A DNA stretch of 64,000 nt from an uncultured Bacteroidales bacterium (GTDB lineage Bacteria; Bacteroidota; Bacteroidia; Bacteroidales; Bacteroidaceae). The stretch covers positions 310,001 to 374,000 of the forward strand of contig CAMAFY010000001.1 of assembly GCA_945833885.1 (NCBI GenBank), read 5' to 3'. Shown in pieces: positions 1 through 64,000 of the stretch. A program made the translations under genes and the position numbers. A model generated the notes under the pieces. That model saw only the letters and a program-made list of their open reading frames with translations. It ran no database searches and was not told the DNA's origin. Positions within the stretch are counted from its first letter, which is position 1. Every line of letters starts with the position of its first letter.

Positions 1-16
1 TGCCTACTTTTTATAT

Positions 17-664
17 TTATTTTTTTGAAGCCTTTTCTGGAATATCCTTAGGAAAATTCACAATAATGGTGTCATATCCTAAAGCCTTAAAGAGAACTTT
101 CATCTGTTTTTCCGCTCCTAACTGTGCTGTCTTCAGGTTTTGCACTGTCAAAGCACGGGCTTTCATGGCCTTTTGCGCTTCTTCGTAGAGTTCCTGCTTG
201 GTCTCCGCGTTGAAAGTCCCCTCCTCATAGAACGTCTTTGTACGGGCTTCGTCGATGAAATGTTCGTCAAGAATCTTCACGTTTGGCAGGTTCAAACGGA
301 CAGTCTTTCCGTGTGAAACAAACCAGTCGTCTCCGAATTCCTCGGTATCCAATCCTATGCGTATGGTGCCATAATATATGCGTACCAGATGGCGATCACC
401 AAGCATTCGGCTCTCATGACGCTCCGCCATCTCTTCACAATTCACACTGAGCAATTCCCATTGTCCAATGTTTTTGATGGCAATGATCTCCTCCGGCGTT
501 TCTTCGATGGCGACATTCTGTTCCACGGCCACCATAGGTCCGAACACATTAAGTTTGTGTAACAATGCCAGAGTTCCCCATGCCATAAGCACCACCGCAA
601 TGAAAATGGCGGTGAAACGCAGGTGTCTGAATGGCCAAATAAGGATTCTGAAAAGAATGTTCAT
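17..664 (-). CDS. DUF4230 family membrane-anchored protein
   Basis: A 215-residue protein whose body (about residues 60-200) resembles the DUF4230 family, common in Bacteroidetes and of unknown function. A short basic N-terminus is followed by one hydrophobic segment at about residues 15-37, so the likely topology is a single inner-membrane anchor with the domain outside the cytoplasm. It ends in a basic tail (EKASKK). It lies 18 bp downstream of another DUF4230 gene on the same strand, so the two are probably cotranscribed. The two proteins differ in anchoring: this one uses a transmembrane helix and its neighbour a lipid. Family assignment is by sequence feel only; the function is unknown. 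Confidence 0.75.
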   Translation of the reverse strand: MNILFRILIWPFRHLRFTAIFIAVVLMAWGTLALLHKLNVFGPMVAVEQNVAIEETPEEIIAIKNIGQWELLSVNCEEMAERHESRMLGDRHLVRIYYGTIRIGLDTEEFGDDWFVSHGKTVRLNLPNVKILDEHFIDEARTKTFYEEGTFNAETKQELYEEAQKAMKARALTVQNLKTAQLGAEKQMKVLFKALGYDTIIVNFPKDIPEKASKK

Positions 665-682
665 GGGAGAATCTGGGAAAAA

Positions 683-1393
683 TCATTTCAAAGGCTGGCG
701 TTCGATATGGTCAAAGTGGGTCAAATGACGGATATCTTCTTCGCTGTAGTCCTTGCGATAGCGTATCATTATGTTGTGAGCGTCGAAACCCATCTTCATC
801 ATTATCGGCACAAGTATGCGTGCGCAGTCCTTCCGACTTTGTTCAATGATACCAAAATTGTTGATATGCTTGACAATGGAGTCCTCGCCCTGTGCGGTAA
901 GTTCCGAAATCTCTTCTTCACTGAATTTTGTGCGCGTCATGGAGATATACTGGCGAGTCTTGCTGTGATCAACCTTGGAGGCTGTGACATCCACCTTAGG
1001 GTCGGGTAGGGTGATGATGCACATTGAATCAGCAATAAGGACGTTCCTTTCGGAAAATTCAGAGAAATCTACATAAGCCTTCAAAGTTACATCGATTGGA
1101 ATCGCCACCTTTCGTGTTCCGGGAACGGGGATATCAAGAAGTTTTCCGCCGAAACGGGTATTGTCACTATAGAGGATTATCTTGTGAATTTCGTATTCTG
1201 TGGTGTAGAGTTTGCTCTGTTGGCGAACTGCTGTTACAAGTGTTTTCTGCCGTTCGACCATGGACATTTGCTGTGAACTGTCAGCAGCCTCACTCACTGC
1301 AATCTCTTCTGTATTGTTGGATTTGCGGGTGTCACAGGCATTTGTCATAAGCAGGATGAACAGCCAAAAGACGATATAAAACAGTCGTACCAT
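683..1393 (-). CDS. DUF4230 family lipoprotein
   Basis: A 236-residue protein when started at the ATG at 1393. An in-frame ATG at 1420 adds nine residues before the signal peptide and is less likely. The N-terminus is a lipoprotein signal: a hydrophobic run followed by the lipobox LLMTNAC, so Cys20 would be lipidated. The rest is a DUF4230-like domain (about residues 50-230). It is the first gene of a two-gene operon with the DUF4230 paralogue just downstream. The gene is divergent from the lipoprotein gene at 1472, and both may be read from the short AT-rich stretch between them. The function of DUF4230 is not established. Confidence 0.78.
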   Translation of the reverse strand: MVRLFYIVFWLFILLMTNACDTRKSNNTEEIAVSEAADSSQQMSMVERQKTLVTAVRQQSKLYTTEYEIHKIILYSDNTRFGGKLLDIPVPGTRKVAIPIDVTLKAYVDFSEFSERNVLIADSMCIITLPDPKVDVTASKVDHSKTRQYISMTRTKFSEEEISELTAQGEDSIVKHINNFGIIEQSRKDCARILVPIMMKMGFDAHNIMIRYRKDYSEEDIRHLTHFDHIERQPLK

Positions 1394-1438
1394 GCTTGAT
1401 TTTCTTGCAAAATTAGTCATTACGTTTGAAACTTTGCT

Positions 1439-1446
1439 TATCTTTG
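1439..1446 (+). promoter_or_regulatory. Bacteroidetes-type -7 box (TATCTTTG)
   Basis: An exact match to TAnnTTTG lies 25 bp upstream of the lipoprotein start at 1472. A second exact match, TACGTTTG, lies at 1421-1428. No clean TTTG sits 19-21 bp upstream of either box, so the -33 element is weak. It is the best candidate promoter for the lipoprotein gene. Confidence 0.5.
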
Positions 1447-1471
1447 CACATATTTTTCGACAAAAACGCTT

Positions 1472-2044
1472 ATGAAAAGGTCCAATATTGTTTTTTCGAC
1501 ATCGAGTATTCTATTTTTTTCTTCCGTTCTTTTTACAGCATGTGGCAACAAGACGGATGGAAATCCCAGTACTCTTGACACTACGCTCTACGAACTTGCA
1601 CAGGAAGAGGGGCCTGGGCATGATGACCCACGCACACTTCCGGCAGTGAACGTTGACTTCGGAGGTAAACACTACGTCACAACCGTCAGCATTAGCCCCA
1701 GCGACTCATTGCCAATGGTCAAGGATTCCTACGACGACCCTTACAAAGACAATGAGGCAAAGGTGAAAGTGACCGTTGATGGTGCCGTACTTATTGATAA
1801 GGTTTGGGGCAAAGTCGATTTTTTGTCGGCGGTTGGTAGCGATGTAGATTTGAAAAATCAAATCTTTTGTGGCATTGCCTTCGACAAGATTTCCAATAAC
1901 GGCATTGTTTTCCGCGCACAGTTGGCCGCCCCGGGTGACGTGGAAGGTGGAACATCCTTCTATGTTATTTATCCTTTAGACGGAAGTACGCCCGTCATTG
2001 AACGCGACAACAACCGCGAAACTGAGGCACTTCCGGCTGATTGA
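1472..2044 (+). CDS. Predicted lipoprotein of unknown function
   Basis: A 190-residue protein with a lipoprotein signal peptide: a hydrophobic run (about residues 8-22) ending in the lipobox LFTAC, giving a mature Cys24. The mature part is acidic, has no further membrane segment and looks like a small beta-rich periplasmic or outer-membrane domain. It ends in a low-complexity acidic tail. A weak likeness to DUF4738-type Bacteroidales lipoproteins is possible, but I cannot confirm it. The gene is monocistronic: a promoter-like box sits just upstream and a strong terminator hairpin (2072-2122) just downstream. The function is unknown. Confidence 0.8.
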   Translation: MKRSNIVFSTSSILFFSSVLFTACGNKTDGNPSTLDTTLYELAQEEGPGHDDPRTLPAVNVDFGGKHYVTTVSISPSDSLPMVKDSYDDPYKDNEAKVKVTVDGAVLIDKVWGKVDFLSAVGSDVDLKNQIFCGIAFDKISNNGIVFRAQLAAPGDVEGGTSFYVIYPLDGSTPVIERDNNRETEALPAD

Positions 2045-2071
2045 TTCCGCGTTCCCCGACAGATATAGCAT

Positions 2072-2122
2072 AAAAGCGTTACAGCAATCCCGCCAAATGC
2101 AAGGCGTGCTGTAACGCTTTTT
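2072..2122 (+). terminator. Rho-independent terminator after the lipoprotein gene
   Basis: A 15-bp stem (left arm 2072-2086, right arm 2107-2121, core GCGTTACAGC pairing with GCTGTAACGC) is flanked by an A run before it and a T run after it. It starts 28 bp after the stop codon of the lipoprotein gene. Confidence 0.85.
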
Positions 2123-2456
2123 ACATGAAAATGCCGTTCCTTGTATTATGGAAACATGGTAATGTTGGTATGATGTTATGATGAAAAAAATGGAACACTT
2201 AGCGTTTTGATGTCTTATGTGTTGAAATGTCGTTTGTGAGGCCTAAACTTTGTTTGGAAGCATTCCGTTCTATGATGGAATATGATTTGCGGAAAATGAA
2301 AGGAAGCACCTTCTGAAATCCTATTTGGTCTCGGGAAACAATCTGGGGATATACAATTCAAACGATATGGATAGCAAGTATGCTTAATGTCATATCCAAA
2401 ATGCTTTGAGATGTTATCTTGCACTTCCTAAAAACTTCTTTCGAACCGCATCATAA

Positions 2457-2537
2457 AAACCACGGAAGTTTACAATGAAAAGTTCCGATGTTTGCGATGA
2501 AAAGTTCCGATGTTATCATTATAAAATGCGGCACTTT
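2457..2537. repeat. 22-bp-period palindromic array, copy 1 (4 units)
   Basis: This lies in the 772-bp gap between convergent genes ending at 2044 and 2817. Four copies of a 15-bp core like AAAGTnCGGnACTTT have their central CGG or CCG at 2463, 2485, 2507 and 2529, exactly 22 bp apart. Units 2 and 3 are nearly identical (AAAGTTCCGATGTT). Orientations are CGG, CCG, CCG, CGG. Apart from two terminators, the rest of the gap (2123-2456 and 2538-2760) shows no convincing gene. Confidence 0.85.
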
Positions 2538-2760
2538 TTCGGACACTTTCAAAACTCCTTGAAAACACAGGCAAATAAACGTTTCCTTTATGTGCGGATA
2601 TAAGATTGAAACACGTGAGAAAACACATTGATGCCGTATGTGATATTAGTGCGGTTTTATTTTGAAACACTGCATTTTCAGCCTATATCGAATGGATAAA
2701 TCCCGCCTTTTTGATATTGTTTTATTACACAAATGAAGGGAATGCCTTCGGGATTGATGA

Positions 2761-2801
2761 AAAAAGGGGACAGCAAAGGCAGAAAATCCTTTGCAGTCCC
2801 C
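2761..2801 (-). terminator. Terminator of the S8 peptidase operon
   Basis: Read on the minus strand, GGGGACtGCAAAGG pairs with CCTTTGCtGTCCCC (arms 2788-2801 and 2766-2779) and is followed by a run of Ts. It lies 16 bp past the stop codon of the peptidase gene. Confidence 0.88.
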
Positions 2802-2816
2802 AGCAATGATACCATA

Positions 2817-4970
2817 TTAAAGCACTACCTTGAAGCGTGCTTTCCGAATTCCCTGTACGAGGGAAACGATGTATGTTCCTGAATTCAGGTGTTCGAGGCC
2901 AACGTTTTCATCAGTTCCTGGTCGTAGATCAAGTGTCAAAGGCCGGTGGGAACGACGTCCCGAGGCATCAAATATCTCCAACATTGCCACACCCTCAGTA
3001 TCGGACACAATGTGCAATTTGCAGCCGTGAACCGACAAATTAAACGAAGGAAGCGAAGGTTGGGCAATACCACTTTCGCCCGACATCTTCACGCAGGCGT
3101 CCAATCCGGCATAAGCATCGAGTTTTCCTGCTCCCCACTGCTGAGTATCTTGCGTGAAATCATCGGTGCGTCCTGTCTTTTCCATCAGGGAATGAAGGTC
3201 TTCGGGCGAAAGACGGGGATAGGCTTCAAGCCATGCTGCCACAACGCCTGCGGTTAAAGGCGCAGCCATGGATGTACCTTGCATATAGCCATAATAGTCG
3301 GTATGCCCGTCAAATCCCTCATGTGTTTCGGCAATGAACGAAGTTGATGTGTCGTCGTGAGCAGAAAAAGCAGAAAGTATGAAGCATCCTGGGGCACAAA
3401 TATCGGGTTTTGTGCGGCCGTCGAGCGTTGGACCGTAACTGGAAAACGAACATAAGTCATACAATGTCTCATCGAGCGTACCGGTAGTGTTGAGAGTGGT
3501 GTACTCATTACGGGTAGTATATGCACCGACTGTCAGTATGCGTTTGCCCGTGCCTCCGATTTCCGCGATGGTGGATTCGTCGTCCGGACCTGTAAAGCCT
3601 TCGATTTCGCGCGATTCAAGTCCAAGTTTCGTATTGTCTGCCCATATATTTACGCGACCATAAAACAGGGGTGTTACGGTCAAGGCTATCGCATAATTCA
3701 TACGGATGTTCGTAACATCCGATGTGATAAGCATGTGAGGCCTACCATTTAGCGGTGAAATTTCCGAGGTGACGTTCAGGGTTCCCGTCACATAACGTCC
3801 GAGACTGACCTCTTGAACACCGTCCGCCCCATCGAGAACTACGCTTTCAGCATCCTGTTTGTTGAAGATACTGTACGATGAAAGTTTGACTTCATAAACG
3901 CTGCCTACGTCGCCCCAGATCTCAATGCTCCCACCTTTGTTGACGGTTGATGGGGAAGTCTTGTAGGCGACAAAGGTGCGGAGAGGCTCGTCTTCGGCAC
4001 TTTTGAATGTCTTTTCCACATGGAATTTGTCTGCTCGATGGTTACCGGCCGCTCCGACCATCAGCAATCCCTCACCCTGGAGTTCGTCAGTCAGGCAATC
4101 GAATGTGGATGTTCCGTCATGCGGTCCCTCATGATTACCCAGGCTAAGATTGACCACGCATGGCTTGTTCACGCTTTTTGCGTAGTCAAAGATATAGGCT
4201 ACACCATTGGCAATATCGGCATTTGTGGAATTTTCAAGGTCAAGTGCTACGAGAACGATGTCGGCATCTGGAGCCGCTCCTCGGAACTTTCCGTCATTCC
4301 ACGCGTCAGAACCCGCTGCCAATGCCGCCACGTGTGTGCCATGAGAGTTGTCTTCGCGGTCAGCCTTGGCCTTCTCTATGTGTTCAGGTGTGGTGAATTC
4401 GAGCCCGTATCCAAATTTTTCCGGAGGATTGCACCCCTCAAATGAAGAACTTCCTTGTTCCCAAACGCGACGGATGCGGAGTTCTCCGTTTTCGGGATTG
4501 CGGAAGGCACTGTGAAGATAGTCGAATCCGGCATCCACTATCCCGACAACAACATCGCGACCTGTGTAAGATTGCGTGAATCCATCACCATTCAGTCCTC
4601 TATCAGCCCCAGTTTCCTGCCGGGCGATATCGATCATTGTTTGAGGAGCATCGCTGTTTTCCACATAACGTACGCCATTCATACCGACAAGACGCTGCAA
4701 GCCGGCAGAGGAAATGCGGAGTGTGCCCCGCTTTGATGTGAGGGGAATGACTTGGAATCCAGCCTCCTTTAGTGTTTCCCACGAACATTTGTCATTGTCG
4801 ATGGTGACAAAAACCGTCATCGTATCGGCAGGTGCCACACGGAATGCCGTGCTATGCCCCGACCTGGTCTGTTGGATGAGACGTGGCGACAACACATTTT
4901 GTGGCAATGTCTGTGAGAAAAGTGTTCCTGAGACGGCAATAGCCAGAAAGAGAACCAATGTTTTTTTCAT
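2817..4970 (-). CDS. Secreted S8 subtilisin-like serine peptidase with T9SS tail
   Basis: A 717-residue exported peptidase of the S8 (subtilase) family. Started at the ATG at 4970, it begins with a signal peptide (MKKTLVLFLAIAVSG); an in-frame ATG at 4979 adds three residues. The catalytic triad is visible: Asp146 (GIVDAGFD), His210 (SHGTHVA) and Ser567 (GTSMAAP). A long insert (about residues 315-470) separates the His and Ser blocks, as in many large subtilases, and may hold a beta domain. The last 80 residues end in a T9SS-type sorting domain (SGTYIVSLVQG... KVVL). The gene follows the Omp28-like gene after a 19-bp gap, so the two are probably one operon. It could act on surface or host proteins; the substrate is unknown. 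Confidence 0.92.
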   Translation of the reverse strand: MKKTLVLFLAIAVSGTLFSQTLPQNVLSPRLIQQTRSGHSTAFRVAPADTMTVFVTIDNDKCSWETLKEAGFQVIPLTSKRGTLRISSAGLQRLVGMNGVRYVENSDAPQTMIDIARQETGADRGLNGDGFTQSYTGRDVVVGIVDAGFDYLHSAFRNPENGELRIRRVWEQGSSSFEGCNPPEKFGYGLEFTTPEHIEKAKADREDNSHGTHVAALAAGSDAWNDGKFRGAAPDADIVLVALDLENSTNADIANGVAYIFDYAKSVNKPCVVNLSLGNHEGPHDGTSTFDCLTDELQGEGLLMVGAAGNHRADKFHVEKTFKSAEDEPLRTFVAYKTSPSTVNKGGSIEIWGDVGSVYEVKLSSYSIFNKQDAESVVLDGADGVQEVSLGRYVTGTLNVTSEISPLNGRPHMLITSDVTNIRMNYAIALTVTPLFYGRVNIWADNTKLGLESREIEGFTGPDDESTIAEIGGTGKRILTVGAYTTRNEYTTLNTTGTLDETLYDLCSFSSYGPTLDGRTKPDICAPGCFILSAFSAHDDTSTSFIAETHEGFDGHTDYYGYMQGTSMAAPLTAGVVAAWLEAYPRLSPEDLHSLMEKTGRTDDFTQDTQQWGAGKLDAYAGLDACVKMSGESGIAQPSLPSFNLSVHGCKLHIVSDTEGVAMLEIFDASGRRSHRPLTLDLRPGTDENVGLEHLNSGTYIVSLVQGIRKARFKVVL

Positions 4971-4989
4971 GGAAATCATGTACGAGGGA

Positions 4990-6900
4990 TTATATCTTCA
5001 CCTTTCGGCTGATGGTTTTTCCGTTAATCGTGGCTGAAACAATGTACATTCCCGCCTGCAAACGATGGTCGATTGCATAGCGGCGCCCCTGCGCATCGTG
5101 GATGCGAAGACCGGAGATTCCAGTTCCAGAAACGCTGATGCGTCCATCACGGACGTGTACTTTGAAGTCTTCCGTATCGTCGGTTATGGGGGACTGTATG
5201 GATGTTTGGAATCCGTTTTGCGTATACGACTCACCTAATCTCACGGCCTGACAGTTGTAAACGCGGTTTCCTGTGTTTGAAGAAAGATTGTTTTCGGAGA
5301 TATAGGCCACAAGCATCATGTTATCAGGCACTACATTATGTGAAAGCATGCTCTGTGCATTCTCATATTGACTGCCGGCAAGATTCTCTTCAGTCCAATA
5401 AGTCGAACGGATTTCCTCTGGAAGTGTAAACTCATGTTCCCAAGTTGTTGTCTCGCCAGGAGTGAATTTCGCGGCAAGTCCCCAGGCATTTCCAGTCAGA
5501 CATCCACGGAAGACATGACGATGTATGTAATTTGCGCCACCATTGGTCTGGTATGCCGTAATGCTGTCCTGAACAAGCATGACGTTGATGACGGCCTCTC
5601 CATTGGGCAATTCGCGGTGAGGAAGAAAATCTGCCGTAACTGTACAAAGACGGGTTGCGGAATCGTAGGTCGATGACAGGCGGATGCTGGCATAAGGCTC
5701 ATTGTTTTCCACGTAATCGAAAGTGTTCTGCATCTTGGATTCTGTAATATCCATTACGGGTGCCGAACTTACCAATGGAGCAGCCGTACGATTGAACATC
5801 ACAGCAGGGGCATAAGTGCTGCAACCGTCGTAGAAATAGAGGTAATTGACGTCCTCTTCCATAGTGAAAACGTCGGGCATATAACCTGAATGATGGGAAA
5901 CCTCCACACATGGTGTCTGACGAGTAGACAGAAATTTCACGAGCGAAGAGTGACCTCCTGGGCATGCGCTACAAGCCTGTCCCGTAAATCCTTCCACAAG
6001 AATGTTGCGTTCCATATCGGAAGGATAGAAGAAAATCGAAGTTTGAAGCGTGTTGTCTGAGGGGTCAGAATCGGAATTTTGGGCATTGATATTCTCAACA
6101 CTTACCTTCAATTCCGTCTCACCTTCGGCACTTGCTACGTATTCTGGGAGTTCAATGTTAATAGTCTGACACTGGCCGAGTGCCACATTACTATAGGAAA
6201 AACGTTCCGTCTGCTCACCCAAAGTCAGGAGGATGTCAAATGAATCAACGGCTTTCGTACCGAAGTTCATCAAGTTCATGGAAAAGGAATATGCATCTCC
6301 GCTCTTATAATAACCGCTATATTTCTGACCAATCATCATAACATCGCAGAAAACAGGGTCGTGGTCAAGCACGACTTGTATGTTGGCTGCACCCGTCCCC
6401 ATTCCATAAACATCTGTCCAAGTTCCGTTATTGAGGGCAAAACTGCAGTTCTCGAGTTCTGTATTGAAGTCAGAACTGAGAAGATTATACGATGCCGCCA
6501 TGGTTTCTGCCTCGTATCCGATGAAGAGTTCTGGCTCTTCCCCGGTGATGACATACGGTATTTCGAGGGTATAAGTATAGAGTTTCAGGGCTTTCTCTAT
6601 CGTCACCTCAAGAGATTGTATGGGATTTTCCTCCAAAGATGTGGAAATGAAAGCATACGCCTTATTGTCTTTTGTCATACGACTCCCAAAGGCTATATTG
6701 ATGGCATTGATGCTACAACCTTTCAATGCCTGCAGTTTCTCGTGGCTGAGACGGATGGCTTGACCTTGGCTGGTGGTGTTTCCAAGGTGAAAGACTTTGG
6801 TACGCTCTATACTTCCGTTGCTATAACCCACAGTAACCTCTTCTGCCATGAGACTGAAAGACAGAAGACAAAAAGTAAGAAATGTGAAAAACCTTTGCAT
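4990..6900 (-). CDS. Omp28-related secreted protein with T9SS tail
   Basis: A 636-residue exported protein with a signal peptide (about residues 1-19). Its middle carries an Omp28-like thioredoxin-fold region marked by VEGFTGQACSACPGGH, where the CSAC pair resembles a thiol-disulfide active site. The N-terminal half looks like beta-sandwich adhesin modules. The C-terminus (GLRIHDAQGRRY ... GMYIVSA ... SRKVKI) fits the T9SS type A sorting domain, so surface attachment or release is expected. It is the first gene of an operon with the S8 peptidase. The known family is outer-membrane or surface proteins such as P. gingivalis Omp28; a redox or adhesin role here is inference. Confidence 0.85.
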   Translation of the reverse strand: MQRFFTFLTFCLLSFSLMAEEVTVGYSNGSIERTKVFHLGNTTSQGQAIRLSHEKLQALKGCSINAINIAFGSRMTKDNKAYAFISTSLEENPIQSLEVTIEKALKLYTYTLEIPYVITGEEPELFIGYEAETMAASYNLLSSDFNTELENCSFALNNGTWTDVYGMGTGAANIQVVLDHDPVFCDVMMIGQKYSGYYKSGDAYSFSMNLMNFGTKAVDSFDILLTLGEQTERFSYSNVALGQCQTINIELPEYVASAEGETELKVSVENINAQNSDSDPSDNTLQTSIFFYPSDMERNILVEGFTGQACSACPGGHSSLVKFLSTRQTPCVEVSHHSGYMPDVFTMEEDVNYLYFYDGCSTYAPAVMFNRTAAPLVSSAPVMDITESKMQNTFDYVENNEPYASIRLSSTYDSATRLCTVTADFLPHRELPNGEAVINVMLVQDSITAYQTNGGANYIHRHVFRGCLTGNAWGLAAKFTPGETTTWEHEFTLPEEIRSTYWTEENLAGSQYENAQSMLSHNVVPDNMMLVAYISENNLSSNTGNRVYNCQAVRLGESYTQNGFQTSIQSPITDDTEDFKVHVRDGRISVSGTGISGLRIHDAQGRRYAIDHRLQAGMYIVSATINGKTISRKVKI

Positions 6901-6922
6901 AATATTTCATTATTTGTGTCTG

Positions 6923-6930
6923 CAAATATA
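6923..6930 (-). promoter_or_regulatory. -7 box for the Omp28/S8 operon (TATATTTG)
   Basis: On the minus strand this is an exact TAnnTTTG match, 22 bp upstream of the Omp28-like start codon. No TTTG is seen at the expected -33 distance. Confidence 0.5.
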
Positions 6931-6980
6931 GTCATTATATACTGTTTACTAAGAATTTATACGTTTTTCCTCTAATAAAT

Positions 6981-7011
6981 TTTGTCCATTTGGACGTTTA
7001 TTGTACTTTTG
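6981..7011 (+). promoter_or_regulatory. Full Bacteroidetes promoter (TTTG-N19-TAnnTTTG)
   Basis: TTTG at 6981-6984 and TACTTTTG at 7004-7011 are separated by exactly 19 bp, the textbook spacing for the Bacteroidetes housekeeping sigma factor. Transcription would begin near 7018 and give a 5' leader of about 150 nt before the gene at 7167. Confidence 0.8.
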
Positions 7012-7166
7012 CCACGGCAAAATGGAATAATTTTCTCGATTTTCCACATTGCATTCTCAGGACTTATTTGGTGATTTGTATAGAAAAGACTTAAAAAACT
7101 ATAAGATATCAATATGACACATGATGCTGATTATTTGATGCTTAATCACTATAATATTATAAATAT

Positions 7167-9773
7167 ATGAGAAAAAATCTACTCCGTTTGCTGACATTGT
7201 TGTCAGTAATTATCGGTGGCACTGCTGTGACATGGGCAGAAAATGTGGTCTATGCCCTCATTCCCTCCTCAAGTATGGGAACGAAAGTCACATCATTTGA
7301 CTATGATGCAGTGAACACAACCGACAAACTTACCATCGCTGCTACGGGCGAAGAACTCACAGGTGTGGATGGTGTGTACTGTTCTGTCAATGTTGGGAAC
7401 AAATACTACGCCTTTATCAATAACGAATACGCTACCGGCAGTAGTACAATGACCCAACTTGTGACCATCAACTTCACCACAGACAATGTAACTGTTGTGA
7501 ACGACAAGTCCTATGGCTGGGGAAATCCTGGATACATGCCTTGTGGTATGGCGTACGACAAGCAGACCAATATGGTCTATGTCATTGAAAAAGGATATGA
7601 CGAGAGCGACAATGCGGCTACCTTCCTTTATAGTCTTGACCTCTCGAATGGCGCATTGACTGAGATAAACAACTACACCGGCACATACGAAGCCATTACA
7701 AGTGATGGTAAAGGTGGCTTCTATTTGGTGAAAAACCATACGGTTGGCTATTGGCCTTACCCGGAACTTTTTCACATGGAGATGTTTGCCATTGACGAAG
7801 AGCCCTGCATTCCGAATGAGACGGTTTCGTGCTCTTCCAACAGCAACAACAGTTTCTGCATCTCAGAAGACGGCACATTTATCGTCTATACATCCGGAAC
7901 AAGTGTGTTTGAGTTCAACCTTGAGGCAAAGACCTTTGAGAAAAAGGGCACATTGAGCAAGTCCATAGCCGGTCTTACCTTCAAGTGTTCTACAGAAGAT
8001 GGCGATGCTGGTGAGATAAGTGGTGGTGATGATGATCAGCCCAAACGCGTTCTGCTGAGTAAAACGTGGTATGGCGATGCTATGGGAACGGAAAATACCG
8101 ACGTAGATATGAAGAAGGAAATCTATTTCTACGGCTATGATGGTAAGATAAATGCCACAGGTAACTATGGCCGCAACTATGGTTCGTCTGAAAGCAACGG
8201 AGGAAACAGTAACGATCCTGGGTGGTATGTGCCCATGTATTACACAAAGAACGTTCGCGATGACCGTGGAAACATTGTGAAGACCACACGTTATCAGTAC
8301 GGACAGTACGATTTCGGAGACATGAGCATGAAGGTTTCCCGCGAATATTCCTACGAATACGATGAGCAGAACCGCCTTATTAAGGATAGTATTGAGAACT
8401 ATAAGACGGTATACCTCTACGATGAGAATAACAATATTGTGAAGGATACGGTGTATTATTCCTCTAATGGTGGCTATATGTGCGACCATCAGTACTTTGA
8501 ATTCATTGCTGTCAACAAACCAACCATGGTGGTTTCCAATGGAAAGTGGGACGCTGACAAGTACACAGCGTTCATAGAATACGACGAAAACGGCAACAAA
8601 ACCAGTGAAACCCGTTGCAAAGTAATCGAAGGAGATTTTGGACTTACCGAATATGTTCCTACGAAGTACGAGGGTTGGACATACGAGGGTGATGTGCTCG
8701 TTCTCTATGAAATGGACCATTTCGACAGCAAAACGGGTGAACCGGTGCCTTACATTAAGATAGAATATGAGGCTGTCGACGGTGATTCCAACAAACTTCT
8801 TGCCAAGGAATATTCCTATAATTCCTCCACTGACAAGTGGTACGAACAAGGACTTCCCTGCCTCTATACGTACGGATATTTCGATGATATGCTCGATATG
8901 ACCAGAATCGAGTTTATGGCAGAAAAGAGTGATGTGGCAGTAAATGATGTGGATCTTGTATGGAGTGTCCCCATGTTGGCATATTCAGCACCTGCCAGTG
9001 AATTCATCGTATACCGTAATGGCGAGGCCATTGATACGCTTGGTATTATGGAATGTCTGGACTTCGATTCTTCTTACTGCAAATATACTGACCGTTTTGT
9101 CAAGAGCGGTAAGCATGACTACTTTGTTCTTCCCCGCTTCGGACAGGGTGAAATCATTGACGAAACCGATATTGTCTGGACTCATTACTACGCCAGCGAC
9201 ATCGTAGAAGTGGATGCTACCATCGAACTTCCCGCAGTAAGCAATCTTGAACTTACGGGTGCACGTGTAGTTCGCGAGGGAGAAGGTCTTGATGTCTACG
9301 ACATTACTTATGGAACGATTAAGTGGACTAATCCTGAAGGAATGGAGGATCTGGAATTCATCAGCAATGATTTGATGCTTGATAACTTCCAATTAGCAGA
9401 AGCCTCAACGGCAGAAACCACCACAACATCGCTTGAAGGCGTCTTTGAGAACGATGAAACCGATGTCTATGTTTTGACCCGCTATGCTTATGGTAAGGCT
9501 GTTTCCGAGCATATTACAGTACGTTTGACAGACCTTACCGAAATCGTCGGCATCAATGGCGCAACAACTGATGGCGAATTCTTGTTCAATATGAACGACC
9601 GTCAAATTTTGGTGGGTGAGAATGCCAGCGCTACGGTATTCGATGTCGCAGGTTCACGTGTGGCAAAGGCGTCAGCCGGAAGCATTGATCTTGGAAATCT
9701 TACCGCAGGTAACTACATTCTTATGGTAGAAAAAGACGGAAAAGTCAAGGGTTATAAGTTCCAAGTGAAGTAA
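7167..9773 (+). CDS. Large secreted protein with YD-like repeats and T9SS tail
   Basis: An 868-residue exported protein. A signal peptide (about residues 1-24) is followed by a beta-rich N-terminal half that looks like a propeller (YSLDLSNGALTEI). A segment around residues 300-560 is rich in tyrosine and acidic residues and has short repeated phrases such as YEYDEQNRLIKD and YLYDENNNIVKD, recalling RHS/YD repeats. The C-terminal 80 residues (GNLTAGNYILMVEKDGK ... YKFQVK) fit a T9SS sorting domain. A full promoter lies upstream and a terminator downstream, so it is probably monocistronic. No enzyme motif is seen; a surface structural or adhesive role is a guess. Confidence 0.82.
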   Translation: MRKNLLRLLTLLSVIIGGTAVTWAENVVYALIPSSSMGTKVTSFDYDAVNTTDKLTIAATGEELTGVDGVYCSVNVGNKYYAFINNEYATGSSTMTQLVTINFTTDNVTVVNDKSYGWGNPGYMPCGMAYDKQTNMVYVIEKGYDESDNAATFLYSLDLSNGALTEINNYTGTYEAITSDGKGGFYLVKNHTVGYWPYPELFHMEMFAIDEEPCIPNETVSCSSNSNNSFCISEDGTFIVYTSGTSVFEFNLEAKTFEKKGTLSKSIAGLTFKCSTEDGDAGEISGGDDDQPKRVLLSKTWYGDAMGTENTDVDMKKEIYFYGYDGKINATGNYGRNYGSSESNGGNSNDPGWYVPMYYTKNVRDDRGNIVKTTRYQYGQYDFGDMSMKVSREYSYEYDEQNRLIKDSIENYKTVYLYDENNNIVKDTVYYSSNGGYMCDHQYFEFIAVNKPTMVVSNGKWDADKYTAFIEYDENGNKTSETRCKVIEGDFGLTEYVPTKYEGWTYEGDVLVLYEMDHFDSKTGEPVPYIKIEYEAVDGDSNKLLAKEYSYNSSTDKWYEQGLPCLYTYGYFDDMLDMTRIEFMAEKSDVAVNDVDLVWSVPMLAYSAPASEFIVYRNGEAIDTLGIMECLDFDSSYCKYTDRFVKSGKHDYFVLPRFGQGEIIDETDIVWTHYYASDIVEVDATIELPAVSNLELTGARVVREGEGLDVYDITYGTIKWTNPEGMEDLEFISNDLMLDNFQLAEASTAETTTTSLEGVFENDETDVYVLTRYAYGKAVSEHITVRLTDLTEIVGINGATTDGEFLFNMNDRQILVGENASATVFDVAGSRVAKASAGSIDLGNLTAGNYILMVEKDGKVKGYKFQVK

Positions 9774-9794
9774 AACAACAACTGTTTATATATC

Positions 9795-9846
9795 AATCCC
9801 TCCGAATACAGTCATGGAAGGGCTGTTTTTCGGAGGGATTTGTTTA
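9795..9846 (+). terminator. Terminator after the YD-like secreted protein
   Basis: AATCCCTCCGAA (9795-9806) pairs with TTCGGAGGGATT (9829-9840), with an inner ACAG/CTGT pairing, and is followed by TTGTTT. It begins 22 bp past the stop codon. Confidence 0.85.
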
Positions 9847-10053
9847 ATCCTTTGCATTTCAGGATTTGAACTTTGAATTAGTTTTTTCAATTCTTCACAT
9901 AAACAATCAACGTTTCTTTGTTAAACGACATTCAAACTTTTGCAAAACATTTCTTGTGCAGCATCTCATAGGATTCCTAAGATAGATGTTGTGACAGACT
10001 GAATGTGATGATTGGAAAAGGGAAATAAAACAGGACATTTTAACAACTTATAT

Positions 10054-13000
10054 ATGAATATTAAACATACGTTGATAGCCTCAACGCTTCTTTCTGCTCC
10101 AATGATGGCGTTGGCAGACACGTCGGAACCGATCATTCTGACCTCACCCAACGAATATTACGTGACGGCTCTCTCGGCAAATGGCGATTGGGCCTGCGGT
10201 GTCTTCATGGACTATTCCAGCCAAGCCTTTGCTTTCCGTTGGAATCTTCTAAGCGATGAAATAGAAATTCTTGGTACAACAGAGGAGTCTGAGGCTTTCG
10301 GAATTGCAAATGATGGTACAACTATCGGATGTTTCACTGACCATTCCTACAGTTCGAACGGCATTGGACGCTCTATGGCCGGATATTACAAGGAGGGGAA
10401 ATGGCATCTTCTTGAACCTGTCGGTGGGGATGTTAGTTACAGCCGGGCTCATGCCATTACTCCTGACGGTCAATACATCACAGGTACACAAGTCGTCGGC
10501 AATATCTATGGTGCCTATATATGGAAAGATGGAAAACTCCACCGCACACTTGAAGACACCAAGCACGCTCTGCCGTATGCCATTCATCCGGAAGGAGAAA
10601 TCGCTGCAGGCTGGGTTCAGCGCTACAACCGCACGGCTTGCCTATGGAATGAGGCGAACGAGACGGTCATTCTTTCGGATTACGAGTCGCCGTGGAGTTA
10701 TGGTCGTGCCTTTACAGAGGATGGAAAGACCCTCCTTTATTGGGGAGGTTGGGAGGAAAATTCCGAAGGTCGTGCGGAACTTGCCGCTATTTATGACCTT
10801 GAGACGGGCAATGTCACCAACATTCCTACCATCAATCCAGAAGGAGGTCTTGACGTCTTTGGCATCAGCAACGATAAAACAGTTGTCGGTGCTGAGGATT
10901 ACCGTGGATATATTTACGCTGATGGCAAGGCACAGTACATCAACGATTATCTGACAGATCGCGGCATTGACCTTTCGAAACTTCATATCGGAATGTTCGA
11001 AGGTATGGACTATTATGTCATATCTTCAGTAGCCGGCATTTCCGCTGACGGAAAAACGCTGGCCATACAGTATTATAATGACGATGTTGACAGCGATGGT
11101 TTGGCAAACGCCTCCCTGCAGTCGATGGTCATCCGCTTTGACCAAAGCGTATCAATGGCCAAACCGGTCTCCCTTCATGCCGAGCAACTTGATGGCATTC
11201 CTGCCGTGCGTCTGACATGGAAAGCCCCTGCCGGAGCAAAGGATATTACGGGATACCGTGTCTTCCGCGATGGAAAAGAAGTTAAAAACGTAACGGGAAC
11301 ATCATACATTGATTCGCAATTACAAGAGCAGACCTACGTCTATACCGTCAGCACCCTCTATGCCGACGGGGAGTCAGAACCATGTTCGGCAGCAACGATA
11401 ACGATAGAAGGTCAAAAAGTTCAGGCTCCTTCTGTCCTTTATGGTCGCCAGAAAGGTTACAACTCCGCTTATGTCACTTGGGAGAAACCCCGAACGAACC
11501 TCATAAACAAGACCTATTTTGATCGTGACAATACCAACATCCAGGGTTTTGGAGTCAACATCAACAACATCTGTTTTGAGAATGCCATCCGCTTCTCTGC
11601 CGAAGAAATGAAGGCTTATGCCGGATGCAAGGTTCGCGAAGTGGCGTTTTATCCCATGAGCGAGCAGGAGTCTTGGAAAGTGAATCTCTACACTTACGAT
11701 GCTGAGGGCAAACTTTCTTTACTCTACACTCAGAAGATTGAACAGGAACTCAATTATGGTTATCGCAATACTGTCCGTCTTAATGAAGCCGTAGATGTGC
11801 CGGATGGTGAACTGATTGTGGCAGTTGAGATCAATGTTCCCGTTGCCAGCGAACGCATTATTGGCATCGATTATGGTCAGGCTACCCAACGTTATTCTGA
11901 CCTTCTCCGACGTACGGATGAGGCAGACTTCTATTCTCTCTGCGAAATCAACGCCTTGAAAGGATACCTCTACGAGGCTTCCTGGCTCATTGAGGCCACT
12001 TTGGCCCCTGCAGGTTCCGATGAAGACATCGATACTGTTGCAGAATACGTCGTTTCAGCGGATGGTAAAGAGGTGGCACGCACTGAAGGTTACGATTTTA
12101 CCGTACAGAATCTTGCGGATGGTACGCATTCTATGGAAGTAAGTTCTGTATATGCTGACGGTCGTGTGTCAGAAAACGCTGTATACTCCGTCAACATTTT
12201 GGCAGATAACAGCAAATTGCCTGCTATTTCTCAGGTCTATGCCCAAGCCGTAGGCGCATCTGGCGTACACGCTACGTGGCATTCGCCTAAAGATGCCGAC
12301 GAAACCACCATTACATACGCCTCCGGAGAGATTACCGATAGGGGAGTTGTAGGTCCGGAATCCAACAATTATGGTGTGATTGCCGGTGTCCTCTATACTC
12401 CGAATATGCTGAAGAGTTATAACGGATACCAATTGAAATCGTTCTCTTTTGTGCCAATGGCAGACGCCATGTTCACCATTATTCTCCTGCAGGACAATGT
12501 ACAGGTGGCAGAAATTGAGGTCGATGACTACACGTTGGGCGAGTGGAATGAGGTGATGCTCGACACTCCGATTACCATCAACGAGAACTCCACCTATCTT
12601 TATGCAATAGATTGCTACGACGTCACCCCGAACGGTCATGCCATTGCCGTGGATGCAGGACCTGCGGTTCAGTTCTATTCCGACCTTTATTCTCTCGATG
12701 GCAGTTACTGGAGTTCCATAGGTACGGACGCTTCCATCTATGGAAACTGGATGATGTCTATGAATATTTACGACGACGACCCCATGCCGTTGACCGTAAA
12801 TGGCTATGATATCAATATCGACAACGAGAAACGGAATGCTGAAATGCTGACATCCAAGGAATTTGACTTCACCTTCCCGGCAGAGGATTCCAATGTCCAT
12901 ACCGTCAGTGTGGATGTTTACTATCCTGCTCTCGAAGCACCTGTCAAGGGTACTTTGTGTGAGTTCCACATAGGTACGGCTGGTATTCACGATGTGACGG

Positions 13001-13212
13001 ACGATGCTGCGGAACTGAGCCTGACAATAGGTGACAATTTCCTTTGTGTTGATAATGCAGACAGCCTCACTCTCGTCTCGGCAGACGGGGCTGTTGTGGC
13101 ATCCTCCACAGGAAACCGCCTCAACATCTCCAACCTCGTCGAAGGCGTTTACGTCCTTTTCGCTACCGTAAAGGGCGAAAAGATGGAGCGAAAGGTACGA
13201 ATCACGAGATAA
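10054..13212 (+). CDS. Large secreted multidomain protein with FN3-like module and T9SS tail
   Basis: A 1052-residue exported protein when started at the ATG at 10054, where MNIKHTLIASTLL begins a clear signal peptide; an upstream in-frame start at 10012 adds 14 polar residues and is unlikely. The first 350 residues hold repeated short beta motifs of the HAF type (AHAITPDGQYITG, AGISADGKTLA). A fibronectin type III-like module follows at about 370-455, then two related adhesin-like beta domains each containing phrases such as SFVPMADAMFTI and EVAFYPMSEQESW. The C-terminus (NLVEGVYVLFATVKGEKMERKVRI) is a T9SS tail. It is probably a surface adhesin or glycan-binding protein; no catalytic motif is seen. 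Confidence 0.82.
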   Translation: MNIKHTLIASTLLSAPMMALADTSEPIILTSPNEYYVTALSANGDWACGVFMDYSSQAFAFRWNLLSDEIEILGTTEESEAFGIANDGTTIGCFTDHSYSSNGIGRSMAGYYKEGKWHLLEPVGGDVSYSRAHAITPDGQYITGTQVVGNIYGAYIWKDGKLHRTLEDTKHALPYAIHPEGEIAAGWVQRYNRTACLWNEANETVILSDYESPWSYGRAFTEDGKTLLYWGGWEENSEGRAELAAIYDLETGNVTNIPTINPEGGLDVFGISNDKTVVGAEDYRGYIYADGKAQYINDYLTDRGIDLSKLHIGMFEGMDYYVISSVAGISADGKTLAIQYYNDDVDSDGLANASLQSMVIRFDQSVSMAKPVSLHAEQLDGIPAVRLTWKAPAGAKDITGYRVFRDGKEVKNVTGTSYIDSQLQEQTYVYTVSTLYADGESEPCSAATITIEGQKVQAPSVLYGRQKGYNSAYVTWEKPRTNLINKTYFDRDNTNIQGFGVNINNICFENAIRFSAEEMKAYAGCKVREVAFYPMSEQESWKVNLYTYDAEGKLSLLYTQKIEQELNYGYRNTVRLNEAVDVPDGELIVAVEINVPVASERIIGIDYGQATQRYSDLLRRTDEADFYSLCEINALKGYLYEASWLIEATLAPAGSDEDIDTVAEYVVSADGKEVARTEGYDFTVQNLADGTHSMEVSSVYADGRVSENAVYSVNILADNSKLPAISQVYAQAVGASGVHATWHSPKDADETTITYASGEITDRGVVGPESNNYGVIAGVLYTPNMLKSYNGYQLKSFSFVPMADAMFTIILLQDNVQVAEIEVDDYTLGEWNEVMLDTPITINENSTYLYAIDCYDVTPNGHAIAVDAGPAVQFYSDLYSLDGSYWSSIGTDASIYGNWMMSMNIYDDDPMPLTVNGYDINIDNEKRNAEMLTSKEFDFTFPAEDSNVHTVSVDVYYPALEAPVKGTLCEFHIGTAGIHDVTDDAAELSLTIGDNFLCVDNADSLTLVSADGAVVASSTGNRLNISNLVEGVYVLFATVKGEKMERKVRITR

Positions 13213-13264
13213 CAATGTTGATAGATATTTCCCTAACAGTTTGCCGTTAGGCAGACGGATATGA

Positions 13265-13311
13265 GAAAAAGGAGTCGCAGACAACTGATGTTCTGCGGCT
13301 CCTTTTGTATT
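13265..13311 (+). terminator. Terminator after the FN3-like secreted protein
   Basis: AAAAGGAGtCGCAG pairs with CTGCGgCTCCTTTT (arms about 13267-13280 and 13293-13306), followed by a T-rich stretch. It lies 53 bp past the stop codon. Confidence 0.85.
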
Positions 13312-13497
13312 TTTTCAAAAGGATCACCTTGAAAATAGAATTCCCAATTCCGACATCCCCGTTATTGTAATTTGTGCCTGTACTGTAAATTATAGGCCGT
13401 TTCGTTATTGGATTTCTGTAAGGGTAGAAAGAGAATAGGGTGTGATATTTTTATATGCCCCCATGGAATAGGATACAAGTAAAAAAGAAGCCTTCAA

Positions 13498-13578
13498 AAA
13501 CGCCGGCATTTTATGTTGAGAAGTACAGATGTTTTGAAGGCAAAGTGCGGAACTTTGCATACAAAAGTTCCGCACTTT
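13498..13578. repeat. 22-bp-period palindromic array, copy 2 (4 units)
   Basis: This lies in the 540-bp gap between convergent genes ending at 13212 and 13752. Central triplets sit at 13504 (CGG), 13526 (CAG), 13548 (CGG) and 13570 (CCG), exactly 22 bp apart. Units 3 and 4 are perfect inverted copies (AAAGTGCGGAACTTT and AAAGTTCCGCACTTT) followed by six Ts, so this pair alone could fold as a terminator. I see no gene in the rest of the gap (13312-13497 and 13579-13751). Confidence 0.85.
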
Positions 13579-13751
13579 TTTACACTATCGTAAATCCTTG
13601 TTTTGAAAAGCACAAAAGACAAAGATGGAAATCGGCAAAATACTGATATTCAAGTATGTATCTTTTTCAAAAAACGCATTGTAGAACCTTATAAAAAGAT
13701 TTGTGCTGCCGCTTGAAACAAGTGTAGAAAGTATGGTGCTTATCCGGCTGT

Positions 13752-14720
13752 TTACTCTACGTACATATCAACATCTGCATGAAATCCTCGGAGGAAATCG
13801 TCTACTGTCATACGGCGTTTTCCCGAAAGTTGTATAGTTTTCAGATGAAGCCATCCGTCCTTGAGGGCAACTTTCAGGAAGGTTTTACCATCCGTCTGCA
13901 AACTTCCAGTCTGTGAAGTATGGGACGCAAACTCCTTTTCCGCAGCATAAACTTTCAGTACTTGACGGCGCTCACCACATACAAGTTCTGTCCATGCGGC
14001 AGGGTAGGGCGAGAGTCCGCGGATAAAATCATAGACCTCCTTCAGGTTCTTTTCCCATGAAATCCGACAGGTTTCGCGGAAAATCTTCGGGGCTGGGCGA
14101 AGGATTTCGCCCTCTGTCAGCGTTTCTTGAGGAATAGGATTCACACGGTCTTCGATGATGGCATCCACAGTCTCCTGAACCAACCGTGCGCCAAGGAGCA
14201 TCAGTTTGTCGTGAACGTCCTCGGCATTATCGGTGTCGAGGATAGGAACCGGCACACGTTGGATGATCTTTCCTGTGTCAATATCGTGGTCAAGGAAAAA
14301 GGTTGTGATGCCAGTTTCCGTTTCTCCGTTTATGATGGCCCAGTTTATAGGTGCCGCACCACGATATTGTGGCAGTAGGGCAGCGTGAAGATTAAAGGTT
14401 CCATACGGCGGCATTGCCCATACTACTTCGGGCAACATGCGGAAGGCTACAACAATTTGAAGGTCTGCATTCCACTCCCGTAATGCGGAAAGAAACGCCT
14501 CATCGCGCAGACTTGCAGGTTGCAGCACAGGCAAACCATGGGCAACAGCATACTGCTTCACTGCAGATGCCGACAACTCTGTCTGATGTCGTCCCATTGG
14601 CTTGTCAGGCATCGTCACTACACCTACTACATTATATCCGTTTTCCACCAAGGTTTTAAGGCTCTCAACCGCAAAGTCGGGAGTGCCCATAAACACAATT
14701 TTGAACGTTTCTTTTGTCAT
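13752..14720 (-). CDS. fmt: Methionyl-tRNA formyltransferase
   Basis: A 322-residue cytoplasmic enzyme that formylates initiator Met-tRNA using 10-formyl-tetrahydrofolate. The start at 14720 (MTKETFKIVFMGTPDFAV) matches the family; the upstream in-frame start at 14759 adds 13 residues. Family motifs are visible: the N-terminal MGTPDFA, the catalytic-site FNLHAALLPQYRGAAP (about 108-123), and DHDIDTGKI with the active-site Asp. A C-terminal OB-like domain follows (about 210-320). Length is normal. A TAATTTTG promoter box sits just upstream. The gene is divergent from the tig operon. Confidence 0.96.
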   Translation of the reverse strand: MTKETFKIVFMGTPDFAVESLKTLVENGYNVVGVVTMPDKPMGRHQTELSASAVKQYAVAHGLPVLQPASLRDEAFLSALREWNADLQIVVAFRMLPEVVWAMPPYGTFNLHAALLPQYRGAAPINWAIINGETETGITTFFLDHDIDTGKIIQRVPVPILDTDNAEDVHDKLMLLGARLVQETVDAIIEDRVNPIPQETLTEGEILRPAPKIFRETCRISWEKNLKEVYDFIRGLSPYPAAWTELVCGERRQVLKVYAAEKEFASHTSQTGSLQTDGKTFLKVALKDGWLHLKTIQLSGKRRMTVDDFLRGFHADVDMYVE

Positions 14721-14737
14721 ATTTCTAAATTTTTCGG

Positions 14738-14745
14738 CAAAATTA
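14738..14745 (-). promoter_or_regulatory. -7 box for fmt (TAATTTTG)
   Basis: On the minus strand this is an exact TAnnTTTG match, 17 bp upstream of the fmt start. Transcription would start almost at the start codon, giving a very short leader. Confidence 0.5.
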
Positions 14746-14834
14746 CGGAAATTTCGCAATAAATGTGGTAAATTTGCACCGCAATATGTCTACATCTGTG
14801 TCAGTTTTAAGAAAAGGACAGGTTGGAAACACAT

Positions 14835-14852
14835 TTGGCACACTCTTTGCAA
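14835..14852 (+). promoter_or_regulatory. Sigma-54-type -24/-12 promoter upstream of tig
   Basis: TTTGGCACACTCTTTGCAA carries the sigma-54 (RpoN) pattern: GG at 14837-14838 and GC at 14849-14850 separated by exactly 10 bp, with the preferred flanks TTGGCAC and TTTGCA. Transcription would start near 14862, about 290 bp before tig. A TAAATTTG box (14769-14776) lies further upstream on the same strand. A short TTG-started reading frame (14823-14945, 40 codons) overlaps the motif, so chance cannot be excluded. The stretch 14863-15151 otherwise has no gene I can support. Confidence 0.5.
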
Positions 14853-15151
14853 CGATTTAAGTACCCCCGTGCTTTTGATGCTCGATTTCGTATGCAGGAA
14901 ATGCAGAGTACAGATTTTGGTCTGACATTCAATGAGGATATTTGACCATAAGGATTCCAGATAAAAGTGCGCTGCTCCGCTCCTGCTGCTGATTAAGGCA
15001 ACAAATCTGGCAAATGATTTCAGCACTCATCTATATATTATATATTGGAACATTAGAAAAAGCACGGAAATGCCGGGACAGAATCCGGCAAAACACATCC
15101 CAAGAAACTAATAAATAATACATACAAATCTTTTTTATTCATTCGAAAATC

Positions 15152-16522
15152 ATGAATATTTCTCTCGAGAAGACAGGCGCGAGTGCTGTCATCACCGTGA
15201 AAATGGAGAAGGCAGACTACCAGAATGCCGTCAAGAAAGAACTCAAGCATATCGCTTCACAGGTGGAAATCCCCGGATTCCGCAAGGGAAAGGCTCCCTT
15301 TTCTTTCGTGGAAAAGCGCTATGGCGTCCAGACAAAGATGGAACAGGTCGACAAACTGCTCAACACTTCACTTGTAAATTACATCAAGGAGAACAACCTT
15401 CAGATCCTCGGTGAACCCATGGTTTCTGAGAAGCAGCCCAACATCGACATCGTAGCACACGAGGATTTCGAGTTCCTCTTCGACGTTGCTCTTGCTCCCG
15501 AATTCGAGATTTCCCTCACCAATGATGACCATGTCGACTTCTACGATATCGAAGTTACGGACGAACAAGTACAGGAACAAATCGACATGTTCACCCGTCA
15601 AGCAGGACATCATGAGAGCGTAGAAGAGTATGCAGACCGCGACATTATCCGTGGCGTCCTTGCAGAACAGGATGCGGAAGGCAACGTGCTTGAAGATGGT
15701 ATCAACGTAGAAAAGGCCAGCCTTATGCCCACCTATTTCAAGAATGATGCCCAGAAAGCCCTCTTCGAAGGCGCAAAGGTGGGTGACGTTCTTACCGTCA
15801 ATCCTGTAGAAGCCTACGAGAATAATGAAAACGAAGTGGCATCCCTTCTTCACATCAAGAAGGAAGAAGTGGCCAATCATAAGGGCAATTTCACCTTCCA
15901 GATTGAGGAGATCAGCCGCTTTGTACCTGCAGAATTGAACCAGGAGCTCTTTGATAGCGTTTTCGAAGACGGCGAAGTGACCACCGAAGAGCAGTTCCGC
16001 GACAAGGTTCGTGAACTGTTGAAGACCCAGCGTGTTGCTGATGCCGACTACAAGTTCCTCATCGATCTCCGCACTTACTGCGAAGAAAAGGTTGGCGAAC
16101 TTGATTTCTGCCATGAACTTTTGAAGAAGTTCATGCTCCAGAACGTGAAGGAGAAGGAAAATGCTGAGGAAATCGTAGAAAAGGACTTCGAAGCAAGTCT
16201 CAAAGCACTGAAGTGGCAACTCATCAAAGAGAAACTTGCCAAGACTTATGACGTGAAAGTGGGTCGCGATGAAATCCACGAACAGGCCATGAAGATGGCA
16301 CGTATCATGTTCCTCCGCTATGGAATGCCCAACGTTCCCGAGGAATATGTATCACAATATGCTGAAAAGATGATAGAAGATGAGGAACAACTTCATCGTA
16401 TTGTCGACCAGTGTGTTGAGGGAGCCATTGTTGCCGGTGCCAAGAATGCCGTAACGCTCGAGCATAAGAACATTGCTCTTGCAGACTTTCAGAAATTCTT
16501 CGCTCCCGAAACAGAAGCATAA
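15152..16522 (+). CDS. tig: Trigger factor
   Basis: A 456-residue ribosome-associated chaperone. The N-terminal ribosome-binding domain carries the signature GFRKGKAP (about residues 42-49). A middle FKBP-like domain (about 155-240) is divergent, as in other Bacteroidetes trigger factors, and a long helical C-terminal chaperone domain follows (about 260-450), rich in Glu and Lys. The gene leads a plus-strand series tig-clpP-clpX-recQ, joining nascent-chain folding to the ClpXP protease. A 20-bp imperfect hairpin lies in the tig-clpP gap. Confidence 0.95.
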   Translation: MNISLEKTGASAVITVKMEKADYQNAVKKELKHIASQVEIPGFRKGKAPFSFVEKRYGVQTKMEQVDKLLNTSLVNYIKENNLQILGEPMVSEKQPNIDIVAHEDFEFLFDVALAPEFEISLTNDDHVDFYDIEVTDEQVQEQIDMFTRQAGHHESVEEYADRDIIRGVLAEQDAEGNVLEDGINVEKASLMPTYFKNDAQKALFEGAKVGDVLTVNPVEAYENNENEVASLLHIKKEEVANHKGNFTFQIEEISRFVPAELNQELFDSVFEDGEVTTEEQFRDKVRELLKTQRVADADYKFLIDLRTYCEEKVGELDFCHELLKKFMLQNVKEKENAEEIVEKDFEASLKALKWQLIKEKLAKTYDVKVGRDEIHEQAMKMARIMFLRYGMPNVPEEYVSQYAEKMIEDEEQLHRIVDQCVEGAIVAGAKNAVTLEHKNIALADFQKFFAPETEA

Positions 16523-16571
16523 TACATGAACCTCCCCGGAGATTTCCGGAGGAAAGAGCCTGTACAAGAGT

Positions 16572-16615
16572 AACGGTGGACGGAGAATGGACTATCCATA
16601 TTCTCTGTCCGCCGT
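16572..16615 (+). terminator. Hairpin between tig and clpP (leaky terminator or processing site)
   Basis: AACGGTGGACGGAGAAT and ATTCTCTGTCCGCCGTT form a stem of about 17 bp with two wobble pairs, followed by TTTCTAACTTTTG. The T tract is weak, so partial termination or mRNA processing is more likely than a full stop. Confidence 0.55.
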
Positions 16616-16688
16616 TTCTAACTTTTGAAGAAGAGGTGTCAAACCTCAGGGATTTTTGTACCATAATACCATTAAACAAAAAAAAACG

Positions 16689-17354
16689 ATGAACGATTTT
16701 CAAAAATTTGCTACAAAGCATATCGGTATCAGTTCCATGGTACTTGACGACGTTATGCGCGCACAGAACCACTATCTTAACCCCTACATCCTTGAAGAAA
16801 GACAGTTGAATGTCACTCAAATGGACGTGTTCAGCCGACTCATGGCCGACCGTGTCATCTTCCTCGGTACAGAAATCGATGATTATACTGCCAACACTCT
16901 TCAGGCCCAACTCCTTTATCTTGACTCCTGTGACCCTGGAAAAGATATCAACATATACATCAACAGCCCTGGTGGAAGTGTCTATGCCGGACTCGGAATA
17001 TACGACACCATGCAGTTCATCCAAAGCGATGTTTCTACCATTTGTACGGGATGTGCTGCTTCAATGGCCGCCGTTCTGCTTGTTGCTGGTAAGGAAGGAA
17101 AGCGCTCAGCATTGCCACATAGCCGTGTAATGATCCATCAACCTCTTGGCGGAGCCCGCGGACAGGCAAGCGATATTGAGATTACGGCACGTGAAATCAT
17201 GAAACTTAAACGCGAACTCTACACCATTATCAGCGAGCATAGCCATACGGACTTTGACAAAATTTGGGCAGATAGCGATCGTGACTATTGGATGACTGCT
17301 GATGAAGCCAAGGAATACGGCATGATTGACAGCGTTCTGCGTAAAACAAAATAA
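16689..17354 (+). CDS. clpP: ATP-dependent Clp protease proteolytic subunit
   Basis: A 221-residue serine peptidase that forms the ClpXP degradation chamber. I chose the ATG at 16689 (MNDFQKFATKHIG); an in-frame ATG at 16656 adds 11 residues. The triad is intact: Ser125 (GCAASMAA), His150 (RVMIHQP) and Asp199 (SDRDYW), offset by 28 residues from the E. coli numbering. The N-terminus is longer than in E. coli and may hold a propeptide. clpX begins 8 bp after the stop codon, so the two are translated from one message. Confidence 0.97.
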   Translation: MNDFQKFATKHIGISSMVLDDVMRAQNHYLNPYILEERQLNVTQMDVFSRLMADRVIFLGTEIDDYTANTLQAQLLYLDSCDPGKDINIYINSPGGSVYAGLGIYDTMQFIQSDVSTICTGCAASMAAVLLVAGKEGKRSALPHSRVMIHQPLGGARGQASDIEITAREIMKLKRELYTIISEHSHTDFDKIWADSDRDYWMTADEAKEYGMIDSVLRKTK

Positions 17355-17362
17355 CATAAAAC

Positions 17363-18604
17363 ATGGCAAACAGAAAAGAAGAAAAATGTAGTTTCTGCGG
17401 CAGACCGGCCAGTGAAGTGTCGTTCCTTATCCGTGGAGGTTTGCCGGGAAGTCCTTCAGCCATCTGTGCTGATTGTGTAGAACAGGCGTGGGAAATCATC
17501 AACGCACAGTTTGGCAACGACAATTTTGACAAGAAAAAGAGCAAGAATGCTGAACTCGGCGAGATTCCTACTCCGCGACAAATAAAGGAACATCTCGACC
17601 AATTCGTTATCGGACAGGACGATGCCAAGAAGTATCTCTCCGTTGCTGTCTACAATCATTACAAACGTATTCAGCAAGATCCTGAGAACACGGGTGAGGT
17701 GGAGATTGAGAAGAGTAACGTCATTATGGTCGGTCCTACTGGAACCGGCAAGACTCTTTTGGCACGAAGCATTGCAAAACTGCTGAAAGTACCCTTTACT
17801 ATTGTTGACGCTACTGTGTTTACTGAGGCCGGATATGTAGGTGAGGATGTTGAGAGTATCCTCTCAAGACTCCTGCAAGAGGCCGACTTCGATGTTGAAA
17901 AGACTGAACAGGGAATCGTCTTCATTGATGAAATTGATAAGATTGCCCGAAAGAGCGACAATCCTTCCATCACACGTGACGTAAGTGGAGAGGGAGTTCA
18001 GCAGGGTATGTTAAAGTTACTTGAAGGTAGCATCGTCAATGTTCCACCAAAGGGAGGTCGTAAACATCCTGACCAGAATTACGTGCATATCAACACGCGC
18101 AACATATTATTTATATGCGGAGGTGCGTTCGATGGTATCGAAAAGAAGATTGCACAACGTATGAACACCCACACTGTCGGTTATAATTCCGTGCAGAACA
18201 CCCGACACATTGACCCGAACAACCTGCTGAAGTACGTAGAACCGATGGACTTGAAGTCGTTTGGACTTATCCCGGAAATCATAGGTCGACTCCCGGTTCT
18301 CACGTATCTCAACCCTCTCGATAAGGTCGCTCTGCGCAATATTCTCACGGAACCGAAGAATTCCATTGTAAAACAGTACCAAAGATTGTTTGAACTTGAC
18401 GGGAAAGAACTGTCCTTTGAGGAAGAAGCGCTTGACTTTATCGTCGAGAAAGCGGAAGAATACAAACTCGGTGCCCGCGGTCTGCGCTCAATCGTTGAGG
18501 TCATTATGACCGATGCTATGTTTGATGCACCTTCACTCAGCACAAAAGAGTTTGTTATCACCAAGGATTTTGCCCGTAAACAGGTTGAGAAAAACATGTG
18601 TTAA
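17363..18604 (+). CDS. clpX: Clp protease ATP-binding subunit ClpX
   Basis: A 413-residue AAA+ unfoldase that feeds tagged substrates to ClpP. The N-terminal zinc domain has Cys9, Cys12, Cys35 and Cys38. The Walker A motif GPTGTGKT is at 124-131 and the Walker [10 protein letters not shown] has Asp189 and Glu190. The gene follows clpP after 8 bp. The length and the region after the AAA module are normal. A terminator hairpin with nine Ts lies about 120 bp downstream. Confidence 0.98.
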
Positions 18605-18725
18605 GCAGAGTCTGTTGCTGGCGTTTCGGAAAGAAGCATCCAAACGCTCAGAATATCGAAACTGACATATCGTGTGGCGGGATAATGAAAACTTATCCCA
18701 AAAACAAAAAAAACAGAAAGAAAAG

Positions 18726-18749
18726 TGCGCTTTATGCGCATTTTTTTTT
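18726..18749 (+). terminator. Terminator after clpX
   Basis: TGCGC (18726-18730) and GCGCA (18736-18740) form a short stem extended by A-T pairs, followed by nine Ts. It separates clpX from recQ. Confidence 0.7.
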
Positions 18750-18781
18750 GCAAAAAATTTTATAATTCCACACAATATATA

Positions 18782-18789
18782 TAACTTTG
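18782..18789 (+). promoter_or_regulatory. -7 box for recQ (TAACTTTG)
   Basis: An exact TAnnTTTG match lies between the clpX terminator and recQ. The leader to the start at 18974 would be about 180 nt. The -33 element is not clear. I see no gene in 18790-18973. Confidence 0.5.
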
Positions 18790-18973
18790 CATAGGATGAG
18801 TCAAATGTATCTCTAAGAGATTAATCGGTCACGCTTTCGAATCTGCGGAACTTCATGGGTAAGCGACTCACAATCGAGCCTAAGAATTGCCGCCTTTGAT
18901 TCTTTGGTTTTCCGAAGCATGAGTTTTTCTCATCCAAAAACATCACCCTTTTTCTCCTCCTTTTCTCACTATC

Positions 18974-21154
18974 ATGCCAAAAGATTACAATCTAAAGGAA
19001 GCATTAAAGACACATTTTGGTTTCGACACATTCAAGGATTCTCAGGAGTCTGTCATCCGTTCACTCCTCACCGGCAAAGATGTATTCGTCCTTATGCCTA
19101 CAGGTGGCGGAAAATCGCTGTGTTACCAGTTGCCTGCTTTGCTGATGGATGGCGTTGCCATTGTCATCTCGCCTTTGATTGCTCTTATGAAAAATCAGGT
19201 GGACGCCATCCGCACTAACGGCGAAGACGACAGCATTGCCCATTTCCTCAATTCGTCTTTAGTGAAGGCCCAGGTAGAAAAGGTGAAGTCTGACATTGTC
19301 GAAGGTCGGACAAAATTGCTCTATGTAGCACCGGAATCCCTTATTAAAAGCGAATATGTGGAATTTCTGAAAACGGTAAAAATATCCTTTTATGCCGTTG
19401 ACGAAGCGCATTGTATCTCGGAATGGGGACACGACTTCCGCCCGGAATACCGCCGGATTCGCGACATGATTCAGGAGATTGGTCAAGCGCCAGTAATCGC
19501 TTTGACAGCCACCGCTACAGAAAAGGTGCGTGCCGACATCATCAAATGCTTGTGCATCAAGGGTGCGGATGAATACAAAAGTTCGTTCAACCGCCCTAAT
19601 CTCTATTATGAAGTTCGGCAAAAAACACCGAACGTTGACCGTGATATTGTCAAATACATCCGTCAACACGCCAACGTCAGTGGCATTATCTACTGTCTTA
19701 GCCGGAAAAAAGTAGAGGAACTTGCGCAGATGCTGGTTGTAAACGGCATAAAAGCAGCGCCTTATCACGCAGGTCTTGATAGCGCTATCCGTTCTCAGAC
19801 TCAAGATGACTTCCTGATGGAGCGCATCGATGTCATTGTTGCAACGATAGCATTCGGCATGGGCATTGATAAACCTGACGTGCGATTTGTCATCCACTAC
19901 GACATCCCCAAGAGTCTTGAAGGGTATTATCAGGAGACAGGACGCGCCGGACGTGACGGAGGAGAGGGCAATTGTATTGTCTTTTACTCAAATACAGACT
20001 TGAAGAAACTCGAAAAGTTCATGGAAAGCAAACCCGTGAACGAGCAGGATATAGGGCGTCAATTATTGAAGGAGACGGCATCTTATGCTGAATCTGCCGT
20101 ATGTCGCAGAAAACTTCTTCTGCATTATTTTGGCGAAACCTACAAACGCAATAACTGCGGTAACTGCGATAATTGTAATAATCCTAAAAAACAAGTGGAA
20201 GGAAAAGAACATTTATGCAAACTTCTTGCCGCGATTTCGCAGGTAAAGGAGGATTTCCGCGATGACTACATTAAAAAGATTCTATTAGGCGATGCCACGG
20301 ATGAAATGGTAGCGCGCCATCATGATGAACTCGATGCTTTTGGAACTGCCAATGATAATGAGGACGACAACCTTTGGAATGCCGTCATCCGGCAGGCTCT
20401 CATTGCGGGATATATTAAAAAAGACGTTGATAATTATGGTGTCCTCAAACTGACTGCTTCGGGAAAGAAGTACATGAAAAATCCCGTAAGTTTCAAGATT
20501 GTTGAGAACAACGACTTTGAGGAGATGGCCGAAGAGACGCCCATGCAGAGCGGAGCCGCGGCACTTGACCCTGAACTTTATCAAGTGTTGAAGGACTATC
20601 GACGGCGTGTGGCACGCGAAAAGGGTGTTCCTAACTATGTGGTTTTCCAGGATGCCTCGCTTGAAGCCATGGCCACCATCTATCCACAAAGCATAGAAGA
20701 ACTACAGAATATTCCGGGTGTCGGAAGCGGAAAAGCCAAACGTTACGGCAAGGAATTCTGTGAAATCATCCGAAAGCACTGCGAATCGAAGTCAATCGTC
20801 CGCCCTGAGGACATACCAATTCGGAATGTCCCCAAGAAATCACAACTCAAAGTGAGCATTATTAACAGTATTGACAGACGAGTTGACCTGGATGAACTCG
20901 CTTCAATGAAGAATATGGAATTCGACGAATTGTTGGATGTCATATATTCCATTGTAAATTCCGGCATAAAACTCAACATTGATTACTTCATAGAAGAGGT
21001 CATGGACGAAGATGTCGTTGAGGAAATATATGACTATTTCAAGAATTCCGAAACTGACAGCCTTGAAGTGGCATTCAATGAACTGGGTTCTGATTATGAA
21101 GAAGACGAGATTCGTCTCGTCCGTATCAAGTTCCTCTCAGAAATGGGTAATTGA
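18974..21154 (+). CDS. recQ: ATP-dependent DNA helicase RecQ
   Basis: A 726-residue 3'-5' DNA helicase for recombination and fork repair. Walker A (TGGGKS) is at about 43-48, the DEAH box (VDEAHCISEWGH) at 143-146, and helicase motif VI (QETGRAGRDG) at about 320-329. The zinc-binding cysteines are Cys377, Cys395, Cys398 and Cys401. A winged-helix region follows, then an HRDC domain at about 545-620 (IPGVGSGKAKRYG). The protein is about 100 residues longer than E. coli RecQ, with an acidic C-terminal extension (about 630-726). glnS starts 42 bp downstream. Confidence 0.96.
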   Translation: MPKDYNLKEALKTHFGFDTFKDSQESVIRSLLTGKDVFVLMPTGGGKSLCYQLPALLMDGVAIVISPLIALMKNQVDAIRTNGEDDSIAHFLNSSLVKAQVEKVKSDIVEGRTKLLYVAPESLIKSEYVEFLKTVKISFYAVDEAHCISEWGHDFRPEYRRIRDMIQEIGQAPVIALTATATEKVRADIIKCLCIKGADEYKSSFNRPNLYYEVRQKTPNVDRDIVKYIRQHANVSGIIYCLSRKKVEELAQMLVVNGIKAAPYHAGLDSAIRSQTQDDFLMERIDVIVATIAFGMGIDKPDVRFVIHYDIPKSLEGYYQETGRAGRDGGEGNCIVFYSNTDLKKLEKFMESKPVNEQDIGRQLLKETASYAESAVCRRKLLLHYFGETYKRNNCGNCDNCNNPKKQVEGKEHLCKLLAAISQVKEDFRDDYIKKILLGDATDEMVARHHDELDAFGTANDNEDDNLWNAVIRQALIAGYIKKDVDNYGVLKLTASGKKYMKNPVSFKIVENNDFEEMAEETPMQSGAAALDPELYQVLKDYRRRVAREKGVPNYVVFQDASLEAMATIYPQSIEELQNIPGVGSGKAKRYGKEFCEIIRKHCESKSIVRPEDIPIRNVPKKSQLKVSIINSIDRRVDLDELASMKNMEFDELLDVIYSIVNSGIKLNIDYFIEEVMDEDVVEEIYDYFKNSETDSLEVAFNELGSDYEEDEIRLVRIKFLSEMGN

Positions 21155-21196
21155 TTTCTCACGGAGATTCAATCCAAGATAAATAAGACGACAAAT

Positions 21197-22939
21197 ATGT
21201 GTAGCACAGAAACCACATCCGAGAAAAAAGAAACGCTGAATTTTATTGAGCAGATAGTCAAGAAAGACCTCTCCGATGGCCTCAACCAGGGGCGTCTACA
21301 AACGCGTTTTCCCCCAGAACCTAACGGTTATCTTCATATTGGTCATGCCAAAGCAATAGCCATGGACTTTGGCGTTGCACAGAAATATGGCGGAGTCTGC
21401 TATCTGCGAATGGACGATACCAACCCCCAAAAAGAAGACACAGAATATGTAGAAGCCATTAAGAATGATATAGAATGGCTTGGATTCAAATGGGGAAAAC
21501 TCGTCTATGCTTCAGACTATTTTCAGGAATTGTGGGACTTCGCCGTTTGGTGTATCAAGACCGGTAAGGCGTATGTTGATGAACAGACATCTGAAGAAAT
21601 CGCTGTCCAGAAGGGAACTCCTACCACGCCAGGCCAAAACAGTCCTTACCGTGACCGCCCCATTGAGGAGAGTCTTGCGCTATTTAACGAAATGAACTCC
21701 GGTAATATGGAACCGGGAAAGGCCATCCTTCGTGCAAAAATCGACATGTCCAGTTCGAATATGCACTTCCGCGACCCCATCATCTACCGAGTTCTCAATC
21801 TTCCACATTGGCGTACCGGCAACAAATGGAACGCATATCCAATGTACGATTTCGCGCATGGACAGAGTGATTATCTTGAAGGCGTCACCCATTCCATCTG
21901 TACTCTTGAGTTTGTTCCCCATCGCGATCTGTACAATCTTTTCGTAGACTGGATGAAAGAATGGAAGGGTGAGGCAGAAAACCTCGGAGATAATCGCCCC
22001 AGACAGTATGAGTTCAACAAACTGAACCTCAACTATACGCTGATGTCAAAGCGAAATCTCCTCATTCTTACCAAAGAAGGCATCGTAAATGGTTGGGACG
22101 ATCCCCGTATGCCCACCATTTGTGGCATTCGTCGTCGCGGTTATAGTCCTGAAAGTATCCTTCGCTTTATTGATTCAATCGGATATACGACTTTCGATGC
22201 TTTGAACGATATGAAACTGATGGAGGCTGCCGCACGCACCGACCTCAACGAACGTGCCACCCGAATATCAGCGGTCCTTGACCCCGTTAAGGTCATCATC
22301 ACCAACTATCCCGAAGGAAAGAGTGAGGAACTTGAGGTCATAAACAATCCTGAACGGCCGGAAGAGGGTAGTCACACCATAACTTTCAGTCGCGAATTAT
22401 GGATTGAACGTGATGACTTCAAGGCCGAACCCGACAAAAAGTTCTTCAGAATGTATCCTGGAAAGGAGACACGTCTCAAGAGCGCCTACATTGTTAATTG
22501 CACCGGATACAAAGCAAATGCCGAGACGGGTGAGGTAGAAGAAATCTATTGTACCTATGATGCCGATTCAAAGGCCGGAACTCCTGGTGCAAATCGTAAG
22601 GTGAAAGGCACCATCCATTGGCTCTCTTGCTCCCATTGTGTTCCCGCGGAAGTAAGGAATTACGAGTGTCTTTGGACATGCGAAAATCCGCGTGATGCCA
22701 TCAAACAATACGAAAAGGAGAACGGAGTTCGCGGCATTGATGCCATGCGTCCGTTCTTGAATCCAAACAGTCTCCGTGTAAACACCAATGCCTTTGTTGA
22801 AGAATGGGCAGCGCATCTCCCAGCCCTTACCTATCTACAGTTCCAACGCATTGGATATTTTAACGTCGATCCCGATTCTACGCCCCAACATCCTGTGTTC
22901 AACTCCACAGTAGGGTTAAAGGATAGTAAAGGCAAATGA
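21197..22939 (+). CDS. glnS: Glutaminyl-tRNA synthetase
   Basis: A 580-residue class I aminoacyl-tRNA synthetase charging tRNA-Gln. The HIGH motif is at 47-50 (PEPNGYLHIGHAKA) and the KMSKS equivalent is LMSKRNL (about residue 287). The anticodon-binding beta-barrel domain follows (about 355-560). Length is as expected. The gene lies 42 bp after recQ, probably in the same transcript, and ends at a terminator-like hairpin. Presence of GlnRS implies that Gln-tRNA is made directly here. Confidence 0.97.
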   Translation: MCSTETTSEKKETLNFIEQIVKKDLSDGLNQGRLQTRFPPEPNGYLHIGHAKAIAMDFGVAQKYGGVCYLRMDDTNPQKEDTEYVEAIKNDIEWLGFKWGKLVYASDYFQELWDFAVWCIKTGKAYVDEQTSEEIAVQKGTPTTPGQNSPYRDRPIEESLALFNEMNSGNMEPGKAILRAKIDMSSSNMHFRDPIIYRVLNLPHWRTGNKWNAYPMYDFAHGQSDYLEGVTHSICTLEFVPHRDLYNLFVDWMKEWKGEAENLGDNRPRQYEFNKLNLNYTLMSKRNLLILTKEGIVNGWDDPRMPTICGIRRRGYSPESILRFIDSIGYTTFDALNDMKLMEAAARTDLNERATRISAVLDPVKVIITNYPEGKSEELEVINNPERPEEGSHTITFSRELWIERDDFKAEPDKKFFRMYPGKETRLKSAYIVNCTGYKANAETGEVEEIYCTYDADSKAGTPGANRKVKGTIHWLSCSHCVPAEVRNYECLWTCENPRDAIKQYEKENGVRGIDAMRPFLNPNSLRVNTNAFVEEWAAHLPALTYLQFQRIGYFNVDPDSTPQHPVFNSTVGLKDSKGK

Positions 22940-22952
22940 TCATAAAATATTG

Positions 22953-22988
22953 GGGGAGGTCATGGATAAAACCAGACTTCCCCTTTTA
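22953..22988 (+). terminator. Terminator after glnS
   Basis: GGGGAGGTC pairs with GACTTCCCC (one G-U pair), with an 11-nt loop, and is followed by TTTT. It lies 13 bp past the glnS stop. Confidence 0.65.
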
Positions 22989-23059
22989 TGTTTCTTCGAC
23001 AAAACACCACATCCTACCTATTGTCATGGCATAATGCTTTGACCATAAATTTTCGAAAA

Positions 23060-24511
23060 ATGAAGAAATCTCAGAATGAAATCTATAGTCTCATTCGCGA
23101 GTACGAGAAGAAATTATCGGAAACGTCCGTCCCTTTTTGGATGGATGCTTCCGATTTTTTGGATATCTTAGACTATTATGAGGAGAAAAATCTATATTTT
23201 GAGGCTGAATTATGCATGCGTCTCGCGCTGAAACTTCATCCCAACGATATTGAAGTTCAAATCCGTCGGGCATATCGCTTGAAAAACGAGGGAAAATGGA
23301 GCGATGCCATAGACTTGGTTAACGCCATACCCGAACAGGAGAGCGTAGAGGTTCTTTTCTTCAACGCTGAAGTTGCGTTAAGTGAACTCCGCACAGATGA
23401 TGCGGAGCAATGGTTCAATAAGTGTCTGCAGGCCGAGGCTGCAATCGCAGCATCTGATATTGATGCCATGGAAAGTCCTCAAAGTGCATCGCCTTTGCTG
23501 CTCGACATCGGTGAACTTTGCATGGATTATGGTTGCATTTCCCTCGCCCACAAATACCTTTCCCTCATATCGGACAAAGATACTACGGAGTATGCCCGTG
23601 CCGTTTTGGCGCTGGCTGAGTGCTCCTATCAAAGAGGAAATGTAGAAGACGCCCTAAAACAGTTAGACCTTCTGCTTGATTCCAACCCCTACAATCTTGA
23701 TGTCTGGCTGCTAAAGGCCGACCTTCTCAATGAAATGAAACGTTGGGAGGCTTGCCGCGAGGCCGCAGACTATGCACTGGCCATCCATCCCGAGAATGAA
23801 AAAGCACTGCGACTCAAAGCCTGTGCCGCCATTGGCATGGCAGACTATGGCGTAGTTCTCGACATCTTTTCACAGTACCGCAGCCTCTATCCTAACGACT
23901 ATACTATGGCGCTCAGCGCGGGTGAAATCCTCCTCAACAGCCAACGCTATAATGACGCTTTTGAAGTTCTTTCACACAGCAACCGCAACTGTCCGAACGA
24001 TAATCCCGATAAAATCCGTATTCTCACCGACATTGCCATGTGTTATTCCGCACGTCACGAGATGCAGAAAGCCTTTGAAACCCTTATGGGGACCCGTTCT
24101 CTTGGGGTAAGTTATCAGGATGTAATCTTCCATGCCGCCACACAAGCCTTCACCCATCACGATATCGTTTATGGGGAAAAACTGCTGCTGCAACAGATTT
24201 CACATGAACCTTTGACGCCAGAGCATCGTTTGAATATATCACGAATGTTGTGCGAGCACAATCTTTTCGGTAGTGTTTCCGAACTTTGGAACGTACTTTT
24301 GAAAGACAACAAGAAGCATCCTGTACCGGCAGCGCCGTATTTGGCTTTTGCTGCGCGCAGACTTGTACGGATCCGTGAGTACAAATTCTGGTTGGCATGC
24401 GCCATTTATACCGATCCGACCCTGACAAATGCCATATTCCGTGACATTTATCCCAATCATTCTCCCCAAGAATACCTGAATTGTGCACAGCGAGAATTTC
24501 CGGAAGGATGA
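23060..24511 (+). CDS. Tetratricopeptide repeat protein
   Basis: A 483-residue protein made almost entirely of TPR-like helical repeats (for example ALAECSYQRGNVEDALKQLD and LKADLLNEMKRWEACREAAD). I chose the ATG at 23060 (MKKSQNEIYSLI); an upstream in-frame start at 22988 would add 24 residues and overlap the glnS terminator. No signal peptide or membrane segment is seen, so it is probably cytoplasmic and a protein-interaction scaffold. The gene follows glnS but is separated from it by the hairpin. The partner is unknown. Confidence 0.85.
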   Translation: MKKSQNEIYSLIREYEKKLSETSVPFWMDASDFLDILDYYEEKNLYFEAELCMRLALKLHPNDIEVQIRRAYRLKNEGKWSDAIDLVNAIPEQESVEVLFFNAEVALSELRTDDAEQWFNKCLQAEAAIAASDIDAMESPQSASPLLLDIGELCMDYGCISLAHKYLSLISDKDTTEYARAVLALAECSYQRGNVEDALKQLDLLLDSNPYNLDVWLLKADLLNEMKRWEACREAADYALAIHPENEKALRLKACAAIGMADYGVVLDIFSQYRSLYPNDYTMALSAGEILLNSQRYNDAFEVLSHSNRNCPNDNPDKIRILTDIAMCYSARHEMQKAFETLMGTRSLGVSYQDVIFHAATQAFTHHDIVYGEKLLLQQISHEPLTPEHRLNISRMLCEHNLFGSVSELWNVLLKDNKKHPVPAAPYLAFAARRLVRIREYKFWLACAIYTDPTLTNAIFRDIYPNHSPQEYLNCAQREFPEG

Positions 24512-24588
24512 TGCTTCGTCCAACCACTCTCCGAACATGTAATGTATCTGGTTTGTATTTATTTCCAGATATGCCAACCTTGTCCTCA

Positions 24589-24669
24589 AAAGTACGGAAC
24601 TTTTGCTTGCAAAATACGGAACTTTTCATGTTAAACTTCCGTACTTTCCATCAAGTTTCTCCGTACTTT
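24589..24669. repeat. 22-bp-period palindromic array, copy 3 (4 units)
   Basis: This lies in the 371-bp gap between the TPR gene and the GH20 gene, both plus strand. Central triplets sit at 24595 (CGG), 24617 (CGG), 24639 (CCG) and 24661 (CCG), exactly 22 bp apart, so the array as a whole is an inverted repeat of two plus two units. A degenerate fifth unit may precede it near 24573. No gene is seen in the rest of the gap. Confidence 0.85.
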
Positions 24670-24882
24670 TTCAGTCGGATTTTCCCGTCTGTTTTACGTT
24701 GCTTAATAGCATTTCCGACAATGTTCTGCGGAGATTGGAGAACGCTTTTGACATAGGAGAAAACATATTTAGGAACCACGGACAAAATTCTATATCTTTA
24801 CAACATAAAGTATTCATATCGCATATTCTGTATCCCGAATGTCTCATCACAAAATCAACAAACCACTCCTTTGAATACAGCC

Positions 24883-26922
24883 ATGAACAACATTTTTCGC
24901 CGCATCATCCTTGTCTTTTCTCTGTGCTTTGTGGTATTTTCCGCGTCCACGAAGAATTCAAAGCCTTTTGTCGTCCCTGAACTTTCCGCGTGGGAGGGTA
25001 GTGAAGGGCATTTTGTTCCGTCCGGACGCATCGTGGTTCAATCACGTAATATGCAGGACATTGCACAGATGTTTGCCCAGGATTACCTGGCCATGTTCGG
25101 AAAGCCATTACAGATTGTGAAAGGTAAAGCCGCAGAAGGTGACTTCGTTTTCTGCTCGGAAGATGTGGCTGATGCTCGTAAAGCATTGGGGGAGGAAGGC
25201 TATCGGCTGGAGATTTCGGAGAAGGTCATCGTCACATCCGCTACCCGAAAGGGGGCTTTTTGGGCAACGCGTACGATTCTGCAACTAAGCGAACAGAGTA
25301 AAATCCACCAGATTCCCTGTGGCACGGCCACGGACATCCCGGCATATCCGTTAAGAGGACTGATGCTTGACTGCGGACGAAAGTATATTCCCGCGAAATA
25401 TATTGACAAACTCGTCAAAGTCATGGCGTATTACAAATTGAATGCCCTGCAAATTCATTTGAACGATAACGGATTCAAGGAGTATTTCGACAATGATTGG
25501 CAAAAGACTCCCGGCGCTTTCCGTTTGGAAAGCGAGTGGTTCCCCGGGCTTGCAGCCGTTGATGGCGCCTATTCCAAACGTGAGTTCATATCCATTCAGG
25601 AGAATGCAGAAAAGGTTTTTGTGGACATCATTCCCGAAATCGACGTTCCAGCACATAGTCTTGCCTTCTCTCATTATCGTCCGTCCCTTGGTTCTCAAGA
25701 GTATGGTATGGACCATCTTGACTTGAAGAATCCAGAAGTCCTCCCCTTTCTTGACAGTCTTTTTACCGAATACTGCGGAGGTCCGAACCCTGTATTCCGT
25801 GGAAAATATGTACATATCGGCACTGATGAATACAGCAACCGTGACCCTGAGGTGGTGGAACTCTTCAGAGGGCTTACAGATTATCTGATACGTAAGGTGG
25901 AAAGTTTTGGAAAACAACCCATGGCATGGTGTTCTCTAAAACATGCCAAGGGGAAAACGCCTGTAAAAGTTGAGAATGTTGTGATGCAAATGTGGTCTGC
26001 TGACTATGGCGATCCCATAGAAATGAAGAAAGCAGGCTACAATTTGGTGTCCGTCCCCGACAATTATCTGTACATTGTTCCGGCAGCAGGATACTATTAT
26101 GACTATTTCGATGACCGCCTTATCTACGATTCCTATACTCCAGCCCAAATGCGTGCGGTGCGTCTCGAGGAACGTGACCCGCAATTACTTGGTGGAATGT
26201 TTGCACTTTGGAACGACCATTGTGGTAATGGTATCACGGTAAAGGACATTCATCATCGGCTTTTCCCTGCCATTCAGACGTACGCTGCCAAGACATGGAC
26301 GGCGGATGCGGTCACTTTCCCCTGGGACATTTTCGATTCCCAGCGCAAATTCCTCAGCGAAGCACCAGATGTGAATGAACTTTCGCGTGTTTTTGCCCCT
26401 GGTATTAAGGGAACTGTCTATTGTCCATTGCAGAAGATAGGACCTGAAACATCCATCGATTGGCTGGCACCGGAGGTCGGTTATGATTACAGCGTTACGT
26501 TCACTCTTCACGCCGATGCCGTAGAACGCGGTGACATCCTTTTTGAAGGTCCCACAAGCCGTTTGTATCTTTCCTCACCAGAAAGCGGAAGATTGGCATT
26601 CGAACGCGAAGGATATCTCAACGAATTCGACTATTTCGTTCCCAAAGGTCGCAATGTTACGCTCACCATCTGCGGTACCCCGCATGAAACCCGCCTATAT
26701 GTCGATGGCAATATCCGGCAGGTGTTGTATCCTCTTGCCGTAACATGCGCCATTCCTCGCTGGGGACTTCACGATGTAGCACCGCACCCACAGGGACCGC
26801 GTAAGATGTATTACCAGCGAACATTGGTATTTCCCCTACAGAAAACCGGAAAATTCCGTGGTACAATCAGGGGACTTAACGTCTCAAATCTCTTACCCAC
26901 AACTTCAATGATGTTGCCATAA
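24883..26922 (+). CDS. Exported GH20 beta-N-acetylhexosaminidase
   Basis: A 679-residue glycoside hydrolase of family 20, which removes terminal GlcNAc or GalNAc by substrate-assisted catalysis. The ATG at 24883 starts a signal peptide (NNIFRRIILVFSLCFVVF); a TTG four codons upstream is in frame. An N-terminal GH20b-like domain (about 35-155) precedes the barrel, which opens with RGLMLDCGRKY and has the catalytic Asp315-Glu316 pair in HIGTDEYSNRD. The last 150 residues look like a LamG-type beta-sandwich. Likely periplasmic or outer-membrane, acting on host or peptidoglycan-derived glycans. It ends at a strong hairpin shared with the convergent gene. Confidence 0.92.
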   Translation: MNNIFRRIILVFSLCFVVFSASTKNSKPFVVPELSAWEGSEGHFVPSGRIVVQSRNMQDIAQMFAQDYLAMFGKPLQIVKGKAAEGDFVFCSEDVADARKALGEEGYRLEISEKVIVTSATRKGAFWATRTILQLSEQSKIHQIPCGTATDIPAYPLRGLMLDCGRKYIPAKYIDKLVKVMAYYKLNALQIHLNDNGFKEYFDNDWQKTPGAFRLESEWFPGLAAVDGAYSKREFISIQENAEKVFVDIIPEIDVPAHSLAFSHYRPSLGSQEYGMDHLDLKNPEVLPFLDSLFTEYCGGPNPVFRGKYVHIGTDEYSNRDPEVVELFRGLTDYLIRKVESFGKQPMAWCSLKHAKGKTPVKVENVVMQMWSADYGDPIEMKKAGYNLVSVPDNYLYIVPAAGYYYDYFDDRLIYDSYTPAQMRAVRLEERDPQLLGGMFALWNDHCGNGITVKDIHHRLFPAIQTYAAKTWTADAVTFPWDIFDSQRKFLSEAPDVNELSRVFAPGIKGTVYCPLQKIGPETSIDWLAPEVGYDYSVTFTLHADAVERGDILFEGPTSRLYLSSPESGRLAFEREGYLNEFDYFVPKGRNVTLTICGTPHETRLYVDGNIRQVLYPLAVTCAIPRWGLHDVAPHPQGPRKMYYQRTLVFPLQKTGKFRGTIRGLNVSNLLPTTSMMLP

Positions 26923-26935
26923 CACTGTCTTTTAC

Positions 26936-27020
26936 AGAAAAAACGGTTCTCCATACAAGTATGCGCCGATATATTCTTCGGAACAGATTGCATGACTTGT
27001 ATGGAGAACCGTTATTTTAT
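26936..27020. terminator. Bidirectional terminator with a 19-bp perfect stem
   Basis: The left arm (26942-26960) and right arm (26994-27012) are perfect complements over 19 bp. An A run precedes the stem and a T-rich tail follows it, so it can serve both the GH20 gene and the convergent YjbR-like gene. Confidence 0.85.
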
Positions 27021-27095
27021 GCTTGTAAATTTACTGGATTTTACAGGGCAAAATGACGTACTTATTGTAGTTGCTTATGTTAAATTCCAAGGATT

Positions 27096-27461
27096 TCACT
27101 TAACGGAAAGCAGGATTGGATTGTCGACTCTCACACGCTTGGGCATTTTTTTCACCACTTCGGCATAACTGTGACGGATAAGATGCCGTACAAGTTCGTC
27201 GGGAAGCGCTGATTGAATGGATAATTGGTTCCAGTAACGTTTGTTCATGTGCCAGGCTCCGCAAATGGAATCATATTTGTCGCGCAATTCGATGGCATAA
27301 TCAGGGTCGCATTTAAGGACAAACCATTCGGTATCTTCAAGGTCGATCATGGCGAAAATCTTACCCATTACCCTGAAGGCAAGGGTAGTTTCGTCAAAGG
27401 GAAAATGCTCATCGGTTAAGGGAAGACTGAGACAATAGCCTCTGATGCTTTCTACATCCAT
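27096..27461 (-). CDS. MmcQ/YjbR-like protein
   Basis: A 121-residue small cytoplasmic protein of the MmcQ/YjbR family, which has a DNA-binding-like fold and no settled function. The start at 27461 (MDVESIRGYCLSLP) aligns with the usual family N-terminus, and the phrases PFDETTLAFRVMGKIFAMIDL and PDYAIELRDKYD are typical. An in-frame ATG at 27683 would add 74 residues that look like translated non-coding DNA, so I reject it. The 254-bp gap to the M3 peptidase gene (27462-27715) shows no gene. Confidence 0.85.
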   Translation of the reverse strand: MDVESIRGYCLSLPLTDEHFPFDETTLAFRVMGKIFAMIDLEDTEWFVLKCDPDYAIELRDKYDSICGAWHMNKRYWNQLSIQSALPDELVRHLIRHSYAEVVKKMPKRVRVDNPILLSVK

Positions 27462-27715
27462 GGATTTTACAAATAGATTTTTGAACCTAATAATATAGCA
27501 TTTAAGCCAAATAAGAGGCGTGATAGCGCATAAATTGAAAAAGGACGCTGCCGAACCGTAGAACGATAGTACAAGACTTTCATTGCGGAAAATCGAGAAA
27601 GGTGTACCTAATAGACGATACAAACCCTCATCACTACAGCATTTTTCGAGGCTATAGGCTGAGGGATGTATCGAATTAGTCAATGTTCATGTCTGAACAA
27701 TAAGGAATTTCCACA

Positions 27716-29860
27716 CTATTTGCTCTCTATAAGCCCGCGGTTTCGCAGGAGAGGAGTAATCTGTGGTTCCTTTCCACGGAAGCGTTTGTACATAGTCATT
27801 CCATCATCAATACCGCCGGGGGCAAGGCAATAATCTCTGAAACGCGCGGCAACCTCGGTGTTATAAACATTTCCGGTCTCAAGATAGGCATCGAAAGCAT
27901 CGCTATCGAGAACCTCGCTCCAAAGATATCCATAGTAACCTGCCGAATAACCGCCACCAAGACTATGGCTGAAATTGGTCACACGATACCGAGGATAGAT
28001 CTGATGAGGTATGCCACGTGCCTGGAGTTTCTCCGCTTCAAACTTCATAATGTCAAAGCCTTCGGGAATGGAAGTAAGGCAATGCAGGTCCATATCGACG
28101 TATGATGCCGCCAAATATTCCACGGTTGCAAAGCCCTGACCATACTTGTTGCTGGCGTCAATCTTGGCAACTATTGAGTCAGGAATCACCTCACCGGTCT
28201 TGTAATGACGGGCATATACTTTCAGAACATCGGGATGAAGTGCCCAGTGTTCATTGAGTTGGGAGGGAAGTTCTACGAAATCACGCTCGCAATTATAGAT
28301 GGCATTATAATGTACATCATGGAGCATGTAATGTAAAGCATGGCCGAATTCATGGAACATTGTCAGCACATTGTCAATGCTTTGCAAGGCAGGTTGGCCC
28401 TCTTTTGCAGGCTTTGTCATGTTACAGACATTGACAATGATGGGAATTGTACGGTTTCCCTCAGCATCATACGCCTGTTGTCTGAATTCCGTCATCCATG
28501 CTCCTGCACCTTTACCATCGCGAGGATAATAGTCACCATAGAAGATTGCGACATCTTTCCCTTGAGCATCGGTCACCAACCATGCCTGTGCGGTAGGTTC
28601 GTATGCGGGAATTTCAGAAGTAATCTCCTTGAATTTTAAGCCATAGAGTTGCTCTGCAACATGGAAAATACCCTTGATGACGTTCTCAGTGCTGAAGTAT
28701 TCGGCAACTTTACGCTCATCTACACTGTATTTCTTTGCTTTTGCCTTACCTTGATAGTACATAATGTCCCAACCTTCGGGCTCTCCTTGAATGCCATCAG
28801 CCTTCATTTCCTCGCGAATATCGGCAATTTCATCCTGAAGTTTCTTTACTGCAGGCTTCCAGACTGCGTCAAGAAGATTGTATACTGCTGTAGGATTTTT
28901 GGCCATTCGGTCCTCAAGGATCATCTCAGCACTGGTGTCTTTGCCAAAAAGTTTTGCCTTTTCCGTACGAAGTGCAATAATTTCTTCCGAAATCTTTGCA
29001 TTGTTCCATTCATTCTGTTGGTTTCCGCGCCCATAATACGCCTCATAAACCTTACGACGCAGATCCCGGTTATCGCAACTCTGGAGAACAGGATAGCAGG
29101 ATGGGCGCTGCATGTTGAAGGCGTACTGACCTTCTTTGCCCTGTTCTTTGGCCATCTGGGCTGCGGCTTCGATGTCCGCTTCGGAAAGTCCTTTCAAATC
29201 TTCCTTATTCTCCACGAAAACATAGGTGTTGTTCGTTTCGTGTAGCAGGTTCTGCGAGAATTTCAGTTCCAGTTCGCTGAGTTTGAGGTTCAATTCACGT
29301 AGTCTTTGCTGCTGTTCGGGCGCGAGTGCAGCACCAGCCTTCTCAAATTCCCGATAAATCTTTTTGGTCGTACTGTACTGTTCGTGATTAACCAGACGAT
29401 TCAATGCCGCAGAATCGGTGGCTTCGAGTTGCAGAAGTTGGTCATAAACGCTCTTTACTTTCACGAAAAGTTCGTGATTCATATAAAGATCATCGGCATG
29501 AGCGGAAATCTTTGGATAGATTTCCGTTTCAAGTTGTCGGATTTCTTCCGTAGAATTGCTTCCAGAAAGAGCGCTGAAGATGAGCATTGTGCGATTAAGT
29601 TCATCGCCAGAACGATCAAAGGCAGCAATGGTATTCTCAAAATTCGGAGCAGCAGTATCAGCGACAATAGCGGCAATGTTCTCATTTTGAGCCGACATTC
29701 CTTGTTCAAACGCCTCACGATAATGGGCAATAGTAATCTGATCGTAGTGCTCAATGCCATATTTGGCATCGGAATCCGTGGTCAATGGATTGGAGGTCTC
29801 CTGACCACAAGCCGCAAAAAGACTGCCGGCAATGGCTATTGTAGGTATGATTTTGTTCAT
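27716..29860 (-). CDS. dcp: M3 family peptidyl-dipeptidase lipoprotein (Dcp-like)
   Basis: A 714-residue zinc metallopeptidase of family M3. The N-terminus is a lipoprotein signal with lipobox LFAAC (Cys18), so unlike cytoplasmic E. coli Dcp it should sit in the periplasm or outer membrane. The zinc site HEFGH is at 503-507 (FHEFGHALHYM), and the domain fills the rest of the protein, with Dcp-like length and phrases (FYGDYYPRDGKGAGAWM). It would cut dipeptides from the C-termini of small peptides. No same-strand neighbour is within 230 bp, so it is probably monocistronic. The symbol is by family. Confidence 0.9.
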   Translation of the reverse strand: MNKIIPTIAIAGSLFAACGQETSNPLTTDSDAKYGIEHYDQITIAHYREAFEQGMSAQNENIAAIVADTAAPNFENTIAAFDRSGDELNRTMLIFSALSGSNSTEEIRQLETEIYPKISAHADDLYMNHELFVKVKSVYDQLLQLEATDSAALNRLVNHEQYSTTKKIYREFEKAGAALAPEQQQRLRELNLKLSELELKFSQNLLHETNNTYVFVENKEDLKGLSEADIEAAAQMAKEQGKEGQYAFNMQRPSCYPVLQSCDNRDLRRKVYEAYYGRGNQQNEWNNAKISEEIIALRTEKAKLFGKDTSAEMILEDRMAKNPTAVYNLLDAVWKPAVKKLQDEIADIREEMKADGIQGEPEGWDIMYYQGKAKAKKYSVDERKVAEYFSTENVIKGIFHVAEQLYGLKFKEITSEIPAYEPTAQAWLVTDAQGKDVAIFYGDYYPRDGKGAGAWMTEFRQQAYDAEGNRTIPIIVNVCNMTKPAKEGQPALQSIDNVLTMFHEFGHALHYMLHDVHYNAIYNCERDFVELPSQLNEHWALHPDVLKVYARHYKTGEVIPDSIVAKIDASNKYGQGFATVEYLAASYVDMDLHCLTSIPEGFDIMKFEAEKLQARGIPHQIYPRYRVTNFSHSLGGGYSAGYYGYLWSEVLDSDAFDAYLETGNVYNTEVAARFRDYCLAPGGIDDGMTMYKRFRGKEPQITPLLRNRGLIESK

Positions 29861-30099
29861 GATTTAGAGATGATTTTCACAAAAGAGTGGTGATGTTTAT
29901 TTGAGAATCTTGTGGTTGGTATTTCGAAAGATAGGCTTTACACAAAAGATATTTGCGTCTTTACAGAAAAGTTCATGGTGTTTTATCTCATCAATAGTTT
30001 AGGTTTCTACATGAGAACAACACGATAAACCTGATAATCAGCAGTGATAAAACCTATGATTCCTGGTGTCAAACATTGTCAGGGATGGATATTTGCTGT

Positions 30100-30810
30100 T
30101 TAATCCAGCATATATTCTATCGTGTTCACAACACGCACACGCTTAATGAACGGTGTGTTTTCATCACGGTTTTCGATTGAGAACTGCCCTTGTGTTGCAG
30201 AACGGATTCCACCGAGCCTGCTTCCGCTGTCATTGGCAAACTTTTCGGCTGTGATTCTTGCGTTTTTTGTAGCCTCTTCTACCATAGCAGGCTTAATTTC
30301 GTTGAGTTTCGTAAATTCATAATTCAACGAATTGTTACCGTATTCCTCACAGACAATGGCGATTCCCTGCTTCATAAGTTCTGCCTGACGCCGCATAAGC
30401 GAGCGTACTTTCTCAACGTTCGAACTTGTAACCGTGATGACACAGGTGGCTTTATAGCGGTAATTCATGATTTCATTTCCGTAATTGTCAGCCTGACGGT
30501 CGGAGATTGTCGGAGGATTGATGCTGATTTCCTCATCGCTGATACCACCATTTTTGAGGAAGTTCACCACAATTCGGTTCTTTTGTTCCAACAATGAATA
30601 CATGACAGACGGGTCATTGCCCAGTTCTTTGTACTGTAACGACCAGGTTACTTTGTCGGCTTTGACCTCACGTTCGGCAAGGCCCTTAACCACAACCACA
30701 CGATCGCGGTCCTTGAATCCGATGATTCCCTCATAAATTCCCCATGCCAAAATGGAAAGGCCAATAGAAATAATGATGGAAGACAATAGTTGGGTAGGAT
30801 TGATCTTCAT
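30100..30810 (-). CDS. SIMPL domain (DUF541) protein
   Basis: A 236-residue protein with an N-terminal hydrophobic segment (about residues 8-30) that is either a signal peptide or an anchor, followed by a SIMPL/DUF541 domain (about 38-230) with the typical VVVKGLAEREVKADKV opening and an ending with RVRVVNTIEYML. SIMPL proteins are periplasmic or secreted and poorly understood. The gene follows the GT2 gene after a 72-bp gap on the same strand and may be the last gene of the sugar cluster, though the role looks unrelated. The 239-bp gap to the M3 gene (29861-30099) has no gene. Confidence 0.85.
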   Translation of the reverse strand: MKINPTQLLSSIIISIGLSILAWGIYEGIIGFKDRDRVVVVKGLAEREVKADKVTWSLQYKELGNDPSVMYSLLEQKNRIVVNFLKNGGISDEEISINPPTISDRQADNYGNEIMNYRYKATCVITVTSSNVEKVRSLMRRQAELMKQGIAIVCEEYGNNSLNYEFTKLNEIKPAMVEEATKNARITAEKFANDSGSRLGGIRSATQGQFSIENRDENTPFIKRVRVVNTIEYMLD

Positions 30811-30882
30811 AATTTATTTAATTTAAAGGGTAATTGTAACAATAGGTATATAGATTCTTGAATCATAACGCTTTATGCTCCA

Positions 30883-31704
30883 TTATCCATTTCCGTGCCT
30901 CATATAACGTATTCCCTCTGTCATATGACGAAGCATGGGGAAAAAGTGAGCCATTCCTTTGCGCATACTGTTAAAAGCGAAGGAGAAACATCGGAAAAAT
31001 GCCGAGCGTGGATGGACATAATACTGAAATGCTCCGTAAGACCGTTGTACTCCAGCGTCAACATACAGCATCGATTGCTTCAACATCATGTTGGTTTCCA
31101 CAATTTTTATGGGGAAAAAACGCATTCTCATTTGTAGAACTGTTGCATCATACAACCATACGTCTTCCTCGCCACAAGTCAAGAATTGAGTTCCAAGGCC
31201 GAAACGTTCGTCATAACGCAGGCATCCCTGAATGCTTTCACGGCGACATACCTTCTCGATCGTTGAAACATCGTATGTTTCTATGGGAAAAGCAATGTCA
31301 CAAGGCTGTTCCGGATAACGTTTCAGCAGACGTCCTGTATAACTTGAAGCCTGAAAGAAGGCTACATCCAACGATTCGTTTTCAGAGAAGACTTGACGAA
31401 TGGTGTCAAAAGCGGTGCTGCAGATTTTTGAATCATCGTCAGCAAACATCAAAAGGTCGGCTTTCGCCAAGGCCAAAGCCTGATTACGATTGGCGGAAAG
31501 CCCTTGTCCACGATAGGCAGACAGGAGAACATCGTCGCGTTCAACAACACTTTTCGGCAACATTTCAAGATATCGCTCATCGGTATACTGATATGAGATG
31601 ATGTACCGTACGCCTTCTGTGGGTGGTTGCACGACAACATCCAGTTTAACCGCACCTTTGTTGAAGGAACACACCAACACATCTATTGTAAGCAATCTGT
31701 TCAT
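30883..31704 (-). CDS. GT2-like glycosyltransferase (paralogue of the gene at 41878)
   Basis: A 273-residue GT-A fold glycosyltransferase. Visible motifs are an opening IDVLVCSFNKG, GLSANRNQAL, the metal-binding ADDD and the late acidic motif FGLGTQFLTCGEEDVWL. Its start overlaps the stop of the aminotransferase gene by 4 bp (ATGA), which implies translational coupling, and it probably transfers the sugar made by the upstream genes. It shares the unusual blocks SYQYTDE, GLSANRN and FGLG...CGEED with the gene at 41878. Acceptor and donor are unknown. Confidence 0.85.
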   Translation of the reverse strand: MNRLLTIDVLVCSFNKGAVKLDVVVQPPTEGVRYIISYQYTDERYLEMLPKSVVERDDVLLSAYRGQGLSANRNQALALAKADLLMFADDDSKICSTAFDTIRQVFSENESLDVAFFQASSYTGRLLKRYPEQPCDIAFPIETYDVSTIEKVCRRESIQGCLRYDERFGLGTQFLTCGEEDVWLYDATVLQMRMRFFPIKIVETNMMLKQSMLYVDAGVQRSYGAFQYYVHPRSAFFRCFSFAFNSMRKGMAHFFPMLRHMTEGIRYMRHGNG

Positions 31705-32804
31705 AGCATATAATGTTGTTGAATTGCACTTATCACTTGAAGGACATCATCGTCGGACATAACTGGCGATATGGGTAGACTGAGTGCTGTTTTGGCTATG
31801 CGTTCTGCCTGAGGAAAACTCTGACTTGCAGGAACAAACCTGGAAAGACATGGCTGCTGATGTAATGGAATAGGGTAGTGAATTAGTGTTTCTATCCCCT
31901 TTTGGGCAAGGACCTTTTGTAAAACATCACGCTCGGTGCAGAAAACCGGATAGATATGATAGACACTTCCGGAAGAAAGAGCAAGGATTCTGAAGCCATT
32001 GACCCGCTCGGCAATCCTGCGGAAAGCGTCATCGTATAAGGCTGCAATGGCACAACGTCGCTTATTGTCGGTATCAAGGCGCTTCAATTTAACGTCCAAA
32101 ATCGCCGATTGTACCTCGTCAATGCGAGAATTGCACCCTTCCATTTCGTGAAAATATTTCGTCTGCGACCCATAATTTGCCATGGCTCTTATTGTTTTTG
32201 CCAATTCCAAATCATCGGTAACCACGGCTCCAGCATCGCCAAGTGCGCCAAGATTCTTACCAGGATAGAAACTAAAGGCAAGAGCATGTCCCGGTCCTTT
32301 ACCGACAATGCCGTGTGCCTGTGCAGCATCTTCAAGAATAAAGAGTTGGTGCGCTGCGGCAATTTCCGCAATCCTCGACATGTCTACGCGCTGACCATAT
32401 AAATGGACGGGGATGATTGCCCGTGTCTTGATGGTAATGGCCTGTTCTAAGAGACGGGAATCCAAAAGAGCGTTATCGTCAACGTCAACAAATACAGGAC
32501 GTAATCCTGCACGGACGACAGCCTGTGCCGTGGCGACAAAGGTCATGGCCGGAACTATCACTTCGGCATCATCGCCCCATCCTTCCTGAAGCTTCCGAGC
32601 CATAAGGGCTAAGGTGAGGGCATCAAGACCATTAGCCACGCCTATACAGGTCGCCCTATGGCAATATGCAGCGAAATGCTCCTCGAAAATGGCGGTAGAT
32701 TTTCCACGCAAATACCATCCGGAGGCAATGACCTGTTGTACGGCATTCGACAATTCAGGTTCAAAACTACCGTTAACTTTCTGTAAATCAAGGAACTTGA
32801 CCAT
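31701..32804 (-). CDS. fdtB: DegT/DnrJ/EryC1/StrS sugar aminotransferase, FdtB-like
   Basis: A 367-residue PLP-dependent aminotransferase. The PLP lysine is Lys183 in SFYPGKNLGALGDAG and the pyridine-binding Asp is Asp159 (ILEDAAQAHG). The family makes 3- or 4-amino sugars on dTDP or UDP. The FdtA-like isomerase two genes upstream yields a 3-keto sugar, which points to a 3-aminotransferase like FdtB or QdtB. It overlaps the GT2 gene by 4 bp and lies 89 bp after the acyltransferase gene. The symbol depends on context and on family likeness, so its exact product is uncertain. Confidence 0.82.
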   Translation of the reverse strand: MVKFLDLQKVNGSFEPELSNAVQQVIASGWYLRGKSTAIFEEHFAAYCHRATCIGVANGLDALTLALMARKLQEGWGDDAEVIVPAMTFVATAQAVVRAGLRPVFVDVDDNALLDSRLLEQAITIKTRAIIPVHLYGQRVDMSRIAEIAAAHQLFILEDAAQAHGIVGKGPGHALAFSFYPGKNLGALGDAGAVVTDDLELAKTIRAMANYGSQTKYFHEMEGCNSRIDEVQSAILDVKLKRLDTDNKRRCAIAALYDDAFRRIAERVNGFRILALSSGSVYHIYPVFCTERDVLQKVLAQKGIETLIHYPIPLHQQPCLSRFVPASQSFPQAERIAKTALSLPISPVMSDDDVLQVISAIQQHYML

Positions 32805-32893
32805 TATAAATTAACTTTTATTTCATGGATAATTTGGACAGGAGGAATTGGAAGAACCCAAATCCTCACGGGAATCGGGGAGGGTAGGGATTG

Positions 32894-33880
32894 TCAAAGT
32901 TCGAGGATATAGGACTCGTAGACAACACTACGCGCTCCAAAACCCTCTTTTTGTCGGTTCAGACCTTCGTTCAGAATATGTCCACCATCCTCGGTTGAGA
33001 TTCCAAAATCAAGGTATCTGTAACTATCGCATGGAGAGAATTCCTGGATTAGTCTTGTAAACAGAAGATCTAAAGCCCCGTATTTGCGTCCTTCATCTTC
33101 GGTAGCGATGTACTGGACATGGACAACCGGTTCTGTCATAAACAGCACACAACCGGCGATAATGCTGTGACTGAGGGGATGACGTACAATTTTCAGACGG
33201 ATGTTGTGCGGAAAACGTTGTGCAAGCATTGTGATTTCCGAAAGACTATGTACGGGCTTCACGCCATGACGGCTTTGAAGTACGGCTGTAAGAAGCCGCC
33301 AATATTCAGTCCAACTGTCGATGTCATCAGTCTTTACCTCGGCGTATTCCAGACCATATCGCAGCGCTTGATGAAAGCATCGCCGACGTAAAGTGGATAT
33401 AGGGCCCGGATTTCTCAAGTCTATCGCTGAGGACAGACCACACGTATGCAAGTGTGCTCCATATCTGAACAGCCAATAGCGTGCGTCATCTGCAGGCTGG
33501 CGATGATAAATATGGGGAACAAGGGATAGGATAAGACGCTGAGCCTTGTATTTTGTAAAGTAAAATTCCTTTGTAAGTTCCATCATTTCTCCTGCTTCCG
33601 CGGCATGGGTATCGGACGAAAGCACAAAACCACCATAGGTAAGTCCGCCATGGCTGCGTATTTCGCGCAACTCTTCATGCCATGAAGCGGGAAGAATGCC
33701 CTTTATGCGACCTTTCTCGTTCATAAAAATAAGGGAGGCATCCTCGAAACGGTCTGCATGATATTCCATAAAATCACGGAAAAAGAGGAAGGTTCCATTG
33801 CGAGAACTTTCCACAAACGTGTCCCAAGCCGTTTTATATGATGGTGAATAGGGCTGTAATTTCATGAAATACTCAATCAT
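32894..33880 (-). CDS. FemAB/GNAT-like acyltransferase
   Basis: A 328-residue protein with the layout of FemAB-like or BioF2-like GNAT acyltransferases: two GNAT-like halves, with NGTFLFFRDFMEYHADRF near the N-terminus and VHVQYIATEDEGRKYGALDLLF near the C-terminus. An alternative start at 33865 (MKLQPYSP) is equally good. It sits between fdtA and fdtB, where FdtC or QdtC N-acyltransferases are usually found. Those belong to a different fold (left-handed beta-helix), so this enzyme may replace them by acylating the 3-amino group, possibly with an amino acid. That role is inference. Confidence 0.78.
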   Translation of the reverse strand: MIEYFMKLQPYSPSYKTAWDTFVESSRNGTFLFFRDFMEYHADRFEDASLIFMNEKGRIKGILPASWHEELREIRSHGGLTYGGFVLSSDTHAAEAGEMMELTKEFYFTKYKAQRLILSLVPHIYHRQPADDARYWLFRYGAHLHTCGLSSAIDLRNPGPISTLRRRCFHQALRYGLEYAEVKTDDIDSWTEYWRLLTAVLQSRHGVKPVHSLSEITMLAQRFPHNIRLKIVRHPLSHSIIAGCVLFMTEPVVHVQYIATEDEGRKYGALDLLFTRLIQEFSPCDSYRYLDFGISTEDGGHILNEGLNRQKEGFGARSVVYESYILEL

Positions 33881-33979
33881 TTTTAGTGGGTTCCATGCAC
33901 TGTTTATGGAGGCGGAATTGTCAAATAAGCGCTTCCTTTTCCTCTAATCCGCATGAGTGCCACTGGTAAGAATTGTCGT

Positions 33980-34450
33980 TTAGATGTTGGAGTGGCTGAC
34001 TTCGCGTTGAAAAACACTGAAATCGTTGATATAGCCTTCCGGAGTGTAATGTTGTGACGCAAGACAAAGTCCTACAAAATCCTGGGAGAAATTATACAGA
34101 CGACACCATATCATTGCGGGAATGACTATGCCTTCGTCTGGTTTATCAAGATGAACAACAGCAGACTTCCGTCCATCGTTGAGTTCAATGTCGCAACTTC
34201 CGTGTAAAGCCACGAAGAATTCCGCACAAGTTCTGTGCGCATGTTCGCCTCGTTCTGCACATTCCGGGACATTGTATATCCAAAAGACCCGTTCATACCG
34301 GAAGGGAACGCCCGTTTCCTCGGCAGTATTTTCAAGGAAACTCAAAGTTCCTCGTTCATCTGCGGCGCTTTTTATTTTGATTCGTTTGATATCCAAGATG
34401 AAACAGTTTTGTGTTCGACAATAAATATTTTGATGATCATTCCCGTTCAT
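33980..34450 (-). CDS. fdtA: dTDP-4-keto-6-deoxyhexose 3,4-ketoisomerase (FdtA/QdtA cupin)
   Basis: A 156-residue cupin protein. The family motifs are visible: DERGTLSFLE, RVFWIYNVP, the metal or active-site region RGEHAHRTCAEFFVALHGS, and the C-terminal PAMIWCRLYNFSQD. FdtA and QdtA move the keto group of dTDP-4-keto-6-deoxyglucose from C4 to C3, as the first committed step to 3-amino-3,6-dideoxyhexoses. The N-terminal 15 residues before DIKRIKIKS are atypical, and the start is uncertain. The stop is 99 bp before the acyltransferase start. RmlA and RmlB, which make the substrate, are not in the window. Confidence 0.85.
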   Translation of the reverse strand: MNGNDHQNIYCRTQNCFILDIKRIKIKSAADERGTLSFLENTAEETGVPFRYERVFWIYNVPECAERGEHAHRTCAEFFVALHGSCDIELNDGRKSAVVHLDKPDEGIVIPAMIWCRLYNFSQDFVGLCLASQHYTPEGYINDFSVFQREVSHSNI

Positions 34451-34839
34451 TCAAACTTTTACAATTAAAGGTCTGAATTCAAACGTTTATAATCCAAATA
34501 CTTCTGTATTATTTCTACAAGAACATTCTCGTATTACACGCAGTCTACAAGAAACGTATCATTTGTGTTGTGTAAAACAAAGCCCAATGGTTTCTGAATG
34601 AAATGCCATTTTATGTGAATAGAAGTGTAAAACATTACACTACTTAACATAATGGTCATTCAAAAATATTTTGGCGTTATTGTTGGAAAGTCTCGGATTG
34701 GGTATGATATAGATTGTGGAAACAGATAATGAATTTCCGTTTTTTATGATTCAAGATACTGGTATTTGTAATCGGTTGACAATGCTTTGGTTTGGAATCT
34801 TTTAGCAATATGAAATTATTGTGCAACATAACATGGGAA

Positions 34840-34920
34840 AAAGTGCGGAACTTTACGATAAAAAGTTCGGGACTTTGTGGCATGAAATGCGGCATTTTCT
34901 GCTTTAAAGTGCGGAACTTT
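34840..34920. repeat. 22-bp-period palindromic array, copy 4 (4 units)
   Basis: This lies in the 568-bp gap between maf and fdtA (both minus strand). Central triplets sit at 34846, 34868, 34890 and 34912, all CGG on the plus strand and exactly 22 bp apart. The first and last units share the perfect core AAAGTGCGGAACTTT. The last unit runs into a T tract. The remainder of the gap (34451-34839 and 34921-35018) is AT-rich with no gene seen. Confidence 0.85.
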
Positions 34921-35018
34921 TTTTGTTAATGTAAAACATTTGGTCTTGATGCTATTGAACGTTATGTCGTCAAGCACGGAATCCGAATATGGCAATGCGG
35001 ATGTTTGCGTATAATACG

Positions 35019-35600
35019 TCAGAATGTCATCAGCACATTTACAAGACGTTGGATGGGCAATCCTACGACATTGAAGAAAGATCCTTCAACACTTTCAACG
35101 CCAACATACCCAATCCATTCCTGAATTCCATAGGCACCGGCTTTGTCGTAAGGCTTGTAATTTGTCACATAATGTCGTATAACGTCGTCTGAAAGTTCCG
35201 CAAATTTTACGCGCGTTACAACACTTACACATTCGCTACGCTTGCTTGTATTGATGGTAAATGCCGTGATAACATCGTGCTTGCGCCCGCTAAGCATCTT
35301 CAGCATGCCTACGGCTTCTGCCTCGTTCTCCGGTTTTCCAAGCACTTGATTGTCGACACAAACGATGGTGTCCGCAGTGATGATAAGGTCGTTTTCCTTC
35401 ATTGTCGCACGATAGCGTTCCGCCTTTTGCGTTGCAATATACCGTGCTATCTCCTCGCCTGTCAGGTGTTTGGGATAAGTTTCTTCTGCATCCGGAAGAA
35501 CCCTTACCTCAAATTCAAGTCCTAAGTTCGAAAGAATCTCCCGACGTCTGGGACTTTGGCTGGCCAAAACGATATGATATTTGTTCAGATTCTCAAACAT
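35019..35600 (-). CDS. maf: Maf-like nucleotide pyrophosphatase
   Basis: A 193-residue cytoplasmic protein of the Maf/HAM1 superfamily, which hydrolyses non-canonical nucleoside triphosphates. The signature ASQSPRRREIL is at about residues 13-23, and ITADTIVCVDNQVLGKPENEAEA is typical of the dTTP/UTP type. Length is normal. It is the last gene of a minus-strand set: Rossmann/DUF2520 protein, kdsC, maf (80-bp gap to kdsC). This order recurs in Bacteroidales as far as I recall. Confidence 0.93.
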   Translation of the reverse strand: MFENLNKYHIVLASQSPRRREILSNLGLEFEVRVLPDAEETYPKHLTGEEIARYIATQKAERYRATMKENDLIITADTIVCVDNQVLGKPENEAEAVGMLKMLSGRKHDVITAFTINTSKRSECVSVVTRVKFAELSDDVIRHYVTNYKPYDKAGAYGIQEWIGYVGVESVEGSFFNVVGLPIQRLVNVLMTF

Positions 35601-35680
35601 CTTCTTATAATTTAATTGTTAAATTACTGAAAGACAACCACATAATGCATTCTTGATGATTGACTCCTTCAATAATGGTT

Positions 35681-36196
35681 TCACCACCCGAAGGCCTTGT
35701 CATCGGTCATCCAACATCCGTGTGCAAGCAAAATCTGTCGAACAACGTCGCGCACGCAACCATATCCTCCGTTATAAGGCGAGACATAAGTGGCGATTTC
35801 TTTGATTTCCTCGGCAGCATCGTTTGGACAACAGCCGCACCCTACCCACTTCATAGCCTGATAATCAGGGATGTCATCTCCCATATACAGGACCTCTTCA
35901 GGCTTGAGTTCATGCCTTTCCATCCACTCTTTCAAGACGGTTATCTTGACTCCCTGTCCCATGAATACGTCCTTTATACCAAGTCCCTCGTATCTTTTCC
36001 GCACGTTTTCACAACGTCCTCCGGTTATGATGGCCATTTTGAAGCCTCGCTTTACCGCAAGTTGCAGAGCATAACCATCCTTGATATTTGCCGTACGTGT
36101 TGGTTGTTCTCCTATGAGCATCACCAAAGGACTGCTCAAAACGCCGTCGACGTCAAAGGCCATGGCGCGAATTTTTGTTAAATCATAAGGAATCAT
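35681..36196 (-). CDS. kdsC: 3-deoxy-D-manno-octulosonate 8-phosphate phosphatase (KdsC)
   Basis: A 171-residue HAD-superfamily phosphatase of the KdsC/YrbI type. The nucleophile motif is FDVDGVL at about residues 14-20. MAIITGGRCENVRKR and VLYMGDDIPDYQAMKWVG are the later HAD motifs, with the Asp pair in GDDIPD. It releases phosphate from Kdo-8-phosphate before KdsB (54.9 kb) activates Kdo for lipid A-core assembly. The small, cap-less form is normal for the family. It lies between the Rossmann/DUF2520 gene (75-bp gap) and maf. Confidence 0.9.
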   Translation of the reverse strand: MIPYDLTKIRAMAFDVDGVLSSPLVMLIGEQPTRTANIKDGYALQLAVKRGFKMAIITGGRCENVRKRYEGLGIKDVFMGQGVKITVLKEWMERHELKPEEVLYMGDDIPDYQAMKWVGCGCCPNDAAEEIKEIATYVSPYNGGYGCVRDVVRQILLAHGCWMTDDKAFGW

Positions 36197-36271
36197 GGTT
36201 CGGTATTATGGGATTAAATGGGCTTTAATAAAGGGTGTTGGGGGATGATTTGACGGATTCTGGTTCAAGGT

Positions 36272-37069
36272 TTATGAGAACTTTCGAATGATGCTTTCTG
36301 TAAACATTTCATAAAATGCTCTGAGTTCCGCATGATTTTCAAGCATGGAAAGATGTTCCTGTATCACGCTTTCATCATGCCGTCGTGCAGGACCTGTCTG
36401 TCCTTCATGCGGCGAAATTTCATGCAACTTTGAGGATGTTTCGTCTATCAATGAGAGTAAACACTCTGGATTTATGCCATGTTCTGACAGATAAGAAAAG
36501 GCAAGTTCATAGAGATGATTGGAGAAATTGCATGCCACTACAGCACCTAAATGAAGATGTTTCCGGTCTGCTGAAGAAAGCCTGTTGACATTGTTTGATA
36601 TACTGCTTGCCAAATCGTATGCAATCTTCCCGGAAGTTACATCGTTTGATTCAATATAGATGTATACATCTCTAAAATCCACCAACTTATCTTTCGAAAA
36701 TGTCTGCATGGGATAAAGGACTCCGTAGTGTTCGGATGCGGTATGGAGGAGTTCGATGTCCTGACTCCCTGCTGTATGTAGCACCACCCCACCCTTCGCT
36801 TGTTCCGGCCATGAGGCAAGAACTTCTGGAAGAGCATTGTCCGCAACCGCTACAATATAGACGTCGGTTACCGGAATTTCTTTCAATGAATCAGTAACTT
36901 CTATGTTCTTACAGTCCTGCAAACGATGTTGAAGTTCCTCTGCGGATCTCAGTGTTTTGCTGTAAATCGCCTTGATTTCATGGTTGGCCTGTTGTAAGGC
37001 TATGGCTAATTGTGTAGCAAGTCTGCCGGCTCCGACAAAAGTTATGCTGTAGTTTGTTGGTGTAATCAT
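36272..37069 (-). CDS. Rossmann-like and DUF2520 domain protein
   Basis: A 265-residue protein with an N-terminal NAD(P)-binding Rossmann region (ITFVGAGRLATQLAIAL, about residues 8-25) and a C-terminal helical DUF2520 domain (HLHLGAVVACNFSNHLYELA and later). The fold resembles small reductases such as pyrroline-5-carboxylate reductase or ketopantoate reductase, but the family's substrate is unknown. A TATCTTTG box lies 25 bp upstream. It leads the set with kdsC and maf. Confidence 0.88.
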   Translation of the reverse strand: MITPTNYSITFVGAGRLATQLAIALQQANHEIKAIYSKTLRSAEELQHRLQDCKNIEVTDSLKEIPVTDVYIVAVADNALPEVLASWPEQAKGGVVLHTAGSQDIELLHTASEHYGVLYPMQTFSKDKLVDFRDVYIYIESNDVTSGKIAYDLASSISNNVNRLSSADRKHLHLGAVVACNFSNHLYELAFSYLSEHGINPECLLSLIDETSSKLHEISPHEGQTGPARRHDESVIQEHLSMLENHAELRAFYEMFTESIIRKFS

Positions 37070-37093
37070 TGCTGACAGGGCTTTTTATATGCT

Positions 37094-37101
37094 GCAAAGA
37101 T
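37094..37101 (-). promoter_or_regulatory. -7 box for the DUF2520-kdsC-maf set (TATCTTTG)
   Basis: On the minus strand this is an exact TAnnTTTG match, 24 bp upstream of the start at 37069. No good -33 TTTG is seen. Confidence 0.5.
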
Positions 37102-37272
37102 ACAACAAAGCATGGTATTTTTCAGTAATTCACCCGTGATTTTGCGGTAATTCTCCCATTTGTCCGAAGATGATGCTAAATAATTGGTAAGAAAGTGCTG
37201 CGGAATCGTAGGTAAACATAAAGTATAAACCATCTGATGACGGAATAACAACCTAATAATATCAGCACTTCT

Positions 37273-38769
37273 CTATTTCTTTTTCCAAAAACGTTTTTTG
37301 ACGAATTCCAAACCTTCGGTATAGACATCCGGATGGTAGAATTGCATGACAACAATGTAAACGACAAAGGCTGTTGCCATTTTCGTGAACATGGGAAGCA
37401 ATCGCCACCACCCTTCACCGCAATTATCACCGAAGACCAACAAACTTATGCCCCACGCAACGCCCATGGTGAATGCGGTAGAAAGGATAAATGGTATGAT
37501 ATCTGAAAGGATTTCGTGCAAATTTATCGATATTAGCCTACGTACAACAAGCGACAAGACGATTGTCCATACAGGTTGTAGAATCGCAATACCCATCAAC
37601 AAGGGCAGCATTTCCCCCATTCTGGCAAAAAGAACAATGAACAATGCCTGCAAAAGTAACGATGTCGTAGTCGTATAAAGGTACAGATTGGAACGCCCAC
37701 ACGATATCATCAGGTGTGTGAAAACGCCGTTCATGGTGATAAATGCACATGAAACGGAGAGTATAGCCAGATAAGGAACGCAAGGAATCCATTTGTCGCC
37801 GATAGCAAGGGGGATAAACTCCGGAGAGATAAGGGCAAGTCCGGCCATCAACGGCAAAGCGATGAACGCGGAAAAACGCAGCATTTTTCTGAAAACCCTT
37901 GCCTGTCGGATCGAATCCTCACCGACTTTCGCCAGAACGGGCTGTGCAACCGATGAGATAATGCCGGAAAGCAGGCCGTTGGAAAGGAGACTCCATTTGT
38001 TGGCTTGCGAATAATACCCGACTTGTCGTAAGGGGAAGAAGTGTCCTAACACGCTCTGCAGCAATTGATTGTTCAGCGTATTAAGCATATTGGTCAGGAG
38101 AATCTTACTGCCAAATCCGAACATCTCTGCAACAGGACGGAAATTCACATGCCATGATGGCCGCCATTGCGAGTGATGCCACAGCAAGGATACATAGACA
38201 AACTTGTAGGTCAGGTCCATTGCTACCAATGCCCAACATCCGCATCCTTTGAGGGCTGCGGTAAGACCCACAATACCCGATACTATCGATGCCAACACTT
38301 GTGATGAGGTTTTCTCGCGTACCATAAGGTTGCGGAACAACCATGCAGCCTGCGCAGTGCCGAGAGAAGATATGAAGAAACCAACAAAAACAACACGGGC
38401 CAGCAACGTCAGTTGAGGTGTATGGTTGAAAGCGGCAATCAAAGGTGCGGCAAAAAACAGCAGAAAATACAAAATACCGCTGACAATAATTGAGAACCAG
38501 AATACGGCATTGAAGTCATCAGATGTAGCGTTCTTCCGAACTCCCAATGCCGAAGTAAAGCCGCTGTCCTGGATATTGCTGGCAATAATGGTGAAAATTG
38601 TCAGCAGAGCAACGAGACCATAGTCCTCAACATTGAGAATACGTGCCAAAGCAATACCTACCAACATCGTGACCAGCAACTGCGCACCATTGCCAAATGC
38701 AGACCAGAATAGCCCGGTCGCAGTGCGTTCTTTCAGCGATGACGTTGACTTTTCATCGATATCTTGCAT
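37273..38769 (-). CDS. Wzx-like polysaccharide flippase (MVF/MATE superfamily)
   Basis: A 498-residue integral membrane protein of the polysaccharide transport (Wzx/RfbX) type, with about 12-14 hydrophobic segments. The start at 38769 (MQDIDEKSTSSLKERTATG) fits the short cytoplasmic N-terminus; an in-frame ATG at 38889 would add 40 residues upstream of the promoter box. Phrases such as LNVEDYGLVALLTIF and GFTSALGVRK are typical of lipopolysaccharide biosynthesis flippases. It would move lipid-linked glycan units across the inner membrane, and the GT2 and fdt genes 3-7 kb away are likely partners. Confidence 0.9.
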   Translation of the reverse strand: MQDIDEKSTSSLKERTATGLFWSAFGNGAQLLVTMLVGIALARILNVEDYGLVALLTIFTIIASNIQDSGFTSALGVRKNATSDDFNAVFWFSIIVSGILYFLLFFAAPLIAAFNHTPQLTLLARVVFVGFFISSLGTAQAAWLFRNLMVREKTSSQVLASIVSGIVGLTAALKGCGCWALVAMDLTYKFVYVSLLWHHSQWRPSWHVNFRPVAEMFGFGSKILLTNMLNTLNNQLLQSVLGHFFPLRQVGYYSQANKWSLLSNGLLSGIISSVAQPVLAKVGEDSIRQARVFRKMLRFSAFIALPLMAGLALISPEFIPLAIGDKWIPCVPYLAILSVSCAFITMNGVFTHLMISCGRSNLYLYTTTTSLLLQALFIVLFARMGEMLPLLMGIAILQPVWTIVLSLVVRRLISINLHEILSDIIPFILSTAFTMGVAWGISLLVFGDNCGEGWWRLLPMFTKMATAFVVYIVVMQFYHPDVYTEGLEFVKKRFWKKK

Positions 38770-38858
38770 AATTCCTTTCGTTGTCTGTAAAAAAAGATTA
38801 GTGATTGACGGTATGCAGTGCCGAAGGAAATCCGGGAAACGCCGTGCAATCGTTTGTG

Positions 38859-38866
38859 CAAAATTA
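38859..38866 (-). promoter_or_regulatory. -7 box for the flippase gene (TAATTTTG)
   Basis: An exact TAnnTTTG match on the minus strand, 90 bp upstream of the chosen flippase start, and downstream of the alternative start at 38889. This supports 38769 as the true start. Confidence 0.5.
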
Positions 38867-39161
38867 CGAAAATTTATAAAAGGATACAATGTTTCACGCG
38901 TTCAACAGCAAAATTTCTCGAAATAATCATCCGTGGATATTGTTCTGTTTGTCATATATGATAGAGTAGAAGTTCGCGTTATGAAATACGTTTGAACAGT
39001 AATGCCAGAGGATTTCATTTGTTCTTTTGCATCGTTTCATTCCCAGAACGGCTATGTTAGACTTATAATTTTATCTACAAACTACACTGACTATCAATCA
39101 GTTACGTTTACGTTATGTTTGATTTTACCTTTATCTGTTGAAAAAACATCAAAATTATTTG

Positions 39162-39169
39162 TAATTTTG
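39162..39169 (+). promoter_or_regulatory. -7 box for the alpha-amylase gene (TAATTTTG)
   Basis: An exact TAnnTTTG match 50 bp upstream of the start at 39219, with an imperfect -33 element (GTTGA) near 39137-39141. The rest of the 449-bp divergent gap (38770-39218) holds only the two promoter boxes. Confidence 0.6.
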
Positions 39170-39218
39170 CGGTGATTTTGAAAATTGCGTTAACCCTACT
39201 TTTTTCCGATTATACAGA

Positions 39219-41096
39219 ATGAAGAATACGAAAGCACTTCTTTTCGGGCTCCTGCTAACCGCTCTGTCTCCGTTAACGACCGAAGCAAAGGTGCGGTATA
39301 CCCTGGACCATATTCATCCACTTAATTGGTGGACCGACATGAAACACCCTGAATTACAAATATTGCTCCATGGTTCTGATATCGCTTCTTGCAACATTCA
39401 TCTTGAAAATGCCGAAGGGATAGATATTTTACGTACTGTTCGTACTGAAAACCCCAACTATCTCATCTTATATATTAACACGCGCGAGGCCCGCCCTCAA
39501 ACGTTTGATATCGTTCTCTCCCGCAATGGCAAGGCTTGTCTTCGTCAACCCTACGAACTTCTGCCGCGTACAAATCTGTGGAAGCAGAGTTTCGACGCTT
39601 CGGATGTTGTATATCTTCTTATGCCAGACCGCTTTGCCAATGGCAATACAGCCAATGATGGTGGAATGGGATTGAAGGATTCCGTAATTGGCCGTAACGA
39701 ACCTTACGGACGGCACGGAGGTGACATTGCGGGAATGTCGCAACAACTCGACTATCTTGCAGACCTTGGCATCACAGCCATTTGGACTACGCCCATCCTT
39801 GTCAACGACATGCCGGCAGGAAGTTACCATGGTTATGCCATCACAGACTACTATCAGATTGACCCCCGTTTTGGTACAAACGAGGAGTTCCGCGACTTTG
39901 TTGCCGACTGTCATCAGCATGGCATTAAGTACATCATGGACCTTGTATTTAATCATTGCGGTTCTGAGAATTTCATCTTCTCGGATCTCCCCGCAAAAGA
40001 TTGGTTCAACAACAACTCGGAATATGTACAGACCAACTACAAACTCGGTACTCTCGTTGACCCTCATGCGACCGCTGAGGAGCGGAACATTGCTACCGAT
40101 GGATGGTTTACCCGCGAAATGCCCGACCTAAACCAGCGCAATCCGTTGGTAATGGACTACTTGATCCAAAGCAGTATTTGGTGGACGGAATATGCAGGCA
40201 TTGATGGTATTCGACAAGATACCTATCCTTACTGCGACGTTGAGGCGATGTCGCAATGGAATCTTCGTCTGGAAGAGGAGTATCCTGGCTATAATGTGGT
40301 GGGCGAAACATGGATAAACTATAACGTAGGTATTGCACCATGGCAGAAAGACAGCCGGCTTTCCAGCACAAACAGTGAGTTGAAAACCGTCATGGATTTC
40401 CCTTTAATGTATCTTCTTAACAGCATTTGTGACGAAGAAACAGATGATTGGGACCATGGTTTTGCCCGTCTTTGGGATTACTTTTCCCAAGATGCTGTAT
40501 ATGAAAATCCGCTGGGACTTCTCACATTCCTCTCCAATCACGATACCGATCGGTTCTGCAGTACTGAGGAAAAAAGCGCAAATTTCGACCGCTATCGCCA
40601 AGCCTTGGCCGTTTTACTCTTTGCCCGTGGCATCCCACAACTATATTATGGCGATGAAATCGGGCTTTGGAGCAACAAAAGTAAGGGCGATGGACTGCTT
40701 AGACAAGACTTCCCCGGAGGTTGGAATGAGGATGTTCGAAACGCATTCACCAAAGAAGGACGTAGCAAAGCGGAGAACGAACGGTTTGATTATACCCGTC
40801 GTCTGCTGCAATTCCGCAAGGGAAACCGTGCCATCAGCGAAGGAAGCATGACACAGTTCACTGTTAAAGATGGTGTATATTGCTTCTCACGCCATAAGGA
40901 CAATCAGACAGTTACCGTCATTCTTAACGGAACGAGCAAGGAGCAGTCCGCTGATTTGAAGCGCTTTGCCTCCGCCCTCCCCTCCTCTACAGCCTACGAA
41001 GTAGTCCGTGGACACAACATTGACTTGGGCGAAACAATGCAACTTGCTCCCCGTGACGTGGTTGTCCTTAGTTTCAATACTGATGGAAAATATTGA
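39219..41096 (+). CDS. Exported GH13 alpha-amylase/neopullulanase (SusA-like)
   Basis: A 625-residue exported alpha-amylase family enzyme. A signal peptide (about residues 1-23) is followed by an N-terminal beta domain (about 25-115), as in neopullulanases and SusA. The GH13 barrel has the nucleophile Asp334 (GIDGIRQDTYPY), acid/base Glu363 (VVGETW) and Asp442 (LSNHDTDR). It would cut starch-derived oligosaccharides in the periplasm. No susC or susD homologue is next to it. It has its own promoter box and no same-strand neighbour. The specific substrate is inferred. Confidence 0.92.
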   Translation: MKNTKALLFGLLLTALSPLTTEAKVRYTLDHIHPLNWWTDMKHPELQILLHGSDIASCNIHLENAEGIDILRTVRTENPNYLILYINTREARPQTFDIVLSRNGKACLRQPYELLPRTNLWKQSFDASDVVYLLMPDRFANGNTANDGGMGLKDSVIGRNEPYGRHGGDIAGMSQQLDYLADLGITAIWTTPILVNDMPAGSYHGYAITDYYQIDPRFGTNEEFRDFVADCHQHGIKYIMDLVFNHCGSENFIFSDLPAKDWFNNNSEYVQTNYKLGTLVDPHATAEERNIATDGWFTREMPDLNQRNPLVMDYLIQSSIWWTEYAGIDGIRQDTYPYCDVEAMSQWNLRLEEEYPGYNVVGETWINYNVGIAPWQKDSRLSSTNSELKTVMDFPLMYLLNSICDEETDDWDHGFARLWDYFSQDAVYENPLGLLTFLSNHDTDRFCSTEEKSANFDRYRQALAVLLFARGIPQLYYGDEIGLWSNKSKGDGLLRQDFPGGWNEDVRNAFTKEGRSKAENERFDYTRRLLQFRKGNRAISEGSMTQFTVKDGVYCFSRHKDNQTVTVILNGTSKEQSADLKRFASALPSSTAYEVVRGHNIDLGETMQLAPRDVVVLSFNTDGKY

Positions 41097-41464
41097 AAAG
41101 TTCCATCTCTTGGAATTTTAATATCCGAAAATCTTTCATTTAGAATCAATAGATGAGTATTCATTCCAAAAGTAAAATGACACGGTTTCTTTAACAGGTT
41201 TCCGAATAACAAACGTTTTTTGAATTCGCAAATTAAGGGTAAAAATACCGAAATAACAGCAACAGGTCATTTCGAGCGTTGCAATAAAAGTTCGGCAACC
41301 CAGCGAATATCAATAAAACATCAAAAAGATTGGTATGATACTCTGACATAGTAAAAGGAAAAGCGTCCGAAGTGATTTCGATACGTCTATTTATGTTTTT
41401 TCTGATTTTGGATGTTTGACATGCAAGTGCCGTAATCCAGAATCCAACACAAAGTTATTTTGGT

Positions 41465-41530
41465 CAAATTTCATAAGGTATTAGGAATTTAAGGTTCGCC
41501 GCCTCCGTTTTTTTCGGAGGCGGTTTTTTC
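41465..41530 (+). terminator. Strong terminator, possibly ending a small RNA
   Basis: CCGCCTCCG (41499-41507) pairs with CGGAGGCGG (41515-41523) around a 7-T loop and is followed by six Ts. It lies 400 bp past the amylase stop, which is far for a terminator of that gene. A short transcript starting nearby, or a long 3' UTR, would explain it. The 781-bp gap (41097-41877) has no protein gene I can support. Confidence 0.7.
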
Positions 41531-41682
41531 TGGACTTGCAAATGATTTATGTAGGTAATGTAACAGAAATGGACGATTTCATCGCAGCATTTCACATCAT
41601 TTACATTATTCAGCAAGAAGGAATCCGTCAGTCTTCATACATTTGAATGCACTTCTATATTGAAAGGTAAAAAAGTCTGTCA

Positions 41683-41785
41683 AAAAGTACGGAAGTTCTC
41701 GATGTAAAGTACGGATGTTATCGATGCAAAGTGCGGATGTTTTTGTCACAAACATCCGTACTTTCCTTCTTAAAATGCCGGTGTT
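41683..41785. repeat. 22-bp-period palindromic array, copy 5 (5 units)
   Basis: This lies between convergent genes ending at 41096 and 41878. Central triplets sit at 41689 (CGG), 41711 (CGG), 41733 (CGG), 41755 (CCG) and 41777 (CCG), exactly 22 bp apart. It is the longest array in the window. Units 3 and 4 are inverted and can pair (CGGATGTTT with AAACATCCG). Confidence 0.85.
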
Positions 41786-41835
41786 TATAGAACAATGTTC
41801 TTTTATAATGTTATTTTATGTTCAGCATAAAATAA

Positions 41836-41877
41836 AAGTAGGTCTTGTAAACAGTTGCCTGCTACAAGACCTACTTA
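41836..41877 (-). terminator. Terminator after the second GT2 gene
   Basis: AAGTAGGTCTTGTA pairs with TACAAGACCTACTT (14 bp) around a 13-nt loop. Read on the minus strand it is followed by a T-rich tract. It begins right at the stop of the gene ending at 41878. Confidence 0.85.
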
Positions 41878-42771
41878 TCATTGAAAGTCAAAAGGAATTT
41901 CCTCTGCAACGGAATCATTGAGTGGATGTTTCAGAATATAGAAGAAGCCATCCAGCATATCGCGCAGACATGTCCAACGCAAGTGTAATTTTAATGTGGG
42001 TGTGATATGGTGCTTCTCCATGAATTCATCATCAGGAAGCGGCATTGTCAAGGCCGTATATAGGATGCGCAAGAACGCCATTGGCGCTGTATGCAGCATG
42101 TAGAGCACGGCACCTTTGCTGCGGCGTACGCGTTTGTCGTAGAAAAAACGCCGACCCGTCGTCTGGAGATTGGGAAGCGTACATAGTTTCTGGGGAAAAT
42201 AGTGTACATGTAGTCCATAACAACTGGCTTGATGGAGGAAGACTTCCTCTTCGCCACACGACAGATAAGCAGCGCCCAATCCGAACCGAGTGTCAAAAGC
42301 CGGAAGACATAGGTCAATGCGTAAGGCTATTTCAAAGCTACAAAAATAGGTTCCTCGGGGACGTTTATGGTATTCGAAATCATAATCTACGTATGGACGC
42401 AAGGGCTCACCTTCGACGGTAAACGCCTGAAAACACGCGATGTCCACCTCCGGATGACGGTTGAAAGTCTCGATAACACGGGAAATCTCCTCGTAAGTAT
42501 ACCTGACATCATCGTCAGCAATGATGGCTAATGGCGTGGCACAGTGCCGCAGGGCATGATTACGATTGGCAGAAAGTCCGGTCTGAGGCAGGGGTAAAAG
42601 TGCCACGTCTTGCCGTTCATGGAGGCTTTCCGGTACCATGGAAAGAAAGATTTCGTCGGTGTATTGGAACGACACAACGTAACATATTTCTTCACATGGC
42701 GGTAAAAGCATCTTATCGACGTGGCATATTCGATCGTTTAGAGTGCAAATAAGTATCGAAATAACGGGCAT
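41878..42771 (-). CDS. GT2-like glycosyltransferase (paralogue of the gene at 30883)
   Basis: A 297-residue GT-A fold glycosyltransferase. The start at 42771 (MPVISILICTLNDR) puts the first beta strand at the N-terminus; an in-frame ATG at 42852 adds 27 residues. Motifs are VSFQYTDE, GLSANRNHAL, the metal-binding ADDD and FGLGAAYLSCGEEEVFL. It is a clear paralogue of the enzyme at 30883, sharing these blocks in order. It stands alone between the amylase and dnaE, with its own terminator. It probably adds a sugar to a surface glycan; donor and acceptor are unknown. Confidence 0.83.
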   Translation of the reverse strand: MPVISILICTLNDRICHVDKMLLPPCEEICYVVSFQYTDEIFLSMVPESLHERQDVALLPLPQTGLSANRNHALRHCATPLAIIADDDVRYTYEEISRVIETFNRHPEVDIACFQAFTVEGEPLRPYVDYDFEYHKRPRGTYFCSFEIALRIDLCLPAFDTRFGLGAAYLSCGEEEVFLHQASCYGLHVHYFPQKLCTLPNLQTTGRRFFYDKRVRRSKGAVLYMLHTAPMAFLRILYTALTMPLPDDEFMEKHHITPTLKLHLRWTCLRDMLDGFFYILKHPLNDSVAEEIPFDFQ

Positions 42772-42882
42772 GACACAGGCTATTGTATAATCTTGTATAT
42801 AGGAAATCCACGATGAATACGCGAAATTTCCCTTCATTAAGATGGAATACAAGAACGTTCGTAACGTAAATCACGGAGGATT

Positions 42883-45800
42883 TTATCCGTTGATCTTGTA
42901 TTCCATACCCTTAGAAGTGATGAAATCGAGGACTTGTCTCGTAGGATTGATCTTCATCACTGGGGTTGTTAGATGCAGACGAGTGTTTTGCGTAGGGTCG
43001 CAAAGCGTGAATTCCAAATCGCAACCACCCTCGTTAGGTGCTTCGTCATGGGAATGTTGCAACGGGTTCGCTTGATGGGTATGGTTCTGCCCCTCGTTTT
43101 TCGCGGTTTCTGAAGCGTTGGTTTCCTCAATCGCTGTCAGCAATTCGTTGATATCGGTTTCGTCAATTTCATTGATATTCACGACAATATTCACCGATTT
43201 TATCCTTGAAGATCTGACATCTGCAAGGAATTCCACTTTGGAAATATTGAGTTCTGGCAAGGGGTCTCCCCATTTACGAGGTTGCACATTGGCCGTAATG
43301 AACAGTGATGCTCCAACGAGGAAGTAGCCTTTGAATTGTGCCCATGCCTCTCCGAACAACGCAATCTGCCCTTTTCCGCTGAAGTCTTCCAGCGTAACAC
43401 GTCCAAAAGGAACTTCGCGCTTGGTGAAACGCTCTTCAACTGCCGTGACAATACCACCAAGATATACTACCTGGTTCATGAAAGGATTCAGGTCTTCAAT
43501 CTTCTCCATCTGCAAATTGCATACGTAATCAAGGACAAGTTTGAAGTCATCAAGAGGGTGTCCGGAGATGTAGATGGAAATCAGTTCACGCTCCTTATTG
43601 AGACGTTCAAGGTCACTCCATGTATTATAGATTTGGGAAGGCGCAGGTTTTTTAACTTCAATAGAGTCGAAATCCCCAAAAAGCAAGCCTTGTGATTCCT
43701 GTTTTTCCGTTTGATAGCGTTGACCATAGTTGACAAGTATCTCGAGAAATGACGTTCCGCGCTCGTCAGGAACAAAATACTGTTCACGACAGATTTCGGT
43801 AAAACTGTCGAAAGCACCGGCAAGAACAAGACATTCCAGGCTCTTTCTGTTACAGGTATTGAGGTTTACTCGTTCAAAGAAGTCGTACACATCCTTGAAT
43901 TTGCCGTTCTTTACCCGCTCTTCAATGATGGTTCGAACAGCATTTTCACCAACACCCTTTATCCCGGCAAGGCCAAAGCGGATGTTACCCTCGGCATTCA
44001 CGCTGAACTTTGACAAGGATTCGTTGACGTCAGGGCTGAGTGTCTTAATGCCCATAGAGCGGCATTCCTCCATCAGTTTCTGAACTTCGGTAATCTTATC
44101 ACCGCGGCATGAAAGCAGGGCTGCCATATATTCAGCGGGATAATGCGCTTTCAGATATGCCGTTTGATAGGCAACCCAACTGTAACATGCGGCATGCGAC
44201 TTGTTGAAAGCATAGGAAGCGAACTTCTCCCAATCGCCCCAAATGCGCTCCAGGATTTGAGGATCGTGACCGTTTCGTGTGCCGCCTTCTATGAATTTCG
44301 GCTTCATTTTCGCTACGATGTCCGCCTTTTTCTTACCCATAGCCTTGCGCAGAGCATCGCTTTCACCGCGTGTAAAGTCTGCAAGTTGTCGGGAAAGAAG
44401 CATCACTTGTTCCTGATAAACCGTAATGCCATACGTGTCTTTCAGGTATTTTTCCATGCAGGGGATATCGTAAGATATCTCTTCCCTTCCGTTCTTTCGT
44501 GCGATAAACGAAGGGATCTTATCCATCGGTCCGGGTCGATATAGCGCATTCATGGCAATAAGATCCTCAAAGACTGTAGGATGAAGTTCACGCAGATACT
44601 TTCGCATACCAGGGGATTCAAATTGGAAAGTTCCCACAGTTTGTCCTGCCTGATACAGATTATAAGTCAGTTCATCATCGATGGGAATGTTGTCAAGGTC
44701 CACATCAATACCCCTGGATATCTTCACATTCTTTACGGCTTCCTTCTGCTCTGAAAGAGTTTTCAGGCCAAGAAAGTCCATTTTGATGAGCCCCGTTGAT
44801 TCTATGACATGACCATCGTATTGCGTCACGGCGGTCTTTATGTCCGGAAAATCGGGGTCTGCAGCCGTACTTACCGGAACATGCTCACTGATAGGGTCAC
44901 GACAGATAATGAATCCACAGGCATGAATACCGATATTACGGACTGTTCCTTCAAGCATTCGCGCATATTTGATTGTATTCCGCATGCGAGGATCATTGGA
45001 AGCCTCGGCCATTTGCAGTTCTTTTGTGACCTTTATAATGTTCGTCAGGTTGGATTTCATTCCATCCGGCAAACGATCGGGTATGGCTTTGCATAATGCG
45101 TTGGTGGTATCAAGGGGAACTTTCTCCACGCGAGCAACATCCTTGATGGAGTTCTTCGCAGCCATGGTACCGTAGGTAATGATATGAGCGCAGTTTTCTA
45201 CACCATATTTATTCATTACCCATTGCAAAACCCTGCCGCGTCCTTCGTCATCGAAGTCCGTATCTATATCAGGAAGAGAAATACGATCGGGGTTCAGGAA
45301 GCGCTCGAACAGCAAATCGTACTTTAAAGGATCAATCTTCGTGATGCCAAGACAATAGGCCACCACACTTCCTGCGGCAGAACCGCGTCCAGGACCTACC
45401 CAAACACCCAGTTCCTGCCGTGCGGAATTGATAAAGTCCTGCACAATGAGGAAGTATCCGGGGAAACCCATTGTCTTCATGATGTGAAGTTCGAAACGGA
45501 TTCTGTCGCATACTTCACCGGAAAGTGGCGCTCCGTAAATGCGTTCTGCACCTTCGTAGGCAAGTTTTGCCAAATAATCGGCTTCGAATTTAATGCGATA
45601 GATTTTCTCGAATCCGCCTAACTTTTCGATTTTTGCACGTCCCTCATCCTCCGGAAGGGGATTTTCTCCGTTTTCATCGCTGGTGAATTCTCTAAAAAGG
45701 TCGTCCTCGCTGAATTTTTCGCGCCATTCCTCTTCGGTTCCAAAAGACTCTGGAATGGGAAAGAACGGCATAATGGGGGGACTTTCTATATCATAAACTT

Positions 45801-46680
45801 CGACTTTATCGAGAATTTCAAGCGTATTCGTCATCGTTTCGGGCATATCTCCAAAGACACTTTCCATCTCTGCCCGTGTTTTGAACCACTCTTGTTTGGA
45901 GTAACGCATACGATTGGGGTCATCCAGTTCCTTACCCGTCGAGAGACAGAGTAGGTGATCATGGGCCTCTGCATTCTCCTCGTTGACAAAATGGCTGTCG
46001 TTGGTGCAGATAAGTTTAATGTTATAGCGGCGAGCAAGATCTATAAGATGGGGCTCCACACTTTTCTGCAACTGAAATGTTTCGCGGTTTGCAAGGATAG
46101 ACGGGTCCTTAACTTCATGACGTTGCAGTTCAAGATAAAAATCTTCACCCCAGATATTCTTGAACCATTCCACACGTTCTTCAGCAGCCTTCATATCACC
46201 TGCCGCAATATGCTTGGGAATTTCACCACCAAGACAGGCAGAAGATATGATAAGTCCCTCATGAAAACGCTCAAGATCGGCAAAGTCCGTGCGAGGATGC
46301 ATATAAAAACCGTCGACCCATGAGCGGCTGACAAGGCGAATGAGGTTATGATATCCGACTTCATTCTTCGCAAGTACCACGAGATGCCATCCTCCTTTGT
46401 CCTGCTTTTGCTCCATAAGTTTCTTATCGCCTCGACGGGCTACGTACATTTCGCAGCCAAATATCGGTTTGAAAGGTTCCAGACCTTCCTTCTTCCTGCC
46501 TTTATTTACCTTTTGACAATAGTCAAAGAATTCTTTAATTCCAAACATATTGCCGTGGTCCGTAATGGCCATGCCCTTCATTCCATCTTTAACAGCCTTA
46601 TCTACCAACTGATTGATGGGACTTTGGCCGTCGAGAAGGGAGTAATAAGTATGAACGTGCAGATGTACAAAATCAAGCAT
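42883..46680 (-). CDS. dnaE: DNA polymerase III subunit alpha
   Basis: A 1265-residue replicative DNA polymerase of the DnaE type. The N-terminal PHP domain opens with HLHVHTYYSLLDG (about residues 6-18) and has TDHGN at 40-44. Catalytic aspartates lie in PDIDTDFDD (Asp473 and Asp475). The finger and thumb regions (KKADIVAKM, FNKSHAACYSWVAYQTAYLKA) and a C-terminal OB-fold region (NQVVYLGGIVTAVEERFTK) are present. It is longer than E. coli DnaE (1160). The 413-bp gap downstream of the porin gene and upstream of this one (46681-47093) contains no gene I can support. Confidence 0.97.
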   Translation of the reverse strand: MLDFVHLHVHTYYSLLDGQSPINQLVDKAVKDGMKGMAITDHGNMFGIKEFFDYCQKVNKGRKKEGLEPFKPIFGCEMYVARRGDKKLMEQKQDKGGWHLVVLAKNEVGYHNLIRLVSRSWVDGFYMHPRTDFADLERFHEGLIISSACLGGEIPKHIAAGDMKAAEERVEWFKNIWGEDFYLELQRHEVKDPSILANRETFQLQKSVEPHLIDLARRYNIKLICTNDSHFVNEENAEAHDHLLCLSTGKELDDPNRMRYSKQEWFKTRAEMESVFGDMPETMTNTLEILDKVEVYDIESPPIMPFFPIPESFGTEEEWREKFSEDDLFREFTSDENGENPLPEDEGRAKIEKLGGFEKIYRIKFEADYLAKLAYEGAERIYGAPLSGEVCDRIRFELHIMKTMGFPGYFLIVQDFINSARQELGVWVGPGRGSAAGSVVAYCLGITKIDPLKYDLLFERFLNPDRISLPDIDTDFDDEGRGRVLQWVMNKYGVENCAHIITYGTMAAKNSIKDVARVEKVPLDTTNALCKAIPDRLPDGMKSNLTNIIKVTKELQMAEASNDPRMRNTIKYARMLEGTVRNIGIHACGFIICRDPISEHVPVSTAADPDFPDIKTAVTQYDGHVIESTGLIKMDFLGLKTLSEQKEAVKNVKISRGIDVDLDNIPIDDELTYNLYQAGQTVGTFQFESPGMRKYLRELHPTVFEDLIAMNALYRPGPMDKIPSFIARKNGREEISYDIPCMEKYLKDTYGITVYQEQVMLLSRQLADFTRGESDALRKAMGKKKADIVAKMKPKFIEGGTRNGHDPQILERIWGDWEKFASYAFNKSHAACYSWVAYQTAYLKAHYPAEYMAALLSCRGDKITEVQKLMEECRSMGIKTLSPDVNESLSKFSVNAEGNIRFGLAGIKGVGENAVRTIIEERVKNGKFKDVYDFFERVNLNTCNRKSLECLVLAGAFDSFTEICREQYFVPDERGTSFLEILVNYGQRYQTEKQESQGLLFGDFDSIEVKKPAPSQIYNTWSDLERLNKERELISIYISGHPLDDFKLVLDYVCNLQMEKIEDLNPFMNQVVYLGGIVTAVEERFTKREVPFGRVTLEDFSGKGQIALFGEAWAQFKGYFLVGASLFITANVQPRKWGDPLPELNISKVEFLADVRSSRIKSVNIVVNINEIDETDINELLTAIEETNASETAKNEGQNHTHQANPLQHSHDEAPNEGGCDLEFTLCDPTQNTRLHLTTPVMKINPTRQVLDFITSKGMEYKING

Positions 46681-47093
46681 AACGAATATCGATTAAGGGA
46701 CAGAGGGTGTTTTTCTACGATGAAATCGCCTTTTTGATTCTTTTTTACTGGAAAAAGATGTATCGAAGCGGGATATATGAAAGTTTACTTCTGAACTTTT
46801 AGAAGATAGAAACTATCAAAACGGGGATGGGATACAGCCATCAGGGGGAAATGATATGGTTCAAACCGAGAAGACGCAAGCACAAAACAGGAAACGGAAA
46901 GAACGTTTAGACATAAATCCATCCTCCTTATTTATATAATGTGTCATCACTTTTCTGCTGAAAAGAGGGGGATTATGTGTTAATTCCCCGTATGACGATG
47001 AAAGAATGGATGAAAAAAAATCAAACGATCAACATGCTTCTTACAAACAGAAAACGTCGATGAAATCATGGTTATTTGCATCCATCAAGTCAA

Positions 47094-49319
47094 TCAGTTG
47101 AAGAAATTCCAACTTATACCGAAACGGAACACCCGTTGATTTGTAGGATAATGCGGAGCCATGAAGTAATTTCCAGAACCACAGTTGACATGTCCCATCA
47201 TAACATAGAACCTGCAGTTCTTAAGATGGAAGTTTGCATACACATTCACCCATGGATAATTACCTATTTTCTGACGCCATCCTTCATCTTGCACAGCATA
47301 TCCACCAATCATCGGCGAATAAGCCGGAGCATAATATTTGGTAAAATAGAGCACGTCTGCGCCGATTTCAGTACGGAGAACCTTGGCTACTTTGAAATGA
47401 AGATAAAGATTTGACCACGCATTAAACAAAGGAAGCGGGAGAACTTTATCATCAGATGTTTTTTGAAGTGTCAATCTATTCTCCCAATTAAGCGGCCCAA
47501 GGACAAAATCCTGGTGCAATGCCAACTGCACTAATTGGATGTTATGTACTGCCTGCATGGGGGTTACTCCATAGAGCATGGTAGATTGCACGGCATCAGT
47601 CTCACCTCCTTCTGCGGTAGTTCCTTGCTTTTGAATCTGTTGCCAGAAAGTATGATTCTGAATGGTTTCAAACGATGCTGTCAACCGCGTTTTTCTCCAT
47701 GCCAATTCGCCCTCTATTCGGGCTCGGAACACTTTGGACAAGTCTTTGTCCCACCACGCCGTTGAACTGTGAAAATGGCGATAATAGTACGAAGGTTCCT
47801 CATTACGGACAAAGCCTCGTGCTACAATTCTCAGGCTATCCCTGCGTATTGGGATGTTGAATGTGATGTTTCCCTCCACATTGAATTCACCCCAGTCCGA
47901 TCCGGTGGTGCGCATTTCGCCTAAAACATCGTAGTGAAACACCTTGCCTCCTTGCCTCATTAACTGGGCACCCAGCGTAATGTAGTTATAATGTTCGGAC
48001 TGTTGCTTCAAATCCTTGTCTGGCAGGCTGAAACTTGTGAACTCATGTTTCGCAAAAAGCCGCATTCCCGTCTTTACCCACCGTTTGAACCCTTCGCTCA
48101 TCTCAATGGCCAGCGTGTTTTGAACCGAAACGTATCGCGTCATATCATTGATACTGTCACCCGGATTGGCAAGGAATTGTTCGGCATAAAAGCCATTCGC
48201 GCCTTGATGATCAATGTAGTATCTACGGTTATGCTCCACTTTCATTGTATGGATAAACGCTGCAACCGGAATAAAAAACCGAGTCATTGTGGAGTCCAAT
48301 TCTACAGTAACAGGTCCTGAAGCGGCACTATCAGCGGGCAAAGTCGAAGTTCCGGCTATGGCTACGGAGTCCATAGAACCAGAAAGGACTATTTTCCCTT
48401 CTGCATCGCGCCATTGATAATACCCGAGATTGTAGCGATGGGTGAGGAAAAGGCGATTGATTTTCAGTCGGTTGTAAGCATTGTCCATACGAACCGGCAT
48501 ATCGGCAGGGGCATACTTCGTAGAATAATACTCAGGATGCAGGATAAAGTTGTCGTCTGAAAGGCCGCCATTTTCTGCGTTTTTCGTACGGTCCATCACA
48601 TAAGCGCTGTGCATCTGATAGCGTTCTCCGCGATAACTGCCGAAAATCTTAGCCGCAATACTCGATTGTTGCTGTTGTTCGAAATAGCCACGCCCATAAA
48701 GATAGTCCACCTTAAAGCCCATTCCGGCGCGTTTGCCGGCATTTGTGGCAAAAAGTGCGCGAAGTCGGTCATCACCATTTGTCTTATTACCCTGAGACAT
48801 ATAAGAAAGATTGGTAATAGGCGACTTTGTGTTTGTGTAAGCACAATCGTTTACAGACTCAAGAACATAACTATAAGGCTTTTCAAACACGAATTGCTGC
48901 CCTATCATCGCATCTTGGTTTCCATTATAGAGGCGTGCTATCCGTGGAGCACCAAGATTTCCCGTTGTGTTGTACTCTCCAAACTTGCCTTCTGTGCGGT
49001 TATCGTTCTGGAAAAGATGGGGGACGGTGTCGGGAACTGTCGGGGTTATGGTGCCAAACCGTTCATCGATGGTCCATGTAGTAAGGCCCCGCGGGACATA
49101 TTCGGCAGAATCTTTTTGTTGAGAGCGCGCCCCCCTATCGGCGTTATTACCACCCATTCGAGGATTTTGTCCCCGTGTAAAAGTCGCAATCAGCAGGAGA
49201 CACATCAAGAATGCCATGCGAAGACCGTTCCGCATGGCAAAAGACAGGAATCGTGTTAAACGGTTTTTTTTACCGGACGACAAGATATCAATAATGTGGA
49301 TATTCGAAATTCTTTTCAT
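47094..49319 (-). CDS. Putative beta-barrel porin
   Basis: A 741-residue exported outer-membrane protein of the Bacteroidetes putative-porin type. A hydrophobic signal segment lies at about residues 35-47; the 28 residues before it make the start uncertain, and the ATG at 49235 gives a more normal signal peptide. The mature part alternates short aromatic strands and turns, and it ends in Phe-Asn (FRFGISWNFFN), close to the terminal aromatic typical of outer-membrane barrels. It follows dapA by 67 bp, so the two may be cotranscribed. The substrate is unknown. Confidence 0.82.
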   Translation of the reverse strand: MKRISNIHIIDILSSGKKNRLTRFLSFAMRNGLRMAFLMCLLLIATFTRGQNPRMGGNNADRGARSQQKDSAEYVPRGLTTWTIDERFGTITPTVPDTVPHLFQNDNRTEGKFGEYNTTGNLGAPRIARLYNGNQDAMIGQQFVFEKPYSYVLESVNDCAYTNTKSPITNLSYMSQGNKTNGDDRLRALFATNAGKRAGMGFKVDYLYGRGYFEQQQQSSIAAKIFGSYRGERYQMHSAYVMDRTKNAENGGLSDDNFILHPEYYSTKYAPADMPVRMDNAYNRLKINRLFLTHRYNLGYYQWRDAEGKIVLSGSMDSVAIAGTSTLPADSAASGPVTVELDSTMTRFFIPVAAFIHTMKVEHNRRYYIDHQGANGFYAEQFLANPGDSINDMTRYVSVQNTLAIEMSEGFKRWVKTGMRLFAKHEFTSFSLPDKDLKQQSEHYNYITLGAQLMRQGGKVFHYDVLGEMRTTGSDWGEFNVEGNITFNIPIRRDSLRIVARGFVRNEEPSYYYRHFHSSTAWWDKDLSKVFRARIEGELAWRKTRLTASFETIQNHTFWQQIQKQGTTAEGGETDAVQSTMLYGVTPMQAVHNIQLVQLALHQDFVLGPLNWENRLTLQKTSDDKVLPLPLFNAWSNLYLHFKVAKVLRTEIGADVLYFTKYYAPAYSPMIGGYAVQDEGWRQKIGNYPWVNVYANFHLKNCRFYVMMGHVNCGSGNYFMAPHYPTNQRVFRFGISWNFFN

Positions 49320-49386
49320 GTGAAGTTGGAAAAAGGAATGTCATCCTTTGACGACTACTCCGTCATAGCGGCCTTACCGACACGTA

Positions 49387-50307
49387 TCAACAATCGTTGT
49401 ACTTAGCGTCTTGAGCATTCACTCCCAGTACCTGCAAGGCTGTGACGATAGCCTTGTTCGTTTTTTCACTCACAGGCACCAGCGGTAATCTAAGGACATT
49501 GCTGCACATCCCACGATAATGCATCATACATTTCACACCAGCAGGGTTACCTTCGGCAAAGGCAAGACGGAAAATTTCCGCCATACTACGGTGAATGTCA
49601 AGTGCAGCATCGTAACGCCCTTCAAGCGCAGCGTGGATCAACTCCCCCATTTCTTCGGCAAAGGCGTTTCCTGTTGCCGAAATCAAGCCGTCGCCACCGA
49701 GGAGAGCCGTTTCGAGTGCAATGGCATCATCACCGCTGATTACCCCAAAGCCATCAGGGGCATCTGCAAGAATCTGCTCAACTTGCTGAAGATTGCCACT
49801 GGCCTCCTTGATTGCTACAATGTCTTCAAAGTCATTTGCCAGACGAACGACCGTTTCTGGAAGAAGGTTTACGCCAGTTCGACCCGGGATATTATAGAGA
49901 ACGATTGGAAGTGGCGAGGCATCTGCAACCGCAGCAAAGTGCCGATAGAGTCCTTCCTGCGAGGGTTTGTTGTAATAAGGCGCGACAACGAGCACACCAT
50001 CAAAGCCATCAAGGTTGGCTGTTGCAAGATATTCGCATAACTGGCGCGTATTGTTGGAACCGCATCCCAGCAAAAGAGGAACCCGTCCGTCCACAGTTTC
50101 CACAAAGGTGTCCATTACCATTTCCTTTTCCTCTTCGCTAAGCGTGGGCGTTTCTGCGGTAGTTCCAAGTACACACAAATAGTCTACACATCCCTGATTG
50201 AGAAGATATAGTATGTGTTCACGGAGTGCGAAGAAATCAATGTTGCCCTCTGGGGTAAAGGGGGTGACAACTGCCACGCCATAACCTTTGAATATGTTTG
50301 TTCTCAT
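49387..50307 (-). CDS. dapA: 4-hydroxy-tetrahydrodipicolinate synthase
   Basis: A 306-residue cytoplasmic enzyme of the lysine and diaminopimelate pathway that condenses pyruvate and aspartate semialdehyde. I chose the ATG at 50307 (MRTNIFKGYGVAVVTPF); the in-frame ATG at 50391 adds 28 residues and would fall inside the leader hairpin. The Schiff-base Lys167 (VAIKEASG), Tyr138 (YNIPGRTG) and Thr49-Thr50 (LGTTAETPTL) are present. A hairpin with a T tract lies in the 5' leader, so attenuation is possible. The porin gene follows. Confidence 0.96.
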   Translation of the reverse strand: MRTNIFKGYGVAVVTPFTPEGNIDFFALREHILYLLNQGCVDYLCVLGTTAETPTLSEEEKEMVMDTFVETVDGRVPLLLGCGSNNTRQLCEYLATANLDGFDGVLVVAPYYNKPSQEGLYRHFAAVADASPLPIVLYNIPGRTGVNLLPETVVRLANDFEDIVAIKEASGNLQQVEQILADAPDGFGVISGDDAIALETALLGGDGLISATGNAFAEEMGELIHAALEGRYDAALDIHRSMAEIFRLAFAEGNPAGVKCMMHYRGMCSNVLRLPLVPVSEKTNKAIVTALQVLGVNAQDAKYNDC

Positions 50308-50339
50308 CTTGTTTGTGATTGTAATTTTTTCGGACCTTG

Positions 50340-50394
50340 TGACAAAAAAACTTTGTATGAGAGGTGCTAATTTTGGTAACCCCTCCCTCATACA
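50340..50394 (-). promoter_or_regulatory. Attenuator-like hairpin in the dapA leader
   Basis: On the minus strand GTATGAGgGAGG pairs with CCTCtCATAC (arms about 50383-50394 and 50355-50364), followed by AAAG and seven Ts (50342-50348). It lies between the promoter box at 50435-50442 and the dapA start at 50307. This is what a transcription attenuator would look like. I do not recognise a known riboswitch here. Confidence 0.55.
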
Positions 50395-50434
50395 TCCAAT
50401 GTCGTTCTTAGAGCCGTCGGACCTTTTATGTCTA

Positions 50435-50467
50435 CAAAATTACGACTTTTTTCGCGGACTTCGCAAA
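50435..50467 (-). promoter_or_regulatory. Promoter for dapA (TTTG-N21-TAATTTTG)
   Basis: On the minus strand TTTG (50464-50467) and TAATTTTG (50435-50442) are 21 bp apart, close to the normal spacing. Transcription would start near 50428 and give a leader of about 120 nt. Confidence 0.7.
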
Positions 50468-50528
50468 CAAATGAGGCAAAAAAAGCCTAATGTTCCGCAT
50501 TAGCACCTCATAATCTTTTCTCGACATC

Positions 50529-50560
50529 AAAAAAAGGGTATTATATGCCCCACCCTTTTT
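50529..50560. terminator. Bidirectional terminator without an adjacent gene
   Basis: AAAAAGGGT pairs with ACCCTTTTT around a 13-nt loop, with A and T runs on both sides. It lies in the 1110-bp gap between dapA and prs. It may insulate the dapA promoter, or end a non-coding transcript from the 51.3-kb region. Confidence 0.65.
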
Positions 50561-50825
50561 GTCAATCTATCGAGGATTCACAACACGCTCATTTCACACC
50601 TGATTCCCTACTTCAGAGTGTTTTGTAATATCATTTACGGGCTTTAAGGGAAAACACACTGAAATTTTATCTGCTTAATTTCGCATCAGGATGTGTTTTT
50701 CTTGTCATCTTAATGAGATTTTTATGGAAAAACCTTAATAAAAACTGCATATCTCAAACGAATGACGGATACCCGGAATGAGAAACGCCCCCCCCTCGAT
50801 TTCACGAATGAACACTCCATGCTGG

Positions 50826-50906
50826 AAAGTACGGAACTTTTGTCATCAAAATGCGGAGGAATCGATGGGAAAGTACGGAAGTTTTACTTGTAAAGCACGG
50901 CACTTT
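50826..50906. repeat. 22-bp-period palindromic array, copy 6 (4 units)
   Basis: This lies in the divergent 1110-bp gap between dapA and prs, about 500 bp from each. Central triplets sit at 50832, 50854, 50876 and 50898, all CGG and exactly 22 bp apart. Unit 2 is the most degenerate. The stretch 50907-51296 has no gene I can support. Confidence 0.85.
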
Positions 50907-51296
50907 TTCAAGCCTTATCAAACAAGTAAACAAACGGATTCAAAACTTAGCGAACTATTGCTCTGTCCATGAAGCGAATTCTCGGTACACAGATAAAGGA
51001 AATGCATTTTTTTCGACGCCTGACAACTTAGTAATCAAGATGTAAGACTCCTTGAAATTGATATTTCGAGAGCATGTTTTCAGTTAACAACATCTCTGTT
51101 ATCGATTATTTTTCTCTGCGGATGAATAACCACAAGATAACGCATTTCTGCGCTATTTTCAGCATCATTCAGGACGAAGAAACAACACACACATAAATAT
51201 CACACGCATCTCAACAAAATAAAGGACACCTTTAGACACACATTTTCCCATAATAGATAACGTGCGGGGTTGCCAAAAAAAAGCGAGAATGGGCGA

Positions 51297-51304
51297 CAAA
51301 TGTA
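51297..51304 (-). promoter_or_regulatory. Minus-strand -7 box facing away from prs (TACATTTG)
   Basis: An exact TAnnTTTG match on the minus strand, with TTTG at 51328-51331 (23-bp spacer, slightly long). No protein gene lies downstream on that strand before dapA, 850 bp away, so it may drive a non-coding transcript or be fortuitous. Confidence 0.35.
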
Positions 51305-51319
51305 CTTTTTTTACGTTTT

Positions 51320-51354
51320 TTTGAGTTCAAACCACGGAAAATTGACTATATTTG
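51320..51354 (+). promoter_or_regulatory. Promoter for prs (TTTG-N23-TATATTTG)
   Basis: TTTG at 51320-51323 and the exact box TATATTTG at 51347-51354 are separated by 23 bp, slightly long. The box lies 64 bp upstream of the prs start. Confidence 0.6.
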
Positions 51355-51417
51355 CGGCATCTTCTTGATATGGATATTTAACACATCCCGTCCAACATAG
51401 TAAACTTCCCCACAATT

Positions 51418-52350
51418 ATGAGTTCAAATCTCAAAGTATTCTGCGGTACAAAATCCAAGTACCTTGCTGAAAAACTCTGCGACAGCCTCGGCGTTCCTCT
51501 TGGAAAACTTGAAATTACCTATTTCTCTGACGGAGAATTCGAGGTATGTTATCTTGAGAGCGTCCGCAACTGTGATGTGTATCTCGTACAGAGCACCTTC
51601 CCCAGCTCCGACAATCTTATGGAACTTCTGCTCATGATTGACGCTGCCAAGCGCGCTTCTGCAAGAACCGTAAACGCTGTCATCCCTTATTTCGGATGGG
51701 CACGCCAGGACCGTAAAAGCAAACCCCGCGTAAGTATTGCTGCAAAACTCGTCGCCAACCTCCTCAGTGTTGCGGGAGTCAACCGTGTTTTGACCATGGA
51801 TTTACATGCCGATCAGGAGCAAGGTTTCTTCGAAGTTCCGGTTGACCATCTCTATGCTTCCAGCATTATGGTCCCCTACATCAAGAGCCTGAACCTTAAG
51901 AATCTGTGCATAGCATCGCCAGATGTCGGTGGTTCCAAGCGCGCCAGCAGTTATGCCAAATATTTTGACTGTCCTCTTATCATCGGAAACAAGACCCGTG
52001 CACGTGCTAACGAGGTTGCAACCATGACACTTATCGGTGATGTTAAGGACATGGATGTTGTCATCATTGATGATATGGTGGACACTGCCGGCACTATCAC
52101 CAAGGCCGCAGACCTTATTAAGGCACAAGGAGCGCGCTCAGTACGGGCCATTGCTAGTCATTGTATCATGTCTGGACCTGCTGATGAGCGTGTAGAAAAA
52201 AGCGCGCTTGAGGAAATGGTCTTCACAGACTCTATTCCTTATCATGGAAGTTGCAAAAAGGTGAAGCAACTAACCGTGGCTGATCTGTTTGCAGAAACCA
52301 TACATCGTGAACTCAACGGACAGAGTATCAGCGACCAATACCTGTTCTAA
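51418..52350 (+). CDS. prs: Ribose-phosphate pyrophosphokinase
   Basis: A 310-residue cytoplasmic enzyme that makes PRPP from ribose 5-phosphate and ATP, feeding purine, pyrimidine, His, Trp and NAD synthesis. The metal-binding DLHADQEQGFF (about residues 130-140) and the PRPP loop VVIIDDMVDTAGT (about 220-232) are intact. Length is normal. The gene has its own promoter; the PBP1A gene begins 129 bp downstream. Confidence 0.97.
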   Translation: MSSNLKVFCGTKSKYLAEKLCDSLGVPLGKLEITYFSDGEFEVCYLESVRNCDVYLVQSTFPSSDNLMELLLMIDAAKRASARTVNAVIPYFGWARQDRKSKPRVSIAAKLVANLLSVAGVNRVLTMDLHADQEQGFFEVPVDHLYASSIMVPYIKSLNLKNLCIASPDVGGSKRASSYAKYFDCPLIIGNKTRARANEVATMTLIGDVKDMDVVIIDDMVDTAGTITKAADLIKAQGARSVRAIASHCIMSGPADERVEKSALEEMVFTDSIPYHGSCKKVKQLTVADLFAETIHRELNGQSISDQYLF

Positions 52351-52479
52351 GAGATACCCCCCTCAGATTTTCTTATAGCATTCTATGGCCAAACAGCGGG
52401 AAGCGCCCCACCAAGCCCCTGCCGTTTGGCCTTTCTACTCTTTATATCACCCTACCCTCCATTACAAAAGTTTTGATAT

Positions 52480-54834
52480 ATGCGTCGTAAATTCGTCACC
52501 ATCCTTTGGAGTTCCTTTGTCCTTGTTGTCTTGCTTGCCGCACTTGGTGTTTATAGCATCAGTAAAGGATGGATAGGTTATATGCCTGACCTTGAGGAAA
52601 TTCAGAGTCCTATCAGCAGGTATGCCTCGCAAGTTATTTCGGCCGATGGCAAACTTTTAGGTACATGGTCCAAAAACGAGAATCGTGTATTTACGGGTTA
52701 TGACAGCATTTCTCCCTGTGTATTTCAGGCGCTTATCGCTACAGAGGATGCCCGATTCTATGAGCATTCAGGTATCGACATCATCGCTTTAGGGCGTGCG
52801 GTCGTCAAACGTGGTATTTTAGGTCGGAAGAATGCTGGAGGCGGTTCCACCATTACACAGCAGTTGGCCAAACAATTGTATTCAGAAACAGCAAGTTCCA
52901 CCACCCAAAGACTTCTACAAAAGCCCATAGAATGGGTGATAGCCGTTGAGATAGAGCGTTATTATACAAAGGAAGAAATCATGACGCTTTACCTCAATTA
53001 TTTCGATTTCCTACATAACGCCGTGGGAATAAAGACCGCCGCAAACGTGTATTTCGGCAAGACTCCCAAAGAACTCCAGATCAACGAGGCCGCCATGCTT
53101 ATCGGCATGTGCAAGAACCCCTCGTATTTCAATCCTGTACGCAACCCGGAACGTTGCAAGGCGCGCCGCAATATTGTTTTGGAGCAAATGGTAAAAGCCG
53201 GCTATATCAGCGACACCGAGTGCGACAGTCTATCCCAGGAAGATCTCCATCTTAACTTCCATCGTGTTGACCATAAAGAGGGTTCTGCCACTTATCTCAG
53301 AGAGTATCTTCGGCAGATTATGATGGCAAAACGACCAGACCGAAGCAATTACCGCGAGTGGCAATTACAGCAATTCTACGTGGATTCCCTGGCATGGGAG
53401 AACGACGCCTTATATGGATGGTGCAATAAGAACCGCAAAAAGGACGGATCTACGTATGACATTTACACGGACGGACTGAAAGTATATACCACGATTGACT
53501 CCCGTATGCAACGTTATGCCGAAGAGAGTGTGTATGGGTATGTGGCATTGGAACTCCAACCTGCATTCAACCGTCAACGACAGACATCGCCCAATTTCCC
53601 CTATTCCACCAATTTATCTACTGCTGACATCAACCGTATTTTGCAGCGTAATATGCGGCAGACTGACCGCTATCGACATCTGAAAGCCGAAGGTATGGAT
53701 GAAGAAGATATTTTCAAAACCTTCAATCAACCAGTTCCGATGACAGTGTTCAGTTATCACGGTGATGTCGACACAACCATGACCCCGCTCGATTCTATAA
53801 GATATTACAAATCATTTCTACGCTCAGGACTTGTCAGCATTGACCCGGCAAACGGACATGTAAAGGCGTATGTCGGCGGACTGAATTACGCACATTTCCA
53901 GTATGACATGGCCATGCAAGGACGTCGTCAGGTAGGTTCTACCATGAAACCGTTCGTATATGCTTTGGCTATGGAGGAAGGATATACCCCTAATGATTAT
54001 ATTGCCAATGTACATAGAACGTACTACGTGTCAGGACAACCTTGGGCGCCACGCAATGGCAGCCATGCCCGTTATGGCCAAATGGTAACATTGAAATGGG
54101 GACTCTCGCAGTCGAACAACTGGGTAACGGCAGGTCTGATGTTTCAGGTTGATCCTACCGGCAACAAACTTAAGCGATATCTTGGAAATTTCGGTGTCAC
54201 TAATCGCGACATTCACCCATCAATATCCCTCTGTCTTGGAACATGTGACATCACAGTTGCCGAAATGGCATCAGCCTATACTGCGTTTGCCAACCGTGGT
54301 ATGCGTTGCGCGCCGTTGCTCGTCACAAGAATTGAAGATAACGAAGGCAACATCGTAGCAGAATTTACCCCACGCATGAACGAGGTGATATCAGAGCAAA
54401 CAAGCCTTTACATGATTGACATGTTGCGTGCGGTCATTGACCAAGGAACCGGTCGTAGGCTACGTTTCAAGTATCAACTCGATGGTCCTATTGCAGGAAA
54501 GACGGGAACAACCAACAATAATTCCGATGGTTGGTTCGTCGGATTTGTACCCCGCTTGGTTACTGCCTGCTGGGTTGGTGGTGAAGATCGCGATATTCAC
54601 TTCAACAGTATGAGTCTGGGCCAGGGAGCGTCATCAGCCCTCCCAGTTTGGGCCTATTATATGAAGAAGGTTTATCGGACAAAGGCACTCGGTTATGACC
54701 CAAACGAAGACTTTGTCATGAATATTGACAGCACTTCCATTGCAGGTGAAGGTGTACAAATTGGAGGTGGCGTGGATGACACAGATGTGTCTCTGACACC
54801 GCCGGAAGGCACAACTGAAGACGTCTTTGACTGA
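52480..54834 (+). CDS. Bifunctional penicillin-binding protein 1A-like
   Basis: A 784-residue class A PBP that polymerises and cross-links peptidoglycan. One N-terminal membrane segment (about residues 8-28) is followed by the GT51 glycosyltransferase domain, with the catalytic Glu89 in EDARFYEHSG and GGSTITQQLAKQLY at about 126-139. The transpeptidase domain has the SxxK motif STMK (about 488), SNN (about 547) and KTGTT (about 674). A C-terminal acidic tail follows. Family is sure; the exact paralogue (mrcA or ponA) is not. Confidence 0.95.
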   Translation: MRRKFVTILWSSFVLVVLLAALGVYSISKGWIGYMPDLEEIQSPISRYASQVISADGKLLGTWSKNENRVFTGYDSISPCVFQALIATEDARFYEHSGIDIIALGRAVVKRGILGRKNAGGGSTITQQLAKQLYSETASSTTQRLLQKPIEWVIAVEIERYYTKEEIMTLYLNYFDFLHNAVGIKTAANVYFGKTPKELQINEAAMLIGMCKNPSYFNPVRNPERCKARRNIVLEQMVKAGYISDTECDSLSQEDLHLNFHRVDHKEGSATYLREYLRQIMMAKRPDRSNYREWQLQQFYVDSLAWENDALYGWCNKNRKKDGSTYDIYTDGLKVYTTIDSRMQRYAEESVYGYVALELQPAFNRQRQTSPNFPYSTNLSTADINRILQRNMRQTDRYRHLKAEGMDEEDIFKTFNQPVPMTVFSYHGDVDTTMTPLDSIRYYKSFLRSGLVSIDPANGHVKAYVGGLNYAHFQYDMAMQGRRQVGSTMKPFVYALAMEEGYTPNDYIANVHRTYYVSGQPWAPRNGSHARYGQMVTLKWGLSQSNNWVTAGLMFQVDPTGNKLKRYLGNFGVTNRDIHPSISLCLGTCDITVAEMASAYTAFANRGMRCAPLLVTRIEDNEGNIVAEFTPRMNEVISEQTSLYMIDMLRAVIDQGTGRRLRFKYQLDGPIAGKTGTTNNNSDGWFVGFVPRLVTACWVGGEDRDIHFNSMSLGQGASSALPVWAYYMKKVYRTKALGYDPNEDFVMNIDSTSIAGEGVQIGGGVDDTDVSLTPPEGTTEDVFD

Positions 54835-54948
54835 CCATCTAACCAGAGACCTTTTTAGAATCTTACATATCTATCATTCTAATTTGAAAACAGTCAGGCA
54901 ACAACCGACGCTTAACAGGAAGTTTTCATTATAAAAATGTCCAATCCC

Positions 54949-55728
54949 ATGAAATTTATTGCTATAATACCTGCAAGATATGCCTCTACCCGCTTTCCCG
55001 CAAAGCCCTTAGCCCTTCTAAGAGGGAAGCCAATTATTGAACATGTCTACGAAAAAGTCAACGCCGTCATTTCGGACACCTTTGTAGCAACAGACGACCG
55101 ACGAATACTTGATGCAGTGAACGCCTTTGGAGGAAAGGCAATCTTAACCTCAAGCAATCATCGTTCAGGAACAGACCGTTGCGAAGAAGCCGCTGAAAAA
55201 TGCGGAATTCAGGGTGATGTCATTATCAACGTGCAAGGGGATGAACCCTTTATCCACCCTACTCAGTTGCAGAGTGTTATGGAGTGTTTTGAGAATCCTG
55301 ACACCGATATCGCCACTCTCGTCAAACCGTTCGATGAAAACGCAGATATCAGCGCACTTCGCAACCCGAATTCTCCAAAAGTCGTGATTGGCAACAACAA
55401 CCAGGCTCTTTATTTCTCACGAAGTATCATCCCTTATCTACGTGGTGTGGATGAAAAGGAATGGCTGAAACATCATACCTTTTACAAACATATCGGTTTA
55501 TATGCATACCGTCGTGAAGTTCTAAAGAACATCACATCTCTGCCTGCGGGAATGCTCGAACAGGCTGAAAGTTTAGAACAATTACGCTGGTTAGAAGCAG
55601 GATTACACATCACTGTTGGGTATACTGAAATTGAAACCATTGGCATTGACACCCCCGAAGATTTACAACGTGCCGAGGAGTTTTTGAGAAAAAAACAGAC
55701 TTTTCTTGGTGAAACGGCAAATTTGTAA
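54949..55728 (+). CDS. kdsB: 3-deoxy-manno-octulosonate cytidylyltransferase
   Basis: A 259-residue cytoplasmic enzyme that makes CMP-Kdo for lipid A-core synthesis. I chose the ATG at 54949 (MKFIAIIPARYASTRFPAKPLA); an in-frame ATG at 54937 adds four residues. Signature motifs are IIPARYASTRFPAKPL and VINVQGDEPFIHP. Length is normal. KdsC lies 19 kb away on the opposite strand, and other Kdo genes are not in the window. The PBP1A gene ends 114 bp upstream. Confidence 0.95.
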   Translation: MKFIAIIPARYASTRFPAKPLALLRGKPIIEHVYEKVNAVISDTFVATDDRRILDAVNAFGGKAILTSSNHRSGTDRCEEAAEKCGIQGDVIINVQGDEPFIHPTQLQSVMECFENPDTDIATLVKPFDENADISALRNPNSPKVVIGNNNQALYFSRSIIPYLRGVDEKEWLKHHTFYKHIGLYAYRREVLKNITSLPAGMLEQAESLEQLRWLEAGLHITVGYTEIETIGIDTPEDLQRAEEFLRKKQTFLGETANL

Positions 55729-55736
55729 TAAATTTG
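55729..55736 (+). promoter_or_regulatory. -7 box upstream of the MORN gene (TAAATTTG)
   Basis: An exact TAnnTTTG match immediately after the kdsB stop. It would give a leader of nearly 200 nt for the MORN gene at 55939. The 210-bp gap shows no other feature. Confidence 0.45.
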
Positions 55737-55938
55737 CACAAGATAATATGGTGAGGATAGCCAACAAGACGATGTTTAGGTAAAACATATATCTAAGTTC
55801 TATAAAACCTTTTTATCGGACACGAATCAAATGGCACTTGCTCATGACATGATTTGGCAGGAAAATAGAGAATGAGGTCCTACTCTTTTTCTTTTCATCC
55901 TCACCAGAGATTTAATTAGAATACACCCATAGCGTGAA

Positions 55939-57057
55939 ATGATACGAACAATAATATCAACTTTGACCTTTGCTACTCTTTCAACCTTCAGTCTTTCTGC
56001 TCAGAAACTGCAGGTTGGCAGTTATACATTTAAGGATGGAAGTGTCTATACCGGCGACATGACCAACAACAAGCCCAATGGAAAAGGACGCACACAGTTT
56101 GCCAATGGTGATGTATACGAAGGCTTTTATTTGAAAGGTAAGCGTAACGGTGATGGCCTTTTGATTCTTGCTGATGGTGAAAAATACCAAGGTTCATGGT
56201 TCAATGACCAGCAACATGGAAAAGGTACTTATTATTTCCTTAACAATAACCGCTATGAAGGCCTTTGGTACCGTAATCAGAAAGAAGGTAAAGGCACGAT
56301 GTATTATTACAACGGAGACGTGTACACAGGAGAGTGGAAAGCCGACAAACGTAATGGGGAAGGCACATACACCTATATCTCCGGTGCCTACTACAAGGGG
56401 CATTGGGTCGACGATAAAAAACAAGGAAAAGGCGTGTTTGATTGGCATGACAATTCGAAATATGAAGGGAATTGGGCAGACAACATGCGCAACGGATACG
56501 GCACTTTCTATTATGCCGACGGAGATGTCTACTCCGGAGAATGGCGTGATGACAACCAACATGGAAAAGGAATCTACAAATTCCGCAATGGTGATGTCTA
56601 TGAAGGACAGTATCAGGCAGGTGCAAGAACCGGAGAAGGTGTCTTTACATTTGCCAATGGTAACAAATATGTAGGGCATTTTGTGGACGGAGAACAATCT
56701 GGCCGAGGTGTCTTCACATGGAAAGGTACTGCCACATATAACGGAGAATGGTTGCATAATAAGCCCCATGGAATAGGAGTATATAAGACAAAAGCCGGAG
56801 ACGAATACAACGGAGAATGGGTCAATGGTCTTATGGATGGTGAGGGAATTCTACGTTCTGCAAATGGGGACAAGTATAAAGGTCGATTCAAACAAGGCTT
56901 GAAACATGGCAAATGTATTGAAATCCTTGCTGATGGTACACGATTTGAAGGAACCTATAAGGATGGGGAACGTGATGGGAAATTTGTAGAATACGATAAA
57001 AACGGCAACAAAATCGCATCGGGAAAATACATCAACGGGAGAAAAGAAACAAAATAA
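55939..57057 (+). CDS. Exported MORN-repeat protein (14 repeats)
   Basis: A 372-residue protein with a signal peptide (about residues 1-21) and then 14 consecutive, gap-free 23-residue MORN repeats (residues 37-358, pattern YxGxWxxGxxxGxGxxxxxxG). A half repeat precedes them and a short basic tail follows. MORN arrays form long beta-sheets that bind lipids or proteins. The export signal places it in the periplasm or outside. The gene stands between kdsB and the branching enzyme on the same strand with large gaps, so it is probably its own unit. Function unknown. Confidence 0.88.
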   Translation: MIRTIISTLTFATLSTFSLSAQKLQVGSYTFKDGSVYTGDMTNNKPNGKGRTQFANGDVYEGFYLKGKRNGDGLLILADGEKYQGSWFNDQQHGKGTYYFLNNNRYEGLWYRNQKEGKGTMYYYNGDVYTGEWKADKRNGEGTYTYISGAYYKGHWVDDKKQGKGVFDWHDNSKYEGNWADNMRNGYGTFYYADGDVYSGEWRDDNQHGKGIYKFRNGDVYEGQYQAGARTGEGVFTFANGNKYVGHFVDGEQSGRGVFTWKGTATYNGEWLHNKPHGIGVYKTKAGDEYNGEWVNGLMDGEGILRSANGDKYKGRFKQGLKHGKCIEILADGTRFEGTYKDGERDGKFVEYDKNGNKIASGKYINGRKETK

Positions 57058-57339
57058 GGTTTACACAATCCTATCTAATGCCTCTTCCTTATTGGCAAAT
57101 TAGCCCCACAAAACAAGGATTTTACTTATTAAGAACAGCGTTCCACCTATATATAAATATATATTTATAATCGGGGGCATTGTAAATTCCTGCCATCTTT
57201 TCCATATAAAAGTGTCTAATCACTAACAAACATACATTGGAATCTGTCTGCATTATGTCTCTTTTACAGATTTTGCATCATCTTCCACACTTGTAGTTGT
57301 AAGCATAACCTCTATGCACAAAACCTAATCACCAATACT

Positions 57340-59427
57340 ATGGCAAAAAAGACCATTAAGAAGGCTGCGCCTAAGAAGACAGCCAAACTCAAAATCGTTA
57401 AAAAAGACGCTTGGCTTGAGCCTTATAACGATGCCATTCAAGGACGTTTCGACTATGCCAAGCGCAAGATGGAGGAACTTTCTAACGGCAAAACCCTTAA
57501 GGATTTTGCGAGTGGTCACCTCTATTTTGGACTGCATCGCACAGCACGTCATTGGGTACTACGCGAATGGGCACCAAATGCTACGAAGATTTATCTGATT
57601 GGACAGTGTAATGATTGGAAAGAACAGCCCGAGTATGAGTTTAAGCGACTTGGTGACAGTGGAAATTGGGAATTGAAACTTCCGTCAAAAGCCCTTCACC
57701 ATGGTGACCTTTACAAACTTTCTGTTCATTGGAACGGCGGACAGGGGGAGCGAATTCCCGCATATTGCACGCGAGCCGTACAGGATGAAACTACACATAT
57801 CTTCTCCGCACAGGTATGGGCTCCTGAACATCCCTACGAATTTAAAACTAAAAAATTCAAGGTTAACAAGGATCCGCTCCTTATTTATGAGTGCCATGTA
57901 GGTATGTCGCAGGATGCTGAAAAAGTTGGTACATACAACGAATTTCGGGAAAACGTCTTACCACGCATCGTAAAGGATGGTTATAACTGCATTCAGGTAA
58001 TGGCCATTCAGGAACATCCCTATTATGGTTCTTTTGGATACCATGTAAGTTCTTTCTTTGCTGCAAGTAGCCGTTGCGGCACCCCCGACGAACTTAAGGC
58101 GCTCATTGATGCCGCTCACGAGCAAGGTATAGCAGTAATTATGGACCTTGTTCAGAGTCATGCTGTGAAGAACGAGAACGAAGGTCTTGGTAATTTCGCT
58201 GGAGATCCCTGCCAGTATTTCTGTCAAGGAGATCGTCGAGAGCATCCAGCATGGGATAGTCTTTGCTTTGATTACGGAAAGAATGAAGTCATCCATTTCC
58301 TCCTTTCAAATTGCAGATTTTGGTTAGAGGAATATAACTTCGATGGTTTCCGCTTCGATGGTGTGACTTCTATGCTTTATTATAGTCATGGTCTTGGTCA
58401 GGCTTTTGGAGGATACGGAGATTATTACAATGGAAGTCAGGACGTCGACGCCATTTGCTATCTGACTCTTGCCAATGAACTCATTCATGAGGTCAATCCT
58501 CAAGCCATCACCATTGCTGAGGAAGTTTCCGGAATGCCCGGACTTGCCCTCCCCTTTAAGGATGGCGGCATGGGATTTGATTATCGTATGGCTATGAATG
58601 TTCCGGACTATTGGATTAAGACCATTAAAGAACTTAAGGATGAAGATTGGAAGCCATCAAGTATTTTCTGGGAACTTACCAACCGCCGTGCCGATGAGGC
58701 TACCATATCTTACGCAGAAAGTCATGACCAGGCTCTTGTAGGTGATAAAACCATTGTTTTCCGTTTGATTGACGCAGACATGTATTGGCACTTTAAGAAA
58801 GGTGATGAAAACTTTATGGCACACCGCGGAATCGCGCTCCATAAGATGATTCGATTGGTCACCGCCTCTACAATAAATGGTGGTTACCTCAACTTTATGG
58901 GTAACGAATTCGGTCATCCTGAATGGATAGACTTCCCCAGAGAAGGTAACGGATGGAGTTACAAATATGCCAGAAGACAATGGAATCTTGTGGACAATAA
59001 GGAACTCTGCTATCATTATCTCGGGGATTTCGACGAAGCAATGATAAAACTTATCCGCGACGTCAAGAAGTTCCAGAAATACCCAGTTCAGGAAATTTGG
59101 CATAATGATGGCGACCAAGTGCTTGCCTACTCCCGTGGTGATCTCATCTTCTTCTTCAATTTCTCTCCCAACCGTTCGTTCACAGACTATGGATTTATGG
59201 TGCCTCAAGGTGATTATTCCGTCGTTCTTAACACAGACGACAAGGCTTTCGGTGGTTTTGGACTGAATGATGACAGCGTAAAGCACTTCACAATGTTCGA
59301 TCCACTCCTTGCCCGAGACGGCAAAGGATGGCTTAAACTTTATCTGCCTGCACGCTCTGCCATGGTGCTGAGAAAGAATGTTCCAGAGGAAGAATGCAAG
59401 GCCAAGAAGACTGCTTGCAAGAAGTAG
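57340..59427 (+). CDS. glgB: 1,4-alpha-glucan branching enzyme, eukaryote-like type
   Basis: A 695-residue GH13 enzyme that makes alpha-1,6 branches in glycogen. The catalytic residues are Asp340 (DGFRFDGVTSM), Glu394 (ITIAEEVSGMP) and Asp463 (SHDQALVGDK). The text MLYYSHGLGQAFGGYGDYY and YLNFMGNEFGHPEWIDFPR resemble eukaryotic GBE1 more than E. coli GlgB. A CBM48-like module lies at about 70-165. The N-terminus is an unusual lysine-rich stretch (KKTIKKAAPKKTAK), and the C-terminus is also lysine-rich. The membrane-protein gene follows after 7 bp. Confidence 0.93.
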   Translation: MAKKTIKKAAPKKTAKLKIVKKDAWLEPYNDAIQGRFDYAKRKMEELSNGKTLKDFASGHLYFGLHRTARHWVLREWAPNATKIYLIGQCNDWKEQPEYEFKRLGDSGNWELKLPSKALHHGDLYKLSVHWNGGQGERIPAYCTRAVQDETTHIFSAQVWAPEHPYEFKTKKFKVNKDPLLIYECHVGMSQDAEKVGTYNEFRENVLPRIVKDGYNCIQVMAIQEHPYYGSFGYHVSSFFAASSRCGTPDELKALIDAAHEQGIAVIMDLVQSHAVKNENEGLGNFAGDPCQYFCQGDRREHPAWDSLCFDYGKNEVIHFLLSNCRFWLEEYNFDGFRFDGVTSMLYYSHGLGQAFGGYGDYYNGSQDVDAICYLTLANELIHEVNPQAITIAEEVSGMPGLALPFKDGGMGFDYRMAMNVPDYWIKTIKELKDEDWKPSSIFWELTNRRADEATISYAESHDQALVGDKTIVFRLIDADMYWHFKKGDENFMAHRGIALHKMIRLVTASTINGGYLNFMGNEFGHPEWIDFPREGNGWSYKYARRQWNLVDNKELCYHYLGDFDEAMIKLIRDVKKFQKYPVQEIWHNDGDQVLAYSRGDLIFFFNFSPNRSFTDYGFMVPQGDYSVVLNTDDKAFGGFGLNDDSVKHFTMFDPLLARDGKGWLKLYLPARSAMVLRKNVPEEECKAKKTACKK

Positions 59428-59434
59428 AAACTAA

Positions 59435-60319
59435 ATGACAAACTTTCAAAAGCATAAATTAAACAATCTCCGAAGAGCACGTTTTATTGAAACTGTGCTC
59501 TTCGGAGCATTTGCATACCTTTACACCAGTGTTTTACAAGGAGAGCGATTACTTGCCATTCTACGAAATTACGCAAACAATGCGAAAAATATAGAGCAGA
59601 TTTTAAACATAGAGCCGTGGCACATAGGTTTAGTCGCCATGACTTGTACCATGCTAATTACTGCAATCTTTCTCAAGTATTTGCCGCCTCCTCATTCTGA
59701 GAAAAGACCGCTGTGGAAAACCTTATCCGGCATTTTTATCGTTATCTTTTTCTTTTGCCTGTTGACAAGTCCAAATGAGGAGAATACCATAGAGCAAAAA
59801 ATGGAACGACAGATTCTGCAAGGGAAATATGAAGATGCTTTGAAAACCGGTGCCACACGTGAAAATCCATCCATAAAGATTCTTGAAGCCCGCATTACGG
59901 CTCTTGAGCAATTAAGCATTCTCAATGAGGATTTTTTCCTTTATCCTATTGGGAATCATATCCCTATTCCGTTTCCCGGCACCAGCAATTCAGAGTCCTC
60001 TGCAAGAAAGCATTTAGAATATCTTCTTTCCCGCAACCTACCAAAATTAGGAGAGGCGTGTAAAACATATCCACGAGACTCTCTTCAACGTGCTGAAAAG
60101 GAGGCTCTTGTGCTCTATGCTCATACATGGATTCATCCAAGTTTTGTTTATACAGATACCGCTATAGAAACAAACTATAAAGATTTCCATAACTTTCGAC
60201 ATAAAATACGAAAGACCTATCAGGGTAAAAAGAATCATTTGGTAATGGAAGCAAATGTTTTAAAAGAGGCATACGGACAAACTTATTGGTACTATTTTTA
60301 TTATGGACAACATAGATAA
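59435..60319 (+). CDS. Membrane protein of unknown function
   Basis: A 294-residue protein with three hydrophobic segments (about residues 20-36, 64-82 and 94-112) and a long soluble C-terminal part with helix-rich, TPR-like stretches. It begins 7 bp after glgB and overlaps the start of the DUF5063 gene by 17 bp, so it sits in a tight plus-strand cluster. I do not recognise the family with confidence; a likeness to DUF6057-type proteins is only a guess. Confidence 0.75.
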   Translation: MTNFQKHKLNNLRRARFIETVLFGAFAYLYTSVLQGERLLAILRNYANNAKNIEQILNIEPWHIGLVAMTCTMLITAIFLKYLPPPHSEKRPLWKTLSGIFIVIFFFCLLTSPNEENTIEQKMERQILQGKYEDALKTGATRENPSIKILEARITALEQLSILNEDFFLYPIGNHIPIPFPGTSNSESSARKHLEYLLSRNLPKLGEACKTYPRDSLQRAEKEALVLYAHTWIHPSFVYTDTAIETNYKDFHNFRHKIRKTYQGKKNHLVMEANVLKEAYGQTYWYYFYYGQHR

Positions 60320-60830
60320 TCATCTATTTAGACGTGATGTGCTGGATTTTGTTAGTACAGCCACCCAGTTTTGCATCTATCTGGAACAGTGTAACGGGGA
60401 GGAACGGGGAGAATTTTCTCGGAATATGCAACAAATGCTTCCGGTTCTATATTTTCGGGCAATATCTTTGACCGAAGTTGAGGAGTATTTCGGATATGTC
60501 CAAAGTATCGTAACCGAACAGGATTATGAATTTGTTCGAAGCAATATAGCCGCTATTATGCGTGAAAACGACGATTATCTCGATGTATATAGTCCTGACT
60601 ACTCTTTTTCCGAGACTCCAATTGTTGCAACCATCAGCGAATCTTTGACAGATTGCTACCAGTCACTTCGAAATATGGTAGAGACATTCCGGCAGGAAAA
60701 TGAAGAAGCCATGCAGGTAACTCTCTTCGAATGCTTACAGGATTTTTCAGAGAATTGGGGATTACGTCTCTTAGGTGCCTTAACTGCAATCCACCAAATC
60801 CTATCTTATGGACACGTTGACGAACTTTAA
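60303..60830 (+). CDS. DUF5063 domain protein
   Basis: A 175-residue acidic, helix-rich protein of the DUF5063 family. No signal peptide or membrane segment is seen, so it is cytoplasmic. It overlaps the preceding gene by 17 bp and lies 11 bp before the exonuclease gene. As I recall, DUF5063 genes are often neighbours of the DEDD exonuclease in Bacteroidetes, so a role in RNA or DNA processing is possible but unproven. Confidence 0.85.
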   Translation: MDNIDNHLFRRDVLDFVSTATQFCIYLEQCNGEERGEFSRNMQQMLPVLYFRAISLTEVEEYFGYVQSIVTEQDYEFVRSNIAAIMRENDDYLDVYSPDYSFSETPIVATISESLTDCYQSLRNMVETFRQENEEAMQVTLFECLQDFSENWGLRLLGALTAIHQILSYGHVDEL

Positions 60831-60841
60831 TTTCGTTTTCC

Positions 60842-61495
60842 ATGAATAAAATCTTCATAAAAACAGAAAAAGCATACATTACAAATCTTGAACGCTATGC
60901 CTTTGAAGGGCAAATTGAAGTAATTAATAGCGAAAAAGAGGCTCTAAAAATTGTTGAATATCTACGAAAATGTAGATTGATAGGTATTGATACCGAAACA
61001 AAACCTTCTTTTAAACGAGGTGTTCAACATCTCGTGTCCCTTCTACAAATAGCAACGGAAGACAACATTTGTTTTCTTTTCAGGTTGAATTATATGGGTT
61101 TCCCAACGTGTCTGAAATCCGTTTTAGAAGACCCTTCTATACACAAAGTAGGGCTATCATTGCACGATGATTTCCGATGTTTATCGTTCAGGGATGCAAA
61201 CTTTCATCCAGCAGGATACACTGATATTCAGCACATTGCCTCAGGTATGGGGATACAAGACCTCAGTCTGCAAAAACTTTATGCAAATATCTTTGGGCAG
61301 CGTATTTCAAAAAACGCTCAACTTTCTAATTGGGAAACAAACGAACTTGACGAAAAGCAACGTATTTATGCTGCAACCGATGCTGCTGCCTGCATAAAAC
61401 TTTATAAGAAAATGAATCAACTTCATCTCTCCGGAGACTACCAACTTATACCTTGTCCGACTCATGATGAAGAAATAAACAAAGACATTCTATGA
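60842..61495 (+). CDS. DEDD-type 3'-5' exonuclease
   Basis: A 217-residue exonuclease-domain protein of the RNase D/DnaQ superfamily. The four acidic motifs are visible: IGIDTETKPSF (Asp and Glu), LSLHDDFRCL (Asp) and IYAATDAAACI (final Asp, DEDDy-like). There are no HRDC domains, unlike RNase D. It overlaps the methyltransferase start by 4 bp (ATGA), implying coupled translation. RNA or DNA substrate is unknown. Confidence 0.88.
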   Translation: MNKIFIKTEKAYITNLERYAFEGQIEVINSEKEALKIVEYLRKCRLIGIDTETKPSFKRGVQHLVSLLQIATEDNICFLFRLNYMGFPTCLKSVLEDPSIHKVGLSLHDDFRCLSFRDANFHPAGYTDIQHIASGMGIQDLSLQKLYANIFGQRISKNAQLSNWETNELDEKQRIYAATDAAACIKLYKKMNQLHLSGDYQLIPCPTHDEEINKDIL

Positions 61496-62700
61496 CAGAT
61501 ATCGTATTACGTCGCGGAAAAGGCGATAGTCTCAAAAGATTTCATCCGTGGGTTTTCAGCGGTGCTATTTATAAAGTTGTTCTACATGGTGAAGAAGAAC
61601 TCCGTGAAGGCGACATTGTCAGGGTTGTGGAGAGCATTACGACATCCGAAGGTAACGAATTCTCGTTCGTTGCGTTGGGACATTACCAAATTGGTTCTAT
61701 CGCTGTCCGCGTACTCTCCTTCGAAAATCGTCCTATTGACCGTAATTTTTGGCTCAGTCGTCTTCGTGAGGCTTGGGAGGTACGAAAGAAACTCAACATA
61801 GTCCGCGAGGACAATACTATGTTCCGTATGGTTCATGGTGAAGGCGATCGACTACCTGGACTCATCATTGATGTTTACGGCGATACAGCTGTCATGCAAT
61901 CGCATTCTGTAGGTATGCACTATGCAAGGAGTATTATTGCAGAAGTAATTAACGAGGCCACAGAAGGCAGAATAAAAAATCTTTATTACAAGTCAGAAAC
62001 CACTCTACCCTATAAAGCACAACTCGGAGCCAAAGATGGATTTATTCTTGGAAAGACCGATATAAACCTGGCACAAGAAAATGGAATAAAATTCCACATC
62101 GATTGGCTTGAGGGACAAAAAACCGGTTTTTTTGTTGACCAACGTGATAATCGTGCTTTGGTAGAAACCTATGCCCGTGGAAAAAATGTTCTTAATATGT
62201 TCTGCTATACTGGCGGTTTTAGCGTGTATGCCATGCGCGGAGGTGCAGAGAAAGTTCATAGCGTCGATGCTTCTGCAAAAGCCATTGAACTGACAAATGC
62301 CAATGTTTCTCTCAATTTTCCATGCGACCACCGACACGAAGCCTTTTGTGAAGATGCCTTCAAATACCTTGAACGTGCTGGAGAGAACTACAATCTAATC
62401 ATACTTGATCCGCCGGCATTTGCGAAACACAAAGATGCATTGCGAAATGCTCTCAAAGGATATACCCGTTTGAATGCCATTGCCTTTCGCAAAATTCGTC
62501 CAGGGGGCGTTATTTTCACATTTTCATGCAGCCAGGCTGTGAACAAAGATCAGTTCCGTCTCGCTGTTTTTACGGCAGCAGCACAGAGCGGCAGACATGT
62601 AAGAATTCTTCATCAACTGCATCAGCCAGTTGACCATCCTATCAACATCTACCATCCTGAGGGCGAATACCTAAAAGGATTAGTGCTTTACGTTGAATAA
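61492..62700 (+). CDS. rlmI: Class I SAM-dependent rRNA methyltransferase (RlmI-like)
   Basis: A 402-residue methyltransferase. The N-terminal PUA-like domain opens with GKGDSLKRFHPWVFSG. A central RlmI-like beta-barrel region is followed by the SAM-binding motif NMFCYTGGFSVYAMRGGA (about residues 227-244), the LDPPAFAKHK motif (about 300) and FSCSQAV with the likely catalytic Cys. It would methylate a cytosine in 23S rRNA. The gene overlaps the exonuclease by 4 bp and ends the cluster. The symbol is by family. Confidence 0.9.
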   Translation: MTDIVLRRGKGDSLKRFHPWVFSGAIYKVVLHGEEELREGDIVRVVESITTSEGNEFSFVALGHYQIGSIAVRVLSFENRPIDRNFWLSRLREAWEVRKKLNIVREDNTMFRMVHGEGDRLPGLIIDVYGDTAVMQSHSVGMHYARSIIAEVINEATEGRIKNLYYKSETTLPYKAQLGAKDGFILGKTDINLAQENGIKFHIDWLEGQKTGFFVDQRDNRALVETYARGKNVLNMFCYTGGFSVYAMRGGAEKVHSVDASAKAIELTNANVSLNFPCDHRHEAFCEDAFKYLERAGENYNLIILDPPAFAKHKDALRNALKGYTRLNAIAFRKIRPGGVIFTFSCSQAVNKDQFRLAVFTAAAQSGRHVRILHQLHQPVDHPINIYHPEGEYLKGLVLYVE

Positions 62701-62870
62701 GCCTCACACTTCGTTTCTTTTTTATATTATAACTGCATTTTCACTAATCCATGTAAGATTGTATATTCGAGCACTAAACATAAGGGTGAAATAGTCTTGG
62801 GCAAACAAGACCATCCATCCCTTTTATCAATGCAATCCTCAATGAATGGCATCCTTTTCTCCCAATCTTC

Positions 62871-64000
62871 TCAACTGTACTTTTGGGGGTATCTTAACAG
62901 AATGCCGCCAATGGCCACAAATGCTAATATAAAATTATAGTAGAGGTTTGGAATAATTTCCACAGGATTTAATCCAGTTAGGCTGGCGGCAATCAGTAAT
63001 TGCGCTCCGTACGGCAATACTCCCTGTACCACACACGAAAAAGTATCGAGAATAGAAGCCGTTTTGCAACGGTTTACACCGAATCTTTGAGCGATATCGG
63101 CACTGATTCTACCTACAGAAAGAATGGCAACTGTATTGTTGGCCGTACAACAATTCGTTAGACTCACCAGGGTTGCAATTGCCGCCTCCGCTCCACGTTT
63201 ACCGCGAATTCCATGTGTTAGATGGTGAATCAAGTAACCGATACCGCCTCCACGACGTATGAGTTCCATTAGGCCACCGGCCATAAGGGCCACAAGAATG
63301 GTTTCTGCCATGTTTTTCATACCATCTGCAGATGCTCCCATTGCCGTTTCTATCGTAACGTCCTCCATAATAATTCCTAATGCCACTGCCATAATATTGC
63401 CAGCAAATAATACCACCAACACATTAACACCTCGTGCTGCTGCTATCAGCACACAAAGGTAAGGTAACATCTTTGCCCATGTTCCTTCGGGTAAGGAATC
63501 TAATCCAGATATCGAGAAATCGGAACTTCCTGAAGATGTCGTAATGCTGATTGTCAACAATATCAAGAACGTTATTACAGCAGCGGGAACCGCTATGCGA
63601 ACATTTGCTTTAAATTTGTCGGAAAGTTTCACACCTTGGCTTCTGGTAGCCACGATGGTTGTGTCCGAAATAAAACTGAGATTATCTCCGAAGAACGCCC
63701 CCCCTACCGTAGTTGCTACGAGAAGACTCATTGGAATGTCTGTTGGTTCAGACATTCCTGCCGCGATAGGTGCAAGGGCAACTATGGTACCAACACTTGT
63801 ACCGATACTGATGGAAATGAAACAGGCAGCAAGGAATAATCCCGGAAGTATCAAAACACTGGGTAAAAAAGCCAAAGTCAAATTCACAGTAGCATCAATG
63901 GCTCCCATAGAATTCGCTATCTGTGCAAAACTTCCTGCAAGCAAGAAAATCCACAGCATCATCAATAGATTCTTGTCGCCAGCCCCTATACTGATAGCCT
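62871..64000 (-). CDS. nhaC: Na+/H+ antiporter NhaC family protein (partial)
   Basis: An integral membrane protein whose 5' part lies beyond the window end; the frame stays open through 64000 (upstream residues read GAGDKNLL before MMLW). The visible part (about 375 residues) has about nine hydrophobic segments and typical NhaC text (GTSVGTIVALAP, GGAFFGDNLSFISDTTIVATRSQG). It would exchange Na+ for H+ or a small organic cation. The 170-bp convergent gap to rlmI (62701-62870) has no clear feature. Confidence 0.92.
   Translation of the reverse strand, partial: AISIGAGDKNLLMMLWIFLLAGSFAQIANSMGAIDATVNLTLAFLPSVLILPGLFLAACFISISIGTSVGTIVALAPIAAGMSEPTDIPMSLLVATTVGGAFFGDNLSFISDTTIVATRSQGVKLSDKFKANVRIAVPAAVITFLILLTISITTSSGSSDFSISGLDSLPEGTWAKMLPYLCVLIAAARGVNVLVVLFAGNIMAVALGIIMEDVTIETAMGASADGMKNMAETILVALMAGGLMELIRRGGGIGYLIHHLTHGIRGKRGAEAAIATLVSLTNCCTANNTVAILSVGRISADIAQRFGVNRCKTASILDTFSCVVQGVLPYGAQLLIAASLTGLNPVEIIPNLYYNFILAFVAIGGILLRYPQKYS

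Follow-up and report, generated by a model that had tools for sequence, protein, structure and literature searches.

The window, a 64,000-nucleotide stretch of DNA from an uncultured Bacteroidales bacterium, contains six arrays of 15-bp dyad units that follow one another at a 22-bp step (Table 1). All six had been located by the initial annotation and are present at the claimed places, the only correction being a shift of 1 bp in array 5, previously given as 41683-41785. The exact step is borne out in 19 of 19 unit-to-unit steps, and both unit orientations do occur within arrays, as seen in arrays 1, 2, 3 and 5. A central CGG or CCG, claimed for all 25 units, is present in 24, the exception being the unit at 13520, which carries CAG. 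The unit at 50848 in array 6 has lost its right half.

Table 1. Arrays of dyad units in the window (units of 15 bp, 22-bp step).
Array	Position	Strand	Units	Orientation	Gap	Flanking genes
1	2457..2537	.	4	> < < >		
2	13498..13578	.	4	> > > <	convergent	1066-aa ORF (fn3 match slightly below cut-off); formyltransferase gene
3	24589..24669	.	4	> > < <		TPR protein gene; GH20 gene
4	34840..34920	.	4	all >		FdtA-like and maf genes
5	41684..41786	.	5	> > > < <	convergent	cyclomaltodextrinase gene; glycosyltransferase gene
6	50826..50906	.	4 (unit 2 decayed)	all >	divergent	

For G000, the genome of the window species, the sample covered 824 kb of 3.11 Mb. Genome-wide, the exact motif AAAGTNCGGNACTTT occurs 160 times, compared with 0 for the reversed control, and with one mismatch allowed the numbers are 527 and 8, although the near-palindrome may be counted on both strands. 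Within 374 kb of the same contig, motif hits are separated by 22 bp in 112 pairs, versus 1-2 pairs at each of 20, 21, 23 and 24 bp, and further peaks appear at 44, 66 and 88 bp. Chance is excluded. A caller that favours a 22-bp step recovered 74 arrays in the 824 kb, 46 of them with exactly four units, and 251 of their 254 unit-to-unit steps measure 22 bp; the motif-pair distance count constitutes the unbiased test.

The core of the G000 units reaches 1.95 bits per position and the unit profile ends in AAA and TTT, while the linkers contain at most 0.24 bits and are nearly unrelated between arrays (identity 0.29). With a strongly kept core and nearly free linkers, sequence is thus conserved as well as phase, and the earlier proposal that phase is kept rather than exact sequence is correct for the phase only. 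The 'private' 22-bp tandem repeats of G000 initially resembled additional arrays. Their consensus units have no dyad (mean z -0.01, n = 32), compared with a mean z of 2.07 for 20 units of other species, a set that was hand-picked from earlier outputs and includes some units without a dyad. Twenty proteins adjoining these repeats are ordinary and varied. The repeats are a separate, clustered class and were set aside.

That no array lies within a gene is true in essence. By crude longest-ORF gene calls, the midpoints of 11 of the 74 G000 arrays fall inside an ORF of at least 150 aa, versus about 60 expected in the 824 kb. Six of these 11 ORFs (266-1023 aa) hold the midpoint 37-200 bp from their 5' end, as over-extended start calls would give, and the remaining five are 159-206 aa long. 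The corresponding numbers are 6 of 21 arrays versus 19.0 expected in the related genome G018, all six lying no more than 108 bp from the 5' end, and 0 of 17 versus 14.8 expected in G006. Only 10 of 38 called G018 gaps of at least 150 bp contain an array start, because over-extended ORFs cover part of the other arrays and some gaps are shorter. The 62 array gaps of G000 comprise 30 co-directional, 20 convergent and 12 divergent gaps; convergent gaps are somewhat favoured, with arrays in 20 of 54 compared with 30 of 177 co-directional ones.

The most striking feature is the even spacing, which can already be read from the six window coordinates but is not remarked on in the initial annotation. 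Along G000, 69 array gaps average 10.8 kb with a coefficient of variation (CV) of 0.39 and a single gap below 4 kb, whereas random intergenic choice, a null that depends on the gene calls, gives a CV of 0.84 +/- 0.09 and 17.6 such gaps; 0 of 10,000 draws were as even. The 21 arrays on a G018 contig picked for its array hits have a mean spacing of 11.2 kb and a CV of 0.35 (0 of 20,000 draws as even), and the 17 arrays on a G006 contig picked without such knowledge have a mean spacing of 10.6 kb and a CV of 0.39. An initial, incomplete G006 list of 16 arrays, from which one array later found by motif scan was missing, had given a CV of 0.60 (P 0.12 for CV). The arrays form a lattice, about 11 kb apart, in all three genomes. 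The regularity exceeds that of a 4-kb exclusion rule alone (0 of 1,500 in G000, P 0.0013 in G018, P 0.033 in G006). Compared with this rule, long gaps are scarcer in G000 and G018, and their deficit in G006 is not significant (P 0.06-0.18). Ordinary tandem repeats of G000, used as negative control, are clustered (CV 1.13).

The G000 core is almost private to its species. Sister species contain arrays of like geometry, with dyad units in both orientations, a step of 21 or 22 bp and usually 3-6 units, built on unrelated cores. The step is 22 bp in G000 and 21 bp in G006 and G018, and in G018 two unrelated cores are interleaved on a single lattice. Among intergenic repeats of 25 other species, 54 have a lag of 21 and 14 a lag of 22, while every other lag between 14 and 35 accounts for six at most. 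Repeats at either lag were absent from 7 of 26 sampled species, six of these seven samples being no larger than 60 kb; the lattice is therefore not essential to the genus. In G045, G034 and G008, 60-90 kb yielded no more than one or two arrays, with differing cores, a pattern closer to scattered repeat families than to a lattice. Between relatives, the core is replaced, and the geometry and, where measured, the spacing of about 11 kb persist.

Array neighbours are not clearly conserved between species. Ortholog pairs flank arrays on both sides of the comparison in 13 cases, versus 10.1 expected, and G000 and G006 share more array neighbours than expected (6 versus 2.4). The comparison of orthologous gaps proposed earlier has almost no power, as it yielded only two conserved gaps, neither with arrays in both species. 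No shared neighbour family that could serve as a clue to the binder was noticed among the annotated or compared flanking genes.

Some known systems can be set aside. In CRISPR arrays, near-identical repeats all point the same way and alternate with unique spacers of about repeat length, whereas the units described here are 15 bp long, degenerate, in both orientations and separated by 7-bp linkers. A phage origin was rejected, since the three viral records matching a 1.5-unit pattern carry one identical single site and no array. The earlier statement that no named family of this kind is known stands, as searches of the open-access PMC literature aimed at such arrays gave no match; the available text on P. 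gingivalis repeats (PMC5771137) and on RemA (PMC8481266) describes none.

In G000, coupling is seen within each half-site, at positions 4-5 and at positions 11-12. Across the dyad, Watson-Crick pairs are in excess at 6:10 alone (z 3.9); the other five of the six position pairs give no significant excess (z -3.3 to 0.9), with 4:12 and 5:11 lower than expected (z -2.7 and -3.3) and three close to zero. Such half-site behaviour speaks for protein dimers on the DNA duplex rather than for an RNA hairpin. Of the earlier interpretation, the fixed two-turn phase, the two orientations, the intergenic position and a protein binding one DNA face cooperatively as the most likely partner are all supported. 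RNA elements or terminators, acting after transcription as hairpins, would account for the covariation at 6:10 and for single array strands folding better than shuffles (mean z -2.5, versus -0.9 for nearby DNA); z is below -2 against dinucleotide shuffles in 55% of 148 array strands and 20% of control strands, and long hairpins are the predicted fold of some arrays (z -6). This alternative, raised in the initial annotation, has lost ground and is the least probable reading: the other five dyad pairs lack compensatory covariation, 181 of 254 neighbouring unit pairs have the same orientation, which works against hairpins, the + strand of the all-forward array at 50826 has a fold z of +0.69, divergent gaps are also used, and Rfam gave 0 matches at gathering score in the window. 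Operators of a global transcription regulator are a very improbable reading as well. The dyad sites of Lrp/AsnC (FFRP) proteins are about 13-15 bp long. According to the available text of PMC2995911, multi-dimer regulators typically have dyad sites two turns apart, Lrp/AsnC sites lie two or three turns apart centre to centre and bind several dimers, and among archaeal Lrp-type proteins, which use the same two- or three-turn spacing, one wraps about 100 bp. The step of 22 or 21 bp agrees with this spacing, but known Lrp/AsnC arrays lie at control regions, and the same text describes no chromosome-wide lattice. In addition, a regulon gives no reason for even spacing, and the arrays occupy gaps of all three types beside unrelated genes, with neighbours that mostly differ between species. 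No candidate binder was found among the Lrp proteins and the genes flanking arrays. Lrp/AsnC was rejected because it occurs in 10 of 10 genomes, G004 and G003 among them, in which no arrays were seen, and because its recognition helices are alike across species with unrelated cores, a comparison of 13 usable sequences that includes only one of two G000 proteins. These derive from 17 loci, one without an ORF; 16 ORFs were aligned, and L211 of G000, L207 of G010 and L212 of G019 were ignored (wrong frame).

A MITE- or REP-like mobile repeat, copied in bursts in each lineage by a putative transposase and evened out by insertion immunity or the purging of close copies, is unlikely. It would fit the patchy families and the presence of the AAAGT core in three other Bacteroidales assemblies, at one or two sites in each; judged by eye, linkers shared in G006 and the close similarity of arrays in G010 suggest recent copying, and immunity would produce a deficit of short gaps such as that observed. 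However, the G000 linkers are nearly unrelated while the cores are kept, unlike decaying copies, one G018 lattice holds two unrelated cores, and in G000 and G018 long gaps are also missing beyond the exclusion rule. Y1_Tnp, present in 5 of 7 genomes searched, G010 and G050 among them, has 0 matches in G006 (99% complete) and G018 (77%), and the single partial match in G000 lies in a 3.2-kb locus without an AAAGT-type motif; without a Y1/RAYT-type transposase in array-rich G006, the REP-like alternative of the initial annotation loses ground. The Mu_transpos_C profile, a mark of Mu/Tn7-type elements with multiple 22-bp transposase sites, matched 0 of 7 genomes, but likewise 0 of 14 control genomes. 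REPs are described as short palindromes between genes, hundreds in a genome, that are lineage-specific and form regularly spaced clusters of mixed orientation, with a proposed role in chromosome organisation; they measure 20-40 bp, bear a tag of the GTAG or CGTC type, show complementary stem changes and flank RAYT genes (PMC2817692, PMC3733652). The arrays share the palindromic, intergenic, lineage-specific and clustered character, but their units are 15 bp long, neither tag occurs in the G000 unit profile, and the compensatory covariation that a conserved REP/BIME foldback stem would show is lacking at most dyad pairs, 4:12 and 5:11 even falling below expectation. An even chromosomal lattice is not mentioned for REPs in the available text of these two sources. 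Somewhat less probable is a signal that marks a species' own DNA for transfer or uptake, as DUS/USS do: array-bearing fragments would be preferentially taken up or recombined, and would therefore accumulate evenly and form species dialects, in keeping with the even spacing and with cores that differ by species. The G000 arrays are indeed sites that are overrepresented and evenly spread through the genome. Yet DUS/USS are single short sites, and to our knowledge phased multi-unit arrays are not a need of DNA uptake. For Neisseriaceae and Pasteurellaceae, the available texts report at least hundreds of copies, lineage dialects (PMC3630211) and even spacing (Karlin et al., as cited in PMC1939737); they also report a CTG core shared between neisserial dialects (PMC3630211), whereas the cores here are unrelated, and a distribution less even than compaction would need (PMC1939737), and describe no phased arrays.

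The best explanation, given about one chance in two, is that the arrays are docking platforms for a multi-dimer DNA-binding protein that anchors chromosome domains of about 11 kb, with protein binding, dimer assembly and domain function all predicted. Each array would be a platform of about 80-105 bp, at which a putative sequence-specific protein binds the duplex as one dimer per 15-bp dyad unit. Adjacent dimers would sit on one DNA face, two helical turns apart, so that three to six could assemble into one nucleoprotein complex. The platforms, kept about 11 kb apart along the chromosome, would most likely be architectural anchors, such as loop or topological-domain boundaries, and not switches of particular genes. 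Between species, the arrays would turn over in position and core while unit geometry and spacing stay, presumably because binder specificity drifts and array gain and loss restores the spacing. The two- or three-turn spacing of archaeal Lrp-type proteins and the DNA wrapping by one of them fit this reading. Against it stand the sampled species without repeats at lag 21 or 22, the sparse arrays of G045, G034 and G008, the neighbours shared by G000 and G006, the slight preference for convergent gaps, the non-significant long-gap deficit of G006 and the folding of single array strands; a mobile repeat or a transfer signal could also give rise to even spacing. The sites parS and matS, too, have dyad symmetry and organise the chromosome through the dimers that bind them, but they are not arrays, occur in small numbers in the origin or terminus region only and are conserved in sequence across wide groups. 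The arrays resemble them in dyad sites, putative dimer binding and proposed role, and differ in being many, genome-wide and species-specific in their cores.

More tentatively, and with confidence short of even, the arrays may represent a chromosome element of a class new to bacteria, in which phased multi-site arrays, about 11 kb apart, form a genome-wide lattice that divides the chromosome into domains, with architecture and spacing conserved and with recognition sequence and array positions turning over between species, like eukaryotic satellites or centromeres. A layout kept with completely different letters in relatives suggests an as yet undescribed mode of bacterial chromosome organisation. 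It has long been asked whether domain boundaries in bacterial chromosomes are encoded in sequence; experiments point to supercoil domains of about 10 kb, and we know of no regular marker sequences. Diffusible supercoils are said to move in 10-kb domains in the available text of PMC3420936. If the proposal is true, the 11-kb lattice of defined sites would be a direct, testable candidate for such boundaries, and the exchange of recognition sequences while the geometry stays constant would make a bacterial example of fast-evolving architectural DNA. G018 would in that case represent a lineage midway between two specificities, or one with two binders for one job, and the lattice would be usable as a ruler for chromosome engineering in the genus.

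Read in register, the window contains every one of the six intergenic arrays that the initial annotation described as built from a 15-bp near-palindrome, and 19 of 19 steps across their 25 units measure exactly 22 bp. Their boundaries fall where they had been placed, except that the start of the fifth lies one base further on, and the central CGG/CCG ascribed to every unit is found in 24 of 25. Scanning 374 kb of the contig with a motif profile yields 112 pairs of matches at 22 bp, versus one or two at each of 20, 21, 23 and 24 bp. The window's own genome (G000) holds 160 exact copies of AAAGTNCGGNACTTT and none of the reversed pattern. Solitary strong matches outside the arrays (see the table) are possible seeds or relics.

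A G000 sample of 824 kb (27% of the 3.11-Mb, 89-contig assembly) contains 74 arrays with at least three units: 46 have four units, 14 five, 5 three, 5 six, 3 seven and one eight. The 7-bp linkers are indeed variable (at most 0.24 bits per position), but the proposal that phase is kept over sequence does not extend to the units, which reach 1.95 bits per position. Linker identity is higher within arrays (0.41) than between them (0.29), so local tandem duplication probably has a part in building arrays; judged by sequence, the arrays have not recently been copied from one another.

Start-to-start distances between consecutive arrays in the window are 11.0, 11.1, 10.3, 6.8 and 9.1 kb. On five G000 contigs, 69 gaps average 10.8 kb (CV 0.39) and range from 3.0 to 21.7 kb, with one below 4 kb. 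Random, length-weighted picks of an equal number of intergenic regions (plain null) give a CV of 0.84 ± 0.09 and 17.6 gaps below 4 kb, and 0 of 10,000 draws were as even. Adding a 4-kb exclusion gives a CV of 0.57 ± 0.06, with 0 of 1,500 draws as regular and P 0.002 for the maximum gap; thus, long gaps are in deficit as well as short ones. By the same measure, ordinary G000 tandem repeats, mostly of 22-bp period, are clustered (CV 1.13). About 30 tandem repeats on contigs C1-C3 and C5, mostly of 22-bp period, have no dyad and are unrelated in sequence to the arrays; 22 is the dominant tandem-repeat period in the sampled part of G000.

Coordinates of solitary units, arrays in other genomes and other repeats
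Genome or record	Position	Locus	Feature
G000, window	18840		solitary unit match
G000, window	35192		solitary unit match
JAISUE01	381-461	L032	four-unit AAAGT-core array
JAISUE01	7554-7634	L033	four-unit AAAGT-core array
G006	1781-1830	L218	own-core array in Lrp-type gene locus
G010	2248-2310	L207	own-core array in Lrp-type gene locus
G018	C4	L101-L108, L222-L225	in-phase half-sites resembling other core
G000	C1:107353-107483	L043	tandem repeat
G000	C1:152629-152987	L045	tandem repeat
G000	C3:18686-18857	L168	tandem repeat
G000	C5:34703-34842	L182	tandem repeat

The exact G000 core is found in three of 58 genomes of the genus, with a single copy each in G014 and G039. A two-unit pattern occurs at 49 places in G000, once among 398 further genomes of the family sample and nowhere among 392 further genomes of the order sample. 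A scan of contig collections, possibly leaving out records near the window's own, detected three other assemblies with the core pair, one of them carrying two four-unit arrays. Every unit of two arrays in JAISUE01, a MAG named Bacteroidales, matches exactly, which suggests transfer or shared binder specificity. Sister species carry arrays of like design with different cores: TTTCAAGGCTTGAAA and ATTGCATAATNCAAT in G018 (step 21), CAATAAGGAT in G006 (centre step 21), ATAAACC- and CCTCAGAGG-types in G010, a TAACCCTAGGGTTA-type in G019 (step 22), and further cores in G014, G025 and others. A motif-free search of 26 species, which imposes no dyad, counted, outside G000, 54 intergenic repeats with lag 21 and 14 with lag 22, versus six or fewer for any other lag in the range 14-35. 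At least one repeat at lag 21 or 22 occurs in 19 species and none in seven, single matches in 20-kb samples being about background.

Even spacing recurs in two of these relatives. The 240 kb of G018 hold 21 arrays, 8 with one core and 13 with the other, at a joint mean spacing of 11.2 kb (CV 0.35; null 0.92 ± 0.18), and 0 of 20,000 draws were as even as both cores together, each alone being less regular (CV 0.54 and 0.52). All eight arrays of the rarer core have three units. In-phase half-sites resembling the other core flank most of these eight, so a single complex may recognise both cores. The 17 arrays in 180 kb of G006 (11 with four units; 54 of 54 steps fitting 21 centre-to-centre) lie 10.6 kb apart on average (CV 0.39; P 0.0007 versus the plain null, 0.033 versus the 4-kb exclusion), and their maximum gap is not unusual. 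Array positions are mostly not common to different species: 13 reciprocal-best gene pairs flank arrays in both genomes versus 10.1 expected (6 versus 2.4 for G000/G006), and a comparison of orthologous gaps found an array in both genomes in 0 of 2 conserved gaps.

Arrays avoid coding sequence, essentially as initially claimed: the midpoint falls inside an ORF of 150 aa or more for 11 of 74 G000 arrays, where about 60 would be expected, six of these ORFs being 5' over-extensions and five measuring 159-206 aa. The corresponding counts are 6 of 21 in G018, all within 108 bp of the 5' end, and 0 of 17 in G006. With ORFs cut off at 150 aa, 62 array gaps comprise 30 co-directional, 20 convergent and 12 divergent ones, versus 177, 54 and 47 gaps overall; 20 of 54 convergent versus 30 of 177 co-directional gaps with an array amount to a mild preference for the former. 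Genes flanking the window arrays (subtilase, formyltransferase, GH20, Maf, cyclomaltodextrinase and others) are unrelated to each other.

The units use few half-site kinds (AAAGT, AAACA, AAAAT, AAACC). Within half-sites, positions 4-5 and 11-12 show coupling, while across the dyad matching is below chance at pairs 4:12 and 5:11 (z -2.7 and -3.3), above it only at 6:10 (z 3.9) and neutral at the three outer pairs, as expected of dimer half-sites on duplex DNA and unlike a conserved hairpin. The RNA structural element offered initially as an alternative is therefore unlikely, as 5 of 6 dyad pairs lack a match excess, 181 of 254 neighbouring units share an orientation and one all-forward array has a fold z of +0.69 on one strand. 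Compared with shuffles, single strands of arrays have the better folds (mean z -2.5, versus -0.9 for nearby DNA), as sets of inverted near-palindromes would.

A mobile repeat, evenly spaced through its insertion behaviour, would account for the patchy occurrence and for the copies in G006 and G010 that look recent, but is less likely: it leaves unexplained why G000 keeps its cores while its linkers vary freely, why two cores share one lattice in G018 and why long gaps are missing from both genomes. Its RAYT-type REP form, also raised initially, is not supported, since no Y1 transposase was found in G006 or G018, although five of seven genomes searched have one. More doubtful still is a DNA-transfer signal: dialects and even spacing would fit, with precedents in PMC3630211 and PMC1939737, but neither phased multi-unit arrays nor fully unrelated cores would. 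REP/BIME elements, Lrp arrays and uptake sequences each have two or three features in common with these arrays; none, as far as their descriptions go, joins phased arrays with exchanged cores and an even lattice along the whole chromosome. Searches of the open-access literature, a scope outside which most subscription papers and preprints fall, yielded no description of such arrays.

What is conserved is the dyad form of the units, their two-turn step, their usual number of three to six and, in the three species measured, a spacing of about 11 kb; core letters, linkers and largely also neighbouring genes are not. The geometry resembles that of multi-dimer proteins such as the Lrp family, whose sites lie two or three helical turns apart and which wrap DNA (PMC2995911, in part). 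The Lrp proteins compared, including one of two from G000, are unlikely binders because their recognition helices are alike among species with unrelated cores. In two species an own-core array falls inside a 3.2-kb locus that holds an Lrp-type gene, about chance for the seven loci checked, given one array in every 11 kb. The constant spacing, with no strong preference for particular genes, suggests that it is the chromosome that the arrays serve. Together with supercoil domains of 10 kb, mentioned in the abstract of PMC3420936, geometry and gene-independent spacing make domain or loop anchoring the most likely function (probability about 0.5): arrays would serve the chromosome as anchors of domains or loops, held by a candidate multi-dimer DNA-binding protein.
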